Source of the DNA: Dyadobacter sp. 50-39
GTDB lineage: Bacteria; Bacteroidota; Bacteroidia; Cytophagales; Spirosomataceae
NCBI GenBank assembly: GCA_001898145.1
Contig: MKSR01000006.1
Span: 164,123-228,122, forward strand
Reading direction: 5' to 3'
Length of the DNA: 64,000 bases
In this document: positions 1 through 64,000 of the stretch, piece after piece
Layout: each line of letters starts with the position of its first letter
Position numbering within the stretch: the stretch's first letter is position 1
The notes under the pieces: model-generated
Seen by the model: only the letters and a program-made list of their open reading frames with translations
Databases searched by the model: none
Told to the model about the DNA's origin: nothing
Program-made: the position numbers and the translations under genes

Positions 1-303
1 ATAAGGGCCGTCGACAACAAGATCCACCAACTTGGTTTCGGGCAAAAACGCGTACACAACGCCATATTCATCGATCGGAATATTGCCGATCTTTTCAAAA
101 TTGACCGTAAAGGTCTCGATCACACCACCCAGCACATGAAAGGTGGCAGCGCCCGTATGAATTTCCGGGAAGATTTTTTCCTGCGGCTTGACGTCGTTCT
201 TGTGCGTGTGGTTGGTGCATGAAAGCATTGCAACGAGGGCCAACAGAATAGTGAGCCATGAAAATAGTTGTGTACAGCCGATTTGTTTGCGATTGCTTGC
301 CAT
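1..303 (-). CDS. Small lipoprotein, 3' end outside window (paralog of next gene)
   Basis: This reading frame is open from an ATG at 303 to the left edge of the window with no stop, so about 101 N-terminal residues are visible. It starts MASNRKQIG and has a hydrophobic stretch followed by LSC at residues 27-29, which fits a lipoprotein signal with the Cys as lipidation site. The segment reading EEYGIVYAFLP in the next gene is matched here by DEYGVVYAFLP, and the flanking VNFEKIGNIPI matches LNFKSLGNVPI, so the two genes are tandem paralogs. Function is unknown. It is probably anchored in the outer or inner membrane facing the periplasm. Confidence 0.75.
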   Translation of the reverse strand, partial: MASNRKQIGCTQLFSWLTILLALVAMLSCTNHTHKNDVKPQEKIFPEIHTGAATFHVLGGVIETFTVNFEKIGNIPIDEYGVVYAFLPETKLVDLVVDGPY

Positions 304-472
304 AGTTTTGTTTGTTTTCGGCAAGTATAGCATCCCACACGGCGCATTTCGGTATGCAACCACCAAGCGGCTATGGCGCGATTACCAATCGGTATTTTTG
401 TACAAATCCTCTCAAAGGATTTCCTCCATTTCCGCGAGGCTAGCCGAGAGTTCCGCCACCGGCAGTCGGGGG

Positions 473-928
473 TCAATAAGTCTTATTAAGCCGGTTCGGG
501 GCGTAGCGCACTTCGCCGCCCACCACTTTGGCATAGGCGCGGTAGGATAAGGCGTGCATTCCAGAGGGAAGATTGATGTTGAAAGTCTCCGAATTCGCTC
601 CGATTTTAGGCGCATTCTTGAACTTGGCCGTGGGATAAGTACTTCCGATCACGAGGTTTACGGCATTAGTATCAGGCAAAAACGCGTACACGATGCCGTA
701 TTCTTCGATCGGTACATTTCCGAGACTTTTGAAATTGAGGTAAAAATTTTCCACCACCTTGCCTGACGGGCCGAAAGTGGCGTTAACCGTTTGTATTTCA
801 GGAAGCAACCTATCCGGTGCGGGCGTTGGGGTATATTTCGGCGCACACGAAACCGCGACGATAATCATCAGCAGGCCAAACAATGAGAAGAGGTTTTTGC
901 GGTGGGTAAGTCTGTGAATGAAAGTCAT
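473..928 (-). CDS. Small hypothetical lipoprotein
   Basis: This encodes 151 residues from the ATG at 928; an in-frame TTG at 946 is a less likely start. A basic N-terminus, a hydrophobic segment (FSLFGLLMIIVAVSC) and Cys28 indicate a lipoprotein. A short Pro/Thr linker (YTPTPAPDR) precedes a roughly 110-residue domain with a beta-rich look. I recognise no named family. It is a paralog of the partial gene at the left edge, with a 170-bp spacer between them that holds nothing I can identify. The pair may be a tandem duplication in an operon that continues leftwards. Confidence 0.7.
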   Translation of the reverse strand: MTFIHRLTHRKNLFSLFGLLMIIVAVSCAPKYTPTPAPDRLLPEIQTVNATFGPSGKVVENFYLNFKSLGNVPIEEYGIVYAFLPDTNAVNLVIGSTYPTAKFKNAPKIGANSETFNINLPSGMHALSYRAYAKVVGGEVRYAPNRLNKTY

Positions 929-977
929 AAACCGTTTTTTCAGCAATTTTATATTAATCCTAACTCTGAAAACGCAA

Positions 978-2087
978 TTATTTATATACGTCCTTCAAAT
1001 CCTTCTCAAACAAAGTGTATGGGTCATGGTAAAATTTCACGAAATCGGCTTCGCTTACCTGGCCGGGAAAGGGCGCGTAGAAGTGGGTAGGGCTTTTGGT
1101 GTCGTTACGCCACACGAGCACATAGGCGAGTTGCAGTTTTTCTGATTTCAATGTTTTAAGCAAAGTCTCCGTCCACCACGTGGGATTGGGAATGCTTTCC
1201 AGGCCGGTTTCAGTGAATGCGGCCAGTTTACCGGCCTTTTGGGCATAGTCCGATACAATTTTGAGCTTTTTCACACCGGCTTCCGGATTGTATTTGCCAT
1301 CGCGGCCAAAGTCGCCATAGTTGTCCATTCCTACCATATCCACCCATTCGTTGCCCGGGTAGCGTTCCAGGAACTCATACTCGGACGTGAATTTGTTATC
1401 GGGAGAAAACGCATACAGGAAATTATGCACGCCGAGTTGGTCGCGCAGATACGAGACGGTAAAGCGCCAGACGGCGATAAAATCTTCCTTCGAAGTGTGG
1501 CTCTTTCCCCACCAGAACCAATCTCCGTCGAACTCGTGGAACGGGCGGAATATCATCGGGGCGAGCGTGCCATCCCTGCCTTTCACCGAGTGCGCAAAAT
1601 CGGCAACGGTTTTGAGTATCAGCTTATATTGCTCATGATGCGAACCACCCGGCTTGATAAGCGCCATGGCCGGTTTGGAAACGCCGTCTTTCCAGTAAAA
1701 GCCGCCTTCGGAAGCCGGATTGGAGAAATGCCAGGCGACAGTGGTGATGCCGCCACGGTTGTAGGTCGCCACCACATTCTTCCGCAATGCTTCGGCTGTT
1801 TTGGCGATTTCATCCTCCGGCCGCCCGGAAAGACCCATGAAATCGATACCGATTACTGCCGGATGGGAGCCGGTCACCGATTTCACATCCGACCGTTCGG
1901 CATCGCCCGACCATCCGTGACCGTACTCGGTGGCATGCTGGTGCCCGAAAAGAATGTACTGCTCGGAAAGCCTTTTGAGATTGCGGTAGAGTGCGGCGGT
2001 CTCCGGTGTTGCTTTGGGGTCGATTTGGCCCATTGTATTGCCGAAAGGGGTCAATACTACTAACAGGCTCATTAATAGTCTTTTCAT
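978..2087 (-). CDS. GH26 family glycoside hydrolase (beta-mannanase-like), secreted
   Basis: From the ATG at 2087 the protein has a signal peptide (MKRLLMSLLVVLTPFGNTMGQ), then a full-length glycoside hydrolase family 26 domain of about 350 residues. Signature features are FGHQHATEYGHGW near the N-terminus, the acid/base Glu in FRPFHEFDGDWFWW, and the likely nucleophile Glu in AAFTETGLE near the C-terminus. In family 26 these two glutamates cleave beta-1,4-mannan type linkages with retention. An upstream in-frame ATG at 2138 would put 17 residues before the signal peptide, so 2087 is chosen. It stands alone, without a polysaccharide uptake pair beside it. The exact substrate cannot be told from sequence. 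Confidence 0.85.
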   Translation of the reverse strand: MKRLLMSLLVVLTPFGNTMGQIDPKATPETAALYRNLKRLSEQYILFGHQHATEYGHGWSGDAERSDVKSVTGSHPAVIGIDFMGLSGRPEDEIAKTAEALRKNVVATYNRGGITTVAWHFSNPASEGGFYWKDGVSKPAMALIKPGGSHHEQYKLILKTVADFAHSVKGRDGTLAPMIFRPFHEFDGDWFWWGKSHTSKEDFIAVWRFTVSYLRDQLGVHNFLYAFSPDNKFTSEYEFLERYPGNEWVDMVGMDNYGDFGRDGKYNPEAGVKKLKIVSDYAQKAGKLAAFTETGLESIPNPTWWTETLLKTLKSEKLQLAYVLVWRNDTKSPTHFYAPFPGQVSEADFVKFYHDPYTLFEKDLKDVYK

Positions 2088-2239
2088 GCGTGTATGGTTC
2101 AGGATTTGAGATCTTACAAAGATGGGAAAATATCCCATTCCGCACGATTGTCATTTATTTTCCGCTCATTCCGAATAAAATTCGAAAATTAGCCACTCAT
2201 GACGAACTTTTATAAAACACCCATTGTATTAGCTGAACA

Positions 2240-2271
2240 ATATTCAAAATATAAGTCATATTTCTGAATAT
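2240..2271. promoter_or_regulatory. Dyad upstream of lrp-type gene, candidate Lrp operator
   Basis: ATATTCA (2240-2246) and TGAATAT (2265-2271) form a perfect 7-bp inverted repeat, and the AT-rich inner part (AAAATAT / ATATTT) continues the symmetry imperfectly. It lies 30 bp before the start of the Lrp/AsnC gene and in the divergent spacer with the GH26 gene. Lrp-type regulators commonly autoregulate through AT-rich dyads, so this is a reasonable operator candidate. That role is an inference. Confidence 0.4.
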
Positions 2272-2301
2272 AATTCTACCAAACCCCGATCCCGCAGCAT
2301 T

Positions 2302-2778
2302 ATGAACGGCTCCGATATTGTGCTCGACAAAACCGACCTCAGCATTCTCCGACTCATGCAGGAGAATGCACGTATGACCAATGCGGACCTGGCGCGCGAA
2401 CTGGAAATGGCCCCCTCGGCGGTACTCGAAAGGGTCAAAAAGCTGGAACAAAAGCAGGTCATTGTCAAATACACCACGCGGATCAGTCCGGTGGCATTGG
2501 GACAAACGCTGCTGGCATTTATCGCGATGAAATCGTCCGAGGGAATGGGCAGCAACAATACCGCCAAAGAACTCGCCAAAATCCCGGAAGTGCAGGAAGT
2601 ACACCACATTGCGGGCGAAGATTGCTACATGGTCAAAGTCCGCACGGCCGATTCGGCCTCGCTTATGGAACTGATGCGCAACAAATTCAGTAAAATACAG
2701 AATATCACCTCCACACGAACCACGATCGTCCTCGAAACGGTCAAGGAAGAGCAGCAATTAGTTATACCTGAAAAATGA
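2302..2778 (+). CDS. Lrp/AsnC family transcriptional regulator
   Basis: This is a 158-residue protein of typical family length. The N-terminal winged helix-turn-helix (LDKTDLSILRLMQENARMTNADLARELEMAPSAV, about residues 8-42) is classic AsnC type, and a C-terminal RAM/ligand-binding domain follows (VEEVHHIAGEDCY-like segment around residue 100). Such proteins bind amino acids or similar small effectors and regulate transport or catabolism genes. The stop is 7 bp before the EamA transporter start, so the two are almost surely co-transcribed and the exporter is the obvious target. A dyad just upstream suggests autoregulation. Confidence 0.93.
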   Translation: MNGSDIVLDKTDLSILRLMQENARMTNADLARELEMAPSAVLERVKKLEQKQVIVKYTTRISPVALGQTLLAFIAMKSSEGMGSNNTAKELAKIPEVQEVHHIAGEDCYMVKVRTADSASLMELMRNKFSKIQNITSTRTTIVLETVKEEQQLVIPEK

Positions 2779-2785
2779 AATCGCC

Positions 2786-3733
2786 ATGCAAACGTCAACA
2801 AAAACTCCGTCAACTTTAATGGTGGTACTGGCATTCGCCACCGTGTACATCGTTTGGGGATCCACCTACTTCTTCATTCAGCGGGCGCTGGAAGGGTTTC
2901 CGCCATTCTTCCTGGGGGCTTTCCGCTTTATCATCGCCGGCCTGCTGATGCTCGGATGGAGCCTGATGCAGGGCGAGAAAGTATTTTCCTGGAAAATTAT
3001 GAAACCCGCCCTTGTGACGGGTTTATTATTGTTGTTTGTCGGCAACGGAGTGGTGATTTGGGTGGAGCAGTTCCTGCCGAGTGCGATGGTCGCGATTATG
3101 GTATCGTCGGCACCGCTGTGGTTTGTGCTGCTGGATAAACCCAGATGGTCGGAAAACCTCAGCAGCAAATCCACGATCCTGGGCCTCGTAGTCGGCTTTG
3201 CGGGTGTGATATTGCTGTTTTATGAAAAAATAATGGCCACAATGTCGTCGCTGAACAGCGGCCGCGACCTGTTCGCGATGGGCCTCGTGGTAGTAGGCTC
3301 GATGGCCTGGGCGGGCGGTTCCCTGTATTCCAAATACAACTCGGTATCCACTTCCGCGACCGTCAATTCGACCTGGCAGATGCTGGCTGCCGGCGTCGCA
3401 TTCATTCCAGGCGCATTGTTTTCGGGAGAACTGGCGTCCGTTGATCTGTCGGCGATCCCCGTCAATGCTTGGCTTGCGACGGGCTACCTGGTCATGTTCG
3501 GCTCCATTGCGGGGTTCAGTGCTTACGTATGGCTTCTGAAAGTGCAGCCCGCTACCAAAGTGAGCACCTACGCTTACGTAAATCCCGTGGTAGCCGTGCT
3601 GCTAGGTATTTTCTTCGCGCATGAATCCATTACCCCTTTACAGATTTCCGGGTTGATCGTCATTCTGGGAAGCGTTCTTTTAATTAATTTACACCAATAC
3701 AGAAAGCCCAAGCAAGTAGCGACTACCTATTGA
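2786..3733 (+). CDS. EamA/RhaT family drug/metabolite exporter
   Basis: This encodes a 315-residue integral membrane protein with about ten hydrophobic helices arranged as two EamA repeats. The opening VYIVWGSTYFFIQRALEGFPP is the usual first-helix signature of the DMT superfamily, and KVSTYAYVNPVVAVLLG is typical of the second repeat. Members export amino acids or other metabolites. Placement directly after an Lrp-type regulator favours an amino-acid-like substrate, which is inference. The TGA stop is two bases before the next ATG, so the three genes form a tight run. Confidence 0.92.
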   Translation: MQTSTKTPSTLMVVLAFATVYIVWGSTYFFIQRALEGFPPFFLGAFRFIIAGLLMLGWSLMQGEKVFSWKIMKPALVTGLLLLFVGNGVVIWVEQFLPSAMVAIMVSSAPLWFVLLDKPRWSENLSSKSTILGLVVGFAGVILLFYEKIMATMSSLNSGRDLFAMGLVVVGSMAWAGGSLYSKYNSVSTSATVNSTWQMLAAGVAFIPGALFSGELASVDLSAIPVNAWLATGYLVMFGSIAGFSAYVWLLKVQPATKVSTYAYVNPVVAVLLGIFFAHESITPLQISGLIVILGSVLLINLHQYRKPKQVATTY

Positions 3734-3735
3734 CG

Positions 3736-4599
3736 ATGAAATGGATCACACGCGAGCGCCCGAAAATTGACCGTCTCGCCTGTCCGTGGCTTATACGGCG
3801 GTTTATCGACGCCACTGCGGAAATCATTTACGTTCCTGAAAATGAGGTATTGAGCCTGGCGGAGTCGCTCGGCGCAACACCTTTCGACATTCCCGGCGTG
3901 GAGTTCACGCATTATGAGGATCAATGCACGTTCGACTATTTTATTAAGAAATATGAACTGAAAGACCCTGCATTGGGTGTACTGGCGCCCATCGTGCGCG
4001 GTGCCGATACCGACGACCATACATTGGCAGTGCAATCGTCGGGGCTCTGGGCGATCTCGGCGGGGCTGGCGTACAATACAAAGGACGATTACGAACTCCT
4101 GGAAAAAGGTATACTCATTTACGACGCCCTGTACAGCTGGGCATTGCATTTGCGCAAGGAAAAACACACGCAAAGTCCCACGGAGCATTTGCTTTTGCAG
4201 ATTTACAAAACTTATATCAGCAGCAAAGGGAAAAAGAAAACGAAGGTACCGGCCTGGACCAAAGAGCTCAAAAACCTCATCCAGGACCATATCGATACCA
4301 ACTTAAACTTCAATCTCAGAATCGCGTCCGAAGAACTGGACGTGAATCCGGCCTACCTTTCGAGGGAGTTTTCGCGTTATTTCGACAATCTTTCATTCGG
4401 AGAATACATCCGGAAACTTCGGATTGAAAAGGCCATCCAGCTACTGGAATCCACGGACGACACTCTGGCGGAGATCGCTTATCTCACCGGCTTTTCAGAC
4501 CAAAGCCACTTCAACCGGGTTTTCAAGGCCCATACCGGGCAGACGCCCTCGGAATACAGAAAATTTGTCCGAAAAAGTAAAGGAAATACAAAACGTTAA
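3736..4599 (+). CDS. ChrB C-terminal domain fused to AraC-type DNA-binding domain
   Basis: The ATG at 3736 gives MKWITRERPKIDRLACPWLI, exactly the start expected for the ChrB C-terminal (chromate resistance) domain; a TTG at 3730 is also in frame. Residues about 1-140 carry the family's conserved blocks: RERPKIDRLACPWLIRRFID, PGVEFTHYEDQCTFD, IVRGADTDD and YDALYSWALHL. After a charged linker (KGKKKTK), residues about 175-285 form a two-helix-turn-helix AraC domain (IASEELDVNPAYLSREF; DTLAEIAYLTGFSDQSHFNRVF; TPSEYRK). ChrB is usually a separate chromate-sensing protein beside ChrA, so a fusion to AraC suggests a one-piece sensor-regulator. No chrA is visible. It shares the operon with the EamA exporter. 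Confidence 0.85.
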   Translation: MKWITRERPKIDRLACPWLIRRFIDATAEIIYVPENEVLSLAESLGATPFDIPGVEFTHYEDQCTFDYFIKKYELKDPALGVLAPIVRGADTDDHTLAVQSSGLWAISAGLAYNTKDDYELLEKGILIYDALYSWALHLRKEKHTQSPTEHLLLQIYKTYISSKGKKKTKVPAWTKELKNLIQDHIDTNLNFNLRIASEELDVNPAYLSREFSRYFDNLSFGEYIRKLRIEKAIQLLESTDDTLAEIAYLTGFSDQSHFNRVFKAHTGQTPSEYRKFVRKSKGNTKR

Positions 4600-4676
4600 A
4601 ACCGTTCTATCCTGCCTGCACATTGGTTTTTAGAATTGCATTGCGGTTCACCGCTTTCATTCTAACCAACCCGTTT

Positions 4677-5222
4677 ATGCTCCGTCTTTTTCCCGGAAAA
4701 CTCCTTATAACACTCTTTACCTTCGGTCCGTTTGTATTCAGCGCCGCCCAGGCGCAACAGCAGGCACAACCCACCCCCACTCCGGCGCCCGTGTATCCGC
4801 GGGTGGCAGGCTACGTGGGCATTCTGCACCCCATCGTGACTTTCAGTAATGAGGGTACCAGCACCAACTTCGACAGTTATTATGTAGTAGGATTGCCCAC
4901 GGGCATTAATATCTGGAAAAGCCCCAAAATTGGCTTTTCAGCCGAGTTTGTGCCATTGGTAAGGGCTGAAAACGGCAGCAGTAAGATGGCAAACTTCCTC
5001 TTTCACCCAGGCATTCTGGTGACATTAGCACCCGGGCTTACCTTCGCCGGCCGTGCCGCTTTTGAAACGGCCGGGAGGTATGGCTTTACACCGGTCCTCA
5101 ATAAAATCGTGAAGAAAAATAAGAACAGCGGCTATTTCGTAGCGGTGCCGGTGCCCTTCCGGTTCGGGAACGGGCACCCGGCTTCCGTTACAGTAGGATT
5201 TCAGTTTGGAATAACATTCTGA
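4677..5222 (+). CDS. Small outer-membrane beta-barrel-like protein
   Basis: The ATG at 4677 yields 181 residues with a clean signal peptide ending FSAAQAQ; an in-frame TTG at 4623 would only add an unsuitable extension. A short Gln/Pro/Thr linker (QQQAQPTPTPAPVYP) is followed by alternating hydrophobic/polar strands, and the protein ends with an aromatic residue (VTVGFQFGITF), which fits an outer-membrane barrel of about eight strands. I do not recognise a named family. It sits 77 bp behind the ChrB-AraC gene, so shared transcription is possible but not shown. Confidence 0.6.
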   Translation: MLRLFPGKLLITLFTFGPFVFSAAQAQQQAQPTPTPAPVYPRVAGYVGILHPIVTFSNEGTSTNFDSYYVVGLPTGINIWKSPKIGFSAEFVPLVRAENGSSKMANFLFHPGILVTLAPGLTFAGRAAFETAGRYGFTPVLNKIVKKNKNSGYFVAVPVPFRFGNGHPASVTVGFQFGITF

Positions 5223-5228
5223 CAACGA

Positions 5229-5483
5229 TCAACAACAAAGGGAGCTATCCATGATCGGTTCAACTGCTGAAATGTCGCGGTTACGGCGGATCAGCGTCAT
5301 GATTTTTTCAAAATCGATCAGTTGCGACGCTTCGAACGCGATCACGCCCACGAAACTTTTGCCCTTACTGATGAAATTGAGGTGCTTGATCTTCGCCCCG
5401 TTTACGGATTCCACACTGGAAGTAATCTTGTGCAGGTTCCAGGCATTCCGGTAAATGACCCGGAGAAAAAAGGTTTTACTCAT
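5229..5483 (-). CDS. Small ACT-like domain protein
   Basis: This encodes 84 residues from an ATG at 5483. The pattern (FFLRVIYRNAWNLHKITSSV, then KIKHLNFISKGKSFVGVIAFE, then FEKIMTLIRRNRDISAVEPI) follows the beta-alpha-beta-beta-alpha-beta rhythm of ACT domains, which bind amino acids. The match is by eye and not certain. The C-terminus ends in CC. It is convergent with the preceding barrel gene (6 bp apart) and lies downstream of the cysteine desulfurase on the same strand, with a 161-bp gap. Confidence 0.55.
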   Translation of the reverse strand: MSKTFFLRVIYRNAWNLHKITSSVESVNGAKIKHLNFISKGKSFVGVIAFEASQLIDFEKIMTLIRRNRDISAVEPIMDSSLCC

Positions 5484-5524
5484 TGTTAGTTGATGTTTAT
5501 GTGGTTTGTTGAGAATTTTTGGGC

Positions 5525-5539
5525 CGCCGGTAATCGGCG
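5525..5539 (-). terminator. Weak hairpin after cysteine desulfurase gene
   Basis: CGCCG-GTAAT-CGGCG forms a short GC-rich stem. Read on the minus strand it is followed by GCCCAAAAATT, so it lacks a proper U-run. It lies about 105 nt after the desulfurase stop. A weak or factor-assisted terminator is possible. Confidence 0.25.
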
Positions 5540-5644
5540 TCCTATACTATCATTACGCCCCCTAGCTGCGTTTGGTGCCAATTGCTGAGATTAAATTTTG
5601 TTAAAATCAGAAAGGTTGCAGGCGAGGCAGGCATTAACTATCCA

Positions 5645-6823
5645 TTACGCCCAGCTGGCAATCCTCTTCCATGCTTTATGCGTAGCTGCGGCCGGGTCCG
5701 ATTCGTAAATCCTTACGATGGCTTCCACCACGTGATCGAGCTCCTCGAAGGTGTTGAATTTGCTGAACGAGAACCGCACATTTTCCTTGTTGGCCTCGCA
5801 CGCGAGCGCCTGCATCACATGCGACGCGCCGCCTCCCTGGCAGGCGCTCCCGCCGGAAACCCCGATGCCCAGCTGATCCAGCTTCGCCACGATACTCCCC
5901 GTTCCCAAACAGGGAAACGACACATTCAGCACATTGGGCACGCTATTCTCGACCGATTTACTCTCGCCGTTGTAACAAATCCCCTCGATCCCGCTGATCG
6001 CCAGCTTCGACACCAGGTATTGTTTCAATTTGCTCACTTTGTTTCGGGTCGCTTCCAGATGACGGTACGATATTTCCAGCGCCTTTGCCAGTCCCACGAT
6101 TCCGATTACGTTTTCCGTACCGCCGCGCTGGCCCCGCTCCTGCCCTCCGCCGTAAATGAGCGGTTTCAGTTGGTGTTTCCGATTGATATAAACAAAACCT
6201 GCCCCTTTCGGACCATGAAACTTGTGCGCCGAGCCTACCAGGAAATCAATCCCGGCATCTTGCAAATCAAAATGCTCCTTGCCCACTGTCTGCGTGGTGT
6301 CTGTGAAAAACACCGCATTATACCTTTTGGCCAATACGGCTATCGCATGAATGTCTGTCAGGTTACCGATTTCATTGTTCCCATGCATGAGTGCGATGAG
6401 CGTGCGCGGGTTTGCCCGCAGGAGGTTCTCGAGATGGTATAAATCCACGTTGCCGCGCTCGTCGAGCTTGACGAAGCTCGTCTCGATATCACCCTCTTTC
6501 TCGTGGCGCTTCAATGTCTGCAACACGGCCTTGTGCTCGATCCGGCTCGTAATGGCGTGGTTCAGATCGTAGGCCTGGATCGCTCCCGACAAGGTGAGGT
6601 TGATCCCTTCCGTCGCACCAGCTGTGAAGTAAATTTCCTCCGGTGAAGCGCCCAGCCAGTGCGCTACCGTACGCCTTGCCTGGTCGACGGCCTCTTTCAC
6701 CCTTTTTCCAGCAGCGTGCGCAGACGATGGATTGGCGTAATGGGTGGTCAAAAACGGCAGAATTGCCTCAATCACTTCCGGGTCCGGGGCGGTCGTAGCC
6801 GCATTATCCAGATAAATTTCCAT
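5645..6823 (-). CDS. Cysteine desulfurase, IscS/NifS family
   Basis: This is a 392-residue class V aminotransferase-fold enzyme that takes sulfur from L-cysteine for Fe-S clusters or thiolation. Visible motifs are MEIYLDNAATT at the start, the PLP-binding Lys in GSAHKFHGPKGAGF, and the mobile-loop catalytic Cys in SGGSACQGGGASHV near residue 330. The loop after the Cys is shorter and Gly-rich compared with the SACTS form of IscS. No iscU, sufBCD or rrf2-type gene lies beside it. It is preceded by a long leader and by promoter/operator A, shared with the sulfatase and binding-protein genes, so sulfur-responsive control is likely. Confidence 0.93.
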   Translation of the reverse strand: MEIYLDNAATTAPDPEVIEAILPFLTTHYANPSSAHAAGKRVKEAVDQARRTVAHWLGASPEEIYFTAGATEGINLTLSGAIQAYDLNHAITSRIEHKAVLQTLKRHEKEGDIETSFVKLDERGNVDLYHLENLLRANPRTLIALMHGNNEIGNLTDIHAIAVLAKRYNAVFFTDTTQTVGKEHFDLQDAGIDFLVGSAHKFHGPKGAGFVYINRKHQLKPLIYGGGQERGQRGGTENVIGIVGLAKALEISYRHLEATRNKVSKLKQYLVSKLAISGIEGICYNGESKSVENSVPNVLNVSFPCLGTGSIVAKLDQLGIGVSGGSACQGGGASHVMQALACEANKENVRFSFSKFNTFEELDHVVEAIVRIYESDPAAATHKAWKRIASWA

Positions 6824-6844
6824 GTGTCTCTGGTTTGTTGTTGA

Positions 6845-6916
6845 TCAAAATTTACTGTCGGCAAGGCACAGGATCTCCAAGGCCCAAGCAGCCTGATCAA
6901 CTGTGCAATACCTCAT
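6845..6916 (-). CDS. Possible 23-residue leader peptide ahead of cysteine desulfurase
   Basis: A short frame from ATG at 6916 encodes MRYCTVDQAAWALEILCLAD and three more residues before TGA at 6845-6847, 21 nt before the desulfurase ATG. It contains two cysteines (residues 4 and 17). The hairpin at 6866-6906 lies wholly inside it, so ribosome progress would decide whether the hairpin forms. It is much weaker than the leader at 24462-24560 and no ribosome binding site stands out. Confidence 0.25.
   Translation of the reverse strand: MRYCTVDQAAWALEILCLADSKF
6866..6906 (-). promoter_or_regulatory. Extended hairpin in the 5' leader of cysteine desulfurase
   Basis: In RNA sense the arms GCACAG / CTGTGC (6 bp), GATC / GATC (4 bp) and AGGC / GCCT (4 bp) nest in order, with a TT bulge on one side, a TGGA bulge on the other and a 7-nt loop. 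The element starts about 20 nt after position 6926 of the leader and ends 43 nt before the start codon. There is no U-run, so it is not a simple terminator. A regulatory fold is inferred. Confidence 0.4.
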
Positions 6917-7030
6917 TCACTCAGTGGTTGGATTTTCAGATTTATCAATAGAATTAGGTTGGGGCACCTTGACGAGTCACAGGTTGCCAGAAGATCACAG
7001 AGCCTAACCTCTCCCTTCGTTCTCAATAAA

Positions 7031-7078
7031 TCTATAAATTCGATAGACAAAGATTGATAAAAGATTTTAAGAATGCAA
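7031..7078 (-). promoter_or_regulatory. Promoter A with overlapping sulfur-type operator
   Basis: On the minus strand a TTG box (7076-7078) and TTTG box (7048-7051) are separated by exactly 24 bases, matching the Bacteroidota -33 / -7 arrangement (TTG, nnTTTG). Directly downstream lies the dyad TCTATCGAATTTATAGA (7031-7047), with TCTAT / ATAGA arms. The transcription start would fall inside the dyad, so a bound repressor would block initiation. The same geometry occurs at 21724-21771 and 24615-24662. The next gene downstream is the cysteine desulfurase, about 210 nt away. Confidence 0.65.
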
Positions 7079-7222
7079 GGGGTGATGTTGGGAAGGTGAA
7101 AAAAATTTTCGGACAAGGGTCGAAAACCGTTTGCCTATCCATCACGTGAGTTTGCACATTAAGTACACGGCGTGAGCAAATGCACTTCTATCTTGTGCGG
7201 GATCTTTCTCTATTTTAAAAAA

Positions 7223-7585
7223 ATGGCTACAACAGCATTGGTAGAAACACTTAAAACCGTGTTTCGGGAAGCAAAAAGTGAGGGCGTGATAATAGATGCC
7301 ATCGGATTGGCACCAGCGTATCACGGCATGGTGAAGGATAGATATACCCTGGGCGTGAGCATACCCATCGTTCCGGCCACAGAAACGAAGGATAAGATGG
7401 AGATTGTCTTCAATATCATCTGGCGACATCTGACAATGGATGAGCGTAGGTTTATCGACCGGGTACGTGTTTTCGATAGTATCGAGGAGCTCGACGACCA
7501 CAAATACAATGATTTTGAACAGTACCCTTACGAAGGCTATTTCGGAATTCAGCGAAAACTGCCTGAATTGTATCCTATTGACTAG
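7223..7585 (+). CDS. Hypothetical protein
   Basis: This encodes 120 residues from the ATG at 7223 (MATTALVETLKTVF); an in-frame GTG at 7172 would add 17 residues. There is no signal peptide or membrane segment, so it is probably cytoplasmic. The sequence is acidic towards the C-terminus (FDSIEELDDHKYNDFEQYPYEGYFGIQRKLPELYPID) with no motif I recognise. It lies alone on the plus strand and is closed by a strong bidirectional terminator shared with the sulfatase unit arriving from the other side. Confidence 0.6.
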   Translation: MATTALVETLKTVFREAKSEGVIIDAIGLAPAYHGMVKDRYTLGVSIPIVPATETKDKMEIVFNIIWRHLTMDERRFIDRVRVFDSIEELDDHKYNDFEQYPYEGYFGIQRKLPELYPID

Positions 7586-7591
7586 CAAAAA

Positions 7592-7633
7592 AACAAACGA
7601 GGGCGCTCTTCTCCTATTTCGCCCTCGTTTGTT
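7592..7633. terminator. Strong bidirectional terminator
   Basis: AACAAACGAGGGCG (7592-7605) and CGCCCTCGTTTGTT (7620-7633) are perfect 14-bp inverted arms around a 14-nt loop. The A-rich left end and T-rich right end allow termination in both directions. It sits between the hypothetical gene (stop 7585) and the last sulfatase of the minus-strand operon (stop 7656), so it marks the end of both transcripts. Confidence 0.85.
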
Positions 7634-7655
7634 GAACAGGTAATTCCTACACTGC

Positions 7656-9029
7656 TTACTTCACCTCCTTCTTCAACACCTCATACCGCTTTCTCATTTT
7701 TTCCAGTCTACCCTTTTCCGAGGATCGTTGGGCCAGGTTAGTCGTCTCATGCGGATCCTTTGTGGTATCATAAAGCTCCTCATACCCATGTTCCGTGTAA
7801 CGCATGTATTTCAAACCCGGACTCACCACCCCTTCGACTTTCGGCAAGCGTGGACTGCCGAGGTAGGTATGTTCGTAGAAAAAATCCTTCCGAGGGGTAG
7901 CCATCTTTTGCTCGACGGCCAGAAGATCGTAGCCCTGAATAGCCTTTGGCACGGCGATGCCGGCGAATGCGAGAATGGTAGGTGCAATATCGATATTTAG
8001 CGCAAGCTGCCCGGAGGTGCGCCCTCTCATGTTCGCGGGTAATGCGCCACCGGAGATGATGAGCGGGACACGGATGGATTCTTCGAAACCAAACCATTTA
8101 CCTTCCAGGCCGTGCTCGCCCAGCGAGAAGCCATTGTCGCCCATGAAAATAATGAGCGTATTGTCATCGATTTTCAGGTTTTCAAGCTGGGTGACCATGT
8201 TTCCTACCACCTCGTCGACGCCGGTAATGAGGCGGTAGTAGTCGCGGGTGGTTTGCCGGCGGAGTTCCGGTGTCGATAGCAGCGGTTTCCACCGGTCGCG
8301 GCCGATGTTCTGGTCGGTACGGAAGAATGCGGGCAGACTGTCCCAATACTGCGGTGCAGCCGTAAGCGGGTCAGGAATGTCGGCATTTTCATATAATCCT
8401 TTAAAACGCGCCTGAATGGGATACTTCGGCGGATTGCCATCGAGCTCGTGCGGGGCTTTGAAGCTTACCGAAAGACAAAACGGTGCATCCCGGCCTGCAA
8501 AACGGTCGAGAAATTGCGCGATGTCTTTGCCGACGCTGTCGGTATGGTGGATAGTATGACCGCTTTGGTTAACGAGCTCATATTGCGGCTGCCCCTCTTT
8601 TTTGGCAGCCCAATAATCAAACAGCGTGTCAGGCTGGTTCTTGACGCCGATGCCGAATTTTCCGATAAACCCGATATTATAACCTGCGTTTTTCAGCAAT
8701 GCCGGATAGGTCTCCGAGAGCGCTTCCGATTTGAAATCGGTATTGAAATCGTTAATCCCGTGTCGCGACATGTACTGCCCGCTCAGCAGGCTGGCTCGGC
8801 TCACCATGCAAATAGCGGTCGTCACATGCGCATTTGTATACAAAATGCCTCGTTTAGCCAGTGCGTCGAGATGCGGCGTCCGGATTATTTTGTTCCCCAT
8901 CGCACCCAGCGCGTCCCAACGGTGGTCGTCGGTGAGGAGAAAAATGATGTTCGGCCTCTTCACTGTTTGCGCGATGGCGGTAAAAGCGTGCGCAAACAAA
9001 AGCAGGACAAGTATGAATGTCTTTTGCAT
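7656..9029 (-). CDS. S1 family sulfatase (CMVSR active site), secreted
   Basis: This encodes 457 residues from ATG at 9029, with a signal peptide (MQKTFILVLLLFAHAFTAIAQ). Metal-ligand block NIIFLLTDDHRWDA and the formylglycine site AICMVSRASLLSG (Cys74) are present; the third motif position is Val where most S1 sulfatases have Pro or Ala. FIGKFGIG replaces the common GKWHLG, and IIFMGDNGFSLGEHG supplies the distal Asp/Asn metal ligands. The enzyme hydrolyses sulfate esters or sulfamates in the periplasm after maturation of Cys74. It is the last gene of the susCD-sulfatase unit. The substrate is unknown. Confidence 0.92.
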   Translation of the reverse strand: MQKTFILVLLLFAHAFTAIAQTVKRPNIIFLLTDDHRWDALGAMGNKIIRTPHLDALAKRGILYTNAHVTTAICMVSRASLLSGQYMSRHGINDFNTDFKSEALSETYPALLKNAGYNIGFIGKFGIGVKNQPDTLFDYWAAKKEGQPQYELVNQSGHTIHHTDSVGKDIAQFLDRFAGRDAPFCLSVSFKAPHELDGNPPKYPIQARFKGLYENADIPDPLTAAPQYWDSLPAFFRTDQNIGRDRWKPLLSTPELRRQTTRDYYRLITGVDEVVGNMVTQLENLKIDDNTLIIFMGDNGFSLGEHGLEGKWFGFEESIRVPLIISGGALPANMRGRTSGQLALNIDIAPTILAFAGIAVPKAIQGYDLLAVEQKMATPRKDFFYEHTYLGSPRLPKVEGVVSPGLKYMRYTEHGYEELYDTTKDPHETTNLAQRSSEKGRLEKMRKRYEVLKKEVK

Positions 9030-9094
9030 ATTACAAACCAATTACGCGAGGACTAAGCCCGCCGCCGACCGGACTACTTTCCGATACTCCGCCA

Positions 9095-10522
9095 TCATTT
9101 ACCTGTCTGCTGCTCGGCCTCGGGATAGCCCTTTTTCAACAAAACAGCCAGCTCGTTCACCGTAATAACAAAGTTATTGTCTTTGGCCAGGTTGGTAAAC
9201 TCCCCGGGGTCTTTCTGGTGGTCGTACAGCTCCACCCCTGCTTTCCCACCGTCCCATTCGGTATAGCGGAAGCGCTCCGTACGCACGCTGCGACCAAAAA
9301 TCTGGCCCCGGCGCACCTGGGTATAAGCGGGTTTATTCCAAGGGGCAGATGGGTTTTTCAGCAACGGCAGAAGGCTTTTACCTTGCAGATTCTGTTTCGG
9401 ATCAAGGCCGCAAAGCTCAGCCAGCGTAGGGTAAATGTCCACCAGTTCCACCGTGCGGGCGGATGCTTTTCCTTTGGTACCACCCGGAACGGAAATGATG
9501 AGCGGCACGCGCGCGGAGTTTTCAAACAAACTTTGCTTCATCCATTGTCCGTGCTGGCCTACATTGTAGCCATGGTCGCTCCAAAGCACGATGATCGTCT
9601 TTTCGGCCAGTTTCAATTTGTCAACGGCATCGATAAGCCTACCTACCTGCGCGTCCATGAAAGTGATGGTCGCATAGTAGGCACGCAAGGCTTCGCGGCG
9701 TTTCGCCTCGTCGAGGCCCCAATGCGGCGGTTTAGTGAATAATGCCGCTTCCGGTACGTCGTCTAGGTCATTCGGGATCTCTTTGGGGAGAGGTACCTTA
9801 TCCACGTCGTACATATCGAAGTATTTCTGAGGCGCCACATAGGGCGTATGCGGCCTGAAAAAGCCAACAGCAAGGAAAAACGGCTCGTTCTTTTTCTCGG
9901 TCATGAGCTTGATTGCCTCCGTTGCGATCATCCCGTCGGTTTGCTCCTCGTCGGTACCTTCCGTGGCGCGCCATGCCAATGCACTCCCGAGCGCGCGGTC
10001 GGGCGTGAGATTTTTGATCAGCGGCTCCTCGGTTTTATCGCGGCCTTTCGGGTTCACACGGTGGTTCCACGAATCGGGATCGTCCAAGCCGTCGGTACCG
10101 ATCTGGCCCGGCACGCCGTAATGGAAGATCTTCCCTACCCTCGCACTGTAATAGTCATTGTTTTTAAAAAGCTGGGGTAATGTGACGATATCCGGCAGGT
10201 TTTTACGAAAATGCGTCTGGAGTTCATAAATCTTAGTCACATCCGGCCGCTGGCCGGTAAGCAGCGACGAGCGGCTCGGGCTGCAAAGCGGAAACTGGGT
10301 ATAAGCCTTATCGAAACGGACGCCGCGTTTGGCCAGGCGGTCGATGTTCGGGGATTTCACGAAGGTATTACCGTACGTACCAAGGTCGTTGTTCAGGTCG
10401 TCGACCGCGATGAACAGGACATTATACTTCGGCTTGGCCCTCCCGTCGCCATCGGCGGACGTCGTAAAAGAAGTGAGTGATAGCGCTGCCAGCGCCAGCC
10501 ATGCATATTTTTTCATCATCAT
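9095..10522 (-). CDS. Iduronate-2-sulfatase-like S1 sulfatase, secreted
   Basis: This is a 475-residue protein with a signal peptide (MMMKKYAWLALAALSLTSFTTSA). It has the NVLFIAVDDLNNDLGTYG metal-ligand start, VKSPNIDRLAKRGVRFDKAYTQ, and the maturation site LCSPSRSSLLTG with Cys80. HTPYVAPQKYFDMYD and WSDHGYNVGQHGQWMK are typical of the iduronate-2-sulfatase-like branch. It probably removes sulfate from a secreted or plant/animal-type sulfated saccharide, which is family inference only. The neighbouring upstream gene is a close relative that has lost its active site. All key residues are intact here. Confidence 0.92.
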   Translation of the reverse strand: MMMKKYAWLALAALSLTSFTTSADGDGRAKPKYNVLFIAVDDLNNDLGTYGNTFVKSPNIDRLAKRGVRFDKAYTQFPLCSPSRSSLLTGQRPDVTKIYELQTHFRKNLPDIVTLPQLFKNNDYYSARVGKIFHYGVPGQIGTDGLDDPDSWNHRVNPKGRDKTEEPLIKNLTPDRALGSALAWRATEGTDEEQTDGMIATEAIKLMTEKKNEPFFLAVGFFRPHTPYVAPQKYFDMYDVDKVPLPKEIPNDLDDVPEAALFTKPPHWGLDEAKRREALRAYYATITFMDAQVGRLIDAVDKLKLAEKTIIVLWSDHGYNVGQHGQWMKQSLFENSARVPLIISVPGGTKGKASARTVELVDIYPTLAELCGLDPKQNLQGKSLLPLLKNPSAPWNKPAYTQVRRGQIFGRSVRTERFRYTEWDGGKAGVELYDHQKDPGEFTNLAKDNNFVITVNELAVLLKKGYPEAEQQTGK

Positions 10523-10535
10523 AATGGTTTTTGAT

Positions 10536-11667
10536 TTACTCCTTATCCTCTTTCACAGTAGGCGCATCTTTCGCATTGACCGCCGGCAACGACTTCGCCA
10601 GCTCCGCTTTCACAGATGCATATTTTACATCCTTAGCCAGGTTTTTGAATTCCTGCGGATCGGTATCATGGTCATAGAGTTCTTCCGAACCGTCGTTGTA
10701 GCGGATGTACCGGTATTTTTCGGACCGCACCGCGTGGTTGCCGAACCCGTGCGTCGTAATGGAAGGATGGTGCCAGGCCGCGGCCGGATTTTTAAGCAGC
10801 GGTACGATGCTGTTGCCTTCCACACCCTTTTTCGCAGGTAATTTACACAGTTCGGTCAGCGTGGGATAAATGTCCATCAAATTCACCGTACGTTCAGAAA
10901 CGCCGCTGGTTTTCGACAAACCCGGCGCGTACACGATAAACGGCACGCGCGAAGCCTCCTCCCACAATGCAAACTTCCGCCAATGCTCCTTCTCGCCCAG
11001 GTGCCAGCCGTGGTCGCCGAAGAAGACGATCACCGTATTTTGGGCATACTCGCTGTTTTCCAATGCATTCAGCAAACGGCCGATCTGACCGTCGGCAAAC
11101 GTAATGCTCGCCAGATACCCCTGCACCGCTTTTTCCCATTGCTTATTTTCCACAATGAATTTGTGATCCCCCTTCGGTTTGGCGATTTTCACCCCTGCAC
11201 CCGGCACATCGTCCAGGTCGTTGGCCATGGTTTTGGGCAGCTTGATGGAAGACAACGGATACTGGTCGAAGTACTTTTGCGGCACATACCAGGGCAAATG
11301 CGGCCTCGTAAAACCAACCGCCAGGAAGAACGGCTTCGCATGTTTCTCATTCAGGAAGCCAATACCTGCATTCACAACCTTAAAATCACCCATATCCTCG
11401 TCCTGCACATCCACCGGGCTCCAGTCGAAATGCGCGAAACCATTCACCGGCGCTTTGGGCGGCTCGGGCGATTTCGGAATATCGAAGTAGGAAGGCCAGG
11501 AAGCATCGTCATTGAATGCCGGGATACCCGCCAAACGGCCCGATCCAATCGTTCATATCGTCGACCGCAATGAAGAGCACGTTGTATTTCGTGTTTTGGG
11601 CAAATACATTCAGGCCGGGCAAAAGTGCCATCAGTATGAATGCAATGCGTCGGAATCTGGTAACCAT
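10536..11667 (-). pseudogene. Iduronate-2-sulfatase-like sulfatase with active-site deletion
   Basis: A frame from ATG at 11667 encodes a signal peptide and the metal-ligand block (NVLFIAVDDMNDWIGPFGGYPGIQ), then hits TGA at 11509-11511. A second frame, ending at 10536, continues with PAFNDDASWPSYFDIPKSPE and the whole C-terminal half (FFLAVGFTRPHLPWYVPQ, VFFGDHGWHLGEKEHWRK, SEELYDHDTDPQEFKNLAKD). Against the adjacent sulfatase about 90 residues are missing at the join, including the C-x-P-S-R formylglycine site, and the frame is shifted. The two halves meet at GGCATTCAA, which is read in both frames. The product cannot be a sulfatase. The damage is recent-looking because the rest is well preserved. 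Confidence 0.85.
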
Positions 11668-11687
11668 ATCGTTGATTTTTAAATACA

Positions 11688-13052
11688 TTAATCCCCTTTT
11701 TCTGCAAATGCCGGATCAGGCTCCAGTCCTGGCAAAATCACTTTGGCCACACCCGGATCGCCATATTTCCACGCCGGCAACTTGTCCATTTCAGCCTGAA
11801 ATACTTTTCTGATTTTTTCCCCCTCCGGCCCCGCTTTACCCACTGCAATCCGGCTCGTTTCTTCAATATCCTTTTGCAAATCATAAAAACGACCGTCGGA
11901 ATACAGCTTGTAGCGGCGGTCGCGGAAGAAACGCGCCGAATGCTTGTTGATCGCCTCGACGTGGATTGGCTGGTAATGCGAGAAAATCCATTTGCGCGGC
12001 GTGCCTTTTTCGCCTTTGATCTGCGGGAGAATGCTGGTACCGTCTGTATTCCAGCCAGCGGGCACTTTTACATTCACCGCCTGCGCAATCGTCGGAAGCA
12101 TATCCGTAAAATCGACGAGGTCGTCTGTCACGTGTGTTTTGTAACGTCCTGTTCCCCAGTTCACGATCAGCGGCACGTGGTGGCCGCGGTCGATGGTGAG
12201 CCCCTTACCGCCTTGCAGTTTAGTGCCGTCTTTCAGTTGCGTCACAATCGGCCGACCGGTACCATTGTCGCCGGTGAAAATGATGATGGTATTCTCATAC
12301 AACCCGAGGTCTTTCAGCTTCTGCACGATTTTGCCCACATTTTTATCCAGATACGAAACCATATCCCTAAAATTGGCCGTATCCTTTTTAAAACGCCCTT
12401 CCACATCGGATTTCCAGCTTTTGCTGTCGGGCGTCGGCAGGAACGGGTCGTGTACAAGCGCCATCGGGAAATAGGCCAGGAACTTGCGGTCCTTGTTCTT
12501 TTCAATGAAATCGAGCATGTAGTCGGTAAAAATATCCGGACCGTAATCGTCGGCATCGGTTTTCAGGATTTCACCGTCGCGGTCGATGAGCGGCTTCGCG
12601 TAACGCTCGCCCTCGCGGCGCGGCCTGCTGAGCTGCCAGAGGCAATACTGGTCGAAACCGAAATGCTTCGGCAGTTTCTGGTTCGCGCCGAGCTGCCATT
12701 TGCCGGCAATGGCGGTGGTATAGCCCGCTTCCTTCGCCAAATGCGCAAAGGTCTTTTGGTCCTGGTTCAGAAAACCGAACTCGGAGTAATTCTTGTAATT
12801 GTATTTCCCGGTCATGATCTGCACGCGGGAAGGCGTGCAAAGCGGCTGGGAAAAGCCGTAGTTGAACTTCAACCCCTCCTTCGCGAGCTGGTCGATATTC
12901 GGGGTTTGGTAAGTGCTTCCGTAGGTACCGATGCATTGCTTGCCCATGTCGTCGGCGAGTATAAGGACGATATTAGGCGATTGCTTCTGCGCCATCGCAG
13001 GCGTGAGCGCGAGGAATGCCAGGAGGAGCGTGAGGTATTTTGGAAAATGCAT
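11688..13052 (-). CDS. S1 family sulfatase, secreted
   Basis: This encodes 454 residues with a signal peptide ending PAMAQ. Metal-ligand block NIVLILADDMGKQCIGTYG, formylglycine site LCTPSRVQIMTG (Cys72), AIAGKWQLGANQK and IIFTGDNGTGRP are all in the expected order. The region after the active site (YNYKNYSEFGFLNQDQKTFAHL) and the C-terminal FYDLQKDIEETSRIA fit arylsulfatase A-like S1 enzymes of Bacteroidota. It acts on a sulfate ester in the periplasm, with the substrate unassigned. The start lies 18 bp behind the stop of the large sulfatase upstream, so co-transcription is clear. Confidence 0.92.
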   Translation of the reverse strand: MHFPKYLTLLLAFLALTPAMAQKQSPNIVLILADDMGKQCIGTYGSTYQTPNIDQLAKEGLKFNYGFSQPLCTPSRVQIMTGKYNYKNYSEFGFLNQDQKTFAHLAKEAGYTTAIAGKWQLGANQKLPKHFGFDQYCLWQLSRPRREGERYAKPLIDRDGEILKTDADDYGPDIFTDYMLDFIEKNKDRKFLAYFPMALVHDPFLPTPDSKSWKSDVEGRFKKDTANFRDMVSYLDKNVGKIVQKLKDLGLYENTIIIFTGDNGTGRPIVTQLKDGTKLQGGKGLTIDRGHHVPLIVNWGTGRYKTHVTDDLVDFTDMLPTIAQAVNVKVPAGWNTDGTSILPQIKGEKGTPRKWIFSHYQPIHVEAINKHSARFFRDRRYKLYSDGRFYDLQKDIEETSRIAVGKAGPEGEKIRKVFQAEMDKLPAWKYGDPGVAKVILPGLEPDPAFAEKGD

Positions 13053-13070
13053 AATGAATAAAATTAAACC

Positions 13071-15410
13071 TTACTGATATTTGATCGTCACTTTCTTCAA
13101 CTTGCCTGTAAATGCAAATGGCGCCTGGTACAGGTCCGAAACGGCGAATTTCTGGTCGCGCCCCACGTCGGTACCGTCGATCTGGCGCGGGCCCTGGACC
13201 TGCGCCTGCGTGGCCGCGAAACTGCGTTCGCCTACCTTTTCATCATTGATGTATACGGTCTCCTTCCCTACCGACTTGCTTCCTTCCGAGGGTCCGTTGA
13301 ATTCGTAAACCAGCCTGAAATGCACGCGTCCCGTTGGAACAGCACCGGTAGAAGCGAGATGATAAGCATCCCGCGCCGTTTTGTGGGCGTAATGCAGTTT
13401 CCCATCTTTTAAAAACAAGCTGATCCCGCTTTTCTCCCCTCCTACCGCAAAAAGCACACCCTCTTCCTTGCCGGTAACCATGTCGGCCTCGGCATCCACG
13501 GTGAACGACCGCCCGTCGTACAGCGGACTGCTTACGCCTACGAGGTTGTCAATACCCGGAAAAAGGATAATCTCGGGCATTTTACCGTATACTGTCCGAC
13601 CCGCAGGCATGTCATGCGCGGTGAAATCTTTGAGCGGGTACACATTGTATTTTTTCGCTTCCTGGTCGAACACGGCCTGTAACTCTTTCAGCTTTTCGGG
13701 ATTTTTAGCGGCCAGGTTTGTGCGCTCATTAAAATCCTCATTCAAATTATACAACTCCCACACATCTTTGCTGAAATCCACCGACTTGCCCGACAGATCG
13801 GCCTTGCTGCCCGCATCGAAACCTTCCCACACCGAATGCCCCTTAGATGCCTTCCAGCCATCCTTGTAAATCGATAATGCCCCTGCGATTTCGTAATACT
13901 GCACCGTGTGCCGGGACGACGCTTTGGGCTGGTCAATTGCATAGGCAAGGCTGGTACCTTCAAACGGCTCCTGCTTATAACCGTTGATCACCTTCGGCGC
14001 CTCGGCTCGGGCCAATTCGAGGGTAGTCGGCAAAATATCGTTCACATGTCCGTACTGGTTGCGGATGCCGCCTTTCTCCCGGATGCCTTTGGGATAATGC
14101 AAAATCATCGGGTTGCGTGTACCACCTTCGGTGTTGGCGTCGCCCTTCCAGTAGCGGAACGGCGTATTTGCTGCGGCAGCCCAGCCTATCGGGTAGTCGG
14201 TGCTCGACTCGTCGGTACCGATCAGGTCGCGGGCATTCAGGATGGCGTCGATGCGCGCTTCGCCCTGCAACCGGTTGATTTGCGGATTGATGGTACCATG
14301 CTGGGTACCGCCCTTGCTGGCGCCATTATCGCCCAAAATCACAGCGATGACCGTATTATCCAACTGGTCGATCTGTTCGAGGTAATTCACAATGCGGCCG
14401 ATTTCGTAGTCGGTGTAGGTGTAAAATGCCGCATATACCTCCATGAAATGCGCGTACGCCTTCTTCTCTTTGTCGGAAAGGGCGTCCCACTCCTTCACCC
14501 CGGGATTACGCTCGGGCAATACGGCATTCTGCGGAATGATGCCCAGTTTCTTCTGCTTTTCGATCACGATCTCCCGGTATTTGTCCCAGCCCATGTCGAA
14601 CTTGCCCTTGTATTGGTCAATCCACTCTTTCGCAACCTGGTGCGGCGAATGCGTGGCGCCGGTGGCGAGGTAGAGAAAGAATGGCTTCTCCGCATCCACC
14701 GATTTCTGGTTGGCAATGTATTTGATCGCCTTGTCGGCCAGGAGTTCGTTCAAATGCCTGGAATTGGGTTCGATGTCGAGCTTCGTCACGTCCTCCCAAA
14801 GCTCGGGGTGCCACTGATCGGTAGCGCCGGGCAGGAAGCCATAGTAATGGTCGAACCCGCGTCCGGTCGGCCAGCGATTGAACGGTCCGGCCTGCGAGTT
14901 TTCCGTAACCGGCGTCAGGTGCCATTTGCCCAATGCAAAAGTGGCGTAACCATTCTCGCGCAGCACCTCGGCGGCGGTAGCTTTCTCAAATGGAATGTAG
15001 GTGTCATATCCCGGAAAATCAACGGCAGCGGGCGTGAGCAAACCCACGTGCGCCGAATGATGGTTCCTGCCCGTGAGCAGGGCCGCGCGGGTGGGCGAGC
15101 AAATGGCCGTCGTGTGGAAATTGGTAAACCGCAGGCCATTGTTGGCAAGCTTCTCAATATTCGGGGTTTCTACAAGTCCTCCGAATGCCGTGGTCGCACC
15201 AAAGCCGGCGTCGTCGATCAGTATCCAAACCACATTCGGTGCGCCTTTCGCGGCTTTTTTATTGTATTCGATATGGAACGGGGTCGATTCCTGCAATGTC
15301 TTCCCGGCCTTTCCGTTCCAGGGCTGCTGCGGACTATGCTGCGCCATGAGCGACTGAACGGCCAGACTGCCAGCCAGCACAATCGCGCTGATTTTGAACA
15401 AGTTTTTCAT
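13071..15410 (-). CDS. Large arylsulfatase (AtsA-like S1 sulfatase), secreted
   Basis: This encodes 779 residues from ATG at 15410; an in-frame upstream ATG/alternate start to 15464 would overlap the preceding stop region and put a non-signal extension first. The signal peptide ends SLMAQ. NVVWILIDDAGFGATTAFGG, the maturation site TAICSPTRAALLTGRNHHSAHVG (Cys104), FALGKWHLTPVTE and VILGDNGASKGG are full-length AtsA-type features. About 180 C-terminal residues form an added beta domain (FSKDVWELYNLNEDFNERTNLA onward, then VGVSSPLYDGRSFTVDAE) as in long arylsulfatases. The position in the susCD unit points to sulfate release from small aryl or alkyl sulfate esters, which is inference. Confidence 0.92.
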   Translation of the reverse strand: MKNLFKISAIVLAGSLAVQSLMAQHSPQQPWNGKAGKTLQESTPFHIEYNKKAAKGAPNVVWILIDDAGFGATTAFGGLVETPNIEKLANNGLRFTNFHTTAICSPTRAALLTGRNHHSAHVGLLTPAAVDFPGYDTYIPFEKATAAEVLRENGYATFALGKWHLTPVTENSQAGPFNRWPTGRGFDHYYGFLPGATDQWHPELWEDVTKLDIEPNSRHLNELLADKAIKYIANQKSVDAEKPFFLYLATGATHSPHQVAKEWIDQYKGKFDMGWDKYREIVIEKQKKLGIIPQNAVLPERNPGVKEWDALSDKEKKAYAHFMEVYAAFYTYTDYEIGRIVNYLEQIDQLDNTVIAVILGDNGASKGGTQHGTINPQINRLQGEARIDAILNARDLIGTDESSTDYPIGWAAAANTPFRYWKGDANTEGGTRNPMILHYPKGIREKGGIRNQYGHVNDILPTTLELARAEAPKVINGYKQEPFEGTSLAYAIDQPKASSRHTVQYYEIAGALSIYKDGWKASKGHSVWEGFDAGSKADLSGKSVDFSKDVWELYNLNEDFNERTNLAAKNPEKLKELQAVFDQEAKKYNVYPLKDFTAHDMPAGRTVYGKMPEIILFPGIDNLVGVSSPLYDGRSFTVDAEADMVTGKEEGVLFAVGGEKSGISLFLKDGKLHYAHKTARDAYHLASTGAVPTGRVHFRLVYEFNGPSEGSKSVGKETVYINDEKVGERSFAATQAQVQGPRQIDGTDVGRDQKFAVSDLYQAPFAFTGKLKKVTIKYQ

Positions 15411-15435
15411 TTCAGTTTGGGTGTTAAAAAAATGA

Positions 15436-16896
15436 CTATTCTTCCGCAGCGGCTGCTGGCGCACTACCTGGTTTTACTTTTGTACCATATTCCGGGTTCA
15501 ACTTCGTCGGGATCGGCGCATGGGTTTGCAGCTTCCACGCTTCGAGCTTCTCCGTCAGCTCCTTCGTTTTGGCAGGGTTGGATTTGGACAGGTCTTTCGT
15601 TTCACCAATGTCTGTCCGGATATTGTACAGCTCCACGTGCCCGTCTTCATAAAACTGGTGCAGCTTGAAATCCCCCGAACGAATCGTGCTCACAGGCCGG
15701 GTGCGGAATGTGTCCTTGTTGCGGTTATCACCTTTGTAAGCTTCGAGGTAAGCGGGAAAATGCCAGAAGATATCCCTTTGCGACAGTGGTTTTTGGAGCA
15801 AAAGCGGCACAAAACTCCGGCCGTCTACCTCCGTGTTCAGCGGCTTCCGGATGTTCGCTGCTTCCAGCAAAGTAGGGTAAAAATCCACCCCGATCACCGG
15901 AGCGTCGGTTTGCGAGCCGGCGCGGGTCTTGCCCGGCCATTTCACGATCAGCGGCACACGCACGCCGCCTTCATACAGCATGCCCTTCGAGCCCCGCAAT
16001 GGATGCTGGGCTGTCACCGCGCCCATTCCGCCATTGTCGGAAAAGAACACGACCAGCGTATTTTCGGCCAGTTTCAACTCATCCAACTGCTGCAATACCC
16101 GGCCGATCCCCTCGTCGGCGCTCTGGATCATGGCCGCGTAAACAGGGTTGTGGTGGTAAGCGTCGCCTTTTTTGGATTTGTATTTTGAAATAATTTCCCC
16201 TTTGGCCTCGATCGGCGTATGCACGGCGAAGTACGAGAGGTACAGAAAAAAGGGTTTCTGCCGGTTGTTATCGAGGAATTTCAGTGCCTCGTCGGTCAGC
16301 CGGTCGGTCAGGTACTCGCCTTCCTGCCCGGTGGTAACGCCCTCGTGCGGCGAGGTTTTGCCTTCTTTGTTATAAGGATAAAAATAGGCGCTCGTGCCGC
16401 CCGTACCGCCAATCACATGCCCGAAGCCCTGCGCGTGTGCATCGGCTCCCTTGCCCTTCCCGCCCAGCTGCCATTTTCCGATCAGGCCCGTGCTGTAACC
16501 GGCGTTTTTCAGTTCTTCGGCAATGGTGGTAAATGCAGGATTGAGCACAGTATTGTTCTCGATCGGGATCAGTCTGCGATCCGCAGAGTTGCCGCGATCC
16601 GCATTACCGACGGTATAAATGCCGTGGCGCGGCGTGTATTTGCCGGTCATCAGCGAAGCGCGGCTCGGCGCGCAGTTCGGCCCGACGGAATAGGCCTGCG
16701 AAAACCACATGCCCTCTTTGCGGAGCCGGTCGATGTTCGGTGTTTCGTAGTATTTACTGCCTTGCGAACTCATGTCCGTCCAGCCCCAGTCGTCGACCAG
16801 GATGAAGAGGATATTGGGCTTGTCGGCCTGCTGCGCGAATGCATAGGCTGGCAGCAAGCTCAGCAATGCGGCGATTGTAAGAATGGTTTTGTGCAT
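15436..16896 (-). CDS. Arylsulfatase A-like S1 sulfatase, secreted
   Basis: This encodes 486 residues with a signal peptide ending AYAFAQ. NILFILVDDWGWTDMSSQGS and the site NCAPSRASLMTGKYTPRHGIY (formylglycine Cys75) are canonical, followed by GLIGKWQLGGKGKG and VVFFSDNGGMGAVT. LYEGGVRVPLIVKWPGK is the conserved late S1 block. The C-terminus ends in an Ala/Pro/Glu-rich tail. It directly follows susD (22 bp), and is the first enzyme of the unit. The substrate is not deducible. Confidence 0.93.
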   Translation of the reverse strand: MHKTILTIAALLSLLPAYAFAQQADKPNILFILVDDWGWTDMSSQGSKYYETPNIDRLRKEGMWFSQAYSVGPNCAPSRASLMTGKYTPRHGIYTVGNADRGNSADRRLIPIENNTVLNPAFTTIAEELKNAGYSTGLIGKWQLGGKGKGADAHAQGFGHVIGGTGGTSAYFYPYNKEGKTSPHEGVTTGQEGEYLTDRLTDEALKFLDNNRQKPFFLYLSYFAVHTPIEAKGEIISKYKSKKGDAYHHNPVYAAMIQSADEGIGRVLQQLDELKLAENTLVVFFSDNGGMGAVTAQHPLRGSKGMLYEGGVRVPLIVKWPGKTRAGSQTDAPVIGVDFYPTLLEAANIRKPLNTEVDGRSFVPLLLQKPLSQRDIFWHFPAYLEAYKGDNRNKDTFRTRPVSTIRSGDFKLHQFYEDGHVELYNIRTDIGETKDLSKSNPAKTKELTEKLEAWKLQTHAPIPTKLNPEYGTKVKPGSAPAAAAEE

Positions 16897-16918
16897 TGTT
16901 TCAGATCATTTAAAAACC

Positions 16919-18346
16919 TCACTCCCAGCCCGGATTCTGCACCAATTTGGGGTTCAAATCCATTTCCCGCTGCGGGATCGGGTGCAGGTAGTGCTTCTCG
17001 GCGGCGTTGGTTTTGCCGGCAGCGTGCAATGCAGTGACCATCCTTTTGGTACGCACCAGGTCGAACCAGCGCTGGAATTCGAACATCAGTTCCAGACGGC
17101 GTTCCAGGTAAATAGCCTCTCGGAACTGGTCCTTGGTCAAACCGGCCAACGCATCCAGCCCGGCACGTTTGCGGACGCGGTTGACAGCGGCGAGCGCATC
17201 GGCCGTCGGGCCGCTGGCTTCGTTCACGGCCTCGGCATAAATCAGCAGGATTTCCGCAAAACGGATCACTGGAATATTCTTCGCCGATTCGGTAGGATTC
17301 ACGATCTGCGCCGGGTCGAAATATTTAAAAAAACGGGGCGGAAAGGTGATTTCCTTACCAGTAGTAGGGCTCACGAGCGAGGTAAAAAAGGTAACCTCCC
17401 GGCGCTTGTCCTTCTCGCTGAACAACTTGTACACATCGGCCTGGGGCTCATCCGTACCCGCAGAAGCCACACCCGGAATTCCTACCGGCGTCGCCGACGA
17501 GGCGAGACGGTTCCCCTGCCCGTTCACATTGGATTTACACTGCGCCGAGAAAATGTGCTCTTTACCGTTCTTGGTAGCAACATTGAACACATCTGCGAAA
17601 TTCTCGAACAAATCGTAACCATACGGCCCATTGATCACTTCGAGGCTCTTGGAAGCGGCCTTGTCCCACTCCTGGCGTGTGAGGTACACCTTCGCTAGGA
17701 TGGATTTGGCGGCACCTCCCGTCGCCCGACCCGCATTCGCGCCCGTGAAGGAATTAGGCAGTGCTTCTGCGTCGGTCAGGTCCCGGATAATCTGCTTGTA
17801 CACCTCTTCCTTCGGCGCACGCGCCACCTGGATGGCCTCATTGTTCAGCGACCCGTTTTCTTCCAGGATCAGCGGCACGTCTCCCCAGAGCCGCACCATG
17901 TTGAAGTACGTCAGCGCACGCAGGAACTTTGCTTCATTCACGAGCCGGGTACGCAGGGCAGCGTCCATTTCAATGCCTGGAATACGCGCAATGGCGATAT
18001 TGGCGCGGTTAATGGCCACATAGCTCTCGCGCCACAACTCGTCCACACGGTCGTTGGTAGTCGAATGCGCCAGTACGGAAATCGTGCGCACATCGGCATT
18101 CGTCACCCGCAGGCCCGCAATCGCATCGTCGGACATGATTTCGAATGCGAGGTGGAAAAGCCGGTTGTACATTGTGAGCCCGCCGTTGTTCAATGCGGCA
18201 TTGTATACGGCCGTAACGGCTGCCAGCGCATCGCTTTCGGTTTTGTAAAACTGTTCGGTGGTAATGAGGGAGGCGGGATCTTCATTCAGGTCCGTGCAGG
18301 CCGTGAAGCTGAAAATGCCCAGGATCAAGAAAAATAGCTTTTTCAT
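16919..18346 (-). CDS. SusD/RagB family outer-membrane lipoprotein
   Basis: This is a 475-residue protein with lipoprotein signal MKKLFFLILGIFSFTAC (Cys17) followed by TDLNEDPASLITTEQFYKTES, the standard SusD opening. TPR-like helices (NEAKFLRALTYFNMVRLWGDVPLI; RATGGAAKSILAKVYLTRQEWDKAA) and the C-terminal block IRFAEILLIYAEAVNEASG ... AVNRVRKRAGL ... FREAIYLERRLELMFEFQRWFDLVRT are textbook. It acts as the surface lid of the SusC channel, capturing ligand at the outer face. It pairs with the susC gene 80 bp upstream and precedes five intact sulfatases. Confidence 0.95.
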   Translation of the reverse strand: MKKLFFLILGIFSFTACTDLNEDPASLITTEQFYKTESDALAAVTAVYNAALNNGGLTMYNRLFHLAFEIMSDDAIAGLRVTNADVRTISVLAHSTTNDRVDELWRESYVAINRANIAIARIPGIEMDAALRTRLVNEAKFLRALTYFNMVRLWGDVPLILEENGSLNNEAIQVARAPKEEVYKQIIRDLTDAEALPNSFTGANAGRATGGAAKSILAKVYLTRQEWDKAASKSLEVINGPYGYDLFENFADVFNVATKNGKEHIFSAQCKSNVNGQGNRLASSATPVGIPGVASAGTDEPQADVYKLFSEKDKRREVTFFTSLVSPTTGKEITFPPRFFKYFDPAQIVNPTESAKNIPVIRFAEILLIYAEAVNEASGPTADALAAVNRVRKRAGLDALAGLTKDQFREAIYLERRLELMFEFQRWFDLVRTKRMVTALHAAGKTNAAEKHYLHPIPQREMDLNPKLVQNPGWE

Positions 18347-18426
18347 ATGTTGTCAATTGTGGTCATGAATTGCCATGTGTTCGTCAGCCCGACTACCCAC
18401 AGCAAAGCCTGACTTTTCGAATTTGC

Positions 18427-21400
18427 TTAAAATGAGATACTTAAACCACCCAGAAACGACTTACTGCCGGGGTACACGCTGTAATCGATCCCCTGGGCGA
18501 GCGTGCTCTGTTCATTGCGGCTTACCTCGGGATCAAAGCCGGTGTACCTGGTGAAAGTGAGCAGGTTGGCGGCGGACACATATACTTTGATCTGGCTGGC
18601 GCGGATTTTCGAAGCCAGCGCTTTCGGCAGGTTGTAACCCAGCGTCACGTTTTTCAGGCGTAGGAACGACGCATCTTCTACATACCGGCTCGTGTTCACC
18701 GGCGCCGGATCTTCAAATGCCCGTTGGATGACGTTAGTCGGGTTGGACGGCGTCCAGCGTTCCAACGCGGTTACCGATGCATTCTGCTGGCCGGTGAGGA
18801 GTTCGAGCTGCTGTTTGTTCTGGTTGAAGAGCTTGTTTCCGTAGGTGCCCTGGAAGAAAAAGCTCAGGTCGAAATTGAGATAGGACAAGGTGTTGGTAAT
18901 GCCTCCCTGAAATTTCGGCTGGGCATTTCCGATAATCATGCGGTCGTCTGCCTGGGTGATTTTACCATCTCCGTTGATATCCACATAGCGGCGGTCGCCG
19001 GGCTTGGTGGTAGCAGGGTTAATGGTCGGCAGGTTCGCAATGTCGTCGCCGGTCTGGAAAAGGCCATTGGTTTTATACCCATAAAATGATCCCAATGGCT
19101 GCCCTACCTGCGCAATGTTGGCCCCTGAAATGATGTAGTTGGCACCGTCACCGAGTGTCAGCACTTTATTGCGGTTTATGGAAAACACAAAATTGGTATT
19201 CCAGGTAAATGCGCCGGTGAAATTTTCTGTATTAATGCCGAGTTCAATGCCTTTGTTCTCAACCGAGCCATAGTTCTGCAACGCGGTCGACTGCCCGGTG
19301 GTGTAAGGGATCGGCACGTTCAGCAACAGGTTCGTCGTCTTTTTGTAGTACGCATCGAACACCAGGTTAATGCGGTTTTTGTAAAGCGAAAGGTCGATAC
19401 CGGCATCATATTGGGCAGTGGTTTCCCAGCCGAGTTCGGGGTTAGCAATGCGGTTGGGCGCAAAACCTATGTAGGTTTGGCCACCGAAGAAATAAGTATT
19501 GGAATTCAAAGTCGCCAGCGAAAGGTACTGCCCGATTTCCTGGTTGCCCGTCACACCTGCGCTCAGGCGCAGTTTGAGGTTACTGATATGCTTGTAGTTA
19601 GCCAAAAAATCCTCCCTCGAAATATTCCAAGCAAATGCGGCGGAGGGGAAATATCCCCATTTCTTGTCTTCGCCAAACCGGGAGGAACCGTCGGCGCGGC
19701 CGCTCACAGTAAAAATGTACTTCTGGTCGATGGAGTAGTTGATCCGCCCCAGCCAGGAGTTCAGTGCCCAGGCCGACGAACCCGACGAAGGCTGGCTGTA
19801 TACCGACCCGCTGCCCAGATCATTGTATTCCAACTGATCGGTCACAAACGCTTCGGACGCAGCAATGGCACTCTCCGTTTCGAATGCCTGCTGCGTGTAC
19901 CCGACGACAACGTTGAGCGAATGCGTTTGGTTAAATGTTTTGGAATAGCTTAATGTATTTTCATTCAGCCAGGTAGACGAAAACTTGCTACCTACCGACG
20001 CTTTGCCGGTGGGATTGGAGTTCGCACCCTGGTATAGGTCCGACGGCACATAGCGGTTCTGCTTGTTGTTGATCACATCCGTGCCGAACGACACTTTTCC
20101 CACCAGTCCGTCCAGAAAAGTATATTCACCAAACACATTACCCAGCACGCGGTAAGTCTTGGTTTGGTTTACTTCTTTTTCCAACGTGGCGATGGGATTA
20201 CCGAGCGGCGTTTCGAACTCGCTCTGGTAGGTATATTTTCCGGTAGCGTCGTACACATTAACGGCCGGAGGCATGGCGAGCAATGCGTTCACAACGCCGT
20301 TGTTGGCCACCTGTGCCGTGATTTTACTGGCCGTCAGGTTCACACCAACCTTGAATTTGGCAGAAAAATCACGGTCGAGGTTGATACGGCCGGAGTAGCG
20401 CTCGAAGTCGGTGTTGCGCAGTACGCCGTTCTGTTTGAAATAGTTACCCGAAATCGAGTAACGCGTGCGATCGTCACCGCCGGTGAGCGACAGCTGATGG
20501 TTCTGGATGGGTGCCGAGCGGAAAGCTTCGCCCTGCCAGTCGGTACCGTCGCCCAATGCGTCGATCTGTGCCTGGGTGTAGTAAGGTGCTTTTCCGGAAT
20601 TCACGCGGGCGTCGTTTTTCAGCAATGCCCAATCGCGTGCGCTGGTAAGAACATCCACTTTTTTCAATACCTTCTGGGTACCGTAGTAAGCGTCGTAGGT
20701 CAGTGTATTCTGCCCGGCCTTCCCTTTTTTGGTCGTAATAATCACTACCCCATTGGCACCGCGAGAGCCGTAAATGGCTGTGGCAGAAGCATCTTTCAAC
20801 ACTTCTATGGATTCGATATCGCTCGGGTTGAGGCTGGACAATGCATTGATGCTCGGCCCGGCGGTCACACCGGCGCTGGCGTCGGCATTGCTGTTGTACA
20901 CCGGAAAGCCATCGATCACATACAGCGGCTCGTTACCGCCCGTGATGGAATTGCCCCCGCGTATGCGTATGCTCACGGCCGCACCCGGCTGCCCCGATGT
21001 TTGCGTCACCTGCACGCCCGCGGCGGCTCCCTGCAAGGCGCGATCGAACGAGCTGATGGGCTGTTTCAGAGCCAGTTGCGGCACCGATGACACCGACCCG
21101 GTAATGTCGCCTTTTTTCTGGGTACCATAGCCGATCACCACCACCTCGTCGAGCACGTTGGCGGTTTTCAGCACTATTTCCGCGGCTTCGCCGGTCAGTT
21201 CGTAAATATCGATTTCCTGCTGCTGGTAGCCGGTCAGGTTCACTTGCAATGTGAATGGGAAGTCGTCGGGTGCAGGGATGGAAAATTTGCCGTCGAGGTC
21301 AGTGGCGGCATAGCGCGAAGTGCCCTTCAACACCACGGTCGCACCGGGTATCGTTTGCCCGGAAGCGTCTTTCACGACCCCGGAGACGGTTTCCTGGGCA

Positions 21401-21456
21401 TAGGAATGACTTAAAAAGCCTGTCAGGAACAGGACCACGTAAAGGTACCTTCTCAT
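18427..21456 (-). CDS. SusC/RagA family TonB-dependent outer-membrane transporter
   Basis: This is a 1009-residue receptor with signal peptide ending SHSYAQ, a carboxypeptidase-regulatory-like beta-sandwich (residues about 23-103), and the TonB box/plug start DEVVVIGYGTQKKGDITGSVSSV. The plug contains the PLYVIDGFPV and EVLKDASATAIYGSRGANGVVIITTKKG hallmarks, and a C-terminal 22-strand barrel ends in F. No STN domain, so it is not tied to FecI/FecR signalling. It probably imports a sulfated oligomer or ester for the sulfatases behind it. Promoter/operator C lies about 270 nt upstream, leaving a long untranslated leader. Confidence 0.95.
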   Translation of the reverse strand: MRRYLYVVLFLTGFLSHSYAQETVSGVVKDASGQTIPGATVVLKGTSRYAATDLDGKFSIPAPDDFPFTLQVNLTGYQQQEIDIYELTGEAAEIVLKTANVLDEVVVIGYGTQKKGDITGSVSSVPQLALKQPISSFDRALQGAAAGVQVTQTSGQPGAAVSIRIRGGNSITGGNEPLYVIDGFPVYNSNADASAGVTAGPSINALSSLNPSDIESIEVLKDASATAIYGSRGANGVVIITTKKGKAGQNTLTYDAYYGTQKVLKKVDVLTSARDWALLKNDARVNSGKAPYYTQAQIDALGDGTDWQGEAFRSAPIQNHQLSLTGGDDRTRYSISGNYFKQNGVLRNTDFERYSGRINLDRDFSAKFKVGVNLTASKITAQVANNGVVNALLAMPPAVNVYDATGKYTYQSEFETPLGNPIATLEKEVNQTKTYRVLGNVFGEYTFLDGLVGKVSFGTDVINNKQNRYVPSDLYQGANSNPTGKASVGSKFSSTWLNENTLSYSKTFNQTHSLNVVVGYTQQAFETESAIAASEAFVTDQLEYNDLGSGSVYSQPSSGSSAWALNSWLGRINYSIDQKYIFTVSGRADGSSRFGEDKKWGYFPSAAFAWNISREDFLANYKHISNLKLRLSAGVTGNQEIGQYLSLATLNSNTYFFGGQTYIGFAPNRIANPELGWETTAQYDAGIDLSLYKNRINLVFDAYYKKTTNLLLNVPIPYTTGQSTALQNYGSVENKGIELGINTENFTGAFTWNTNFVFSINRNKVLTLGDGANYIISGANIAQVGQPLGSFYGYKTNGLFQTGDDIANLPTINPATTKPGDRRYVDINGDGKITQADDRMIIGNAQPKFQGGITNTLSYLNFDLSFFFQGTYGNKLFNQNKQQLELLTGQQNASVTALERWTPSNPTNVIQRAFEDPAPVNTSRYVEDASFLRLKNVTLGYNLPKALASKIRASQIKVYVSAANLLTFTRYTGFDPEVSRNEQSTLAQGIDYSVYPGSKSFLGGLSISF

Positions 21457-21723
21457 TAGTTAGTAGTAAGCGGGTTTGGTAAATGTTAAGTAAAACGGGT
21501 TTAACTGAACTTTGGAAAAATGATTATGATATGGATACGTCCTTAGCCAACGACTACCGGAATGGCAGCACGCAGCAAGTGAGCGTTAACGTTAATTCAT
21601 ATACGCAATGCAGCGCATACGCGAAACCCGCCCCTGTGTTTAAAGCAATACAGGCATTTGCAGATGTACCGTCTTGGAAATGGTGGTTATTTCCGGTCGA
21701 CAGGGTTTCAATAAAATAGTTAC
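21457..21723 (-). promoter_or_regulatory. Long 5' leader of the susCD-sulfatase unit
   Basis: This 267-nt stretch separates promoter C from the susC start codon and has no convincing gene. One minus-strand mini-frame (MRCIAYMN) carries a Cys codon, and a run reading TGCTGCGTGCTGCC resembles the Cys-codon end of the leader peptide ahead of the binding-protein gene, but no start codon leads into it. I see no known riboswitch. Its length, shared with the other two members of the regulon, suggests post-transcriptional control. Confidence 0.35.
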
Positions 21724-21771
21724 TCTATAAATTCGGTAGGCAAAGTAAATTTATCAATCCCAATAATCCAA
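21724..21771 (-). promoter_or_regulatory. Promoter C with overlapping sulfur-type operator
   Basis: On the minus strand TTG (21769-21771) and TTTG (21741-21744) are 24 bases apart, identical to promoters A and B. The adjoining dyad (21724-21740, CCTACCGAATTTATAGA in RNA sense) keeps the TAGr / CTA arms. The sequence TAAATTTACTTTG around the -7 box is shared base for base with promoter B. It drives susC, susD and the sulfatase genes. Confidence 0.65.
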
Positions 21772-21827
21772 GGATCTTCCTCGATTATTGGGATATTTTA
21801 AGCGTGAAATGCTGTCAGGAAATTGGG

Positions 21828-22508
21828 TTAATCCGCTTTGGTCACTTTAACTTCCGAAAAATGCCCGAGCGTGCCGGGTCCTATCCATAGGCCAATGCTC
21901 CCGCGCAGGTCTTTCCCCTGTTTGAGGTCGTTCACGATTAAGGTCGGCTGCGAAGCGCCATTGACATAGAATTTCGCCGTCTGGTCCTTCACTTCGATCT
22001 TCACCCTGGTCCATTCGGCGGGCTGCATATCCGCATATGCCTCGTATTTTTCAGGCGTTTCTTTCCGCAGCTTCTCCCACGGGAACCCGGGCATGGACAC
22101 GTACTGCGTGGAATGGTTACGGCGTACCTGGTCATCGGCGCGGCCATTGGTGGGGCGGATGTAGAACAACTCCATTTTGGAAGTGTCGGCCGCCACCCGG
22201 AAAGCTATCCCGACAAACCCGCGGGCGCCTTCCCCGGAATTCGCTTTGGGCTGGCCCGAAATGGTCGCTTCTATCGTTCCATTATGAAAATCGACGCCTT
22301 TCAACACTGCAACAGTCTTCTCATTCACAGCTACTTGTGCCATTTCTACGGCGACAGCCGGTTTGCCTTTATAATCGGCGGCGACGGCAGTTACCTGATA
22401 AGGCGTAAGTGACGCGGGTTTAAGGTCGATCGCCTGCGCATTGGCAGACGCAGCGAATATGGACAATGCAAATGCCAGTCCCAGGGCAGTGGTTGTGATT
22501 TTCTTCAT
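21828..22508 (-). CDS. Secreted DUF1080/LamG-like protein
   Basis: This encodes 226 residues from ATG at 22508, with signal peptide ending AASANAQ. The body is a concanavalin-like jelly roll of the 3-keto-disaccharide hydrolase/DUF1080 sort: FHNGTIEATISGQPK, GFVGIAFRV, FYIRPTNGRADDQVRRNHSTQYVS, WTRVKIEVKDQTAKFYVNG and GSIGLWIGPGTLGHFSEVKV. Such domains bind or process sugars in the periplasm; a catalytic role is not certain here. It follows a broken sulfatase gene by 60 bp on the same strand. Confidence 0.75.
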   Translation of the reverse strand: MKKITTTALGLAFALSIFAASANAQAIDLKPASLTPYQVTAVAADYKGKPAVAVEMAQVAVNEKTVAVLKGVDFHNGTIEATISGQPKANSGEGARGFVGIAFRVAADTSKMELFYIRPTNGRADDQVRRNHSTQYVSMPGFPWEKLRKETPEKYEAYADMQPAEWTRVKIEVKDQTAKFYVNGASQPTLIVNDLKQGKDLRGSIGLWIGPGTLGHFSEVKVTKAD

Positions 22509-22568
22509 GGCTTGTTTTAAGGTAAAAAGGTAATGGTTAGCAAAATACGAAACCATTCCACAAACTAC

Positions 22569-23360
22569 CTATTTTCCGGCATTTTTCCCGGCTGCCCGCT
22601 CGGCCCTTTTCCGGATATGGCTATCGTCGGAAGGCATCCGCTGAACGAGCGGCGGCGGGGTATTGCCTATTTGCCTTTTATAAACTTCCAGCGAGGCCAA
22701 CAGCTCCCTGGCTTTCGCGGGGTTCGATTTCAGTAAATTATTCTGCTCGCCCAGGTCGGTTTTAAGGTTAAAAAGCAAGGTATCCTCCGCAGCGACGATT
22801 ACCGCATTGCCCTGTTTCACCTCTTTTTGCGGCAGCCTGATCTTCCAGTCGCCCTTGCGATATGCTTCGATAATGCCATTTGAATAATAGGCAAACTCAT
22901 TGCCCTTCCGCTTGCCGGTACCGAACAGCACCGGACTGATATCTTCTCCGTCGAGCGGCTTTTTGGTTTGCGATTTCTGGCTGCCTGTGAGACCGATAAT
23001 CGTTGGATAGAGGTCCAGGTGCGACGCCAGGTCGTCGTACACCGTACCGGGTTTGATTTTGCCTGGCCAGCAGGCTACGGTCGGCACGCGTTGCCCCCTT
23101 CGAACGTAGTGCCTTTCCCTGCCGCAGCGACGCTGCCGAGCCACCCTCCACGTCGAAAATCGGGTAATGTACAGAAAGAACGGCTTGTCCCTGTTCTGAT
23201 CGATGAAACGCACGGCTTCCCTCGTATAAGTCTGCGTGATATACTTCTGATTCACCTTAATGCTATCGACGTCATTACCCCGCAGGTACGCCACGCCCAT
23301 CATATCATTGCTGTACGGAATGCCGTAGTATTTTTCCAATAAACCTACTTTTTTCCGGGA
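22569..23360 (-). pseudogene. Sulfatase remnant, N-terminus lost and frameshifted
   Basis: The frame from about 23360 reads GLLEKYYGIPYSNDMMGVAYLRG, which is the middle of an S1 sulfatase, then FFLYIT. Here it derails into ARQRRCGRERHYVRRG while another frame carries GGWLGSVAAAGKGTTFEGG, the normal late block; the frames rejoin at a run of five C near 23093-23098 as QRVPTVACWPGKIKPGTVYDD. The C-terminal portion (LFNLKTDLGEQNNLLKSNPAKARELL) is intact. The first ~130 residues with the formylglycine site and some 60 mid-domain residues are gone. It cannot be active. A terminator lies just upstream. Confidence 0.8.
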
Positions 23361-23376
23361 TAATGAATGGGGGGTA

Positions 23377-23413
23377 AAGAAAAAGCGGGCACTACATGAA
23401 GTCGTACCCGCTT
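23377..23413 (-). terminator. Rho-independent terminator after binding-protein gene
   Basis: On the minus strand AAGCGGG ... CCCGCTT forms a 7-bp stem (arms 23407-23413 and 23383-23389) followed by TTTTTCTTT. It begins 13 nt after the stop of the periplasmic binding protein gene and separates it from the sulfatase remnant. Confidence 0.75.
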
Positions 23414-23425
23414 GGCATGCAAACC

Positions 23426-24358
23426 TTACTTTACAGCCTGAAATCGTTCCAGTTTCTCTTTTTCGTCGGCCAGGCGCTTGGCGTCGGCTTTCAGGTAACC
23501 AAACTGGTGAAGGTCTTTATCAGCATTCGCCGCCACCCAAAGCAGGAATTTCTTGGCTTCGGGGTTCGAATTGTTTTTAGCAATGGAAAAATGGATGTTT
23601 TCAACCGGCACGTTTTTCACTTTTCCAGCTTCCAGAGTTGCAATCACCTGGTCCAGGTTTTCCAATGCCTTTTCTTCTTTCGAAACCCGGCCATTGCCAT
23701 CCAGGTCTACGGGGATGATCGTTAACCCGTCCAGCGGTTTCCGGCTTTGCAGGTCGTAAGCGAGGCCAGGCGTCGTATAAGTAATTCCCGTCTCATCTTT
23801 CAGCAGTGCTTTGATCAAATGCTCGTCGGCACCCGCGATCGCCTTTCCTTTGATATTCTGCTGCTCGTAACCAAAATAGCGGGCAAAAGTGAGCGGCGCG
23901 CCGGCCTTTTGCAGGCGGGTATAAACGGTATATGGTGTGTTAAGCGATTTGTCTTTTTCAGCGTAAATATCGTGGAAGAAAATCTGCTTGTACGTTTTTT
24001 CATTCAGCCCTTTATCAGCATACTCCTTTGCAAACGCCGACTTTGCATTTGCCACCGGCAGCAATGCATACCGGCCGATCGAAATATACTCGCGGGTTTC
24101 TTTCACTTCCTTTTCCTGGTCGTACGCCTCTATCAGCAGATCATATTTAGCGGGATCGGTGATAGTACGGGTTTCGATAGCAATCTGCGCCTTGGGATTG
24201 GCGGCAGTGTACTCCCTGATCCACTTATCGACCAGCGGGTAAGCAAATCGTACGCCCGTAATGATCACTTTGTTTTCGTTGGATTCCTGCGCAAATGCGT
24301 GGGAAAAAGCAGCCAGCGCAAGACCTGCTGCCAAAAAAATAGTCTTCAAGTTTCTCAT
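23426..24358 (-). CDS. Periplasmic binding protein, PstS/sulfate-type fold
   Basis: This is a 310-residue secreted protein with signal peptide ending SHAFAQ. The type II periplasmic-binding fold is suggested by KVIITGVRFAYPLVDKWIREYTAANPKAQIAIET and YDLLIEAYDQEKEVKETREYISIGRYALLPVANAKS, with YKQIFFHDIYAEKD and ITYTTPGLAYDLQSRKPLDG later, as in phosphate/sulfate ABC binding proteins. An EF-hand-like loop, DLDGNGRVSKEE (about residues 222-233), is inserted. No ABC permease or ATPase lies nearby, so it may instead hand ligand to, or sense for, an outer-membrane system. Promoter B, a Cys-ending leader peptide and the sulfatase context suggest an oxyanion or organosulfur ligand, which is inference. 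Confidence 0.7.
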   Translation of the reverse strand: MRNLKTIFLAAGLALAAFSHAFAQESNENKVIITGVRFAYPLVDKWIREYTAANPKAQIAIETRTITDPAKYDLLIEAYDQEKEVKETREYISIGRYALLPVANAKSAFAKEYADKGLNEKTYKQIFFHDIYAEKDKSLNTPYTVYTRLQKAGAPLTFARYFGYEQQNIKGKAIAGADEHLIKALLKDETGITYTTPGLAYDLQSRKPLDGLTIIPVDLDGNGRVSKEEKALENLDQVIATLEAGKVKNVPVENIHFSIAKNNSNPEAKKFLLWVAANADKDLHQFGYLKADAKRLADEKEKLERFQAVK

Positions 24359-24437
24359 GATGTTAAAATGGTTGGAGCCGCGGACTGATCGGCCAGCATG
24401 TAAGATGATATGTAACAGGGTGAAAATCGGATAGCGG

Positions 24438-24451
24438 CGACGTGGTCGTCG
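24438..24451 (-). promoter_or_regulatory. Hairpin just after the Cys leader peptide
   Basis: In RNA sense CGACG-ACCA-CGTCG is a compact 5-bp stem with a 4-nt loop, starting 10 nt after the stop codon of the leader peptide and about 80 nt before the binding-protein ATG. A ribosome paused on the terminal Cys codons would lie over or next to it. Its role in attenuation is inferred. Confidence 0.4.
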
Positions 24452-24461
24452 TCAAAACTAA

Positions 24462-24560
24462 TCAGCAACAGCAACGGTATGCTTGCCTGGAAGAATGCAG
24501 AAAGTGGCCCACCATAGGCACAATGGTCATGCGCGAAGAATAACGATCCATCGATTTCAT
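24462..24560 (-). CDS. Cysteine-ending leader peptide (32 residues)
   Basis: An uninterrupted frame from ATG at 24560 to TGA at 24462-24464 encodes MKSMDRYSSRMTIVPMVGHF followed by LHSSRQAYRCCC. Three consecutive Cys codons (TGC TGT TGC) sit immediately before the stop. The frame lies wholly inside the leader between promoter B and the binding-protein gene, about 65 nt after the predicted transcription start. Runs of a regulatory amino acid at the end of a leader peptide are the hallmark of ribosome-mediated attenuation, and poly-Cys leaders control sulfur genes in mycobacteria. A short hairpin follows the stop. No ribosome binding site is obvious, which is normal in this phylum. Confidence 0.55.
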   Translation of the reverse strand: MKSMDRYSSRMTIVPMVGHFLHSSRQAYRCCC

Positions 24561-24614
24561 GTTTTGAAAAAGATTGTTGTACCGATCTCGTCTGCTGGTG
24601 GTTAACAGATAAAA

Positions 24615-24662
24615 TCTACTAATTTGATAGACAAAGTAAATTTAAAGAAATTGAAAACGCAA
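24615..24662 (-). promoter_or_regulatory. Promoter B with overlapping sulfur-type operator
   Basis: On the minus strand TTG (24660-24662) and TTTG (24632-24635) are 24 bases apart. The dyad TCTATCAAATTAGTAGA (24615-24631) abuts the -7 box, with TCTA / TAGA outer arms and pairing AA/TT inside. The CCCCTTGC context around the -33 box is shared with promoter A, and AAATTTACTTTG with promoter C. It drives the Cys leader peptide and the binding-protein gene. Confidence 0.65.
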
Positions 24663-24705
24663 GGGGTTGGCTTGAAATTCATTGAAAATTGAGGAATTGA
24701 AGCAT

Positions 24706-25106
24706 TTACCAGACGACGCTTAGCCCCTCACTTATGTATTTGAGGATGTTTTTGTCATTGGTTATAAAGTTTAGATCGTGACGAATCGACTGCCAGATTA
24801 GTATTCGATCAAAAGGGTCTTTGTGGTGGTTGCCTGCCAACTCGTGAAAAGTGCTTGCATCATCTGCGTCCAATGTAAGAAGTTCAAATCCACAATCCTG
24901 ACAGACTTGCGGAAGGCTTTCAGGCCGTATATCCCCCAGGCATAAATTGCCGCAAGCAATTTTCATACAAATCTCCCAAAATGCGATCGGGCTGACATAT
25001 ATTGTGTTTGATCCATCGTAAATCGCACTTGCAGCTTCTGAGGATAACTTTGCAGATTCTAATAATGTCCAGATCAGTGTGTGTGTGTATCCAAAAGGTA
25101 TTTCAT
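24706..25106 (-). pseudogene. PIN-domain toxin (VapC-like), frameshifted in a dinucleotide tract
   Basis: The ATG at 25106 overlaps the antitoxin stop (ATGA) and reads MKYLLDTHTH then TGA. After shifting by two bases within the (CA) tract the frame continues THTLIWTLLESAKLSSEAASAI, IYVSPIAFWEICMKIACGNLCL and HHKDPFDRILIWQSI to the stop at 24706. With five repeat units instead of six, the product would be an intact 132-residue PIN ribonuclease with MKYLLDTHTLIW at its start. In the sequence given the catalytic first Asp is out of frame with the rest. This is either a dead toxin or an OFF phase. The C-terminal frame is perfectly preserved. Confidence 0.85.
25077..25088. repeat. (GT)6 dinucleotide tract inside the toxin gene
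   Basis: Six GT units on the plus strand (AC on the coding strand) lie at codons 6-10 of the toxin. Five units would restore the reading frame; six give a stop four codons on. Short dinucleotide tracts can slip during replication. Confidence 0.9.
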
Positions 25107-25435
25107 ATATCAAATTCGTCCTCCATTGAAATACAGAAATCGTCACTCATATAGTAACCTGGCATCCCATTGTAAATACCAATCCTTCTTCTTCCGGAGC
25201 CGGGAACTCCTTCTTTCGCCATTTTAAAATCGCCTTCAGACGCCTCGTTGCCGCTATCCTTTGTCGCTTGCTGCTTTCCGCGAACCTTTTCTCTCTGTAG
25301 AGGGGGACCAGGAACAAGATATGCCTGAACAATCTCGTTAGCTCCGAAGGTAATCCCTACTCTTTCGCCCTTTTTGAGCTCGTAGAGCACTGCCGAGGAA
25401 TTTGCTTCGATCTTATCTGCGCTGATCGTTATCAT
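25103..25435 (-). CDS. Phd/YefM-like antitoxin
   Basis: This encodes 110 residues. The N-terminus (MITISADKIEANSSAVLYELKKGERVGITFGANEIVQAYLVP) has the beta-alpha arrangement of the Phd/prevent-host-death DNA-binding fold. A Gln/Lys/Gly-rich linker of about 35 residues follows, and the tail GYYMSDDFCISMEDEFDI resembles the toxin-wrapping acidic end (typically MTDDFD). The stop overlaps the PIN toxin start, the usual operon layout. The antitoxin itself looks intact while its toxin is frameshifted. Confidence 0.75.
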   Translation of the reverse strand: MITISADKIEANSSAVLYELKKGERVGITFGANEIVQAYLVPGPPLQREKVRGKQQATKDSGNEASEGDFKMAKEGVPGSGRRRIGIYNGMPGYYMSDDFCISMEDEFDI

Positions 25436-25539
25436 AAGTCACAGTGGTTGATTGGAATTTTAAATTACGACAGGCAGAGCCTCATTGTCAATAAAAACAA
25501 CCACTAATGTCCCAACGGCAGCGAAGCATTATCAATTTT

Positions 25540-26292
25540 CTACGATTTAGACTTCCTCCGGCTCCATTTTTTAAAATCTTTCCAGATCGCATCGGGGTAG
25601 AGGTTTATTCCGTAGCTGTAATAAAATCCGCTGAAGCGCTCGCGGAATTCTCCGGAGGAAAGAGCATTGCGGTAGCCGATCTGTGAGTTGATCCCCGCCC
25701 AGCGCAATGCCCGGTATTCGCCGTAGACACCCACTTGGAGGGGAATAAAGTAGTCCTTGCGGGAGCCCGACTTGATGCCGTCGAACAAATCGCGGAAGCG
25801 GGTACTTTCATTGCCGATCCCCACTTCGAGGGGCGTCGACAGTACCCAGCGTTTGTTCCGGATAGCCGTGTGCCAGTAGGCAAAATTAGCGAAACGGACA
25901 TCCGTTGCCGTGTAGTACGAAAGGTTGAGCGGATCGGGAAATATGTTGTGCCAATTCACCAGCTTGCGGGCTGCATTGTAGCCTAGCCAGTAATAACCTG
26001 CCGTGAGCCGGTTGCGCTTCTCGCCAAAGGTTATACCGGCATTGACGCCAAAAACATTGATATGCTTGTGCTGGATAAACGTGCCCCGCGCATCGAAATT
26101 GAAGAAGAGCCTGGTCTTGTTGGCGGCAGTACTTTTCGGAGCGATTGTATCGTGCGCAACGACCGCTTTTGGAGTAACGGTGATGGAATCGGTCTGGGCG
26201 TGAGCGGCCAGTTGTCCTGCTAGCAAGAGGACGATCAGCAAAAAAATGGTGTTGTTAGGGCGCTTACGCGGTTTTTGGAAACCGTATTTCAT
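25540..26292 (-). CDS. Hypothetical outer-membrane/exported protein
   Basis: The ATG at 26292 gives MKYGFQKPRKRPNN and a hydrophobic segment (TIFLLIVLLLAGQLAAHAQ) that fits a signal peptide, for 250 residues; in-frame starts up to 26364 are less suitable. The mature part has aromatic beta-strand-like segments (KHINVFGVNAGITFGEKRNRLTAGYYWLGYN; VGVYGEYRALRWAGINSQIGYRNAL; FYYSYGINLYPDAIW), consistent with a beta barrel. The C-terminus is basic (KKWSRRKSKS). No family is recognised. Confidence 0.6.
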   Translation of the reverse strand: MKYGFQKPRKRPNNTIFLLIVLLLAGQLAAHAQTDSITVTPKAVVAHDTIAPKSTAANKTRLFFNFDARGTFIQHKHINVFGVNAGITFGEKRNRLTAGYYWLGYNAARKLVNWHNIFPDPLNLSYYTATDVRFANFAYWHTAIRNKRWVLSTPLEVGIGNESTRFRDLFDGIKSGSRKDYFIPLQVGVYGEYRALRWAGINSQIGYRNALSSGEFRERFSGFYYSYGINLYPDAIWKDFKKWSRRKSKS

Positions 26293-26419
26293 CTCGACTT
26301 CAAAACAAACGGCAAGGGCCTGCTTCATTTTCGCCTTGTCAGGACCGCCGGGGTATTGCAACAATTAACGCAAAACCCACCGAAGAAATTTACGGATTAA
26401 AGAAATTTAATCCCCCAGC

Positions 26420-27328
26420 TCAGTTGACCCGCTTGGTAAGCGCATTCAACTCATTGTCAGTAGGGGTTGCAGAAGGCACACCCGCGGCTGGAATATCCAT
26501 TTTAGCAGCCCAGGCAATGGCATTCAGCACCAGTTTACGAAAATTGTCATCCTTCCAGTTCTTGTGCATGTGCCCGCCCGTGAAGCCAAATCCCCGACCG
26601 CCGTCGGGCCGCTCGAATGCCCAGGCGAGCGTCTGCATTTCCTTTCGGGTCAGTACCGCCTCGCGTACGGCGGGGTTGTTGGAATGGGTCCCGTCGGGCT
26701 TATCGAGGGTCGATTCGGGGGGTAATGCCTGCAAAATCGGTGTGATGCCCTTCATCTCGGGCGCAAAGCGCATGTGGTAGTACCATTCGTCGAGAATGGT
26801 GAAAGGTTTGACGCCGCGTGCGACGGGGTGGTCGGGAAAGCGGGCGAAACTAGCCTCCCAGACAGGGTTCACGGACCAGTTGGTTTCAAAATACCCTCCT
26901 ATCCATTTCAAAAACCGGTCGCCGCCCGCCTTCGCGTCCACTTCGAGCGAGAAGTGCAGATTGACGATGCCGGTACCGCCGGCAATGAGCTTTTCCATTT
27001 TGGCGCCATGCACAAGTTCCAAATGGTCGCTGCCGCCGCCGTCCAGGTAAAAAACAATGGCAGCTGCATTGTCCAGCACCGATTCGTCCTCCGGCCAACC
27101 GTTACGAACAATCACAGCTTCTGCACCCGGCAAGCTGTCGTTCAATGCTTTGGCAAGCAATGTGCAGCCGCCGTTATGCTCGTGTTCCCCCTTGCCATGG
27201 CTGTCGGGGCCGGCTATGAAGACGATTTTTTTTCGGGGTGATGCGCCCTGGGCGACGGGTTTATCTTGCGCGTTTGCCAGCGCGTAAAGCAGCAAAAAAC
27301 CCAGTATGAATGTGCATATCCTGTCCAT
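26420..27328 (-). CDS. ThuA-like (trehalose utilisation) secreted protein
   Basis: This encodes 302 residues from ATG at 27328, with signal peptide ending ALANAQ. KKIVFIAGPDSHGKGEHEHNGGCTLLAKAL and GTGIVNLHFSLEVDAKAG are the ThuA glutamine-amidotransferase-like fold, followed by DEWYYHMRFAPEMKGITPIL, WAFERPDGGRGFGFTGGHMHKNW and FRKLVLNAIAWAAKMDIP, conserved in this family. ThuA proteins help metabolise disaccharides and often accompany DUF1080 proteins. It lies alone upstream of a two-component pair, with 18 bp before the next stop upstream... the nearest gene is the regulator at 27406. Confidence 0.85.
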   Translation of the reverse strand: MDRICTFILGFLLLYALANAQDKPVAQGASPRKKIVFIAGPDSHGKGEHEHNGGCTLLAKALNDSLPGAEAVIVRNGWPEDESVLDNAAAIVFYLDGGGSDHLELVHGAKMEKLIAGGTGIVNLHFSLEVDAKAGGDRFLKWIGGYFETNWSVNPVWEASFARFPDHPVARGVKPFTILDEWYYHMRFAPEMKGITPILQALPPESTLDKPDGTHSNNPAVREAVLTRKEMQTLAWAFERPDGGRGFGFTGGHMHKNWKDDNFRKLVLNAIAWAAKMDIPAAGVPSATPTDNELNALTKRVN

Positions 27329-27405
27329 TATTTCCCGGTTTAAGTGACGCCGGTATTTCGGAAACCGGCAACCGGGTTGGGACAGCATAAAAATCAGGCC
27401 ATCGG

Positions 27406-28068
27406 CTACTTCATAGCCAGGCTGATCAGCTCGGCCGTGTTTTTCACGTTGGCCTTTTTCATAATGCTGGCGCGCTGGTTGGCCACGGTATTGGAGCTGA
27501 TATCGAACTTTTCGGCAATATCCTTACTGCTCATGCCCTCGGTGAGGCATTTAAGGATCTGCTGTTCGCGGGGGGTAATGATTTTCCAGATCGATTTCTC
27601 CTGCACCTCTTCCTGCGCGGGACGCACGTCGCTCACGCGTGAGAGCTGTTTGAGGAGATTTTTAATGATCACCGACGAAGCGAAGGGCGGGAAATAGAGC
27701 TCACCTTTGGCGACAGCGCGTATAGCGCGAAGCATTTCATCGCGGCTGGTGTCCTTTTCTAGGTAGCCGGAGGCACCGTTCAATGCAGAGGTGAGCATGT
27801 AATCGGTGTTGTTGTGCATGCTGAATACGAGAATTTTAGCCGACGGGAATACCGGCACGATCTGCCTGATCACGTCCAGGCCCGGCATGCGTGGCATTGT
27901 GAGGTCGAGCAGGATCACATCGGGCTTTACTTTTTCGACCATATCCCACACCTCGTCACCGTCGGAGGCTTCGCCGGCAATGATCATGTCCTCTTCGTCT
28001 TCGAGCAGGGTGATAATGCCCTGCCTCACTACCGAATGGTCGTCTACAACTAAAATCCGAATAGGCAT
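27406..28068 (-). CDS. NarL/FixJ-type response regulator
   Basis: This is a 220-residue response regulator. The receiver domain (residues 1-125) has the acidic pocket VDD at 8-10, phospho-acceptor Asp55 in VILLDLTMPRMPG, and the signalling Ser/Lys positions (ILVFSMHN; YLEKDTS). The C-terminal LuxR helix-turn-helix (ITPREQQILKCLTEGMSSKDIAEKFDISSNTVANQ) binds DNA. The partner kinase is 28 bp upstream and shows a PilJ-type nitrate sensor signature, so nitrate or nitrite control of the adjacent nir/nas genes is the natural guess. Confidence 0.93.
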   Translation of the reverse strand: MPIRILVVDDHSVVRQGIITLLEDEEDMIIAGEASDGDEVWDMVEKVKPDVILLDLTMPRMPGLDVIRQIVPVFPSAKILVFSMHNNTDYMLTSALNGASGYLEKDTSRDEMLRAIRAVAKGELYFPPFASSVIIKNLLKQLSRVSDVRPAQEEVQEKSIWKIITPREQQILKCLTEGMSSKDIAEKFDISSNTVANQRASIMKKANVKNTAELISLAMK

Positions 28069-28096
28069 ACGCGGTCAGCTAATCAGCAATAAGTCA

Positions 28097-29524
28097 TTAT
28101 AAATCAACCTGAACGACTAATCTCGTACCGCTGTCCACCTTGGAAACGATCTGTATTTCGCCGTTCAACAGCTGGGTACGTGTACGGATATTCTCCATCC
28201 CGTTATGGGTCAGGAATTGTCCTTCTGACTTTAAAGTACTAATTAAAAATCCTTTTCCGTCATCGGCGATTTCCAAAACAATGCGATTCTTATTTTGTTC
28301 CAATTTAATCTTGATCTCATCCGCATTCGCATGTTTCACAGCATTGTTCAACGCCTCCTGGGCAATGCGGTACAAGCCGATTTCCGTCGGACGGCTCATC
28401 GGTATGCGCTCGCCCGTCTCGCCTTCGAACAGAATCCGGATCCCCGACACGTCGGCGGTCTGCTGGCAGAGCAGCTTCAATGCCGACGCAAGCCCAAAAT
28501 CACTCAGTACGGACGGCATAAGGTTGAAGGACACCTGGCGGGTCGTCTGAATAATGTCCTGGATCAGCGTGACCAGCTGCCCGATGCGCTTCTGGTGCTT
28601 TTCGTCGGGAAACTGCACGGCTTTAAGCTTTTCCGCATGCAGTTTAAGGCCCGTAAGCATCTGGCCTATTCCATCATGCAGCTCCAATGCAAAGCGCTTT
28701 CTTTCCTCCTCCTGACCTTCTATCAAAGCGCCCGCCCGCACACGGTCTTCGGCCAGCTGCAATTCATATTTCTCTTCTTCAAGTCGCAACAGTTCCTTCT
28801 GCGTTTCGACAAGCTGACTGTTGGCTTCCTTTAATTTCTGGTTCGACAGCTGCAATGCATCTTCCGATTCGGTCAGCATCCGCACCACCCGTCGGGTGGT
28901 ATTCACTACCGGCCGGAAAATCAGCAAACCTTCTGCTACCAGCACGAGTATCGTCATCAGGTCGAGAATCCACTCGATGCGTTCCAGGTTTTCGAGCCTT
29001 TCGAAGCTCTCCTTATCGAATTGGAATACAATGCGGTCCATCTGGGCGAGGAAGCGGGGCTCGCTGGCAAGCACCTGGGCCAGGGCCTGCTGTCTCACTG
29101 CGAGGTCGGTACTATCGCGGCTGATGACGTGTAAATTCTGGTAAATGCGGTCAAAAACGGGAGCCAGCTCGCGGAACATCGTGTCCAGCGGCTGGCTTTT
29201 CCAGGTAACAAAACCCTCTTCTATGGGTAATTTTCTTGATACGAGGTCTTCGTGGCTGTCCTTCCACAAGGCAAGCAATGCATTGAAGCTGGCAGTATCG
29301 CTGTGCTCGATACCATTGATTTTCAGCACAGCCAGCTTGGTAAGCCGCTGGCTGAGCATGCGCTGGCGCCCTGCCACGTTCACTATCCGGCTGTCGTGGT
29401 TGAGGTTTCTGATCGTCCGCCTGATCAGGAACAGGCCGCTCACGGTCAGAAGCGCTACTACACACAATGCCACCACATAGAACCGCGTCAGGCTGCCCGC
29501 CACGCGTTTGTCGAGTCTCTCCAT
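28097..29524 (-). CDS. PilJ-domain sensor histidine kinase (NarX-like)
   Basis: This encodes 475 residues. A first membrane helix (about residues 16-34) is followed by a periplasmic four-helix PilJ-type domain with NVAGRQRMLSQRL at residues 49-61, the same type of motif as the nitrate-binding P-box of NarX/NarQ. A second helix (about 186-205) leads to a coiled-coil (DALQLSNQKLKEANSQLVETQKELLRLEEEKYELQL), a HisKA_3 segment with His in RKRFALELHDGIGQML, and an ATPase domain (RIAQEALNNAVKHANADEI; ADDGKGF). It phosphorylates the NarL-type partner next door. Placed immediately before nirD/nirB, it probably senses nitrate or nitrite. Confidence 0.9.
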   Translation of the reverse strand: MERLDKRVAGSLTRFYVVALCVVALLTVSGLFLIRRTIRNLNHDSRIVNVAGRQRMLSQRLTKLAVLKINGIEHSDTASFNALLALWKDSHEDLVSRKLPIEEGFVTWKSQPLDTMFRELAPVFDRIYQNLHVISRDSTDLAVRQQALAQVLASEPRFLAQMDRIVFQFDKESFERLENLERIEWILDLMTILVLVAEGLLIFRPVVNTTRRVVRMLTESEDALQLSNQKLKEANSQLVETQKELLRLEEEKYELQLAEDRVRAGALIEGQEEERKRFALELHDGIGQMLTGLKLHAEKLKAVQFPDEKHQKRIGQLVTLIQDIIQTTRQVSFNLMPSVLSDFGLASALKLLCQQTADVSGIRILFEGETGERIPMSRPTEIGLYRIAQEALNNAVKHANADEIKIKLEQNKNRIVLEIADDGKGFLISTLKSEGQFLTHNGMENIRTRTQLLNGEIQIVSKVDSGTRLVVQVDL

Positions 29525-29640
29525 TTGCTAAGCGCCAGGGGCTTGTACCCCCGGTTAAAAGTCGGTCTTTCACTGGACGCCGCCGCCAGCCGGCGCGGTT
29601 GCGCCTCAGGCTCCGCCATTTCGGGGCGGTATCGCCTGTT

Positions 29641-29994
29641 TTACAAGCCGATGTATACGCGGTTTTCTTTCACCATTACCGGGAAAGTATTGATCCGGTA
29701 TTCATCGTCGTTCAGGCATTGTCCGGTTTGCAATGAAAAGGTTTTTTTATGAAAAGGACAAGCTACTTTCGGTTCTTCTGCCTGGCTGCCGATCATTCCC
29801 CGGGAAAGTGCCATTTGCTGGCGGTGCGGGCATTGGTTATCGGTCGCGTACCATTCTCCCCTCCTGGTGAAGTTGTAAATAGCGATCTGCCTGCCGCCGA
29901 TAAATGCACAGCCACCGCCGTCCTCGGGGATATCGTCGACATTGCAAGCCATGTGCCAGGTTACTGCATTGATTGTGTCGGTGATCGTTTCCAT
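29641..29994 (-). CDS. nirD: Nitrite reductase small subunit
   Basis: This is a 117-residue Rieske-type protein. The [2Fe-2S] ligands are in CPHRQQ and CPFHKK, about 30 residues apart, and IAIYNFTRRGEWYATDNQ and GQCLNDDEYRINTFPV are NirD-family blocks. It works with the large subunit to reduce nitrite to ammonium in the cytoplasm. It follows nirB on the same strand, but an unusually long repeat-rich spacer of 269 bp separates them. Some NirD proteins lack the Rieske ligands; here all four appear present. Confidence 0.93.
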   Translation of the reverse strand: METITDTINAVTWHMACNVDDIPEDGGGCAFIGGRQIAIYNFTRRGEWYATDNQCPHRQQMALSRGMIGSQAEEPKVACPFHKKTFSLQTGQCLNDDEYRINTFPVMVKENRVYIGL

Positions 29995-30150
29995 CTGTCT
30001 GTAAGGTTGATCGTTATTGAAAGTCTTTTGCTGTTGGATAATTCTTTTGCTGTTGGAAATCTTTTGCTAGTGCAATCTCCTGCTAGTGCAATCTCCTGCT
30101 AGTGATCCCCGGGTTGAAACCCGGGGCAAGGCGATGTTTCTAATCCATTT

Positions 30151-30170
30151 CCGTTGGCTTCAGCCGACGG
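30151..30170. repeat. REP-like palindrome, copy 1
   Basis: CCGTTGGCTTCAGCCGACGG is an inverted repeat with arms CCGTTGGCT / AGCCGACGG (one mismatch). It is inside a 29-bp unit repeated at 30201. Close variants recur at 36585-36604 and 36645-36664. Confidence 0.8.
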
Positions 30171-30207
30171 GCAGCGCCGGCAATGGGATTCTTTTCTCAT
30201 TCCATTT

Positions 30208-30227
30208 CCGTTGGCTTCAGCCGACGG
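30208..30227. repeat. REP-like palindrome, copy 2
   Basis: This is a second identical copy of the 20-bp palindrome, 57 bp downstream of the first, with flanking bases also repeated. Confidence 0.8.
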
Positions 30228-30263
30228 GCGCCCCCGGCGATGGGCCACGGAATGCCCGCTACC

Positions 30264-32780
30264 CTACACCCATTCTGTGGCCCGTTTCTGGTCGCGCATT
30301 TCTGCGAATGTGATGCTAGGGTCTTTGATCGGGGTGTTCACGAAATGGGTAAAGCGCTTGCGGAGTTCGGGGCTTTCCACCACCTCGCGCCACTCGCATT
30401 TGTAGACGTCGATGAGGTTTTGCATATCCCTTTCGAGTTCCTGGGCGATACCCAGCACATCGTCCACCACCACAGCTTTGAGGTAGTTCATACCGCCTTC
30501 CATTTTGTTGAGCCACGTGGCGGTCCGGGTCAGCGGATCGGCCGTTTTGATGTAAAACATTAGAAAGCGGTCGATGAGACGGATACACGTTTCCTTATCC
30601 ACATCACCGGCGAGCAGTTGCGCGTGCTGCGGTTTGGCGCCGCCATTGCCGCACACAAACAGGTTCCAGCCCTTATCGGTGGCGATAATGCCGAAGTCTT
30701 TGCTTTGCGCTTCTGCGCATTCGCGTACGCAACCCGATACGGCCGATTTCAGTTTATGCGGCGAGCGCAGGCCTTTATATCGGTCTTCCACTTCAATCGC
30801 GAAGGACACGGAATCCTGCACCCCGAACCGGCACCAGGTAGATCCTACACAGCTTTTGACCGTTCTCAGAGATTTACCATAAGCGTGGCCGCTTTCAAAG
30901 CCCGCGTCGATCAGCTCTTCCCAGATATCCGGCAAGTCGCCCAGGTGCGCGCCGAAAAGGTCGATGCGCTGGCCACCGGTGATTTTGGTGTACAAATTAT
31001 ATTTCTGCGCCACCTGACCGATCACTATCAGCTTCTCGGGCGTGATTTCACCGCCCGGAATCCGCGGTACCACGGAATAAGTGCCGCCTTTCTGGATGTT
31101 GGCCAGATAACGATCGTTCGAATCCTGCGCCACAGCACGGTCTTTTTCCAGGATGTTTTCGTTCCAAAGGCTGGCCAGGATCGATGACACGAGCGGCTTG
31201 CATACTTCGCAGCCGTCGCCTTTGCCGTGATGGTCCAGCACCGCGCCATAGGTTCGCAATCCATTCATTTTCACCAGGTCCAGCAGTTCCTGGCGCGAGT
31301 AGTCGAAATGCTCGCAGACCACATTGCGCACGTAAACACCTTTTTCTTTCATTACGCCTGCGATCAGGTCCTTCACCATCGGGATACAGCCGCCGCAACC
31401 CGTACCGGCTTTACAGCATTTTTTCAATGCATACACGGTATGGTGCCCGTTTTCGCCTACTTCATGACAAATCATGCCCTTTGTAACGGCCTCGCACGAG
31501 CATATGAGCGCGTCGTCGGGCAGGCTCATCACGCCAGCGCCCGCTTCCTCGCCCCCGCGGGAGCCGAGGATCAAATCCTCGGAGTCGGGCGGCAGAATGG
31601 TTTTATTCTTGCAGGTTTGTAGCAGCATATTGTATTGTTCCGCCTCCCCTACGAGGATACCACCGAGCAAAGTTTTCCCGTCGGTGCTTACATTAATGCG
31701 CTTATAAATGCCTTTGGCCTTATTTTCATAGCGGATCGTGCGGCAGGCAGGCTCTTCCACAAAAGGGTCCCCGAAACTCGCCACATCGGTACCAATCAGT
31801 TTCAACTTGGTAGACATATCATAAGGAAGAAACTCCTTTTCGCCGCCCGTGAGCATGGTAGCTACCACATCGGCCATTTCATAGCCTGGCGCGATGAGCC
31901 CGTAGATCATATGGTGCGCCAATGCGCATTCCCCGATCGCGAATATGGACGGATCGGAAGTTTGCAGCTGGTTATTCACCACGATGCCGCCGCGCGGATG
32001 TGTTTCGAGACCGGCGATTTTGGCGACCTCGTCGCGCGGGCGGATACCTGCCGAAATCACGAGCATATCCACATCCAGGAAGCTGTTATCGGCAAACTGC
32101 ATACCCTCAATGCGGTCGTCGCCTTTGATTTCCTGGGTGCTTTTGTTAAGATGTATTTGCAAACCGAGCGATTCGAGCTGGCTTTGAAGCATGCGCGAAC
32201 CGGCGTCGTCGATCTGCCGCGGCATGAGTCGCGGAGCGAATTCCACCACATGCGCTTCTTCCAATCCCAGGTCGAGCAATGCCTTCGCCGCTTCCAGCCC
32301 CAGCAAACCGCCGCCCAGCACGGCACCTCTTCTGGCCTTTCTGGCATAGGCCTGGATCAGTTCCAGATCCTCGATGGTGCGGTACACAAACACCCCGTCT
32401 TTTTCGACACCCGGAATGGACGGAACGAATGCGCCCGAGCCGGTAGCCATCACCAGGTAGTCATAATACACTATATGTCCATGGTGTGAACGCACCAGTT
32501 TTTCGTCCCGGTCGATATCGACCACCGGGTCTGACAAAAACAGCCGTATCCCATTCTCCGCGTACCACTCTGCGCCTGCCATAGAAAGGTCATCTGCCGT
32601 CTTGCCCGCAAAAAACTCGCTCAAATGTACTCTGTCATAGGCAGCACGCGGCTCTTCACCAAATACGGTAATGGTAAAATCCTGTCCATCTTTTTTTCTC
32701 GAGAGGAGCTTTTCACAGAATTTATAACCCACCATACCATTGCCAACTACGACGATCCGGGTGTTTGAAATAGTTTTCAT
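30264..32780 (-). CDS. nirB: NAD(P)H nitrite reductase large subunit
   Basis: This is an 838-residue assimilatory nitrite reductase. The N-terminal FAD/NAD domain starts IVVVGNGMVGYKFCEKLL and has DYLVMATGSGAFVPSIPG and GGGLLGLEAAKAL. Two BFD-like [2Fe-2S] segments follow (LICSCEAVTKGMICHEV ... CCKAGTGCGGCIPMV, around residues 430-475). The siroheme/[4Fe-4S] domain has its cysteines in KSCVGSTWCRFG (about residue 640) and SGCVRECAEAQ. It reduces nitrite to ammonium with six electrons in the cytoplasm. Siroheme would come from uroporphyrinogen III through the divergent cobA. Palindromic ATAGT/ACTAT elements lie around its start. Confidence 0.95.
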   Translation of the reverse strand: MKTISNTRIVVVGNGMVGYKFCEKLLSRKKDGQDFTITVFGEEPRAAYDRVHLSEFFAGKTADDLSMAGAEWYAENGIRLFLSDPVVDIDRDEKLVRSHHGHIVYYDYLVMATGSGAFVPSIPGVEKDGVFVYRTIEDLELIQAYARKARRGAVLGGGLLGLEAAKALLDLGLEEAHVVEFAPRLMPRQIDDAGSRMLQSQLESLGLQIHLNKSTQEIKGDDRIEGMQFADNSFLDVDMLVISAGIRPRDEVAKIAGLETHPRGGIVVNNQLQTSDPSIFAIGECALAHHMIYGLIAPGYEMADVVATMLTGGEKEFLPYDMSTKLKLIGTDVASFGDPFVEEPACRTIRYENKAKGIYKRINVSTDGKTLLGGILVGEAEQYNMLLQTCKNKTILPPDSEDLILGSRGGEEAGAGVMSLPDDALICSCEAVTKGMICHEVGENGHHTVYALKKCCKAGTGCGGCIPMVKDLIAGVMKEKGVYVRNVVCEHFDYSRQELLDLVKMNGLRTYGAVLDHHGKGDGCEVCKPLVSSILASLWNENILEKDRAVAQDSNDRYLANIQKGGTYSVVPRIPGGEITPEKLIVIGQVAQKYNLYTKITGGQRIDLFGAHLGDLPDIWEELIDAGFESGHAYGKSLRTVKSCVGSTWCRFGVQDSVSFAIEVEDRYKGLRSPHKLKSAVSGCVRECAEAQSKDFGIIATDKGWNLFVCGNGGAKPQHAQLLAGDVDKETCIRLIDRFLMFYIKTADPLTRTATWLNKMEGGMNYLKAVVVDDVLGIAQELERDMQNLIDVYKCEWREVVESPELRKRFTHFVNTPIKDPSITFAEMRDQKRATEWV

Positions 32781-32832
32781 AGTAATTAATAACTATTGAT
32801 TTGTGAAAACATAACTATTTTGTTGTACTATT
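32778..32832 (-). promoter_or_regulatory. Repeated ACTATT elements upstream of nirB
   Basis: An imperfect palindrome ATAGTAATTAATAACTAT spans 32780-32797, touching the nirB start codon, and further copies of AACTATT / TACTATT lie at 32813-32819 and 32826-32832 (spacings 22 and 13). The perfect palindrome on the cobA side uses the same TACTAT / ATAGTA halves. They could bind one shared regulator of the divergent operons, perhaps the NarL-type protein; this is inference. Confidence 0.35.
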
Positions 32833-33008
32833 TTAATATTATGTGTGTATTATCGCTTTTTTGATAAGTCAAAAGTAAATCGTGTTTTTCTGATTTCCTA
32901 ACTTTTTATTCGCAAGTATGGTCAAAAACAAACATAAATTTTGGCAAAATGATTGTTTTATAAAATTTGACTAGTAAATTTGAACCAATAATTGATATAG
33001 TTACAAAA

Positions 33009-33022
33009 TACTATATATAGTA
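33009..33022. promoter_or_regulatory. Perfect 14-bp palindrome upstream of cobA
   Basis: TACTATATATAGTA is a perfect palindrome 34 bp before the cobA start, in the AT-rich spacer between nirB and cobA. It is a candidate operator for nitrate/nitrite control. The rest of the 275-bp spacer is AT-rich with no gene. Confidence 0.4.
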
Positions 33023-33055
33023 CATTTCTAATATTCACTCTATTATATATAAGAG

Positions 33056-33814
33056 ATGGAAGCGAAACTGACACTGGTAGGAGCCGGCCCCGGCGACAGC
33101 GAACTGATCACCCTCAAAGGCATGCGTGCATTGCAAACGGCGGATGTGGTCCTCTATGACGAGTTGGCCAACGCGGCGTTCCTGGACTTTGCTCCGGCCC
33201 ACGCGTTGAAGATGTATGTCGGCAAAAAAGTTGGTAACCCTTCTTTCTCGCAGAACGAGATCAATGGACTGATCGTCCGCCTCGCCCGCAAGCGCGGCCA
33301 TGTGGTAAGGCTTAAAGGCGGCGACCCGTTCGTATTCGGCCGCGGGCATGAGGAGATCGAGTATGCCCGGGATCATGATATCCCCTGTGAAATGGTGCCG
33401 GGTATTTCGAGCAGCATTGCAGTTCCGGCGTCGCTGGGCGTACCGGTAACCCGCCGGGGTGTGAGCGAAAGCTTTTGGGTGATTACAGGCACGACGCAGA
33501 ACGGCGAGCTTTCTGACGACCTGCGCCTGGCAGCGCAGTCGAAAGCGACCGTGATCGTGCTCATGGGTTTGAATAAACTGGAAGAAATTTGCGCACTATA
33601 CAAACACTTCGGACGCGACCATTTGCCTATGGCGGTGATCCAGAACGGCACCCGGCCGGATGAAAAGAGCGTGATGGGACAGGTTTGGGAAATGCCGCGG
33701 CTGGTACGCGAGAGCGGTATCGGCACACCGGCAATCATGGCAATGGGCGAAGTAGTAGCCCTCAGCCCGGCTTACGCATTGGAATACCTGCAGAATATGC
33801 AGATGGCATTTTGA
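33056..33814 (+). CDS. cobA: Uroporphyrinogen-III C-methyltransferase
   Basis: This is a 252-residue SAM-dependent methyltransferase of the SUMT family, making precorrin-2 for siroheme. LTLVGAGPGDSELITLKGMRALQTADVVLYDELAN is the N-terminal signature, VVRLKGGDPFVFGRGHEEIEYA carries the GDPF active-site loop, and PGISSSIAVPASLGVPVTRRG and QNGTRPDEKSV complete the fold. It is a stand-alone transferase without the CysG dehydrogenase half. It opens the plus-strand nitrate operon and supplies the cofactor for NirB, which is divergently transcribed. Confidence 0.95.
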   Translation: MEAKLTLVGAGPGDSELITLKGMRALQTADVVLYDELANAAFLDFAPAHALKMYVGKKVGNPSFSQNEINGLIVRLARKRGHVVRLKGGDPFVFGRGHEEIEYARDHDIPCEMVPGISSSIAVPASLGVPVTRRGVSESFWVITGTTQNGELSDDLRLAAQSKATVIVLMGLNKLEEICALYKHFGRDHLPMAVIQNGTRPDEKSVMGQVWEMPRLVRESGIGTPAIMAMGEVVALSPAYALEYLQNMQMAF

Positions 33815-33851
33815 CCTGCTTAGCTTTCACTCCAACCTAAACATAATCACA

Positions 33852-35210
33852 ATGAGAAAAGCTGTTTACCTCCTTTTGCTGGGAATCACCGCGGCCGGCC
33901 TGCTGGCCCCTGTGCGTACCATGGCGCAGTTCAGCCTTTCGGGCCAGTTACGGACCCGGACGGAGTTGCTTGACGGACAAGGCACGATGCTTTCCAAAGG
34001 CGAAAAGCCTGCCTTCTTCACTTCCCAGCGTACCCGGCTAAATGCAGGTTACAAGGGTTACCGGACACAGTTTTTCGTTGCCGTTCAGGATGTGCGCGTT
34101 TGGGGACAGGATGCTTCCACAAACAACCGCATTACAAATTCATCACTGAACGGACTGATGCTACACGAGGCCTGGGGGGAAATCAGCCTGCTCGACACCA
34201 ATCGGACGAAGCTCGGCAAAGAGTTTGCGCTGAAAATCGGCCGGCAGGAATTGCTCTACGACGACAGCCGGGTGCTCGGCAACCTCGACTGGCTGCAACA
34301 GGCGCGACGCCACGATGCGGCATTGATCAAGTACGGATTCAATGGCTTTACCGCACACCTGGGTGTTGCGTATAACCAAAACCGTGAGCTCAAAACCGGC
34401 ACCCTGTACGATGGTGTGCCCGTGGGTTACCCCGCCGGAACGAACGGGATCGGGACGATGTACAAGTCGCTGCAATTCCTGTATCTGGGCAAAAAACTGA
34501 AACAGGGAAACGCCTCGTTTCTCATTGTGAAGGATGATTTTCAAAAATATGCACTGGATACGGCAGGCGTGAAAAAGCTGGCGGGCGGCGTGCGGAGCCG
34601 TGTGACTTTCGGGCCGTACCTGCAAACCAAAATCGGCAAAAGCTGGACGCTGACCGCCAATGCATTTTACCAGGCCGGTAAAGACAAAGACGGCGCATCG
34701 TTGCGTGCTTATATGTATTCTGTCCGGGGGATGTATGCGATGAACCGGGTATTTTCCATTGGTCCCGGCTTCGACTACACCTCCGGCACAGCTACCGGTT
34801 CGGCCAAGAACCACACATTCGACCCGCTTTACGGCACGCCGCACAAGTTCTGGGGACAAATGGACTATTTCTACGCGGCCAACGGGTTCGGTAAAGGCGG
34901 ACTTTCGGACCTGTACATTAACACGACCATCAAAACATCGGATAAGTTTTCGATCAATACCGACCTGCACCACTTCGCCAGCGCGGCGGCGGTGCGCGTG
35001 GCCGACAACCAGAAGCTTTCATCCGGTTTCGGCGAAGAGCTCGACATTATCGCCAGCTATAACCTCACGAAGAACATCAGCTTCCAGGGCGGCTACTGCA
35101 CTTTCTTCTCTACCAACAGCCTCGCACAGGTAAAAGGCGTGAAGAACCCGCAGAAAGTATCCAACTGGGCCTATCTGATGATCAATATCAAACCTGAATT
35201 TTTGAAATAA
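33852..35210 (+). CDS. Alginate-export-family outer-membrane porin
   Basis: This encodes 452 residues with signal peptide ending VRTMAQ. FSLSGQLRTRTELLDGQG, TQFFVAVQDVRVWGQDAST, MLHEAWGEISL and KIGRQELLYDDSRVLGNLDWLQQARRHDAAL are the usual blocks of the alginate export (AlgE-like) barrel family; the protein ends in K but the penultimate strand (YLMINIKPEFLK) is strand-like. Proteins of this family often lie beside nitrate transport genes in Bacteroidota, probably as a nitrate/nitrite pore in the outer membrane. It is 37 bp after cobA and 39 bp before narK. Confidence 0.85.
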   Translation: MRKAVYLLLLGITAAGLLAPVRTMAQFSLSGQLRTRTELLDGQGTMLSKGEKPAFFTSQRTRLNAGYKGYRTQFFVAVQDVRVWGQDASTNNRITNSSLNGLMLHEAWGEISLLDTNRTKLGKEFALKIGRQELLYDDSRVLGNLDWLQQARRHDAALIKYGFNGFTAHLGVAYNQNRELKTGTLYDGVPVGYPAGTNGIGTMYKSLQFLYLGKKLKQGNASFLIVKDDFQKYALDTAGVKKLAGGVRSRVTFGPYLQTKIGKSWTLTANAFYQAGKDKDGASLRAYMYSVRGMYAMNRVFSIGPGFDYTSGTATGSAKNHTFDPLYGTPHKFWGQMDYFYAANGFGKGGLSDLYINTTIKTSDKFSINTDLHHFASAAAVRVADNQKLSSGFGEELDIIASYNLTKNISFQGGYCTFFSTNSLAQVKGVKNPQKVSNWAYLMINIKPEFLK

Positions 35211-35249
35211 GCTTCTGTCATAACCATCAATTTCAAACCTCTTATTACT

Positions 35250-36560
35250 ATGGAAACGACCAATAAGCCGCTTGAAAAACTCAACATTTTCAGTTTCAAG
35301 GGCGTACAAATGCGTACCTTCCATCTGACCTGGATGGCGTTCTTCCTTTGTTTTTTCGGATGGTTCGGACTGGCCCCATTGATGACGGTCATCAAAACCG
35401 ACCTTGGGCTAACCAAGCCGCAAATCGGCAACATCATCATCGCCTCGGTAGCCGCGACGGTCATCGCCCGCATCGCCATAGGTAAGCTCTGCGACTCATG
35501 GGGACCGCGCAAAACCTACACTGCATTGCTCGGCCTCGGTTCTATTCCGGTGATGACAGTAGGCCTGGTTGATTCCTACGAAGGCTTTTTGCTCTTCCGT
35601 CTCGCCATCGGCGTCATCGGCGCATCGTTTGTGGTGACTCAGTACCATACTTCGGTGATGTTCGACAAAAAGATCGTCGGAACGGCCAACGCGGTGGCCG
35701 GCGGCTGGGGTAACCTGGGCGGCGGTATCACCAATATGGCGATGCCATTGATCTTCGCGGCATTCGTAGGCGCGGGTTATCTGCCTGAATCGGCCTGGCG
35801 GATTGCCATGGTAATCCCGGGCGCTGCATTGCTCATCTTCGCTTTCGTATACTTTTTCTTCACCAAGGACACCCCGGCAGGCAACTTCGAGGACCTGGCC
35901 ATTACCAACCCGAAAGCAGTCAAAGCGAAAGGCACATTGGGCATTGCAATGCGTGATCCGCGTACCTGGGCATTGTTCCTCGCTTATGGAGCGTGTTTTG
36001 GAATAGAAATCACTTTTGACAATGTAGCAGCATTGTATTTCTTTGAAAACTTCGACACCTCACTCGCAACGGCAGGTATTCTGGCTGGTACATTCGGGTT
36101 TATGAACATTTTCGCCCGTGCCGTGGGTGGCATCGTCGCCGACAAGGTGGGTAACAAGTGGGGTATGCTGGGCAAGGGACGATTGCTGGCGCTTCTGCTC
36201 GTGCTGGAAGGGATCGGCATCGCATTGTTTGCACAGAGCGGCAGCATAGTGGGCGCGGTGATCACGATGCTTTGCTTCGCCATGTTTTTGAAAATGGCCA
36301 ATGGCGCTACCTATGCGATCGTGCCCTTCATCAACCAGAAGGCCATCGGCTCCGTAAGCGGGATCGTAGGTGCAGGCGGTAATGTGGGCGCGGTACTTGC
36401 AGGTTTCCTTTTCAAATCCACGACCATTAGCTACTCGCAGGCATTTATGTATATCGGGGTTGCGATAGCCTGTGTGGCTGCTGTTGTAGCTTTAATCAAC
36501 TTTGAAAAAACGCAAGCTATTACCGCGGAAACCGGTCAATTGGAGCCGGTGGAGGCCTAG
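35250..36560 (+). CDS. narK: MFS nitrate/nitrite transporter
   Basis: This is a 436-residue protein with twelve predicted helices in the nitrate/nitrite porter family. FFLCFFGWFGLAPLMTVIKTDLGLTKPQIG and ARIAIGKLCDSWGPRKTYTALLGLG (MFS loop 2-3) and AVAGGWGNLGGGITNMAMPLI (the first nitrate signature, GGWGNLGGG) and VGAGGNVGAVLAGF (the second) are all visible. It carries nitrate in and/or nitrite out across the inner membrane. It sits in the run cobA-porin-narK-nitrate reductase. Confidence 0.95.
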   Translation: METTNKPLEKLNIFSFKGVQMRTFHLTWMAFFLCFFGWFGLAPLMTVIKTDLGLTKPQIGNIIIASVAATVIARIAIGKLCDSWGPRKTYTALLGLGSIPVMTVGLVDSYEGFLLFRLAIGVIGASFVVTQYHTSVMFDKKIVGTANAVAGGWGNLGGGITNMAMPLIFAAFVGAGYLPESAWRIAMVIPGAALLIFAFVYFFFTKDTPAGNFEDLAITNPKAVKAKGTLGIAMRDPRTWALFLAYGACFGIEITFDNVAALYFFENFDTSLATAGILAGTFGFMNIFARAVGGIVADKVGNKWGMLGKGRLLALLLVLEGIGIALFAQSGSIVGAVITMLCFAMFLKMANGATYAIVPFINQKAIGSVSGIVGAGGNVGAVLAGFLFKSTTISYSQAFMYIGVAIACVAAVVALINFEKTQAITAETGQLEPVEA

Positions 36561-36584
36561 TAGTTTAGTCCGGGCTCTCCGCCC

Positions 36585-36604
36585 CCGTCGACTAAAGTCA
36601 ACGG
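36585..36604. repeat. REP-like palindrome, variant copy
   Basis: CCGTCGACTAAAGTCAACGG has arms CCGTCGACT / AGTCAACGG with one mismatch. It belongs to the same family as the elements in the nirB-nirD spacer. Confidence 0.7.
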
Positions 36605-36644
36605 TAATAGATTAAATCGGTGGATTTCGATAATTGAACGTCGG

Positions 36645-36664
36645 CCGTTGACTGAAATCAACGG
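36645..36664. repeat. REP-like palindrome, variant copy
   Basis: CCGTTGACTGAAATCAACGG, 60 bp after the previous element, has arms CCGTTGA / TCAACGG. The two lie between narK and the nitrate reductase gene in a 220-bp spacer that otherwise holds only the tandem repeat below. Confidence 0.7.
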
Positions 36665-36724
36665 GAATCGATATAAAGAAGTATAAGCCAAAAAGAAAGA
36701 ATGAGATCAATAACAGGCCAAACT

Positions 36725-36772
36725 ATTCAATCATTCACTCATTCACTCATTCAATCATTCACTCATTCACTC
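36725..36772 (+). repeat. 8-bp tandem repeat abutting the nitrate reductase start
   Basis: Six 8-bp units follow each other: ATTCAATC, ATTCACTC, ATTCACTC, and the same three again, so there is also a perfect 24-bp tandem duplication. ATTAAAAA then leads directly into the ATG at 36781. This places a slippage-prone tract in the ribosome entry region. Confidence 0.9.
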
Positions 36773-36780
36773 ATTAAAAA

Positions 36781-39700
36781 ATGAAACCAGCCCCCAATTC
36801 CTACAAATCGACCTGCTGTTACTGCGGCGTAGGCTGCGGGGTCGTGGTGACAAAAGAAAGTAATGGCCAGCTCAGCCTCGAAGGGGACAAGGACCATCCT
36901 TCGAATAAAGGAATGCTGTGCTCCAAAGGCATGAACCTGCATTACACGGTGATGGACCAGTCGGACAGGCTGCTCTACCCGCAGGTACGCCTGAACCGCT
37001 CCATGCCTTTGCAGCGGGCGACGTGGGACGAGGCATTGGAACGCACAGCCGCCGTTTTTAAAACATTGATCAAAAAATTCGGGCCCGATTCAGTCGCATT
37101 TTACGTTTCCGGCCAATGCCTTACGGAGGAATATTACCTGGTAAACAAGCTGATCAAAGGTTTCATCGGGTCCAACAATATCGACACCAACTCGCGCCTG
37201 TGCATGAGCTCGGCGGTGGTGGGTTACAAGTTGTCACTGGGCGAGGATAGCGTTCCCGTTTGCTACGACGACATCGAAGCGGCCGATGTCATGTACGTAA
37301 CGGGCGCTAACCCGGCCTGGTGCCATCCCATTATCTGGCGGCGCGTGGAAGCGCACAAAACGGCTAACCCGGGCACGAAGATCATCTGCGTGGACCCGCG
37401 TGTGACCGATACCGCCCGCTCGGCCGACCTGCATTTGCAGATCCGCCCGGGCACCGACATTGTCCTCAATAACGCGATCGGCCGTTTGCTGATCGAAAAC
37501 GATTATCTCGATGAGCGGTTTATTGCTGACCATACCGATGGTTTCGAATTATTCCGGCTACAAGTAATGCAGCGCACTTTGGCGGAAGCGGCCGACATTT
37601 GCGGTATCCCTTCCGCCGATATTGCCTTAGCAGCCGAGTGGATCGGTCGTTCCAAAGGGTTTCTCTCCTTTTGGACAATGGGTTTGAACCAGTCGGTAAT
37701 CGGGGTCAACAAAAACCTCTCGCTCATCAACCTGCATTTAATTACCGGCAAAATCGGCAAACCCGGCAACGGGCCGTTCTCGCTCACCGGCCAGCCGAAT
37801 GCCATGGGCGGTCGTGAAACGGGGGGCCTTGCCAACATTCTTCCGGGCCACCGCGAGGTGGTCAATGCTGCGCATCGGGAGGAAATAGAGCAATTCTGGA
37901 AGACGCCGGTCCATATTGCCGACAAACCCGGCCTCACTGCCACCGAAATGTTCGAAGCGCTTGCCGACGACAGGCTGAAAGCGATCTGGATCATCAATAC
38001 CAATCCATTGGTGAGCATGCCCGACATGAATGCCGTGGAAAGCGCCCTGAAAAAATCGCGATTTGTAGTGGTACAGGACGTTTCCAGCCGCGCCGATACT
38101 GTCCATTTCGCCGACGTGGTGCTACCAGCCGCCGCGTGGCTCGAAAAAGACGGCAGCATGACGAACGCCGAGCGCCGCATTACTTACCTCCCGAAGGTAC
38201 TCGACGCGCCCGGAGAGGCGCTGCCCGATTCTGAAATCCTCTGGCGTTTCGCCCAGAAAATGGGCTTTGAAAAGGCATTCGATTATAACACGACTTCCGA
38301 GGTTTATGAGGAATATGTGAAGCTGACCAAAGGAACGAGCATCGACGTGACCGGCGTCAGCCACAAGTTACTGAAAGAGAAACGCAGCGTGCAATGGCCG
38401 TTATCGTCACTCGATGCGGAGCGCTCCGCGGACGTCCGCCAGCCCGGTACCAAACGTCTTTTTACAGACCACCAGTTTTACACTAAAAACAAAAGAGCAC
38501 AAATACACGCGGTACCCGACGAAAATACTTCTGAGCCAACCGACAATCAATTCCCGTTGGTTTTAACCAACGGCAGGATCCGTGACCAGTGGCACACGAT
38601 GACAAAAACGGGGCGCGTGGCGAAGCTGAACAAACATATCCCACAGCCATTCCTGCAAATCCATCCGGACGACGCACGTGAGCGGGGCATTACCGAAGGC
38701 AGCCTCGTGACTGTAAGCGGGCGCCGTGGTGAAGTGCGCGTAAAGGCGCAGGTTACCACCGACGTGCGCAGGGGCCTCTGCTTCCTCCCTATGCATTGGG
38801 GTAAAATACTGGGAAGCAACCTGGTCCGCGCCAATAACCTGACCAGTTCACTGGTTGACCCGAAATCCAAGGAGCCGGATTTCAAGTTCTCCGCTGTGCA
38901 GGTTGCATTATACGAAAAGCCATTTGAAAAAATCATCATTATCGGCGCCGGATCAGCCGGACTGGGCTTTATCAATACCTATCGCCAGCTGAATGCGGAC
39001 GACGAGATCCATGTTTTTTCCAAAGAGATTTATCCTTTTTATAACCGGGTGATGCTGCCCGACTACATCAGCGGCTCGCAAACCTGGGAGCAGCTGGTGA
39101 AGTTACGCGAGGACCAGTTTGCCGAAAACCGCATTACCGTACATAAAGGCGTAAGCATTGTGCATATCGACCGGAAACATAAAACCGTGATCGACAGCAG
39201 CGGCGCAGAGCACCATTACGACAAACTGATCCTTGGCATGGGCAGCAAGGCATTTATGCCGAAGGGCGTGCCCGACCTCCCCGGCATTTTCAATATGCGT
39301 TCCCGCCTCGACGCAGATTCGCTTCTACCGTTTTTGAAACAGCCGGATCCGCACGCGGTGATCGTCGGCGGTGGTATCCTGGGCCTGGAACTGGCGGCTT
39401 CATTCCGGGAAATGAATGTAAAAGTGACCGTGATCCAGCGCAGCGGCCGCTTTATGGAGCGCCAGCTCGACCCACTGGCCAGCGAGTTACTCTACCAGGA
39501 ACTGCTCGACCGTGGAATAGAATGTTATTTCAATGATGAGGTGGCTACCTTCTCGGGTTCGGATACCGTAGAGGGGATCAGGCTGAAATCGGGGCGGAAG
39601 ATCCCTTGCCAGGTGGTTGTACTGGCGATCGGAACCGTCCCGACCATCGACCTCGCCCAGCAAGCCGGGCTGGAATGCAAGCGCGGCGTGGTGGTGAACG

Positions 39701-40323
39701 ATTATATGCAAACTTCCGACCCGGACATTTATTCGGCAGGTGAAATCGCCGAATGGAACGGCCAGATGTGGGGTATCACCCTCGCCGCCGAGCAGCAGGC
39801 CGAAGTGATCGCCAACTACCTGGCCGGCGACATTTCGCAGCCTTACAGAGGGAGCACTTCGATGAACATCCTGAAAATGGATGGATTGCACCTTTGCAGC
39901 ATCGGTATGACAGACGCGCCCGCCAACGACCCGGCCTACGAGCAGATCGTATTTATCGATAAATCAAAGCGTTACTACAAAAAATGCATCGTCCACCGCG
40001 ACAGGCTCGTGGGCGCCATCCTGATCGGCGACAAAAACGAATTCCTAGAATTCCGCGACCTGATCGCCGGTGGCGTGGAGCTTTCCGAGAAACGTTTGCA
40101 GCTGCTGCGGGCCAGTCAGAAAGCGGAGCCGATGATGGGCAAGCTGGTATGTTCCTGCAACAATGTAGGACAAGGTAACCTGGAAAAGGCGATTGCCGGT
40201 GGCTGCGGCGATTTCCAGAAACTTTGCCAGACCACAGGCGCCGGAACGGGATGCGGCTCATGCCGGCCCGAGGTGAGGTCGATCCTGGAAAAAGCATTGG
40301 AGGTAAATCTGGTAACGAATTGA
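36781..40323 (+). CDS. Assimilatory nitrate reductase fused to FAD/NADH module
   Basis: This is a 1180-residue protein, far longer than NasA/NasC (about 700-900). Residues 1-700 are the molybdopterin enzyme: [4Fe-4S] cluster CCYCGVGCGVVV ... GMLCSKGMNLHY, then LINLHLITGKIGKPGNGPFSLTGQPNAMGGRETGG and a C-terminal molydopterin dinucleotide domain (FPLVLTNGRIRDQWHTMTKTG). From residue about 715 a NirB-like FAD/NAD(P)H domain begins (KIIIIGAGSAGLGFINTYRQL; VIVGGGILGLELAASFREM). At about 1120-1175 a BFD-like [2Fe-2S] domain (LVCSCNNVGQGN ... TGAGTGCGSCRPEV) closes the chain. It could pass electrons from NADH to nitrate within one chain, joining the roles that Bacillus splits between NasB and NasC. 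Confidence 0.93.
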   Translation: MKPAPNSYKSTCCYCGVGCGVVVTKESNGQLSLEGDKDHPSNKGMLCSKGMNLHYTVMDQSDRLLYPQVRLNRSMPLQRATWDEALERTAAVFKTLIKKFGPDSVAFYVSGQCLTEEYYLVNKLIKGFIGSNNIDTNSRLCMSSAVVGYKLSLGEDSVPVCYDDIEAADVMYVTGANPAWCHPIIWRRVEAHKTANPGTKIICVDPRVTDTARSADLHLQIRPGTDIVLNNAIGRLLIENDYLDERFIADHTDGFELFRLQVMQRTLAEAADICGIPSADIALAAEWIGRSKGFLSFWTMGLNQSVIGVNKNLSLINLHLITGKIGKPGNGPFSLTGQPNAMGGRETGGLANILPGHREVVNAAHREEIEQFWKTPVHIADKPGLTATEMFEALADDRLKAIWIINTNPLVSMPDMNAVESALKKSRFVVVQDVSSRADTVHFADVVLPAAAWLEKDGSMTNAERRITYLPKVLDAPGEALPDSEILWRFAQKMGFEKAFDYNTTSEVYEEYVKLTKGTSIDVTGVSHKLLKEKRSVQWPLSSLDAERSADVRQPGTKRLFTDHQFYTKNKRAQIHAVPDENTSEPTDNQFPLVLTNGRIRDQWHTMTKTGRVAKLNKHIPQPFLQIHPDDARERGITEGSLVTVSGRRGEVRVKAQVTTDVRRGLCFLPMHWGKILGSNLVRANNLTSSLVDPKSKEPDFKFSAVQVALYEKPFEKIIIIGAGSAGLGFINTYRQLNADDEIHVFSKEIYPFYNRVMLPDYISGSQTWEQLVKLREDQFAENRITVHKGVSIVHIDRKHKTVIDSSGAEHHYDKLILGMGSKAFMPKGVPDLPGIFNMRSRLDADSLLPFLKQPDPHAVIVGGGILGLELAASFREMNVKVTVIQRSGRFMERQLDPLASELLYQELLDRGIECYFNDEVATFSGSDTVEGIRLKSGRKIPCQVVVLAIGTVPTIDLAQQAGLECKRGVVVNDYMQTSDPDIYSAGEIAEWNGQMWGITLAAEQQAEVIANYLAGDISQPYRGSTSMNILKMDGLHLCSIGMTDAPANDPAYEQIVFIDKSKRYYKKCIVHRDRLVGAILIGDKNEFLEFRDLIAGGVELSEKRLQLLRASQKAEPMMGKLVCSCNNVGQGNLEKAIAGGCGDFQKLCQTTGAGTGCGSCRPEVRSILEKALEVNLVTN

Positions 40324-40343
40324 GCAAAATACCGTAACGTACC

Positions 40344-41816
40344 ATGCGCGACTATTATCACATCAAAATCAACCTGCCGGGCGGGATTGCTTCGCCGGGA
40401 TACCTGAAAGACCTTCTTTCGGCGGCGTGGAATGCCAATGTCCGCAAGGTGAGGTTCGGATCGCGGCAGCAGCTGCTGATGACCGTGCATTACGAGGATA
40501 TGCGGTTTTTGGAAAGCGATTTCAAAAAGCTCGGCATTTTATACGAAGTCAACACCGACAGGCGGCCTAATATCGTCAGTTCTTACTGTGGCGAAGAGGT
40601 GTTCCGGACCGGGCAATGGCTTAATGCGAGCGAATACCATTCGGTACTCGACAGTTTTGATTTCGAACCCGGCCTGAAAGTCAATATCTCCGATTCCAAT
40701 CAGAGTTTCACGCCTTTTTTCACCGGAAACCTTAACTTTATTTCCTCCCCGGAGCCTCATTTCTGGTACCTGTATGTACGTTTGAAGCAAACCAACACGG
40801 TTTTCAGATGGGACCGGCTCGTTTATACCAATGAGATTGGGCGCTTGTCGAAAGTGGTGGAGGAATGCATGCTGGATGAGGGCTTCAATGAAGAAAGTGC
40901 TTTAAAGGCAGCGGTAAACGAGCGCATCCGCTATGTTTTCCTGCCGTCGGCCCAGGAGCTCGAACTGCCCTCCTTTTCCCTGCCCTACTACGAAGGTTTC
41001 AACCGGTACGAGTCGCGTACATGGCTGGGGCTCTACCGCCGCGATGAGGAATTTACCATTGATTTCCTGCTGGACGTATGCGCATTATGCCTCCATACGC
41101 GTGTGGGCGAAATCTGCGCTACACCATGGAAGTCGCTGGTGATCAAAGGGATAGAAGATCAGTACCGCGAGGCTTGGAGCAACATTCTGGGTAAACACAA
41201 TATCAACGTACGCCATGCCGCCAACGAACTGGCCTGGCAAACCGAAGACCATAATGGCGACGGTGCGGAGCTAAAAAACGACCTGATCCGGCATTTTTCA
41301 AAAAACGACACCCGTACTTTCGGACTTTGCTTCGGCATCCAGACCCGCCCGAAATCGGAGGTGTTCGGCTCGGTGCTTATCCGGAAACGCCCGCTGCTGA
41401 AAATCGGACAGCTGCCATTATTCAGCGTCTATGACCTTTACTACACCGAGAGTTTCAACCCTAACAGCCGCGCCCTGGTGCCTTTTGAAAAGGGTTTATT
41501 CAAAATACATTTGCCTGCGCAGCTGGAACGTCTTTGCAGGCGGTTTAACAATCAGCGATCGAGGGATACTCTGAAAACTATGCTGTCTGAACCCGACGAA
41601 GCCAAAACGGCCGTCAGACCGGTGAAGACGGCGCACCAATGCCCCGATTGCCTGACCATTTATGATCCCGAGTTTGGCGACATCCTCGGCGATATCCCCT
41701 CCGGGACCGCCTTCGAAGACCTTCCGGCTTCTTACTGCTGCCCTACCTGCGACAGCCCGAAAACCGGTTTCACGGCCGTGGAACTAGCCCGCTATGCTCA
41801 ACCCGAACCAGCCTGA
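40344..41816 (+). CDS. Rubredoxin-tailed nitrite/sulfite-reductase-like protein
   Basis: This encodes 490 residues, 20 bp behind the nitrate reductase. The N-terminal part (HIKINLPGGIASPGYLKDLLSAAW; VRKVRFGSRQQLLMTVHYEDM) resembles the ferredoxin-like half-domain of nitrite/sulfite reductases, but the siroheme C-x5-C / C-x3-C pairs are not seen in the middle portion. The C-terminus from about residue 430 is a rubredoxin: HQCPDCLTIYDPEFGDILG ... YCCPTCDSPKTGF with both CxxC knuckles. It may be an electron-transfer partner of the nitrate or nitrite reductase. A catalytic function is not supported. Confidence is high for the rubredoxin end, moderate for the rest. Confidence 0.75.
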   Translation: MRDYYHIKINLPGGIASPGYLKDLLSAAWNANVRKVRFGSRQQLLMTVHYEDMRFLESDFKKLGILYEVNTDRRPNIVSSYCGEEVFRTGQWLNASEYHSVLDSFDFEPGLKVNISDSNQSFTPFFTGNLNFISSPEPHFWYLYVRLKQTNTVFRWDRLVYTNEIGRLSKVVEECMLDEGFNEESALKAAVNERIRYVFLPSAQELELPSFSLPYYEGFNRYESRTWLGLYRRDEEFTIDFLLDVCALCLHTRVGEICATPWKSLVIKGIEDQYREAWSNILGKHNINVRHAANELAWQTEDHNGDGAELKNDLIRHFSKNDTRTFGLCFGIQTRPKSEVFGSVLIRKRPLLKIGQLPLFSVYDLYYTESFNPNSRALVPFEKGLFKIHLPAQLERLCRRFNNQRSRDTLKTMLSEPDEAKTAVRPVKTAHQCPDCLTIYDPEFGDILGDIPSGTAFEDLPASYCCPTCDSPKTGFTAVELARYAQPEPA

Positions 41817-41818
41817 CC

Positions 41819-42298
41819 ATGACAACCATACCTGCCATCGAAACCCGTTTCTTCGCATTTGAAAGCGATTTTGTAGATAGCCTGCGCTGCATTCCGATGA
41901 TCGTGCGGTATAAGCTCGACACCTGCCGCGTGAAGTTGCAACTGGCCGATTGGGCCAAATTCAATTACCAGGAAAAGGACCAGCTCGCCGAACTGCCCTG
42001 CCATTCACCGGAGGAGGTGGCGGCGTATGCCGGCTTTGTAAATGGCCTGGTGTGGCATTACACCCAAACAGTACCCGGTCTGCTCAAAAACCTGGATCCC
42101 GCGTGGGTACAAATGCATGTGCCCGCAGAAGTACACGAGAAGGCGCACGAGTGGAATTGCCCGGTCATTTCTGCCAGCCAGTGGATACGGCTCGACGTAC
42201 TCGAACGATTCGCTTTAGTAAAGCTCAGCCGCTCCGGGCATGAAGGAAGGAATTTCCCCCGGGCCATGGCGGAGTTCGGGTTGGCAACGGCCTGCTAG
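41819..42298 (+). CDS. Nitrate reductase associated protein
   Basis: This is a 159-residue protein with ATG two bases after the preceding stop. ETRFFAFESDFVDSLRCIPMIVRYKLDTCRVKLQLADWAKF is the conserved start of the nitrate-reductase-associated family first noted in cyanobacterial nitrate clusters. The family has no known biochemical role and may help maturation or regulation of nitrate reductase. It is the last gene of the plus-strand nitrate run. Confidence 0.85.
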   Translation: MTTIPAIETRFFAFESDFVDSLRCIPMIVRYKLDTCRVKLQLADWAKFNYQEKDQLAELPCHSPEEVAAYAGFVNGLVWHYTQTVPGLLKNLDPAWVQMHVPAEVHEKAHEWNCPVISASQWIRLDVLERFALVKLSRSGHEGRNFPRAMAEFGLATAC

Positions 42299-42316
42299 GC
42301 GGGCATCGGATACCGC

Positions 42317-43771
42317 CTACTTTTCCGCAAGTCGGCTCGCATTCAACAATTTGCGAAGCTCGCCCTGGACATGACCCGATGACGGCCTTGCGGCATGCGT
42401 CGCCACCATCCGGCCATTGGCATCGATCAGCAGGTAGCGCGGGATTCCCCACACGTGGTAGAGATTCCATACGGATCCGGGCGCGTCGGTACCACTGAGC
42501 ATGTGGCGGCCGGCAGGGACCCTGTTACCCGCTACCATTTTCTTCCATGCCAGCGTGTCCTGGTCGACGGACACATACAGGAATGCAACCTGATCGTTGT
42601 CTTTAAATGCCGCATGTACCTTTTTGGAATCGGGGAACTCTCCCAGGCACGGACTGCACCACGTCGCCCAGATGTCGACATAAACTATCTTCCCGCGTAA
42701 GTCCGATAGTGCCAGCCTTTTCCCGTCGGGCGTCATACCTTCGAAGTCCGGCGCGGGCTTTCCCGGGCCGATCTTTTCCCAGCGGGCAATATCTTCACGG
42801 ATCACTTTTTTAAAATCTTCGGAAGCTACTTCTCTTTCGAGGACAGCCGCAAGTTTTACCATATTAGGTGAAAGTCCGTTCAGGCCGATCTGAACATCAG
42901 CACTTATGACCCTTACAAAGTCTTCAATGAGTTTCGGGTAATTCGCTGCCTTTATTTTCTTTTCCACTAACATCGAGAAAACAGATTCGAGGCTATCTCC
43001 TTCCAGCTCATCGTTTTCTTCATAAACAGCATTATTGATCCGATGCTGGTAAAACTGCGAAGCAACAAGCGAATAATCAAACATTCCGGTTTGTAATGCC
43101 ACAGTATCCAACGGTAAATGCTCTGCAACTTTTTTAACCGAAGCAGGTATTTCCGAAGTATCTTTTCCAATCGCAAAATTATATTGGTAAAAAACAACAT
43201 GCATGCCGGTTTGACGGCTCAGGAGGTTTATTCGTTCTTCCTCCGCATTTTTATCCGTTTTCAGTTTAGCCAGTAAGTGACCGTAGCTTTTATCCAGCGA
43301 ATCTTTTGCCTTTAAAAATTCTTCCGCTTGGAGTTGGAAATAATAAGTACCGTTCCATTTTTCGAAATTACTTCTCAACTGCTGCATCTCATTCAATGCC
43401 TGATTGACCGCCGCACCGTCCCCCTCAAACGCAATCGCCAGCTTCGCTCCCTGCTGGGAAGGCACGACGCTGATTTCATCGCCCGGATACATTAAAATAC
43501 CCGCAGCGATCTGATTTCCATTGATGTGGGCAAACACGGGGCCGTCTGCCATCACTTCGACCACCCCTTTCCCCGTACTATCCAGCCTGACTTTTCCCAA
43601 ATCGATCGTGGATACGTTGACCATATTAACCCTTCCAACCGAAATGGTATCTCCGGCCGCTTTGGGATAATTGATGGAAATCCTAACCAAATCCTTTTTC
43701 TCACGGCCACAGCCAAGTAATTGAATCGCAATACCGATGAGAAGGCAATTGCAGTAAACAAAGCAGCGCAT
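42317..43771 (-). CDS. TlpA-like thiol-disulfide lipoprotein
   Basis: This encodes 484 residues with lipoprotein signal ending QLLGC (Cys21). Residues about 30-130 form a DUF4369-like beta domain (RISINYPKAAGDTISVG; MYPGDEISVVP), a helical middle follows, and from about residue 345 there is a thioredoxin-fold domain (KPAPDFEGMTPDGKRLALSDLRGKIVYVDIWATWC) with active site CSPC and the cis-Pro in VWGIPRYLLID. Such proteins reduce or resolve disulfides in the periplasm, often in cytochrome maturation. It is convergent with the nitrate operon and stands alone. Confidence 0.88.
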   Translation of the reverse strand: MRCFVYCNCLLIGIAIQLLGCGREKKDLVRISINYPKAAGDTISVGRVNMVNVSTIDLGKVRLDSTGKGVVEVMADGPVFAHINGNQIAAGILMYPGDEISVVPSQQGAKLAIAFEGDGAAVNQALNEMQQLRSNFEKWNGTYYFQLQAEEFLKAKDSLDKSYGHLLAKLKTDKNAEEERINLLSRQTGMHVVFYQYNFAIGKDTSEIPASVKKVAEHLPLDTVALQTGMFDYSLVASQFYQHRINNAVYEENDELEGDSLESVFSMLVEKKIKAANYPKLIEDFVRVISADVQIGLNGLSPNMVKLAAVLEREVASEDFKKVIREDIARWEKIGPGKPAPDFEGMTPDGKRLALSDLRGKIVYVDIWATWCSPCLGEFPDSKKVHAAFKDNDQVAFLYVSVDQDTLAWKKMVAGNRVPAGRHMLSGTDAPGSVWNLYHVWGIPRYLLIDANGRMVATHAARPSSGHVQGELRKLLNASRLAEK

Positions 43772-43902
43772 TGATTTTGAAATTTGGTTAAAGAATAGCT
43801 TCTCAAATCCATTACGCTGGCAAAATAACTTTTTGTTGAATTATTTATTTGAATAATTGAATTATAAGACTTCCTATTGCCATTCCAAATCAGCATTCGT
43901 TG

Positions 43903-46137
43903 TTACCTCTTCCATAATTTCAAAACAATCTGCCCGCTGCCCGAAGCGACGAAATATAATCCGGGCGGTAGTGGGCGGGCATCAAATGTGTGCGTGTTAC
44001 CATTTTTAGCTACTTGTTCAAGCCAGAATTGGTTTCCGTTCATATCATACACTTTTATTGTTCTGAGCGGAGCCTTGTCAGGCAAGACGGACGCAAACGA
44101 ACCTTCCATAATAAAATAATCCGGAACCGGGTTCGGATAAATTTTTACTGGCACTGCATCGCCGCATTGGGCAGCGACTATCCGTGTTTCCTGCGTGCTG
44201 CCATCGGCATCATATTCTTTAATGCGGTAATAACCGTAGTTTAATGCAGATTCCACTTCAAAGAAATAGTCATTGATTCCCTTTGAATTTCCCTTTGCCG
44301 GCACGGTGCCTATTGTCTCCCAGTGCCGTGCGTCCTTCCCCGCGATAATTTCAAAACGGTCCGCGTGCAGTTCCTCCGTCGTTTGCCAGCTCAGCCTTAC
44401 GCCGGTACCGCGGCATTCGGCGTGGAATTTACTGAATGTCACCGGCAATGGCCCAAGGCTTTTGGTCAATGTGTTGTTGCGCGTGATCAACCACACCTCC
44501 GGATCGAAAACTACCTCGGTAGCTTCGAAACCCAGATTTTCCGCGAAAAACTGGCCATTGGACGTGTGATTGAGTACCACCAGCTTCTCCTGATTGGTAT
44601 TCGCATTTCGGAAAAGCAAGGGCACGGGCAACCGGAAGAAGCTCACAGATGCATGGGATTGCGTTTGGCCCAGCTTCACCTGCACCGAGTTGCCCGCCGG
44701 GAACCATTCCACCTGGTACGACGGATACCCCTGACCGGTAAACCATTGATCGAAAAAATAGGTCAGGTCCTTCCCGCTGGCTGTTTCCAGGTGGCTCTTC
44801 AGATTGGCCGTGCTCACATAGCCGTAGGCCAGTGCCGGATCGTTGATGTAGTTGTAAATGGCTGTAAAAAAAGTAGCGTCACCCAATATCCACCGCAGCA
44901 TGTAAAGCAGATGCGAGCCTTTGAGGTAGCTCAGGCGGTTGCTGAAAATGCGGTTGACGTCATTCACATTATCCACCCAAACCGAGCCGCCCGGCGCCGA
45001 TGTGATGCTGTTGATTTCATTGATACGGGTTATTTTAATATTGGCGGGGTATTTCGCTTCCAGGTAAATGCTGGCCAGGTGCGTAGCAAAGCCCTCGTTC
45101 AGCCAGATGTCCTGCCAGCTCCCGCAGGTGACCTTGTCGCCAAACCACTGGTGCCCCAACTCGTGCGCAATGAGCGTTTCGGCCATGTTGACCATGAATG
45201 AGCAGGTCTGATGCTCCATTCCCCCACCCCAGCCGAACTGGACGTGCCCGTATTTTTCATTTTTGAAGGGGTAATCACCGAAAAGGCTGCTGAACTGCAC
45301 CATCGCATTGAGGGCATTTTGAACACCATTCTGAAAATTTACCTGGCTTTCGGGGTAACAATAGGTTTTGAAAGGCACGTTGGTGCCGCCGATGAGTACA
45401 CTGGTGTCAAGCACATTATAGTTGGTCACCGCGATGGCTACCAGGTAACTGGCTATCGCATAGCGGTGTTTCCAATGCGTCCGTATTTTGGAGCCGGCCA
45501 CCGGAGTTTCACTTTTCAGCAAACCATTCGAAGCAGCCTTGTAAGTAGCCGGATGGGTGATGTAAATGTCCAGGGAATCGGCCTTGTCGTCGAGGCCGTT
45601 TTTGCAGGGCCACCAGTCGCGGCTGCCGTAGGGCTCGCTGAGCGTCCATAACACCGGCGTCGCGGACGGCCCGTGCGTGGTAACGACAAATGCTGCGTTG
45701 ACGGCAGTCGGCGTCCCTTCGTAGCTGATCGTGACCGAATCCTGCACGCCTTGGGCGAGCGGGTTTTGCAGGGTGACAGTGAGCGCGTCGTCGGCGTGTG
45801 AAAAGGCCACATTGCTTCCCCGCTGCTGCACGGCCGTCACCGTCAATGCGACAGACAAATCCAGCGTGACACTGTTTCCGGCGGCACTCATCACAAAATG
45901 GGGCGTCACGTTCCCTTTGATATAGTTCACGGCGGGGTCCACTTCCCATTCGCAGCGGTAGTACTTCACATCAAAATTATTGGACGCCATGACCCGCAGC
46001 CCGGCCGCCGTCGTGCGTAATCCGGCGCTCTTGCTTTCGAGCGCGGCAATGTCCGAGGTGGTGAAATCCGCGGCGGAGTGCTGCGCAAATGCCGGTCCGG
46101 CGAGCAGGAAAAGGAATAGCAGTACAAAAATTTTCAT
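43903..46137 (-). CDS. M1 family aminopeptidase with T9SS C-terminal domain
   Basis: This encodes about 744 residues from ATG at 46137 with signal peptide ending GPAFAQ. The metallopeptidase domain includes GGGMEHQTCSFM (the GAMEN-like exopeptidase loop), zinc site HELGHQWFGD and the third ligand Glu in WLNEGFATH. After the peptidase comes a fibronectin-like segment (FSKFHAECRGTGVRLSWQTTEELHADRFEI), then a type A sorting domain (IYPNPVPDYFIMEGSF; LRTIKVYDMNGNQ; LPPGLYFVASGSGQIVLKLWKR) that would direct it through type IX secretion to the surface. It trims N-terminal residues from peptides. Confidence 0.9.
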   Translation of the reverse strand: MKIFVLLFLFLLAGPAFAQHSAADFTTSDIAALESKSAGLRTTAAGLRVMASNNFDVKYYRCEWEVDPAVNYIKGNVTPHFVMSAAGNSVTLDLSVALTVTAVQQRGSNVAFSHADDALTVTLQNPLAQGVQDSVTISYEGTPTAVNAAFVVTTHGPSATPVLWTLSEPYGSRDWWPCKNGLDDKADSLDIYITHPATYKAASNGLLKSETPVAGSKIRTHWKHRYAIASYLVAIAVTNYNVLDTSVLIGGTNVPFKTYCYPESQVNFQNGVQNALNAMVQFSSLFGDYPFKNEKYGHVQFGWGGGMEHQTCSFMVNMAETLIAHELGHQWFGDKVTCGSWQDIWLNEGFATHLASIYLEAKYPANIKITRINEINSITSAPGGSVWVDNVNDVNRIFSNRLSYLKGSHLLYMLRWILGDATFFTAIYNYINDPALAYGYVSTANLKSHLETASGKDLTYFFDQWFTGQGYPSYQVEWFPAGNSVQVKLGQTQSHASVSFFRLPVPLLFRNANTNQEKLVVLNHTSNGQFFAENLGFEATEVVFDPEVWLITRNNTLTKSLGPLPVTFSKFHAECRGTGVRLSWQTTEELHADRFEIIAGKDARHWETIGTVPAKGNSKGINDYFFEVESALNYGYYRIKEYDADGSTQETRIVAAQCGDAVPVKIYPNPVPDYFIMEGSFASVLPDKAPLRTIKVYDMNGNQFWLEQVAKNGNTHTFDARPLPPGLYFVASGSGQIVLKLWKR

Positions 46138-46242
46138 AGCGCACATTGTTCGGTAAGTACATCAAAGTCAATGCACTAACTTAAACAATTGCGGACAATT
46201 CCTGCCGCGTTTCCGATCTAATGTGCGAACGGGCGGTTCTGA

Positions 46243-46956
46243 TCAAATGGTGGTAAGTCCCGAACAAAATCCGAGCAGCTTTTCTAAATCTGCCCCACTG
46301 CCGAAATCGATGCGGTTCTCGCGCATGTAACGTGCGAGCGAACGCCGGTGCCGCCCGAATACCCGCAGAAAGGCACGTCGCGACGCGGGGTGAACGATCC
46401 GGTTCTGATCGACCAGAAAATAAGTGGTCTTCACCCGCCAACGCTCGTCTGAGGCATTATTTTCCCACTGAAAATGCCCGCCCTGATTGCTCACCATCAT
46501 CGCCCTCGAAGCGTTTCCCTCAGAAGCCGAGAAATGCTGCCCCGAATGGCTGAGACTGCTTCCGGCGGGCTCAGGCTGCGTTCGCGCCGCCAGCGTGACC
46601 CGCCCGTAACCGCCGATCACCTCCATATCCGAGTAAGTCTCGGTGAGGACGAAGCGGCGATCGCCCGCTTCTACGTAATCGATCAGAAACTTGCCCGTGA
46701 ACAGCAGCGTATCCGCCTGCGGGTTCAGAAACTGCATCTGCCCCCGCTGGAAATGGTAATTAAGCAGTGCTTCCCGCTTCGTACCATTCCGAAAATAGAC
46801 CATTCCTTTGACGAACGCGGGAAACAGATAAACCGCCGCCTGCTTGCACTGTGCAGCCGGGCGAACAACTCCGCCCCGGGACGTCAAAGCGTGTATGGAT
46901 TCGTTCAGGAATACGTTAGAATGAATGAGCAGCGAAGCAAGCAGCAGTGTTTTCAT
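46243..46956 (-). CDS. Hypothetical exported protein
   Basis: This encodes 237 residues. The N-terminus MKTLLLASLLIHSNVFLNESIHA is signal-peptide-like. The body has GMVYFRNGTKREALLNYHFQRGQMQFLNPQADTLLF and VKTTYFLVDQNRIVHPASRRAFLRVFGRHRRSL, which hint at a beta-rich domain, with a basic C-terminal helix region. I do not recognise the family. It lies 106 bp upstream of the M1 peptidase on the same strand. Confidence 0.6.
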   Translation of the reverse strand: MKTLLLASLLIHSNVFLNESIHALTSRGGVVRPAAQCKQAAVYLFPAFVKGMVYFRNGTKREALLNYHFQRGQMQFLNPQADTLLFTGKFLIDYVEAGDRRFVLTETYSDMEVIGGYGRVTLAARTQPEPAGSSLSHSGQHFSASEGNASRAMMVSNQGGHFQWENNASDERWRVKTTYFLVDQNRIVHPASRRAFLRVFGRHRRSLARYMRENRIDFGSGADLEKLLGFCSGLTTI

Positions 46957-47288
46957 AGCGGTCGCAGGAAAGTCAGTGAGGTTGAATCTTCTTCATAAAG
47001 ATGTTACCCGCTCATAACCATACTCTTCCGCCGTCATGATTTTTACCAATTATTTCACAACATCGTTATTTCACGGCGAAAGAAGCCACACATTATGAAG
47101 AATTTTTCCACATCAAATTCTAGAAAAATCGGCATAATTCGAAATTATTCGTAATACTATTACTACATTTAAAATATAAAACGTATATATTTCTGTTCAT
47201 CCGGGCCATAATGGCTTGCTAGCGTTATCTGAGTGTTAAAAATGGATATAAGGGCACAATTTTGTTGCCCTATCTGTCCTCAACAAAG
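46957..47288. other. AT-rich intergenic stretch
   Basis: About 330 bp without a gene, between two genes pointing away from each other. It is AT-rich, and carries a small hairpin AGGGCACAA-TTT-TGTTGCCCT (47252-47272) just before the next start codon. I see nothing else definite. Confidence 0.5.
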
Positions 47289-47678
47289 ATGTTCATGATG
47301 GAAATCGGAGCAATCAAGGCAGTACATCTATATACCTACCGACGATTATATATTACGGCCGAACTGGAACTGAACCTGAAAGGGGTAAAATATACGTTTG
47401 GCGGGCACGATGTGTTTTTGTCGGGCATGCATGGAGGCGAATCCGCGGATCCTCCCTACCTGGGACGGTTTCTTTACAGGTGCATGCAAGTATGCCGCGT
47501 CGACAATTGGGAGGAGCTCAAGAATTCAAAGATACTCGCGGAAATACAGCACGGCAAAGTAGTGGCGATCGCCGACACAGCAGGTAACAACTGGTTTAAC
47601 CCCGCCCAGGAGTTCAGCGCTATGGATCAGGAGAGAGTGCAGGCTGAATCTTCATTACGGGAAAATCCTAAATCTTAG
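47289..47678 (+). CDS. Hypothetical protein
   Basis: This encodes 129 residues from ATG at 47289 (MFMMEIGAIKAVHLYTYRRL); a TTG at 47262 is in frame. There is no signal or membrane segment. Blocks such as KGVKYTFGGHDVFLSGMHGG and IADTAGNNWFNPAQEFSAMDQERV are not known to me. It is probably a cytoplasmic protein of unknown function. Confidence 0.55.
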   Translation: MFMMEIGAIKAVHLYTYRRLYITAELELNLKGVKYTFGGHDVFLSGMHGGESADPPYLGRFLYRCMQVCRVDNWEELKNSKILAEIQHGKVVAIADTAGNNWFNPAQEFSAMDQERVQAESSLRENPKS

Positions 47679-47694
47679 TCTGTCCTGTACCCTT

Positions 47695-47889
47695 TTATTC
47701 CAGCCGAACCTCATAAGTACCAGTCTCAGTTTTCTCCGGCACTGCCAGTTCCAAATGTTCCTTCTGATTCACCCTCAGGTAGTTTTCGACAGCAAGTATT
47801 GCGTCGTTCTCCGTCTCTGCGCCCGACACCGTCAGAACCACTCCCGGTTCCAACCGCCCCGTCTCATCTCTGTTCGTTATACTTGGCAT
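47695..47889 (-). CDS. Small hypothetical protein
   Basis: This encodes 64 residues from ATG at 47889 (MPSITNRDETGRLEPGVVLTVSGAETENDAILAVENYL); a TTG at 47919 is in frame. It is acidic, has no signal peptide, and is convergent with the hypothetical at 47289-47678 (16 bp apart). No family is recognised. A terminator-like hairpin lies just upstream. Confidence 0.5.
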   Translation of the reverse strand: MPSITNRDETGRLEPGVVLTVSGAETENDAILAVENYLRVNQKEHLELAVPEKTETGTYEVRLE

Positions 47890-47921
47890 TTTGATAGTTT
47901 TTAGTTTGCTCACTTCCAAAC

Positions 47922-47951
47922 AGAGCCGGACATCCTGAAATGCCCGGCTCT
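47922..47951. terminator. Terminator hairpin
   Basis: AGAGCCGG (47922-47929) and CCGGCTCT (47944-47951) form an 8-bp stem with a 14-nt loop. It follows the stop of the Thr/Pro-rich gene by 42 nt on the minus strand; the T-rich tail is better on the plus strand (TTATTT). Confidence 0.6.
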
Positions 47952-47993
47952 TTATTTAGGATATTTTCATGCTAGTTAGCTATCTCCACTACC

Positions 47994-48572
47994 TCAGGGG
48001 ATTCTGGCCGGCGTAGTGCTGCTGCTGGGGGCAGTGGATGATGGAATAGTGGTGCTTTGCGGAACCTGTGCCGGCTGAGTGGTTGAACCTGGGACACTTG
48101 TTCTTGGCACATTGTTACTGCCCGGGTTGGTACCTTGCTGCAAGCTTCCAGGAGTGGTCGTACGCGGAACTGCATTCGGGTCAGTAGTCGTAGATGGCCG
48201 GGTGGTTGAACCGGGCGACGTAGTACTTCCGGGCGTGGTTACACTGCTCGGAACAGTGCTCGAAGGAACAGTAGATGGCTGCGTCGTACCCGGCACCGTG
48301 GACGGCGTGGTGGTCGACGACGGCTGCGTTACCGAGCTTCCCGGCCTTACGGCACCCGGCAGGTCGGATGGCTGCACAGTGGCACCAGGTACCGTTTTGG
48401 GTTGCGTAGTGCTACTCGGGTAAGTCGACGGCTGCGTAGTGCTCGGCACGGTCGCGGGTTGGGTACTCGACGGCGTTGTCGCTGGAGTAGTTGTCTGTGC
48501 AAAGGCACTTGTGCCAAAGGCCGCGCCACCGATGATACTTAATGCGATGATATTCAACTTCAAAGCTTTCAT
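47994..48572 (-). CDS. Secreted Thr/Pro/Ser-rich repeat protein
   Basis: This encodes 192 residues from ATG at 48572, with signal peptide MKALKLNIIALSIIGGAAFG ending TSAFAQ. The whole mature part is low complexity: short imperfect units such as TTPSTVPGTTQPS, TTQPKTVPG and TTSPGSTTRPS. Such a chain should be extended and could be a target for O-glycosylation on Thr/Ser in Bacteroidota. No enzyme domain is present. It is divergent from the DUF899 gene. Confidence 0.65.
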   Translation of the reverse strand: MKALKLNIIALSIIGGAAFGTSAFAQTTTPATTPSSTQPATVPSTTQPSTYPSSTTQPKTVPGATVQPSDLPGAVRPGSSVTQPSSTTTPSTVPGTTQPSTVPSSTVPSSVTTPGSTTSPGSTTRPSTTTDPNAVPRTTTPGSLQQGTNPGSNNVPRTSVPGSTTQPAQVPQSTTIPSSTAPSSSTTPARIP

Positions 48573-48739
48573 GACAATGTATGTTTGGTTGATGAATGTG
48601 TTCATTAATGAGGTCTGTTTAGAAAAAGAATCATACCAGAAGCGTGTTTGTCTCAAACGCCCCCTTAAATAGACGTTTTCACACTCCTTGTTTACATGAA
48701 TTATTCGAGAGTTTTGTGTTGAACTAAATCCAGCAACCA

Positions 48740-49516
48740 ATGGAAAGACAAACGGACATCCTCACCGGCCGCTTGGAGGAAAGCCTGGCAACCCACCGGG
48801 TCGTATCCCAGGAAGAATGGACCAAAGCGCGGAAAGACCTGCTCAAAAAGGAAAAAGAGCTGACGCGGCTGAATGACGAACTGAGCCGCCAGCGCCGCGC
48901 ATTGCCCTGGGTAAAGATCGACAAATCGTACATCTTCGAGGGTAGCGAGGGAAAACTCTGGCTGTCAGACCTTTTCTACGGAAAAAGCCAGCTGATCGTG
49001 TACCATTTCATGTTCGCCCCGGATTGGGAAGAAGGTTGCCCGGGCTGCTCATTCCTGGCCGATCATATCGACGGCGCCAACCTCCATTTGCAGCACCACG
49101 ACGTGTCGGTGGTAGTGGTCTCACGCGCACCGCTGGCAAAGCTCCTTGCATTCAAAAAGCGGATGGGCTGGAAGTTCAACTGGGTTTCTTCCCAGGGCAG
49201 TGATTTCAATTACGACTTCCATGTGTCTTTTACCGAAGATCAGCTCAAAAACGGGACGATTTACTACAATTTTGAATATTCCAAACACGATGACGGTACG
49301 GAATCGCCGGGAACCAGCGTGTTTTATAAGGACCGGACAGGAAACATTTTCCACACTTATTCCAGCTACTCGCGCGGCGGCGACGTCCTTATCGGTGCGC
49401 ACAACTACCTGGACTTAACGCCCAAAGGCAGAAATGAAGACGGAATCATGGACTGGATGCGCCATCATGACAAATACGAAAATTTCAAAAACGATTCGGG
49501 CAGTTGCTGCCATTAG
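48740..49516 (+). CDS. DUF899 thioredoxin-like protein
   Basis: This is a 258-residue cytoplasmic protein. The opening (THRVVSQEEWTKARKDLLKKEKELTRLNDELSRQRRALPWV) and the thioredoxin-like core (LIVYHFMFAPDWEEGCPGCSFLADHIDGANLHL; VVVSRAPLAKLLAFKKRMGW; VFYKDRTGNIFHTYSSYSRG) are the DUF899 family. A CPGC motif could be redox active. The unusual C-terminus SGSCCH ends in a vicinal dithiol. Family function is unestablished. Confidence 0.9.
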   Translation: MERQTDILTGRLEESLATHRVVSQEEWTKARKDLLKKEKELTRLNDELSRQRRALPWVKIDKSYIFEGSEGKLWLSDLFYGKSQLIVYHFMFAPDWEEGCPGCSFLADHIDGANLHLQHHDVSVVVVSRAPLAKLLAFKKRMGWKFNWVSSQGSDFNYDFHVSFTEDQLKNGTIYYNFEYSKHDDGTESPGTSVFYKDRTGNIFHTYSSYSRGGDVLIGAHNYLDLTPKGRNEDGIMDWMRHHDKYENFKNDSGSCCH

Positions 49517-49681
49517 CACCGCATTTCCGAGACTATTCAGATATTTCGCATTTGTCTTCTTTCGTGCTATTATATTCGGCCTAATAGGTATTTATAATTT
49601 TTTTATTCGCAACATAGGGAAAAGTAGTCTTTAATTGTCTGGTGGGGGTAAATTCAAGCCAGCCCTTTTGACATCCGACTG

Positions 49682-50332
49682 ATGACTGCTTTTCCGCTCA
49701 ACCCACTGGAAGACGATTTCCCCGGCAAGCACCCGGAAAACCACGACCACACCCGGTCAGAGACGATCGTTCCCGATGACGAATGGTTGCTGCGCAGGCA
49801 GTTCGCCGAAGACCCCGAGAAGGCGTGCGAACTGCTTTTCAGGCGTTACTATGTGAACCTCTGCAACCACACGATCCGTTTTGTCCATTCCAGGGAAGTG
49901 GCGGAGGACATTGTCTCCGAGATTTTCACCGCATTCTGGCAAAACCAGACTTTCCTGCACGTTACCACCTCCTATCGCGCTTACCTCTACAAGTCGGTAC
50001 GGCATCGCGCGTACAATCACCTGAAATGGCAGGTGCGTTTTCAGCATTCGGCCGATGAGCCCGTTCATCTTTCGGAAAGCCCCAGCCCGCACGAAGCCCT
50101 GCAATACTCCGAACTGCATCAAAAGATCGAACTCATTGTTCGCGAACTGCCCGCACAATGCCGCCGCGCCTACCTTCTGAAACGTGTCGAGGGCAAAAAA
50201 TACGACGAAATCGCGCTGGAAATGAAGATCAGCGCCAAAGCGGTGGAAGCGCTCGTCAGCCGGGCACTCAGCCGCCTGCGCAAGGAATTGTCTGCGCACT
50301 GGGTCCTGTTCATCATGCTCTTTTTCTGCTAA
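49682..50332 (+). CDS. ECF-type RNA polymerase sigma factor (FecI-like)
   Basis: This is a 216-residue sigma-70 family member. Region 2 is LLFRRYYVNLCNHTIRFVHSREVAEDIVSEIFTAFWQNQ and region 4 is LPAQCRRAYLLKRVEGKKYDEIALEMKISAKAVEALVSRALSRLRKEL. The first ~30 residues are a loose acidic tail and the last few are hydrophobic (FIMLFFC). It is followed by FecR and an STN-containing SusC, so it should be activated by ligand binding at the outer membrane and turn on its own locus. Confidence 0.93.
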   Translation: MTAFPLNPLEDDFPGKHPENHDHTRSETIVPDDEWLLRRQFAEDPEKACELLFRRYYVNLCNHTIRFVHSREVAEDIVSEIFTAFWQNQTFLHVTTSYRAYLYKSVRHRAYNHLKWQVRFQHSADEPVHLSESPSPHEALQYSELHQKIELIVRELPAQCRRAYLLKRVEGKKYDEIALEMKISAKAVEALVSRALSRLRKELSAHWVLFIMLFFC

Positions 50333-50340
50333 TCCACACC

Positions 50341-51327
50341 ATGAAGGAATCTGTTATACGACAATTGCTATTTGATTTTTTTGAGGGGAAAACCACGTCT
50401 ATTCAGCGAAAAATGATCGAGGAATGGCTGGCCGAGTCGCCGAACGAGGAGCTGTTCTATCGCTATCTGGACGAGTGGGAGAACGAACATCCGCAGTTCG
50501 GCCCCGACCAGGAAATCGCGCTCGACCGCTTCCGCTCGGCGATGGCGGGAGGGAACGGCACCGGGCCGCATCGGGCAGGACCGGAAGCGGAGAGAACTTC
50601 CCGGCTGGGGCAATGGCTATGGCTGGCGGCCTCCATCGCCGTCATTACGATGGGCATTGCATTTCAAAAACAAATCCTGTACAAATCACTGGAATCGGGC
50701 CCCGGCAAGATGGTGACCTACCGGCTCAGCGAAGGCACCGAAGTGTTGCTGAACGCCAATTCGACGCTTTTGATACCCCGCTTCGGATTTCTGGGCGGCG
50801 ATCGGGAGGTACAACTGGACGGCGAGGCGGAATTCAAGGTCAAGCATACCCGCAGCCACGACCGCTTCGTGGTGAAAATGGGCGACCGATACCGGATCGA
50901 GGTGCTGGGTACCGAATTCGTCGCCTACTCGCGGGCACGAGGCAAAAGGGTATTCCTGAAAGAAGGCAAGGTTAAATTGGGCCTGCCCGAAGGCAGGCAG
51001 CTTTACATGAAGCCGGGTAACCTGTTCGTATCCGGCCGGAACGGCTCTTACAGAATGACCGCCCCCGCCGACACCCGCCCATATACAGCTTGGAAAGAGC
51101 AGACCTTTTATTTCAACAATACCTTGCTGTCGGACGTGGCGCAGCAGATCGGCGAACAGTTCGGCACCGAAGTACGTATACCCGACACGTTACTGGCGCA
51201 GCGGAGAATCGGCGGTATCTACAAGGCCGATCAGGTGGACGATCTGTTGCAGATCCTGTCCGAACTTATGCAGATAGAAATCATCCAGAAAGAGGATCAC
51301 ATTGAGCTAGCTATTCCTAAACCTTAA
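50341..51327 (+). CDS. FecR-like anti-sigma factor
   Basis: The ATG at 50341, 8 bp after the sigma stop, gives 328 residues; a longer in-frame extension to 50158 would overlap the sigma gene. Residues about 1-80 are the cytoplasmic sigma-binding part, a single membrane helix is at WLWLAASIAVITMGIAF (about 92-108), and the periplasmic FecR domain follows (TYRLSEGTEVLLNANSTLLIP; VEVLGTEFVAYS-type block), ending with DUF4974 (FYFNNTLLSDVAQQIGEQFGTEVRI). It transmits the SusC STN signal to the sigma factor. Confidence 0.93.
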   Translation: MKESVIRQLLFDFFEGKTTSIQRKMIEEWLAESPNEELFYRYLDEWENEHPQFGPDQEIALDRFRSAMAGGNGTGPHRAGPEAERTSRLGQWLWLAASIAVITMGIAFQKQILYKSLESGPGKMVTYRLSEGTEVLLNANSTLLIPRFGFLGGDREVQLDGEAEFKVKHTRSHDRFVVKMGDRYRIEVLGTEFVAYSRARGKRVFLKEGKVKLGLPEGRQLYMKPGNLFVSGRNGSYRMTAPADTRPYTAWKEQTFYFNNTLLSDVAQQIGEQFGTEVRIPDTLLAQRRIGGIYKADQVDDLLQILSELMQIEIIQKEDHIELAIPKP

Positions 51328-51331
51328 TAAT

Positions 51332-54300
51332 ATGTCGAATCAATTACTTACCAAATCAGGGCTGGCACTGATCGTGCTGCTGTTGGGCCGGGAGGCAATT
51401 GCACAAAATGTCGCATTTGTGCGGCCGGTGCGGTTCCAGACAGAGCGGCAGAATGGCCCTGAGACCCAAAAGCTGAAAGAAGCACTCCTCGAACTGGGTA
51501 AAAAGTATCAGGTCAACATCGTGTTCGAGGAGTCGACCGTCCAGGGCATTTCGATTGCAGTCATGCCGGAAGCGGGGAATGTAAAATTGGAGAAAAGGCT
51601 GGAATCCCTTCTGGGGCCGAACAATCTGGAATTCCGGAAGTCGAAAAAAGGCACCTATCTCATTATCAGAAAACAGCCTAAAAAGACGGCCTATGAGCAG
51701 CCGCAGACAACAAGTACCGCGCCGGAAGTGCTCGTACCTGGTACTCCCGCGCCTGCGGAGGCGCGGACACCACCAGCCGATGCACCCGCGGCCATTTCCG
51801 TCAGGGGCCGGGTCTTCGACGCCAAGGGAGACGGCCTTCCCGGCGTCAGCATCGTGGTGAAAGGCACCAACCGGGGCGTCACCACCGACGCTTCCGGCGA
51901 GTATCAGGTAACTGTGGAAGATGCCAATTCCGCATTGATTTTCAGCTTTGTAGGCTTCGCCAGCCAGGAGGTGGTGGTCGGCAACCGCACCACGCTGGAT
52001 ATTGTAATGGTTGAAAATGTGAATGCGCTCGACGAACTGGTGGTAGTGGGCTATGGCGAGCAATCCCGGAAAGACCTCGTCGGGTCGGTGGGGGTATTGA
52101 GCCGGAAAGACTTCGGGGATGTGGGGGTAAGCAATACTTCGCAGCTCCTGCAAGGTAAAATCGCGGGCGTGCAGGTCGTCAATAACAGCGGCGTACCTGG
52201 TGCGGGCGCACAGATCGTCGTACGCGGAACCGGCTCCTTCACGAGCGCCGCTCCATTGTACGTCATCGATGGCATCCAGAGCGACGCCACAATGTTCAAT
52301 TCCCTGAGCCCCTACGATATCGAGTACATCAGCGTACTAAAAGACGCCTCGTCCGTTGCTATTTACGGGGCGCAAGGTGCCAATGGCGTGGTGGTAGTGA
52401 CTACCCGCCTGCCCAAAACCGGTAAGCCGCGCGTCACTTACAACGGTTATGTGGGCATTTCCAGGCCGTGGAAGCAGTTTGATATGCTCAATGCGCAGCA
52501 GTATACCGACCTCGTGAAGGAATGGTATACCAATTACGGCCAACCGCTCCCACCGCGCCTCAGCACGCCGGAGGCTAACATCACCATGACCGACTGGCAA
52601 AAAGAAATGTTCCGTACCGCAAAAATGACCGAGCATCATATCAACATCGGCGGGGGAACCGAGCATGTCACTTACAGTTTTTCAACCGGTTATACGAAAC
52701 AGGAAAGCCAGGTGGTCGACCTGAACTTCACCCGGGCCAACTTCCGGTTCAACCTGGAAGAATTCATCGGCAAACGCATCAAGCTGGGCCAGCAGCTCAA
52801 TATGCGGTACCAGTTATCGGACGGCAATACGGCCAACATCCTCAATGGTCTCCGAATGCCGCCCTACATTTCGGTCTACGACCCGACCAACCTGCTCGGC
52901 GGCTACGGCATAGCCACCAGCGCCAGGGACGGAAACGACTCGCAAAACCCGCTGATCATCCCGCACCTTTATGATACCAAGAACCGGAGCCTGAACAACT
53001 ACCTGCAACTCTACGGCGAGCTGGACATTATCGAAGGCCTGCGGTTCCGCACCCAGTTCGGAGGCACCTACAATTTTAACCAGAACTACTCCTACAATCC
53101 CACTTACGCCGGTAACCAGCTCGTCACACAAAGCCAGATTTCGGAAGGTTACGGCTACAACCTGAGCTACATTCTTGAAAATTATTTTACCTACAACAAA
53201 CAATTCAAAAACCACGGACTGACCCTCACGGCTGGAAATTCATATCGGGACGGCTATTTATCGAGGTCGGTAAACCTGGTAGGAAGCAATTTTGCCAACA
53301 CGGAGATCCATCAGATCGGCGTGGCCAAAACGGTGAATTTCAGCTCGGGGGCAGCCAATTCCAATTCGCGTTTCATCTCCTACTTCGCCCGTGTGAATTA
53401 TAATTTCAAAGAAAAATACATTCTCACATTAACCGGTAGGCGCGACGCGACGTCGCTTTTCAGCAAAGATAACCGCGTGGGCTATTTTCCGTCGGCGGGT
53501 TTGGGATGGCGCATTTCGGACGAGGCCTTCATGAAGCACATTTCCTTTATTTCGGACCTGAAACTGCGGACCAGCTGGGGTAAAACAGGGAATTCCAATA
53601 TTGCGGGCTTCTCCTACCAGTCGACCGTCTGGACCGGCTCGGGCAACAGCGTCGTGTACCCCCTCGGCCCGAATGAAACGCTCGTCAACGGTGCGACTGT
53701 GGCCGTGCCTTCGACGCCCAATCTCAAATGGGAAGAGACCTCCACGATCGATGTCGGGCTGGATGCGGCATTCTTCCATAACCATTTCAATGTGAGTGCA
53801 GGCTACTATAACCGCAGGAATAAAGACCTGCTCGTGGAAGTACCGGTAGCCTTATCGACCGGCTACGGCGGCGTGAGCGGCGCGTCGGCCAGCCAGCTTA
53901 TCAACGCGGCATCCGCATTCAATAAAGGATTTGAACTGACACTGGGCTTCAACGGGACAACCAGGGACCTGCGTTACAGCATTAACGTAAATGGGGCGTA
54001 CAACAAAAACCAGGTTACCTCATTGGGTACGCAGGGAGCAGTACCGATCATTGCAGGGGCATTTTATTCCGTCCCCGCCATGTCGCGTACCGAAGTGGGC
54101 CATCCCATCGGAGCTTTTTACGGGTACAAATACGACCATGTGGCGATCGACAATGCGGATATCGAAAAATACAATGCCCTTGCGCGGCAGAAAACCGGCG
54201 ATCCGAATGCCGTGTATCAGGCCGGCCTGCTTCCCGGCGACCGTATTTTCCAGGATATCGACGGCGACGGGCAGGTTACCCTCACCGATCAGACCTTCCT

Positions 54301-54826
54301 CGGCAGCCCCATTCCCAAACTGACCTATGGCGTAGACGTGAACCTGAACTACAAGAATTTCGACTTCATGGCAACCTTACAGGGGGTAGCGGGCATTGAC
54401 ATCATCAACGGAACGAAATACTACCTCGAAGGAGTAGCCCTGCCATTTAATACCAAAACCACCGTCCTGGATCGCTGGCAGAAGCCTGGCGACGTGACGG
54501 ACATCGCCCGCGCCGGACAGAACTACGGTACCGCCGCCAACCTCCGCAATTCCTCCTGGTATGTCGAAAACGGTGCCTACGCCCGGGTACGCAACGTAAC
54601 ACTCGGGTACACAGTCCCCGGTGCGAAGATCAAACCATCCACAGCCAACATTATTTCCAGCCTGCGCGTGTACCTCACCGCACAGAACCTATTCACATTC
54701 ACCAGCTACTCCGGCTACGACCCAGAGGTGACCGGCAGCGGCAGCTTCATTTTCGGAAGGGGCATCGACACCGGCCAGGTACCACAGCCGCGCACATTCA
54801 TGCTGGGCCTGCAACTTGGGTTTTAG
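51332..54826 (+). CDS. SusC-type TonB-dependent transporter with STN domain
   Basis: This is a 1164-residue receptor, 4 bp after fecR. After a signal peptide (GREAIAQ) comes a secretin/TonB N-terminal signalling domain (about residues 47-114, LKEALLELGKKYQVNIVF; LIIRK), then a linker rich in Pro/Ala, a carboxypeptidase-regulatory domain, and the plug start ELVVVGYGEQSRKDLVGSVG. The C-terminal barrel ends LGLQLGF. The STN domain links ligand uptake to the FecR/sigma pair. Ligand is unknown; no enzyme of carbohydrate cleavage is adjacent. Confidence 0.95.
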   Translation: MSNQLLTKSGLALIVLLLGREAIAQNVAFVRPVRFQTERQNGPETQKLKEALLELGKKYQVNIVFEESTVQGISIAVMPEAGNVKLEKRLESLLGPNNLEFRKSKKGTYLIIRKQPKKTAYEQPQTTSTAPEVLVPGTPAPAEARTPPADAPAAISVRGRVFDAKGDGLPGVSIVVKGTNRGVTTDASGEYQVTVEDANSALIFSFVGFASQEVVVGNRTTLDIVMVENVNALDELVVVGYGEQSRKDLVGSVGVLSRKDFGDVGVSNTSQLLQGKIAGVQVVNNSGVPGAGAQIVVRGTGSFTSAAPLYVIDGIQSDATMFNSLSPYDIEYISVLKDASSVAIYGAQGANGVVVVTTRLPKTGKPRVTYNGYVGISRPWKQFDMLNAQQYTDLVKEWYTNYGQPLPPRLSTPEANITMTDWQKEMFRTAKMTEHHINIGGGTEHVTYSFSTGYTKQESQVVDLNFTRANFRFNLEEFIGKRIKLGQQLNMRYQLSDGNTANILNGLRMPPYISVYDPTNLLGGYGIATSARDGNDSQNPLIIPHLYDTKNRSLNNYLQLYGELDIIEGLRFRTQFGGTYNFNQNYSYNPTYAGNQLVTQSQISEGYGYNLSYILENYFTYNKQFKNHGLTLTAGNSYRDGYLSRSVNLVGSNFANTEIHQIGVAKTVNFSSGAANSNSRFISYFARVNYNFKEKYILTLTGRRDATSLFSKDNRVGYFPSAGLGWRISDEAFMKHISFISDLKLRTSWGKTGNSNIAGFSYQSTVWTGSGNSVVYPLGPNETLVNGATVAVPSTPNLKWEETSTIDVGLDAAFFHNHFNVSAGYYNRRNKDLLVEVPVALSTGYGGVSGASASQLINAASAFNKGFELTLGFNGTTRDLRYSINVNGAYNKNQVTSLGTQGAVPIIAGAFYSVPAMSRTEVGHPIGAFYGYKYDHVAIDNADIEKYNALARQKTGDPNAVYQAGLLPGDRIFQDIDGDGQVTLTDQTFLGSPIPKLTYGVDVNLNYKNFDFMATLQGVAGIDIINGTKYYLEGVALPFNTKTTVLDRWQKPGDVTDIARAGQNYGTAANLRNSSWYVENGAYARVRNVTLGYTVPGAKIKPSTANIISSLRVYLTAQNLFTFTSYSGYDPEVTGSGSFIFGRGIDTGQVPQPRTFMLGLQLGF

Positions 54827-54858
54827 ACAAAATTTAAAGCTTCTCTAAACAGAAAGAC

Positions 54859-56424
54859 ATGAAAAGGATAAAGCTATTTCTGTGTACGGCTATGCTTCTT
54901 ACCGCTTGCAGCGACAGCCTGCTCGACGTCAAGAACGAGAATACCTACACCGATGAAACCTATTTCAAAACCAAAACACAGTTCAACGAGGCCATTATCG
55001 CAACCTACACGGTTTTCAGCCACATGGGCATGATGTCGCGCGAGTGGTACTTCATTTTTGACCTGCTGGCCAACGAGGCCGAGCGTTCGAGCGCATTGGT
55101 AGGTACCGAGCTGCAATTGACCGATTACAGTTTCACCAATAATAATGAGGACATTGTAGGGCTGTGGTCGTCGCTGTACCGGATGATTTTCCGGGCCAAC
55201 CTCGCATTGAAAGTCATGGAGACCTGGCAGCCTGCCGATGGCTCCGAGGAGACTTTGAAAAAGCAGTACATCGCGGAAGCGCATTGGCTGCGCGGTTTCG
55301 CCTATTTCAACCTCGTGACGAACTGGGGCCGCGTGCCATTGAAACTTACTTATGACGATTCCAAAACGAATTCCAGTCCGCGTGCTTCCGTAGAGGAACT
55401 GTGGAAAGTGGTGGAGAGCGAATTCAGCCTGGCTATCCCGGATTTGCCGGTAGAATATCCGTCCGACCAGAAAGGGCGGGCTACGAAAGGCGCGGCGATC
55501 GGCTTTCTGGGCCGCACTTATTTGTTTCAGAAAAAATATGACCAGGCTATAACCGAGCTCACCAGGCTCACTGCCGCTCCATTTACCTACGCATTGGATC
55601 CGAGCTATGACCATTTGTTCGGGGAAGATAATATCAACACGCCCGAGGTACTTTTTGCCGTGAATCACACTTATACTACTTCCAATACCCAATACTATAT
55701 GTTTGGGGGCTGGGAAGGGGAAGACGGGAAAACCTTCCACACCGGCCGGGCCCAGGAATACGGCTTCAATGACTGGGAAAACGTGACCATTTCCAATGCA
55801 CTCGTAGCTGCGCACCAATACAACGATCCTGCTACCGGCGCCGCAGGCTACCTTGATCCGCGGGCGGCACTCACTTTCTACGGCAGCAAAGCCAATGGTG
55901 GCGACACCGAATACTGCGACTATTGCGCAGCGGGCCCCATTCCGTTTCCTTTCGATTTTTACAGCAACCGCTACCGCAAATATGAGCCCTATGAGTCTCA
56001 GAAATACACCGAAGCACCGATGAGCGGCATTAACACGCACGTAATGCGCTACGCGGATGTACTGCTCATGCTCGCGGAAAGCCACATTGAGAAGGGCTCT
56101 CCCGACGTTGCAAAAGGCATTTCGTATATCAATCAGGTACGCAATCGGCCGAGTGTGAAGGCGAAAAACTATGCGTCGTCCCTAAGCCAGTCTGAGGCGC
56201 GCACCGCATTGCGCCGCGAACGGCGGATCGAGCTGGCAGGTGAGCAATCGCGCTGGTTCGACCTCATCCGCTGGGGGATCGCTAAGGAAACGCTCAATGC
56301 AGAACATCCGGCCGGGCCCGGCCAGGAGCCGTTCCTGGACAAACACGTGCTGCTTCCCATCCCGATCGCCGAAAGGAATTCCAACCAGGCACTGGCAGCA
56401 GATGTCGCAAACGACTGGAACTAG
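54859..56424 (+). CDS. SusD/RagB family lipoprotein
   Basis: This is a 521-residue lipoprotein (MKRIKLFLCTAMLLTAC, Cys17) with SDSLLDVKNENTYTDETYFKTKTQFNEAI and the standard SusD core (EAHWLRGFAYFNLVTNWGRVPL; RATKGAAIGFLGRTYLFQKKYDQAI; MRYADVLLMLAESHIEKG; RRERRIELAGEQSRWFDLIRWG). It pairs with the preceding SusC gene (32 bp apart) at the cell surface. The lone Cys-rich segment DTEYCDYCAAGP near residue 350 is not common to all SusD proteins. Confidence 0.94.
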   Translation: MKRIKLFLCTAMLLTACSDSLLDVKNENTYTDETYFKTKTQFNEAIIATYTVFSHMGMMSREWYFIFDLLANEAERSSALVGTELQLTDYSFTNNNEDIVGLWSSLYRMIFRANLALKVMETWQPADGSEETLKKQYIAEAHWLRGFAYFNLVTNWGRVPLKLTYDDSKTNSSPRASVEELWKVVESEFSLAIPDLPVEYPSDQKGRATKGAAIGFLGRTYLFQKKYDQAITELTRLTAAPFTYALDPSYDHLFGEDNINTPEVLFAVNHTYTTSNTQYYMFGGWEGEDGKTFHTGRAQEYGFNDWENVTISNALVAAHQYNDPATGAAGYLDPRAALTFYGSKANGGDTEYCDYCAAGPIPFPFDFYSNRYRKYEPYESQKYTEAPMSGINTHVMRYADVLLMLAESHIEKGSPDVAKGISYINQVRNRPSVKAKNYASSLSQSEARTALRRERRIELAGEQSRWFDLIRWGIAKETLNAEHPAGPGQEPFLDKHVLLPIPIAERNSNQALAADVANDWN

Positions 56425-56448
56425 CCGCTGACCACCTTCCGCATCCGC

Positions 56449-56492
56449 TGAATGGCCGGCGTCCTCCCTGTTGGGAGCATGCCGGCCATTCA
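56449..56492 (+). terminator. Terminator after the second SusCD locus
   Basis: TGAATGGCCGGC and GCCGGCCATTCA are perfect 12-bp arms, and CTCCC-TGTT-GGGAG nests inside, giving a long double stem. It begins 25 nt after the susD stop and ends the fecI-fecR-susC-susD transcript before the PQQ dehydrogenase. Confidence 0.75.
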
Positions 56493-56590
56493 ATAGTAAA
56501 ATGCCCCGCCAGCGTGCTTTACCAGACATGCGCAGCCAGGCCGCGCTTCAATCCCTGACCCTTATTCGAGAAGCTCATCCTAAACCTTCT

Positions 56591-58774
56591 ATGATTGGAA
56601 TTAACCAATTTCAAAAACTCCCGTTTAAGAAGAAAACCGTCTTAATCCCCGTCGTAGCAGGCTTTCTGGGGCTGGTCGCCTACCAGGCCCGCCATGCAGA
56701 TGACCGCTCATGGAGCATTTACAAGGCCGATGCGGAAAGTACCAGCTATTCCCCCCTAGACCAGATCAATGCCACCAATGTAAACCAGCTGCAACCGGCC
56801 TGGACGCATTCCTATGCGGATATGAAGGAGGGCAGCCGCGCGGGCAGCAGCGAGTGCAATCCTATTATAGTCGACGGCGTGATGTACACTACCTCCGCCA
56901 AGCATTGGGCTTACGCGATCAATGCCGAAACCGGCGAACAAATCTGGTCATTCGACCCGTTTGACGGTGCGGAAGGCGGAGGTGTGAGCCGTGGGGTTAC
57001 CTACTGGGAAGACAGAAGCCATTCCGGCGAACCGGACAAGCGTATCCTCTTCACCGGCGGCGACAACCTCTTCGCGCTCGATGCGCGCACGGGGAAGCCT
57101 GTACCCGGGTTTGGTGAAAACGGTCGCGTGAGCATGAATGTGGGCCTGCGCGACGACCCGGCCAGCATTTCGGTGATCCCCACTTCACCGGGCATTATTT
57201 ACAAGGATCTGCTCATCATGGGAGCAGAAGTTTCGGAACTGTACGGTGCACAGCCGGGCTACATCCGCGCTTATAATTGCAGGACCGGCAAGCTGGAATG
57301 GACATTTCATACTATTCCTCTACCCGGCGAAGCGGGCTACGAAAGCTGGCCGAAAGAAGCCTATAAATACGCCGGCGGCGTGAACGACTGGGCAGGAATG
57401 AGCCTGGATACCCGCCGGGGCATCGTCTTTCTGGCATTAGGCTCTCCTTCCTACGATTTTTATGGCGCCGACCGGAAGGGCGACAATCTCTACGGCAATA
57501 GCGTGGTGGCACTCGATGCCGCCACGGGCAAATACATCTGGCATTACCAGACCGTACACCACGACCTTTGGGACTACGATCTGCCGGCGCCACCTAACCT
57601 CGTCACCGTCAAACGCGATGGAAAAGCGATCGACGCCGTGGCACAGGTTACCAAGCATGGCTTTGTATTCGTTTTTAACCGTGAAACGGGCGAGCCGCTG
57701 TTTCCGATAGAAGAAAGACCTGTGCCCGCTTCCCGCATTCCCGGTGAATATGCATCGCCTACCCAGCCATTTCCTTTGAAACCAAAGCCATTCGCACGGC
57801 AATGGATGACCGAAGCAGACCTGACGCATTTCACCGACGCCGGTCATGACTCGATCGTCCGAAAATTTCGCTCAATGCGGTATGAAGGGCTTTTTACCCC
57901 ACCCGACCTGAAAGGCACGCTGATGCTTCCCGGTAGCAGAGGGGGCGCGGAATGGGGCGGCGCAGCTTACGATCCTGCTTCTACGGTGCTTTTTGTAAAG
58001 TCAAACGACTCCCCGGAAATACAATCGATGAAGAAGGTCGATCCGGAACAGGAAGCGAAGGACCAGACTGTTTTCGATCAGGGAAAAACATTGTACATGA
58101 CCTATTGTGTGGCCTGCCACGGCAAGGACAAAAACGGCGACGAGCCCAATTACCCATCGCTGATCGGCCTCCGCAGCCGCATGACGCGCGAGGCGGCGCT
58201 CGATAAGATCAAGAAAGGCGGTGGCAAAATGCCTGCATTCGCTTCGGCCATCAAGGGCAAGGAAAAGGGCATTATCGCATTCCTTTACGACCGTCCGCAA
58301 AATTCCGCCAAAATAACCAAGCAGGAAACCGGCCAGACGCAAAAAGGTGCGGACAAGTACCTGAACCTTACCGCATACGGCCATTTCCGGGACCCGCAGG
58401 GCAACCCGGCGTTGCGCCCGCCCTGGGGAACGCTCAATGCGATCAACCTGAGTACAGGCGAATATGAGTGGCAGGTTACATTGGGCAATGACGAAAAACG
58501 CCAGGCCAGCGGCGCTCCGGAAACAGGCCAGGAAGGATCTGCCGGCCCGATCGTTACTGCCGGGGGCCTCATTTTCATCAGCGGCACGCAGGACCGCAAG
58601 TTCCGTGCCTTCGACAAGAAAACGGGCAAGGTCGTCTGGCAAACCACCTTACCCGGCGTCGCCAACGCCACCGCCTGCACCTACATGAGCGGCGGCAAAC
58701 AATACGTAGCGCTATCCATCGGCGGAACCAAAGAAAACCCGTCGGGGTCGGTGATGGCATTCAGGCTGCCTTGA
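56591..58774 (+). CDS. PQQ-dependent dehydrogenase with cytochrome c domain
   Basis: This encodes 727 residues from ATG at 56591, chosen because the preceding frame to 56471 is arginine-rich and lies over the terminator. The N-terminus has a membrane segment (VLIPVVAGFLGLVAYQA). The body is an eight-bladed propeller of the glucose/quinate-type dehydrogenases with repeated tryptophan-docking motifs (AINAETGEQIWSFDP; ALDAATGKYIWHYQT; RAFDKKTGKVVWQTT). A cytochrome c insert has heme site CVACHGKDKNG near residue 507. It oxidises a sugar or alcohol in the periplasm and passes electrons to the respiratory chain. No pqq biosynthesis genes are here. Confidence 0.9.
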   Translation: MIGINQFQKLPFKKKTVLIPVVAGFLGLVAYQARHADDRSWSIYKADAESTSYSPLDQINATNVNQLQPAWTHSYADMKEGSRAGSSECNPIIVDGVMYTTSAKHWAYAINAETGEQIWSFDPFDGAEGGGVSRGVTYWEDRSHSGEPDKRILFTGGDNLFALDARTGKPVPGFGENGRVSMNVGLRDDPASISVIPTSPGIIYKDLLIMGAEVSELYGAQPGYIRAYNCRTGKLEWTFHTIPLPGEAGYESWPKEAYKYAGGVNDWAGMSLDTRRGIVFLALGSPSYDFYGADRKGDNLYGNSVVALDAATGKYIWHYQTVHHDLWDYDLPAPPNLVTVKRDGKAIDAVAQVTKHGFVFVFNRETGEPLFPIEERPVPASRIPGEYASPTQPFPLKPKPFARQWMTEADLTHFTDAGHDSIVRKFRSMRYEGLFTPPDLKGTLMLPGSRGGAEWGGAAYDPASTVLFVKSNDSPEIQSMKKVDPEQEAKDQTVFDQGKTLYMTYCVACHGKDKNGDEPNYPSLIGLRSRMTREAALDKIKKGGGKMPAFASAIKGKEKGIIAFLYDRPQNSAKITKQETGQTQKGADKYLNLTAYGHFRDPQGNPALRPPWGTLNAINLSTGEYEWQVTLGNDEKRQASGAPETGQEGSAGPIVTAGGLIFISGTQDRKFRAFDKKTGKVVWQTTLPGVANATACTYMSGGKQYVALSIGGTKENPSGSVMAFRLP

Positions 58775-58835
58775 ACTCAGCGGCAAATCTTATGGACGTT
58801 GAAATGTTTTGCTTTTATACCAAAACCCGTTAATT

Positions 58836-58892
58836 TTACTATACAAATGATAGTAATACACAAAAGGTTAGCAACAGCTTTTTGGTTAGCAA
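58836..58892 (+). promoter_or_regulatory. Dyad and direct repeat upstream of hxlR-type gene
   Basis: TTACTAT (58836-58842) and ATAGTAA (58850-58856) are perfect 7-bp inverted arms around 7 bp, centred 56 bp before the start of the HxlR gene. HxlR regulators such as YodB use TACT...AGTA type dyads, so autoregulation is likely. A direct repeat GGTTAGCAA at 58866-58874 and 58884-58892 (18-bp period) follows. Confidence 0.5.
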
Positions 58893-58901
58893 AAATCAGA
58901 C

Positions 58902-59312
58902 ATGGCATTCACTCATCACAACGGCCCGAGACCTAGCCCTGCGCAATGTTACAGCAAGCTGAATGCAGCAGGGGATGCATTATATGTAATCGGCGGCAAG
59001 TGGAGACTTCGGATCATCATCGCGCTTTCCGAGGGGCACAAGCGCTTCAACGACATCCAGCGTGCCATTAACGGCATATCGGCCAGGGTACTGTCCAACG
59101 AATTGAAAGAACTGGAAATCAACGGTTTCGTCATTCGCAATGTGTACACAGATTTCCCGGTTTCGATCGAGTACGAGCTCACTCCTTACAGTGATACCCT
59201 GGCGCCTGTTATCGAATCACTGATCTCCTGGGGAGAAATGCACCGCGAGCGGATTATGCATTCGGAAAAACAGGAAGAAAAAGAGGCTACTGCTCTGGCA
59301 GAGATACTGTAA
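58902..59312 (+). CDS. HxlR family transcriptional regulator
   Basis: This is a 136-residue winged helix-turn-helix protein. CYSKLNAAGDALYVIGGKWRLRIIIALSEGHKRFNDIQRAI carries the conserved N-terminal Cys and the family's GGKW motif, and GISARVLSNELKELEINGFVIRNVY and VEYELTPYSDTLAPVIESLISWG-type wing follow. Members often respond to electrophiles or thiol stress through the Cys. It is convergent with and overlaps the next gene by 26 bp at their 3' ends. Confidence 0.93.
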   Translation: MAFTHHNGPRPSPAQCYSKLNAAGDALYVIGGKWRLRIIIALSEGHKRFNDIQRAINGISARVLSNELKELEINGFVIRNVYTDFPVSIEYELTPYSDTLAPVIESLISWGEMHRERIMHSEKQEEKEATALAEIL

Positions 59313-60231
59313 GGTGCCACATATCGCCCGAATTGCTCACTTTTTCCGTACCCCACACGCCCGGGCCACCGTCCGGCCGCAGGTAGACATTGAATACCAG
59401 CGTGCTGATCTGCGAACCTTTGACGAGTACACTCCCGCAGGCGGCCCCGCTATCGCAGTTGCCGGCAATGGGCATTTTCGAATGCAGGATCTTTGTCTTG
59501 CTCATATCGATCTGCATTTCTTCATTGCCTGAGAGCTTCGTCAGCGTAAGCGATGGCGTCTGCAATTCGAGTTCCGTCGCGAAGCCAAGGTGTTTGCCGG
59601 CAAAATTGGTGGTGGCACCAAGCCCTATGAACGAAATGACCGGGTTATCCACCGGTTTATTGAATTGCACCCGCAGCTTGCCGTAATAGTAGCGGCTCGT
59701 GTCTGTTCTGGGTGCATTGGCCGCGAGCAAAGGCTTGGCGGATAGGAAAACCTGTAAGCCCGCATTCATGGCAAGATTAATACCCTTTCCTGCTGGTCCC
59801 TGCGGATGCGCCGTAAAAATTTTCCGGGTGGTATCGGCATAATAGTAGTTGGTGTTGATCACCGGTACTCCCCGCACCTGTGTGCTGCTGGCACCCGATG
59901 CCGCCCCGAAAGTCATTCCCGTCACGTGCTGGGGAACGTTAATGTAGGGCTGGTCGTCGAAACTGAACGTCACAGACAACTCCGATTTCATTCTCTGGAA
60001 ATAAAGCCCTTCGTCGGCACTGCCATTTTTGTTGAAAAAGAATGTCAGCGTCTGGGGAATGGAAGTAGGCCCTTTGGGCACCGGAGGCTGGTAGCTGTTA
60101 TTGACGCCATCCTGGACCAGTTCGTAGGTGTTAAGCCCGAAGCTGCTCTGAGCTGGGGAAGTATTGGCAACAGAAGCGGCCAGCATAAACGCGAGCGCCA
60201 CCTTTGGCAATGATAATGAACGTATTAGCAT
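59287..60231 (-). CDS. Hypothetical secreted protein
   Basis: This encodes 314 residues from ATG at 60231, with signal peptide MLIRSLSLPKVALAFMLAAS ending NTSPAQ. Blocks such as IPQTLTFFFNKNGSADEGLYF, YYYADTTRKIFTAHPQGPAGKGINLAMNAGLQVFL and KLRVQFNKPVDNPVISFIGLGATTNFAG suggest beta-sandwich surface structure. A small disulfide-like loop NCDSGAACGS is near the C-terminus. No family is recognised. Its 3' end overlaps the HxlR gene. Confidence 0.6.
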   Translation of the reverse strand: MLIRSLSLPKVALAFMLAASVANTSPAQSSFGLNTYELVQDGVNNSYQPPVPKGPTSIPQTLTFFFNKNGSADEGLYFQRMKSELSVTFSFDDQPYINVPQHVTGMTFGAASGASSTQVRGVPVINTNYYYADTTRKIFTAHPQGPAGKGINLAMNAGLQVFLSAKPLLAANAPRTDTSRYYYGKLRVQFNKPVDNPVISFIGLGATTNFAGKHLGFATELELQTPSLTLTKLSGNEEMQIDMSKTKILHSKMPIAGNCDSGAACGSVLVKGSQISTLVFNVYLRPDGGPGVWGTEKVSNSGDMWHLTVSLPEQ

Positions 60232-60270
60232 GTGTAAAAAATTCAAGAATCGTTGAGAAATCTCCGACAA

Positions 60271-60577
60271 TATATCATTTCCGGGTGAACGTATTCACTT
60301 ATATGGACAAGTGAATAAGAATTTAACCGGATAATTCAAGTTAATCCCCGCATCTTACCATTCGGTTTACAAAGCCAACGAGATCAAACTAAATATTTGA
60401 TTATTAATTGAATGTAATGCAGTTATACATTTTTACGATGAGCGGAAACTTAAAGGCAGGGGCTACTTTTTTTACGGCAGGCAGGCACGGCTGCGAATAA
60501 ATTGTACGATAGGAAATCCAAAGGTACGCGGGCAACGTATGTGGCTTAACAAGCTACGTAACTCAATCACATACCAT
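60271..60577. other. Intergenic stretch with 8-bp-arm dyad
   Basis: About 300 bp between divergent genes. The only clear element is the perfect inverted repeat ATTCACTT (60293-60300) / AAGTGAAT (60309-60316) with an 8-bp spacer, a candidate operator or terminator-like hairpin. The rest is AT-rich with no gene. Confidence 0.5.
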
Positions 60578-62167
60578 ATGAAATTACTCAACTTCAACCT
60601 GAGGCTGGTTGTTGCCGCCTGCGCCTTTATCCTTTCGCTCTCGATGTATTCCTGCGACGACCACCGGATGCCGCCGTCAGGCCCGTCGCTCCCCGACCGG
60701 ATTTTCTATGCATTGTCGGACAACAACCAGCTGCACGAAATCAACATCAAAAACACGGGCGCTCCGCTGCGCTCGTTTGCAGTAATAGGTCTCGAACAAG
60801 GCGAAATGTTGAAAGCCATCGACTTCCGGCCCGCTACCGGGCAACTGTATGCAATCGGCTCGCTGCATAACCTTTATCAGGTGAATGTCAAGACGGGCGA
60901 TCAGGAAGGCAAAGCCACGCGCATCGGTACAGCTCCGATTGCCGTCGCGTTGAGCGGCCAGGTGGGTTTTGACTTCAATCCGACCGTAGACCGTATCCGC
61001 GTTGTGACGAGTTCGACCCAAAACCTGCGCCTGCACCCCGAAACCGGCGCAATCGTTCCCGGTGACGGGGCATTGAATGGCTATGCTAATCCGATGATCG
61101 GCGCGGTGGCGTATACCAACAGCCGGGCGGGCGTAACCGCCGCTCCCGCAGGTGTCGGTACGACGCTTTACGACATAGATCCTTCTACCGATATGCTATA
61201 TATTCAGAACCCGCCCAATCCGGGAGGCCTGGTGCCGGTAGGAATGCTGGGCCTGGACATTCAGGAAGTAGGTGGCTTTGATATCTCTCCAGATGTGAAT
61301 GCGGCCGATGTGTATCCGATTGTCTCGGTGAAGTTCGGAGACAAATGGGAGCTCGATTTCGTAGATCTGGCTACCGGAAAGCTTCAAAAACTGGGCGATT
61401 TGCCGGCTAATGTGAATATAACGGGGATCGCCATTCCACCGCTGCCCGTCGCCTATGCATTGACCGACAATGGCATGCTAAAAATCTTCAACCCCGAAAA
61501 CGGCATGGAGTATGGGACTAAAACCGTTTCTACTCCCGGCGTCGCATTGCAAGGCATTGATATCCGCCCCGCCAACGGCAGACTGTATGCGTTGGGAGAT
61601 AACAGCAAAATTTACGGCATCGACCTCGGTAACGGAACTGCGACCGAACTGGTGAGCCTGAAACTGGCAGACAACACGCCGGTAATGCTGAGCGGAACCT
61701 ATTTCGGGGTCGACTTCAACCCCGCAGCTGACCGCCTGCGTGTGGTGAGTAACACCGGTCAGAGCCTGCGCATCAACGTGAACGACGGTGTCACGATCGT
61801 GGACGGGTCCCTTAAAATCGGCATGGGAGGCCCAACTCCTTACGTAACGGCCGTTGCCTACACCAACAGCTACCCAGGCGTGGTGGCAGCTAACACGTCA
61901 CTTTTCGACATAGATAGCCAGACCAACACACTATACAAACAAATGCCACCTAACGACGGCATTCTGGTCGATCCGAAGTCACTGGGCATCGATGTCGCAC
62001 CGGGCATCGGCTTCGATATTGGGAATGTGTCCGGCAAAGGTTACGCCATTTTCACCGTAGGAAGCAACACCAGCTTCTACGCGATCGACCTCGCTACCGG
62101 TACAACCACCCATCAATTCCCATACAGCGGCCCGGTACGAGGTTTGGCTGTTGGATTTGGGTTATAA
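60578..62167 (+). CDS. DUF4394 repeat lipoprotein
   Basis: This encodes 529 residues from ATG at 60578, with a lipoprotein signal ending SLSMYSC (Cys26 or so). Two DUF4394 units make up most of the protein: FYALSDNNQLHEINIKNT with FRPATGQLYAIGSLHNLY and FNPTVDRIRVVTSSTQN first, then AYALTDNGMLKIFNPENG with IRPANGRLYALGDNSKIYG and FNPAADRLRVVSNTGQS. These look like blades of a propeller exposed on the cell surface or periplasm. Function of the family is unknown. A strong terminator follows. Confidence 0.85.
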   Translation: MKLLNFNLRLVVAACAFILSLSMYSCDDHRMPPSGPSLPDRIFYALSDNNQLHEINIKNTGAPLRSFAVIGLEQGEMLKAIDFRPATGQLYAIGSLHNLYQVNVKTGDQEGKATRIGTAPIAVALSGQVGFDFNPTVDRIRVVTSSTQNLRLHPETGAIVPGDGALNGYANPMIGAVAYTNSRAGVTAAPAGVGTTLYDIDPSTDMLYIQNPPNPGGLVPVGMLGLDIQEVGGFDISPDVNAADVYPIVSVKFGDKWELDFVDLATGKLQKLGDLPANVNITGIAIPPLPVAYALTDNGMLKIFNPENGMEYGTKTVSTPGVALQGIDIRPANGRLYALGDNSKIYGIDLGNGTATELVSLKLADNTPVMLSGTYFGVDFNPAADRLRVVSNTGQSLRINVNDGVTIVDGSLKIGMGGPTPYVTAVAYTNSYPGVVAANTSLFDIDSQTNTLYKQMPPNDGILVDPKSLGIDVAPGIGFDIGNVSGKGYAIFTVGSNTSFYAIDLATGTTTHQFPYSGPVRGLAVGFGL

Positions 62168-62180
62168 TTTTTAGGGGTGA

Positions 62181-62224
62181 AAACACAACAACCGTCCGGC
62201 GCAAACCGGACGGTTGTTGTGTTT
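62181..62224. terminator. Strong terminator, 19-bp arms
   Basis: AAACACAACAACCGTCCGG (62181-62199) and CCGGACGGTTGTTGTGTTT (62206-62224) are perfect 19-bp arms around a 6-nt loop. It lies between two convergent genes (stops at 62167 and 62233) and can serve both. Confidence 0.85.
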
Positions 62225-62232
62225 AATATCCG

Positions 62233-62832
62233 TTACCGCGGCTCCGTAAAGACTTCCTGGACATAGATATTGGAGACCAGGAATTTACAATTGGTGTAGG
62301 TAAGGGTGTCAGCCGACTCCCTACCGTGCTGGCGCTTATTGATCCGCACGAATTTTGCAGCAAACTGCCCTTGCATCTCATTTTTCTTGGGATCGTAGTA
62401 CAAGACTTTAAAGTCGTTCCAGGGACCTTCCAGGAGCTTGTAAATATCCATCGATACATCGTCTCCGGGGAAAGAATCAGCACTTAAGCTGGTGGTGATT
62501 GAATCCAAAGTGCATATCAGCCTATCACGATGGCTATTTGCGCTATCTGTCAGGATGTACTTACCGGGCTTGGTATGAAAAAAATTCAGATGTACGATCT
62601 GGTATTCGTCATCCCCAATTTTTCTAACCAAGCTCATAGCTACTACATTCTTATCGCACATATCCTGGGTTAGAGCTGCCCCATGCGGAACCGTTATCCC
62701 TGTTTTAAAAGGAACACCATTGACTTCGCCCATAACGACCTGATTAATCATAAACGGTTCCATCGATGGCTGCTTGTCACACGATAACAGGCCTGGGAAT
62801 AACAATATAAGTACATAGCTGTATTGCTTCAT
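62233..62832 (-). CDS. Small lipoprotein, intact paralog
   Basis: This encodes 199 residues with lipoprotein signal MKQYSYVLILLFPGLLSC (Cys18). The sequence has YQIVHLNFFHTKPGKYILTD and a C-terminal block ILYYD/VLYYDPKKNEMQGQFAAKF that is shared with the truncated gene next to it. No named family is recognised. The C-terminal third looks like a calycin-type beta strand pair. It lies 134 bp downstream of its broken paralog on the same strand. Confidence 0.7.
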   Translation of the reverse strand: MKQYSYVLILLFPGLLSCDKQPSMEPFMINQVVMGEVNGVPFKTGITVPHGAALTQDMCDKNVVAMSLVRKIGDDEYQIVHLNFFHTKPGKYILTDSANSHRDRLICTLDSITTSLSADSFPGDDVSMDIYKLLEGPWNDFKVLYYDPKKNEMQGQFAAKFVRINKRQHGRESADTLTYTNCKFLVSNIYVQEVFTEPR

Positions 62833-62965
62833 CGCCTTAATGGGCTATTTCCATGCAGCAAGCCATTAAGCCATACTGCCGGATTGTATTTAAAAAGTTT
62901 TGAAAAATGTAAGTCAACAGTCGCCCCGAACAACACGGGCGACCATTGATTTACAATTAAATGCG

Positions 62966-63144
62966 TCACCGCGGCTCGGTGAAAACTTCCTGGACATAAA
63001 TGTTTGCGACGATGAACTTGCAGTTGGTATAGGTAATAGTATCCGCCGCAGCCTTTGCTCGTTGCTGTTTATTTATCCGCACAAACTTTGCAGCGAACTG
63101 CCCCTGGATCTCGTTCTTTTCAGGGTCGTAGTACAAAATTCTAA
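62966..63144 (-). pseudogene. 3' fragment of a lipoprotein paralog cut by an IS element
   Basis: The last 59 codons read LRILYYDPEKNEIQGQFAAK ... YVQEVFTEPR and align with the C-terminus of the intact paralog at 62233-62832 (46 or so of 59 residues the same). Upstream the frame runs into IS sequence at 63145 and has no start codon of its own. The 5' part should lie beyond the right end of the IS, outside the window. Confidence 0.85.
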
Positions 63145-63146
63145 GA

Positions 63147-63161
63147 GCGTGTTTGGGAATT
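63147..63161 (+). repeat. IS left terminal inverted repeat
   Basis: GCGTGTTTGGGAATT is the portion of the left terminal repeat that can be paired with the visible right end at 63986-64000. Confidence 0.8.
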
Positions 63162-63210
63162 GTGGAGAAAGGGGATCGTACCATCTTTGCAGTGACCAAA
63201 CTTTAAAGAA

Positions 63211-63987
63211 TTGATTAAACAGTATAATAGGCTGACCGATCCCCAGTGGACTGCAATTTCGGGGTTTTTAGATTTAAAACGAAAGAGGAAGCACGATTTA
63301 AGGACTATTATGGATGCCCTGCTTTACATCGTGCGCACCGGCTGCCAGTGGCGAAATCTACCATCTTGCTTTCCCAAATGGCAGTCTGTTTATTGGTACT
63401 TTGATCGCTGGAAAAAGAATAATATGCTTGCTGAAATCAATGTTTTTCTAAACCAATTAGATAGAAAAGCCAATGAGAAGGACGAGAATCCATCTGTTTT
63501 TTGCATTGACAGTCAGAGTGTTAAACTTTCTCCGATGATTTTTGAAAAGCGAGGATTAGATGCAAACAAGAAAGTGAACGGTCGTAAAAGACAGCTATTA
63601 GTGGATACGGATGGCAGAATATGGTTTGCTCACGTTCATGCTGCAAATGAGCCTGACGGCAGTGCTGCTTTAGGCTTTTCGGCTGATATTCTTTGCCAAA
63701 ACGAGCGCCTAGAAAAGATCTACGGCGATCAGGCCTACAACGGCGTTTTCGCCCGGAAAATGAAAGAGTTCAATATTAAATTTGAGAAAGCCTCACGCCC
63801 AGAATCTGCAAAGGGGTTTGTACCGGTAGCCAAGAGGTGGGTGATTGAACGATCAATTGCTTGGACTAACTTTTTCAGGAGAATTGTCAAAGATTACGAA
63901 TATACAGTATCTTCTTCGGTCGCTTGGATCATTCTTGCCAACATTCAATTGATGTTACAGCGAACTTTCCCTACAGACAAAATATAA
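63211..63987 (+). CDS. IS5-family DDE transposase
   Basis: This encodes 258 residues from a TTG at 63211 (MIKQYNRLTDPQW); the first in-frame ATG is 33 codons on and would lose the conserved helix. RTIMDALLYIVRTGCQWRNLPSCFPKWQSVYWYFDRWKK is the N-terminal DUF4096-like region. The DDE residues are Asp in FCIDSQSVKL, Asp in YGDQAYNG and Glu in KRWVIERSIAWTNFFRR. Full length and apparently intact, so the element may be mobile. Confidence 0.92.
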   Translation: MIKQYNRLTDPQWTAISGFLDLKRKRKHDLRTIMDALLYIVRTGCQWRNLPSCFPKWQSVYWYFDRWKKNNMLAEINVFLNQLDRKANEKDENPSVFCIDSQSVKLSPMIFEKRGLDANKKVNGRKRQLLVDTDGRIWFAHVHAANEPDGSAALGFSADILCQNERLEKIYGDQAYNGVFARKMKEFNIKFEKASRPESAKGFVPVAKRWVIERSIAWTNFFRRIVKDYEYTVSSSVAWIILANIQLMLQRTFPTDKI

Positions 63988-64000
63988 TTCTCAAACACAT

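Follow-up and report, generated by a model that had tools for sequence, protein, structure and literature searches.

A conserved promoter-dyad module with differing leader RNAs marks a predicted sulfur-scavenging regulon in Dyadobacter

The window analysed here, a stretch of 64,000 nucleotides from Dyadobacter sp. 50-39, carries three minus-strand promoters of similar build in front of sulfur-type genes, which raises the question of whether they define a common regulon and by which signals it would be controlled. In each of the three blocks TTG is followed by 24 bases, TTTG and, directly adjoining, a dyad of 17 bp, at exactly the positions given in the initial annotation: 7031..7078 (module 1, dyad TCTATCGAATTTATAGA), 21724..21771 (module 2, dyad CCTACCGAATTTATAGA) and 24615..24662 (module 3, dyad TCTATCAAATTAGTAGA). 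The leaders, described as 200-270 nt long, indeed extend over 207, 267 and 256 nt from the end of the dyad to the next ATG, and a search of the window with the combined 21-mer consensus, allowing two mismatches, finds these three blocks and no others, where shuffled sequences would yield 0.07. To call the modules identical was overstated, as site 2 reads CCTACC... and the leaders differ in kind. Site 2 is the weakest of the three, its left arm being broken in relatives, where it reads CCCAC with loss of the palindrome in all five that have a readable orthologous site (a sixth locus, L162, is left out of this count). Across sites TTTG and dyad are rigidly joined; among 145 distinct sites the spacing of 24 is kept at 119, and conservation extends past the dyad arms, with T at position 22 in 143. 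The proposed assignment to the promoter type TAnnTTTG holds in part, since the A of its -7 box is found at 31 of these sites, whereas the other 114 carry T.

The genes behind the modules are all located on the minus strand. Module 1 precedes a class-V aminotransferase of the cysteine desulfurase type (NifS/IscS-like, 5645..6823), which scores below the equivalog cut-offs. Module 2 is followed by genes for a SusC/RagA outer-membrane protein (18427..21456) and a SusD-like protein (16919..18346) and, downstream of these, by a run of six sulfatase-family ORFs within 7656..16896 (in order from susCD 15436-16896, 13071-15464, 11688-13052, 10536-11534, 9095-10522 and 7656-9041). Module 3 stands before a predicted periplasmic binding protein of the oxyanion type (23426..24358; 25.8 bits for PF12849 at a cut-off of 27), for which a sequence search of solved structures returned no useful match and a fold search with a medium-confidence query model returned phosphate-binding proteins as best matches.

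The genome-wide search that had been suggested revealed a strong bias, with all five exact matches to the dyad pattern standing before sulfur-type genes, which supports a promoter-operator shared by a sulfur set. At up to one mismatch, TTTGTCTAY-N7-RTAGA gave 13 matches in the whole genome compared to 11 for the reversed control, and this tier by itself is thus mostly noise. The strict motif is present in 45 of 48 Dyadobacter genomes, with no match for the reversed control. At 78 distinct sites, many of which are non-independent, being taken from close relatives, the downstream gene encodes a cysteine desulfurase (16), a sulfatase (15), a binding protein (14), SusC (14, ten assigned by clustering and four by separate recognition as susC), an AhpC/TSA protein (7), a member of the fatty-acid-hydroxylase family (4) or a rhodanese-type protein (2), the remaining six being singletons; the contig scan may leave out records close to the window's own genome. 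By sequence comparison, the three modules are genuine, and the sulfur regulon that they mark is conserved in Dyadobacter. No dyad with TTTG or perfect arms is present at the sulfate-assimilation operon (cysH, cysD, cysN and cysI-like genes), longer stretches included, and the regulon would thus comprise a scavenging set rather than the whole of sulfur assimilation. Outside the genus, the left dyad arm is degenerate in three of six loci with cysteine leaders.

The leader of site 1 contains a SAM-I riboswitch aptamer (RF00162) at 6939..7032 on the minus strand, which overlaps the final two bases of dyad 1 and scores 47.3 bits at a gathering score of 44.4, a threshold that is also passed in 23 relatives. 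Of the 20 loci with a desulfurase or AhpC/TSA gene, 19 have the aptamer, as do four further loci, and it was found in none of 14 sites belonging to other leader classes. In the window and in all 23 relatives, its first base is nucleotide 20 of the 21-nt block made up of TTTG and dyad, which lends indirect support to a transcription start in or just before the dyad. No intrinsic terminator was found in this leader (6800-7100). While the match to the family conforms to known SAM-I riboswitches, the aptamer here starts at an operator that is shared by leaders devoid of a riboswitch, and its control by SAM is predicted from sequence.

A different arrangement is found at site 3. Its leader starts with a 5' hairpin (24586..24614, minus strand) exposing the loop AACCACC (element A), and 75 nt past the TTTG box begins an ORF of 32 codons, MKSMDRYSSRMTIVPMVGHFLHSSRQAYRCCC-stop (24462..24560, minus strand), which contains GGTGG (element B, 24509-24513) and ends in Cys-Cys-Cys-stop (Cys codons 24465-24473). 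Neither this peptide nor the aptamer of leader 1 had been recognised in the initial annotation. A short ORF with a run of cognate codons, as in leader-peptide attenuators of amino-acid genes, thus occurs at site 3 and at 57 of 146 distinct sites in all fetched loci, if a 15-codon ORF in L183, whose appearance suggests chance, is kept among the 57. By group, such ORFs are present in 26 of 28 binding-protein leaders (0.24 expected), in 10 of 10 susC leaders (0.07) and in three of four hydroxylase leaders (0.03), L132 and L136 counting as misses for which another dyad of the same stretch was chosen, although the dyads of their own leaders have Cys ORFs. Cysteine accounts for 46% of the final seven codons compared to 2.3% before, with mixed codon use (TGT 132, TGC 53), and the peptides are variable except at their ends, where the Cys run sits at the stop codon. 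A 5' CCACC accompanies 56 of the 57; of 45 leaders, 43 display it within a hairpin loop (11.5 expected). GGTGG is located 31-40 nt ahead of the cysteines in 43 of the 57, and eight of the 57 Cys ORFs lack it; it was not detected in the scanned span of three of the four hydroxylase leaders. A Cys run is lacking from the rhodanese leaders L058 and L093, which do hold A and GGTGG, and five of seven sulfatase leaders examined have no Cys ORF. A scan of four leader peptides against NCBIfam found nothing. An intrinsic terminator, as expected for attenuation at the level of transcription, was found neither in leader 3 (24300-24700) nor, except for four cases, in the 57 Cys leaders by a crude test, and the output may be Rho-dependent or translational. 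The leader of site 2 carries the hairpin GGAAAT-AACCACC-ATTTCC (21676..21694, minus strand), and thus element A only; it was rejected as a cysteine attenuator, as no Cys ORF or Cys codons, no GGTGG and no counterpart of the long hairpin described below were found in it.

A third type of leader is found outside the window and consists of a hairpin of about 100 nt with a GGUGGUU loop (element C), whose stem covaries, with two-sided changes in 25 of 33 pairs compared to 14.2 in shuffles. Among the matches listed, all 30 loci have a dyad 101-260 nt upstream, a second entry for L172 being an internal look-alike of one locus, and in 29 sulfatase loci C occurs without A. Some sulfatase genes have next to no leader. 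Searches of Rfam 15 gave no match up to an E-value of 5 for L004 and none at the gathering score for L017. The loop motif occurs only twice in 7.7 Mb, both times after dyads, which led us to reject a mobile repeat as explanation. In the leaders compared, A is complementary to B and to C; L198 is missing from this comparison because its loop reads AACCGCC, and in L205 the match was to B rather than C. Neither Rfam nor the literature within reach, from which most subscription journals are excluded, yielded a description of this leader architecture or of the covarying hairpin.

Short upstream ORFs with Cys runs have been proposed to mediate the cysteine response of cysteine genes in mycobacteria (Canestrari et al. 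2020, cited in PMC13236596). The mycobacterial ORFs are, by the title of that work, leaderless and belong to another phylum and to other genes, whereas the leader-3 ORF is not leaderless; in Dyadobacter a 5' hairpin precedes the ORF, with CCACC and GGTGG, a shared operator and in some cases covarying long hairpins. Closer in phylogeny, leader-peptide attenuation has been proposed for flavobacteria (PMC9723704), though for amino-acid biosynthesis operons, and the relevant passage makes no mention of cysteine, of sulfatases or of a shared operator.

We consider it probable that these features reflect two successive layers of control, where a sulfur-responsive repressor, presumably a CymR-like Rrf2 protein, acts on an operator at the start site and the leader then responds to cysteine or SAM. 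The 48-bp module would constitute a Bacteroidota-type promoter whose transcription start is covered by the 17-bp operator. At plentiful sulfur, the repressor would bind and switch off the scavenging genes, namely the cysteine desulfurase, SusCD-sulfatase loci, lone sulfatases, the oxyanion-type binding protein and thiol and rhodanese proteins. Many transcripts would be subject to a second, message-specific check downstream of the operator, either by a SAM-I riboswitch beginning at the operator, by a cysteine attenuator or by the long hairpin. In the attenuator, whose short ORF ends in Cys codons, ribosomes would stall at these codons when Cys-tRNA is scarce and thereby relieve a block of the main gene; its 5' hairpin exposes CCACC, which could pair with the GGTGG within the ORF, and A would likewise be able to pair with the invariant GGUGGUU in the loop of the long hairpin.

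The candidate repressor of this genome is encoded at G000:C19:231797. It contains an Rrf2 domain (PF02082, 117.4 bits at a cut-off of 30) and resembles regulators of cysteine metabolism in that CymR is its closest named equivalog and among its nearest solved relatives, but with 81.3 bits it remains far under the cut-off of 195 for CymR (NF047409), and its binding to the operator is putative. Its link to the dyads is circumstantial and comes from gene proximity: in a comparison covering CymR-like copies and other Rrf2 paralogues, in six of eight genomes the second CymR-like copy lies no more than 15 kb from a dyad (0.12 expected), compared to none of 35 other paralogues. The main copy is present in 48 of 48 Dyadobacter genomes and in all 36 other Spirosomataceae genomes tested; the former include genomes without the strict dyad, and its presence or absence is uninformative as a link to the dyad. 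Its neighbours at 30 loci of other genera are not consistently sulfur genes. For the initial proposal of an Rrf2-type repressor, support is circumstantial, and control by one repressor alone is not supported, because the leaders hold further and different likely sensors. That the dyad instead serves another sulfur-responsive regulator, with the remaining picture unchanged, is a possibility that we take seriously without favouring it: this genome has three Rrf2 genes, none of them with a dyad that has TTTG or perfect arms, the main copy is not near dyads and it persists where the strict dyad is lacking, yet the proximity of second copies and the relationship to CymR both argue for the Rrf2 protein.

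We regard it as unlikely that the dyad belongs to the promoter itself or to the initial bases of the transcript, for instance as a message-protecting 5' RNA stem, rather than being a protein operator. Its rigid junction with TTTG, the conserved T at position 22 and its location at the expected start would suit such a role, but a start inside the dyad would leave only one arm transcribed, and the description of other -7/-33 promoters of Bacteroides in a passage of PMC7366714 includes no such dyad. Even less probable is a role of the leader peptides as metal sensors or as products in their own right. Cys-rich upstream ORFs that sense copper are found in Proteobacteria, but here the controlled genes are sulfur genes, the same promoter type alternatively carries a SAM riboswitch, and the peptides vary outside their ends with the Cys run placed at the stop codon. 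Chance resemblance of the three modules we consider negligible; it would fit the noise of the one-mismatch tier and is in effect refuted at sites 1 and 3 by the recurrence of the strict motif without control matches and by the same downstream genes, while site 2 by itself could be a decayed copy.

Within the favoured scheme of repressor and leader control, the fullest leaders contain A, B and C, so that A could swap partners. We tentatively suggest a new RNA switch in Dyadobacter and relatives, in which the ACCACC loop would choose between the GGTGG of the ORF and the GGUGGUU of the long hairpin. Since stalled and queued ribosomes would mask the GGTGG, the supply of Cys-tRNA would decide on the contact, and a lone long hairpin might either act as a new sulfur-metabolite riboswitch or be met in trans by the CCACC loops of other leaders. 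Sulfatase-SusCD loci are usually regarded as genes for glycan use. If our reading is correct, a whole set of them would be tied to sulfur status via one operator and interchangeable RNA sensors, in a culturable genus that allows direct testing, and the leader architecture and hairpin could yield a new mechanism of attenuation and possibly a new riboswitch class. The long hairpin itself was found only in the Spirosomataceae, the family of the source genome.

The three minus-strand modules claimed in the initial annotation, each consisting of a TTG-N24-TTTG promoter (consensus from an extract of PMC7366714) followed by a 17-bp dyad that would serve as operator, were confirmed as described at 7031-7078, 21724-21771 and 24615-24662, ahead of genes for a cysteine desulfurase, a susCD-sulfatase set and a predicted oxyanion-type binding protein, respectively. 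They are the sole matches of the 21-mer TTTG-dyad block in the window (0.07 expected), which covers G000:C6:164123-228122 of a genome of 7.72 Mb in 48 contigs. Throughout this genome, the block has 16 matches at up to three mismatches, with those at no more than one mismatch comprising the window sites, C8:21222 and C12:185925. The promoter is also present at C8:14646 (two mismatches) and C23:42990 (three mismatches), which completes the four sites outside the window. The genes following these four include a sulfatase, a SusC-SusD-sulfatase operon with a rhodanese-thioredoxin protein, a gene clustering with sulfatases and, after a 40-aa ORF, a fatty-acid-hydroxylase-family gene. The latter, located at C8:14646 (locus L006), weakly matches an ornithine-lipid hydroxylase model, and its place in a sulfur regulon may reflect an alteration of lipids when sulfur is limiting. 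We left the remaining nine matches out of the regulon, since they lack the promoter-dyad pattern, except for L008, which carries it with ATTA in place of TTTG. The anticipated sulfur bias was borne out in the genome-wide search, where all five exact matches to a looser pattern are found at sulfur-type genes; at up to one mismatch this pattern yields 13 matches vs 11 in the control. Among its six extra matches, L013 alone is preceded by TTG at a distance of 23-25 bases; it combines TTG-N23-TTAG with perfect dyad arms but sits inside an opposite-strand ORF, and no ORF reaching 120 aa is found within 600 nt.

The strict motif, at up to one mismatch, is found in 45 of 48 Dyadobacter genomes, with no matches of the reversed control, and one of the three genomes without it (G040) contains a dyad with perfect arms ahead of a sulfatase. 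Exact matches extend to 39 of 222 genomes and 2 of 36 genera of the Spirosomataceae. In a sample of 78 distinct sites, compiled from 60 stretches among the matches listed, loci L030-L058 and the seven own sites, the downstream genes encode cysteine desulfurases (16), sulfatases (15), binding proteins (14), SusC (14, ten by clustering and four recognised separately), AhpC/TSA proteins (7), members of the fatty-acid-hydroxylase family (4), rhodanese-type proteins (2, both assigned by resemblance to the own-genome protein that was domain-scanned) and singletons (6).

The leaders following the dyad are of three types. A SAM-I riboswitch continues directly from the first window site, at 7032-6939, and is found in 19 of 20 desulfurase and AhpC/TSA loci (the exception being L054) and also in L106, L109, L111 and L117. 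In every riboswitch locus it starts at nucleotide 20 of the 21-nt block, and a scan of 14 loci from the other leader classes detected no such riboswitch. In the Ohtaekwangia-type loci L142 and L143, a single 5' region holds dyad, CCACC, SAM riboswitch and then a poly-Cys leader ORF.

The second type is a short ORF ending in a run of cysteines, whose product at the binding-protein site of the window is MKSMDRYSSRMTIVPMVGHFLHSSRQAYRCCC. Among the 26 loci encoding a relative of this binding protein (23 from Dyadobacter, the others from Ohtaekwangia, Chryseosolibacter, where the dyad is weak and TTTG not intact, and an 'uncultured Bacteroides' MAG) and the window, 26 of 27 contain such an ORF. In the exception, D. 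luticola (G021, L131/L105), the leader start, MKSMDVYSS..., is joined in frame to the binding-protein gene and the Cys run is lost, which may indicate that the start codon of the leader is in use. Measured against dinucleotide shuffles, the ORF is present in 26 of 28 binding-protein loci (0.24 expected), 10 of 10 susC loci (0.07), 3 of 4 hydroxylase loci (0.03) and 2 of 7 sulfatase loci (0.01), the last five of which were entered in the knowledge that they contain none. Overall, it was found in 57 of the 146 distinct sites for which enough sequence was available; those derived from close relatives are not independent. Cysteine accounts for 46% of the last seven codons, within which the ORFs had been selected for CC, vs 2.3% before, and is encoded by 132 TGT and 53 TGC codons. 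CCACC is found within the first 75 nt in 56 of the 57 leaders. Of 45 CCACC-containing leaders compared with shuffled flanks, 43 place it in the loop of a hairpin (11.5 expected). GGTGG lies within 49 of the 57 ORFs, in the same frame in 51 of 51 occurrences and 31-40 nt upstream of the Cys run in 43 of the 49. In the rhodanese leaders L058 and L093, CCACC hairpin and GGTGG are kept and the Cys run is absent.

The third type is a long hairpin common to two own-genome leaders, whose loop motif TTTTCGGTGGTTG is absent elsewhere in the genome; five examples fold with z of -5.1 to -7.9. A first model from 7 sequences, with two-sided changes in 14 of 33 pairs, finds matches in 44 of the 48 Dyadobacter genomes and in 7 genomes from four further genera, which together make 51 of the 222 genomes of the family. 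In an alignment of 35 sequences (32 distinct), whose fit to the hairpin model favours the pairing figures, 94.6% of cells pair, dropping to 28-44% in slid controls, and 25 of 33 pairs show two-sided changes vs 14.2 in shuffles. A refined model with stricter filters matched 23 of 390 sampled Cytophagales genomes, all within the family. The dyad lies 101-260 nt upstream in all 30 within-genus loci returned, 29 of which precede sulfatases and lack the CCACC hairpin; the exception, L198, is the leader of a hydroxylase gene and includes a Cys ORF. Eight loci beyond the genus, with 10 elements between them, were also read. L200 and L202-L206 share the order dyad-like block (its left arm degenerate in L203-L205), CCACC hairpin, Cys leader ORF, long hairpin and gene, and L199 and L201 contain just dyad and long hairpin. 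L206 holds two tandem long hairpins in a single leader (11667-11941).

The CCACC loop is complementary to a GGTGGTT stretch over 7-9 nt in 13 entries from 12 of 13 loci scanned, with the L205 entry matching GGTGG in the leader ORF instead of the long-hairpin loop (GGUGGUU). In L198, the loop reads AACCGCC and pairing is retained with one G-U; L203, L204 and L206 have U-A as their ninth pair, and L200 has C-G. We propose two layers of control, where a putative repressor would act at the transcription start and the leader thereafter. Given the spacing of queued ribosomes, the distance of 31-40 nt between GGTGG and the Cys run would let a second ribosome, queued behind one stalled on the Cys codons, cover GGTGG, and CCACC would then be free to pair with the long hairpin. 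In sulfatase leaders, the long hairpin would also have to function without CCACC. A search of the leaders found essentially no intrinsic terminators and the output may therefore be Rho-dependent or translational. Extracts of the literature describe leader-peptide attenuation in flavobacteria (PMC9723704) and Cys attenuators in mycobacteria (PMC13236596); in a part of PMC2965389, leader peptides had, to its authors' knowledge in 2010, been demonstrated solely in Proteobacteria and Actinobacteria, with Firmicutes added to the phyla with leader peptides. Our literature search for a Bacteroidota cysteine leader or a Dyadobacter dyad regulon found no description among the results listed.

As candidate repressor we consider a CymR-like Rrf2 protein (L027:3795-4238), one of three Rrf2 proteins above cut-off in the own genome, which was found in all 48 genomes of the genus and in all 36 further genomes of the family that were tested. 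Eight genus genomes contain a second, closer CymR-like copy, which in G018 is interrupted by stops and in G008 is 50% identical. Six of the eight reside within 15 kb of a dyad, a limit chosen after the data were seen (0.12 expected by random placement), compared to none of 35 other Rrf2 paralogues. The adjacent ORFs resemble, by sequence, sulfatases, rhodanese and methionine-type ABC transporters. In G101 and G108, from another genus, extra copies are found 5-9 kb from a long hairpin.

Two sulfatase-family ORFs of the window, 22569-23339 and 10536-11534 on the minus strand, align solely with the C-terminal portion of the sulfatase profile and could be fragments, or reflect frame changes or wrong start calls. 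On the plus strand, the ORF at 3730-4599 combines a ChrB C-terminal domain with a subsequent AraC-type helix-turn-helix domain and adjoins an EamA-type transporter gene.
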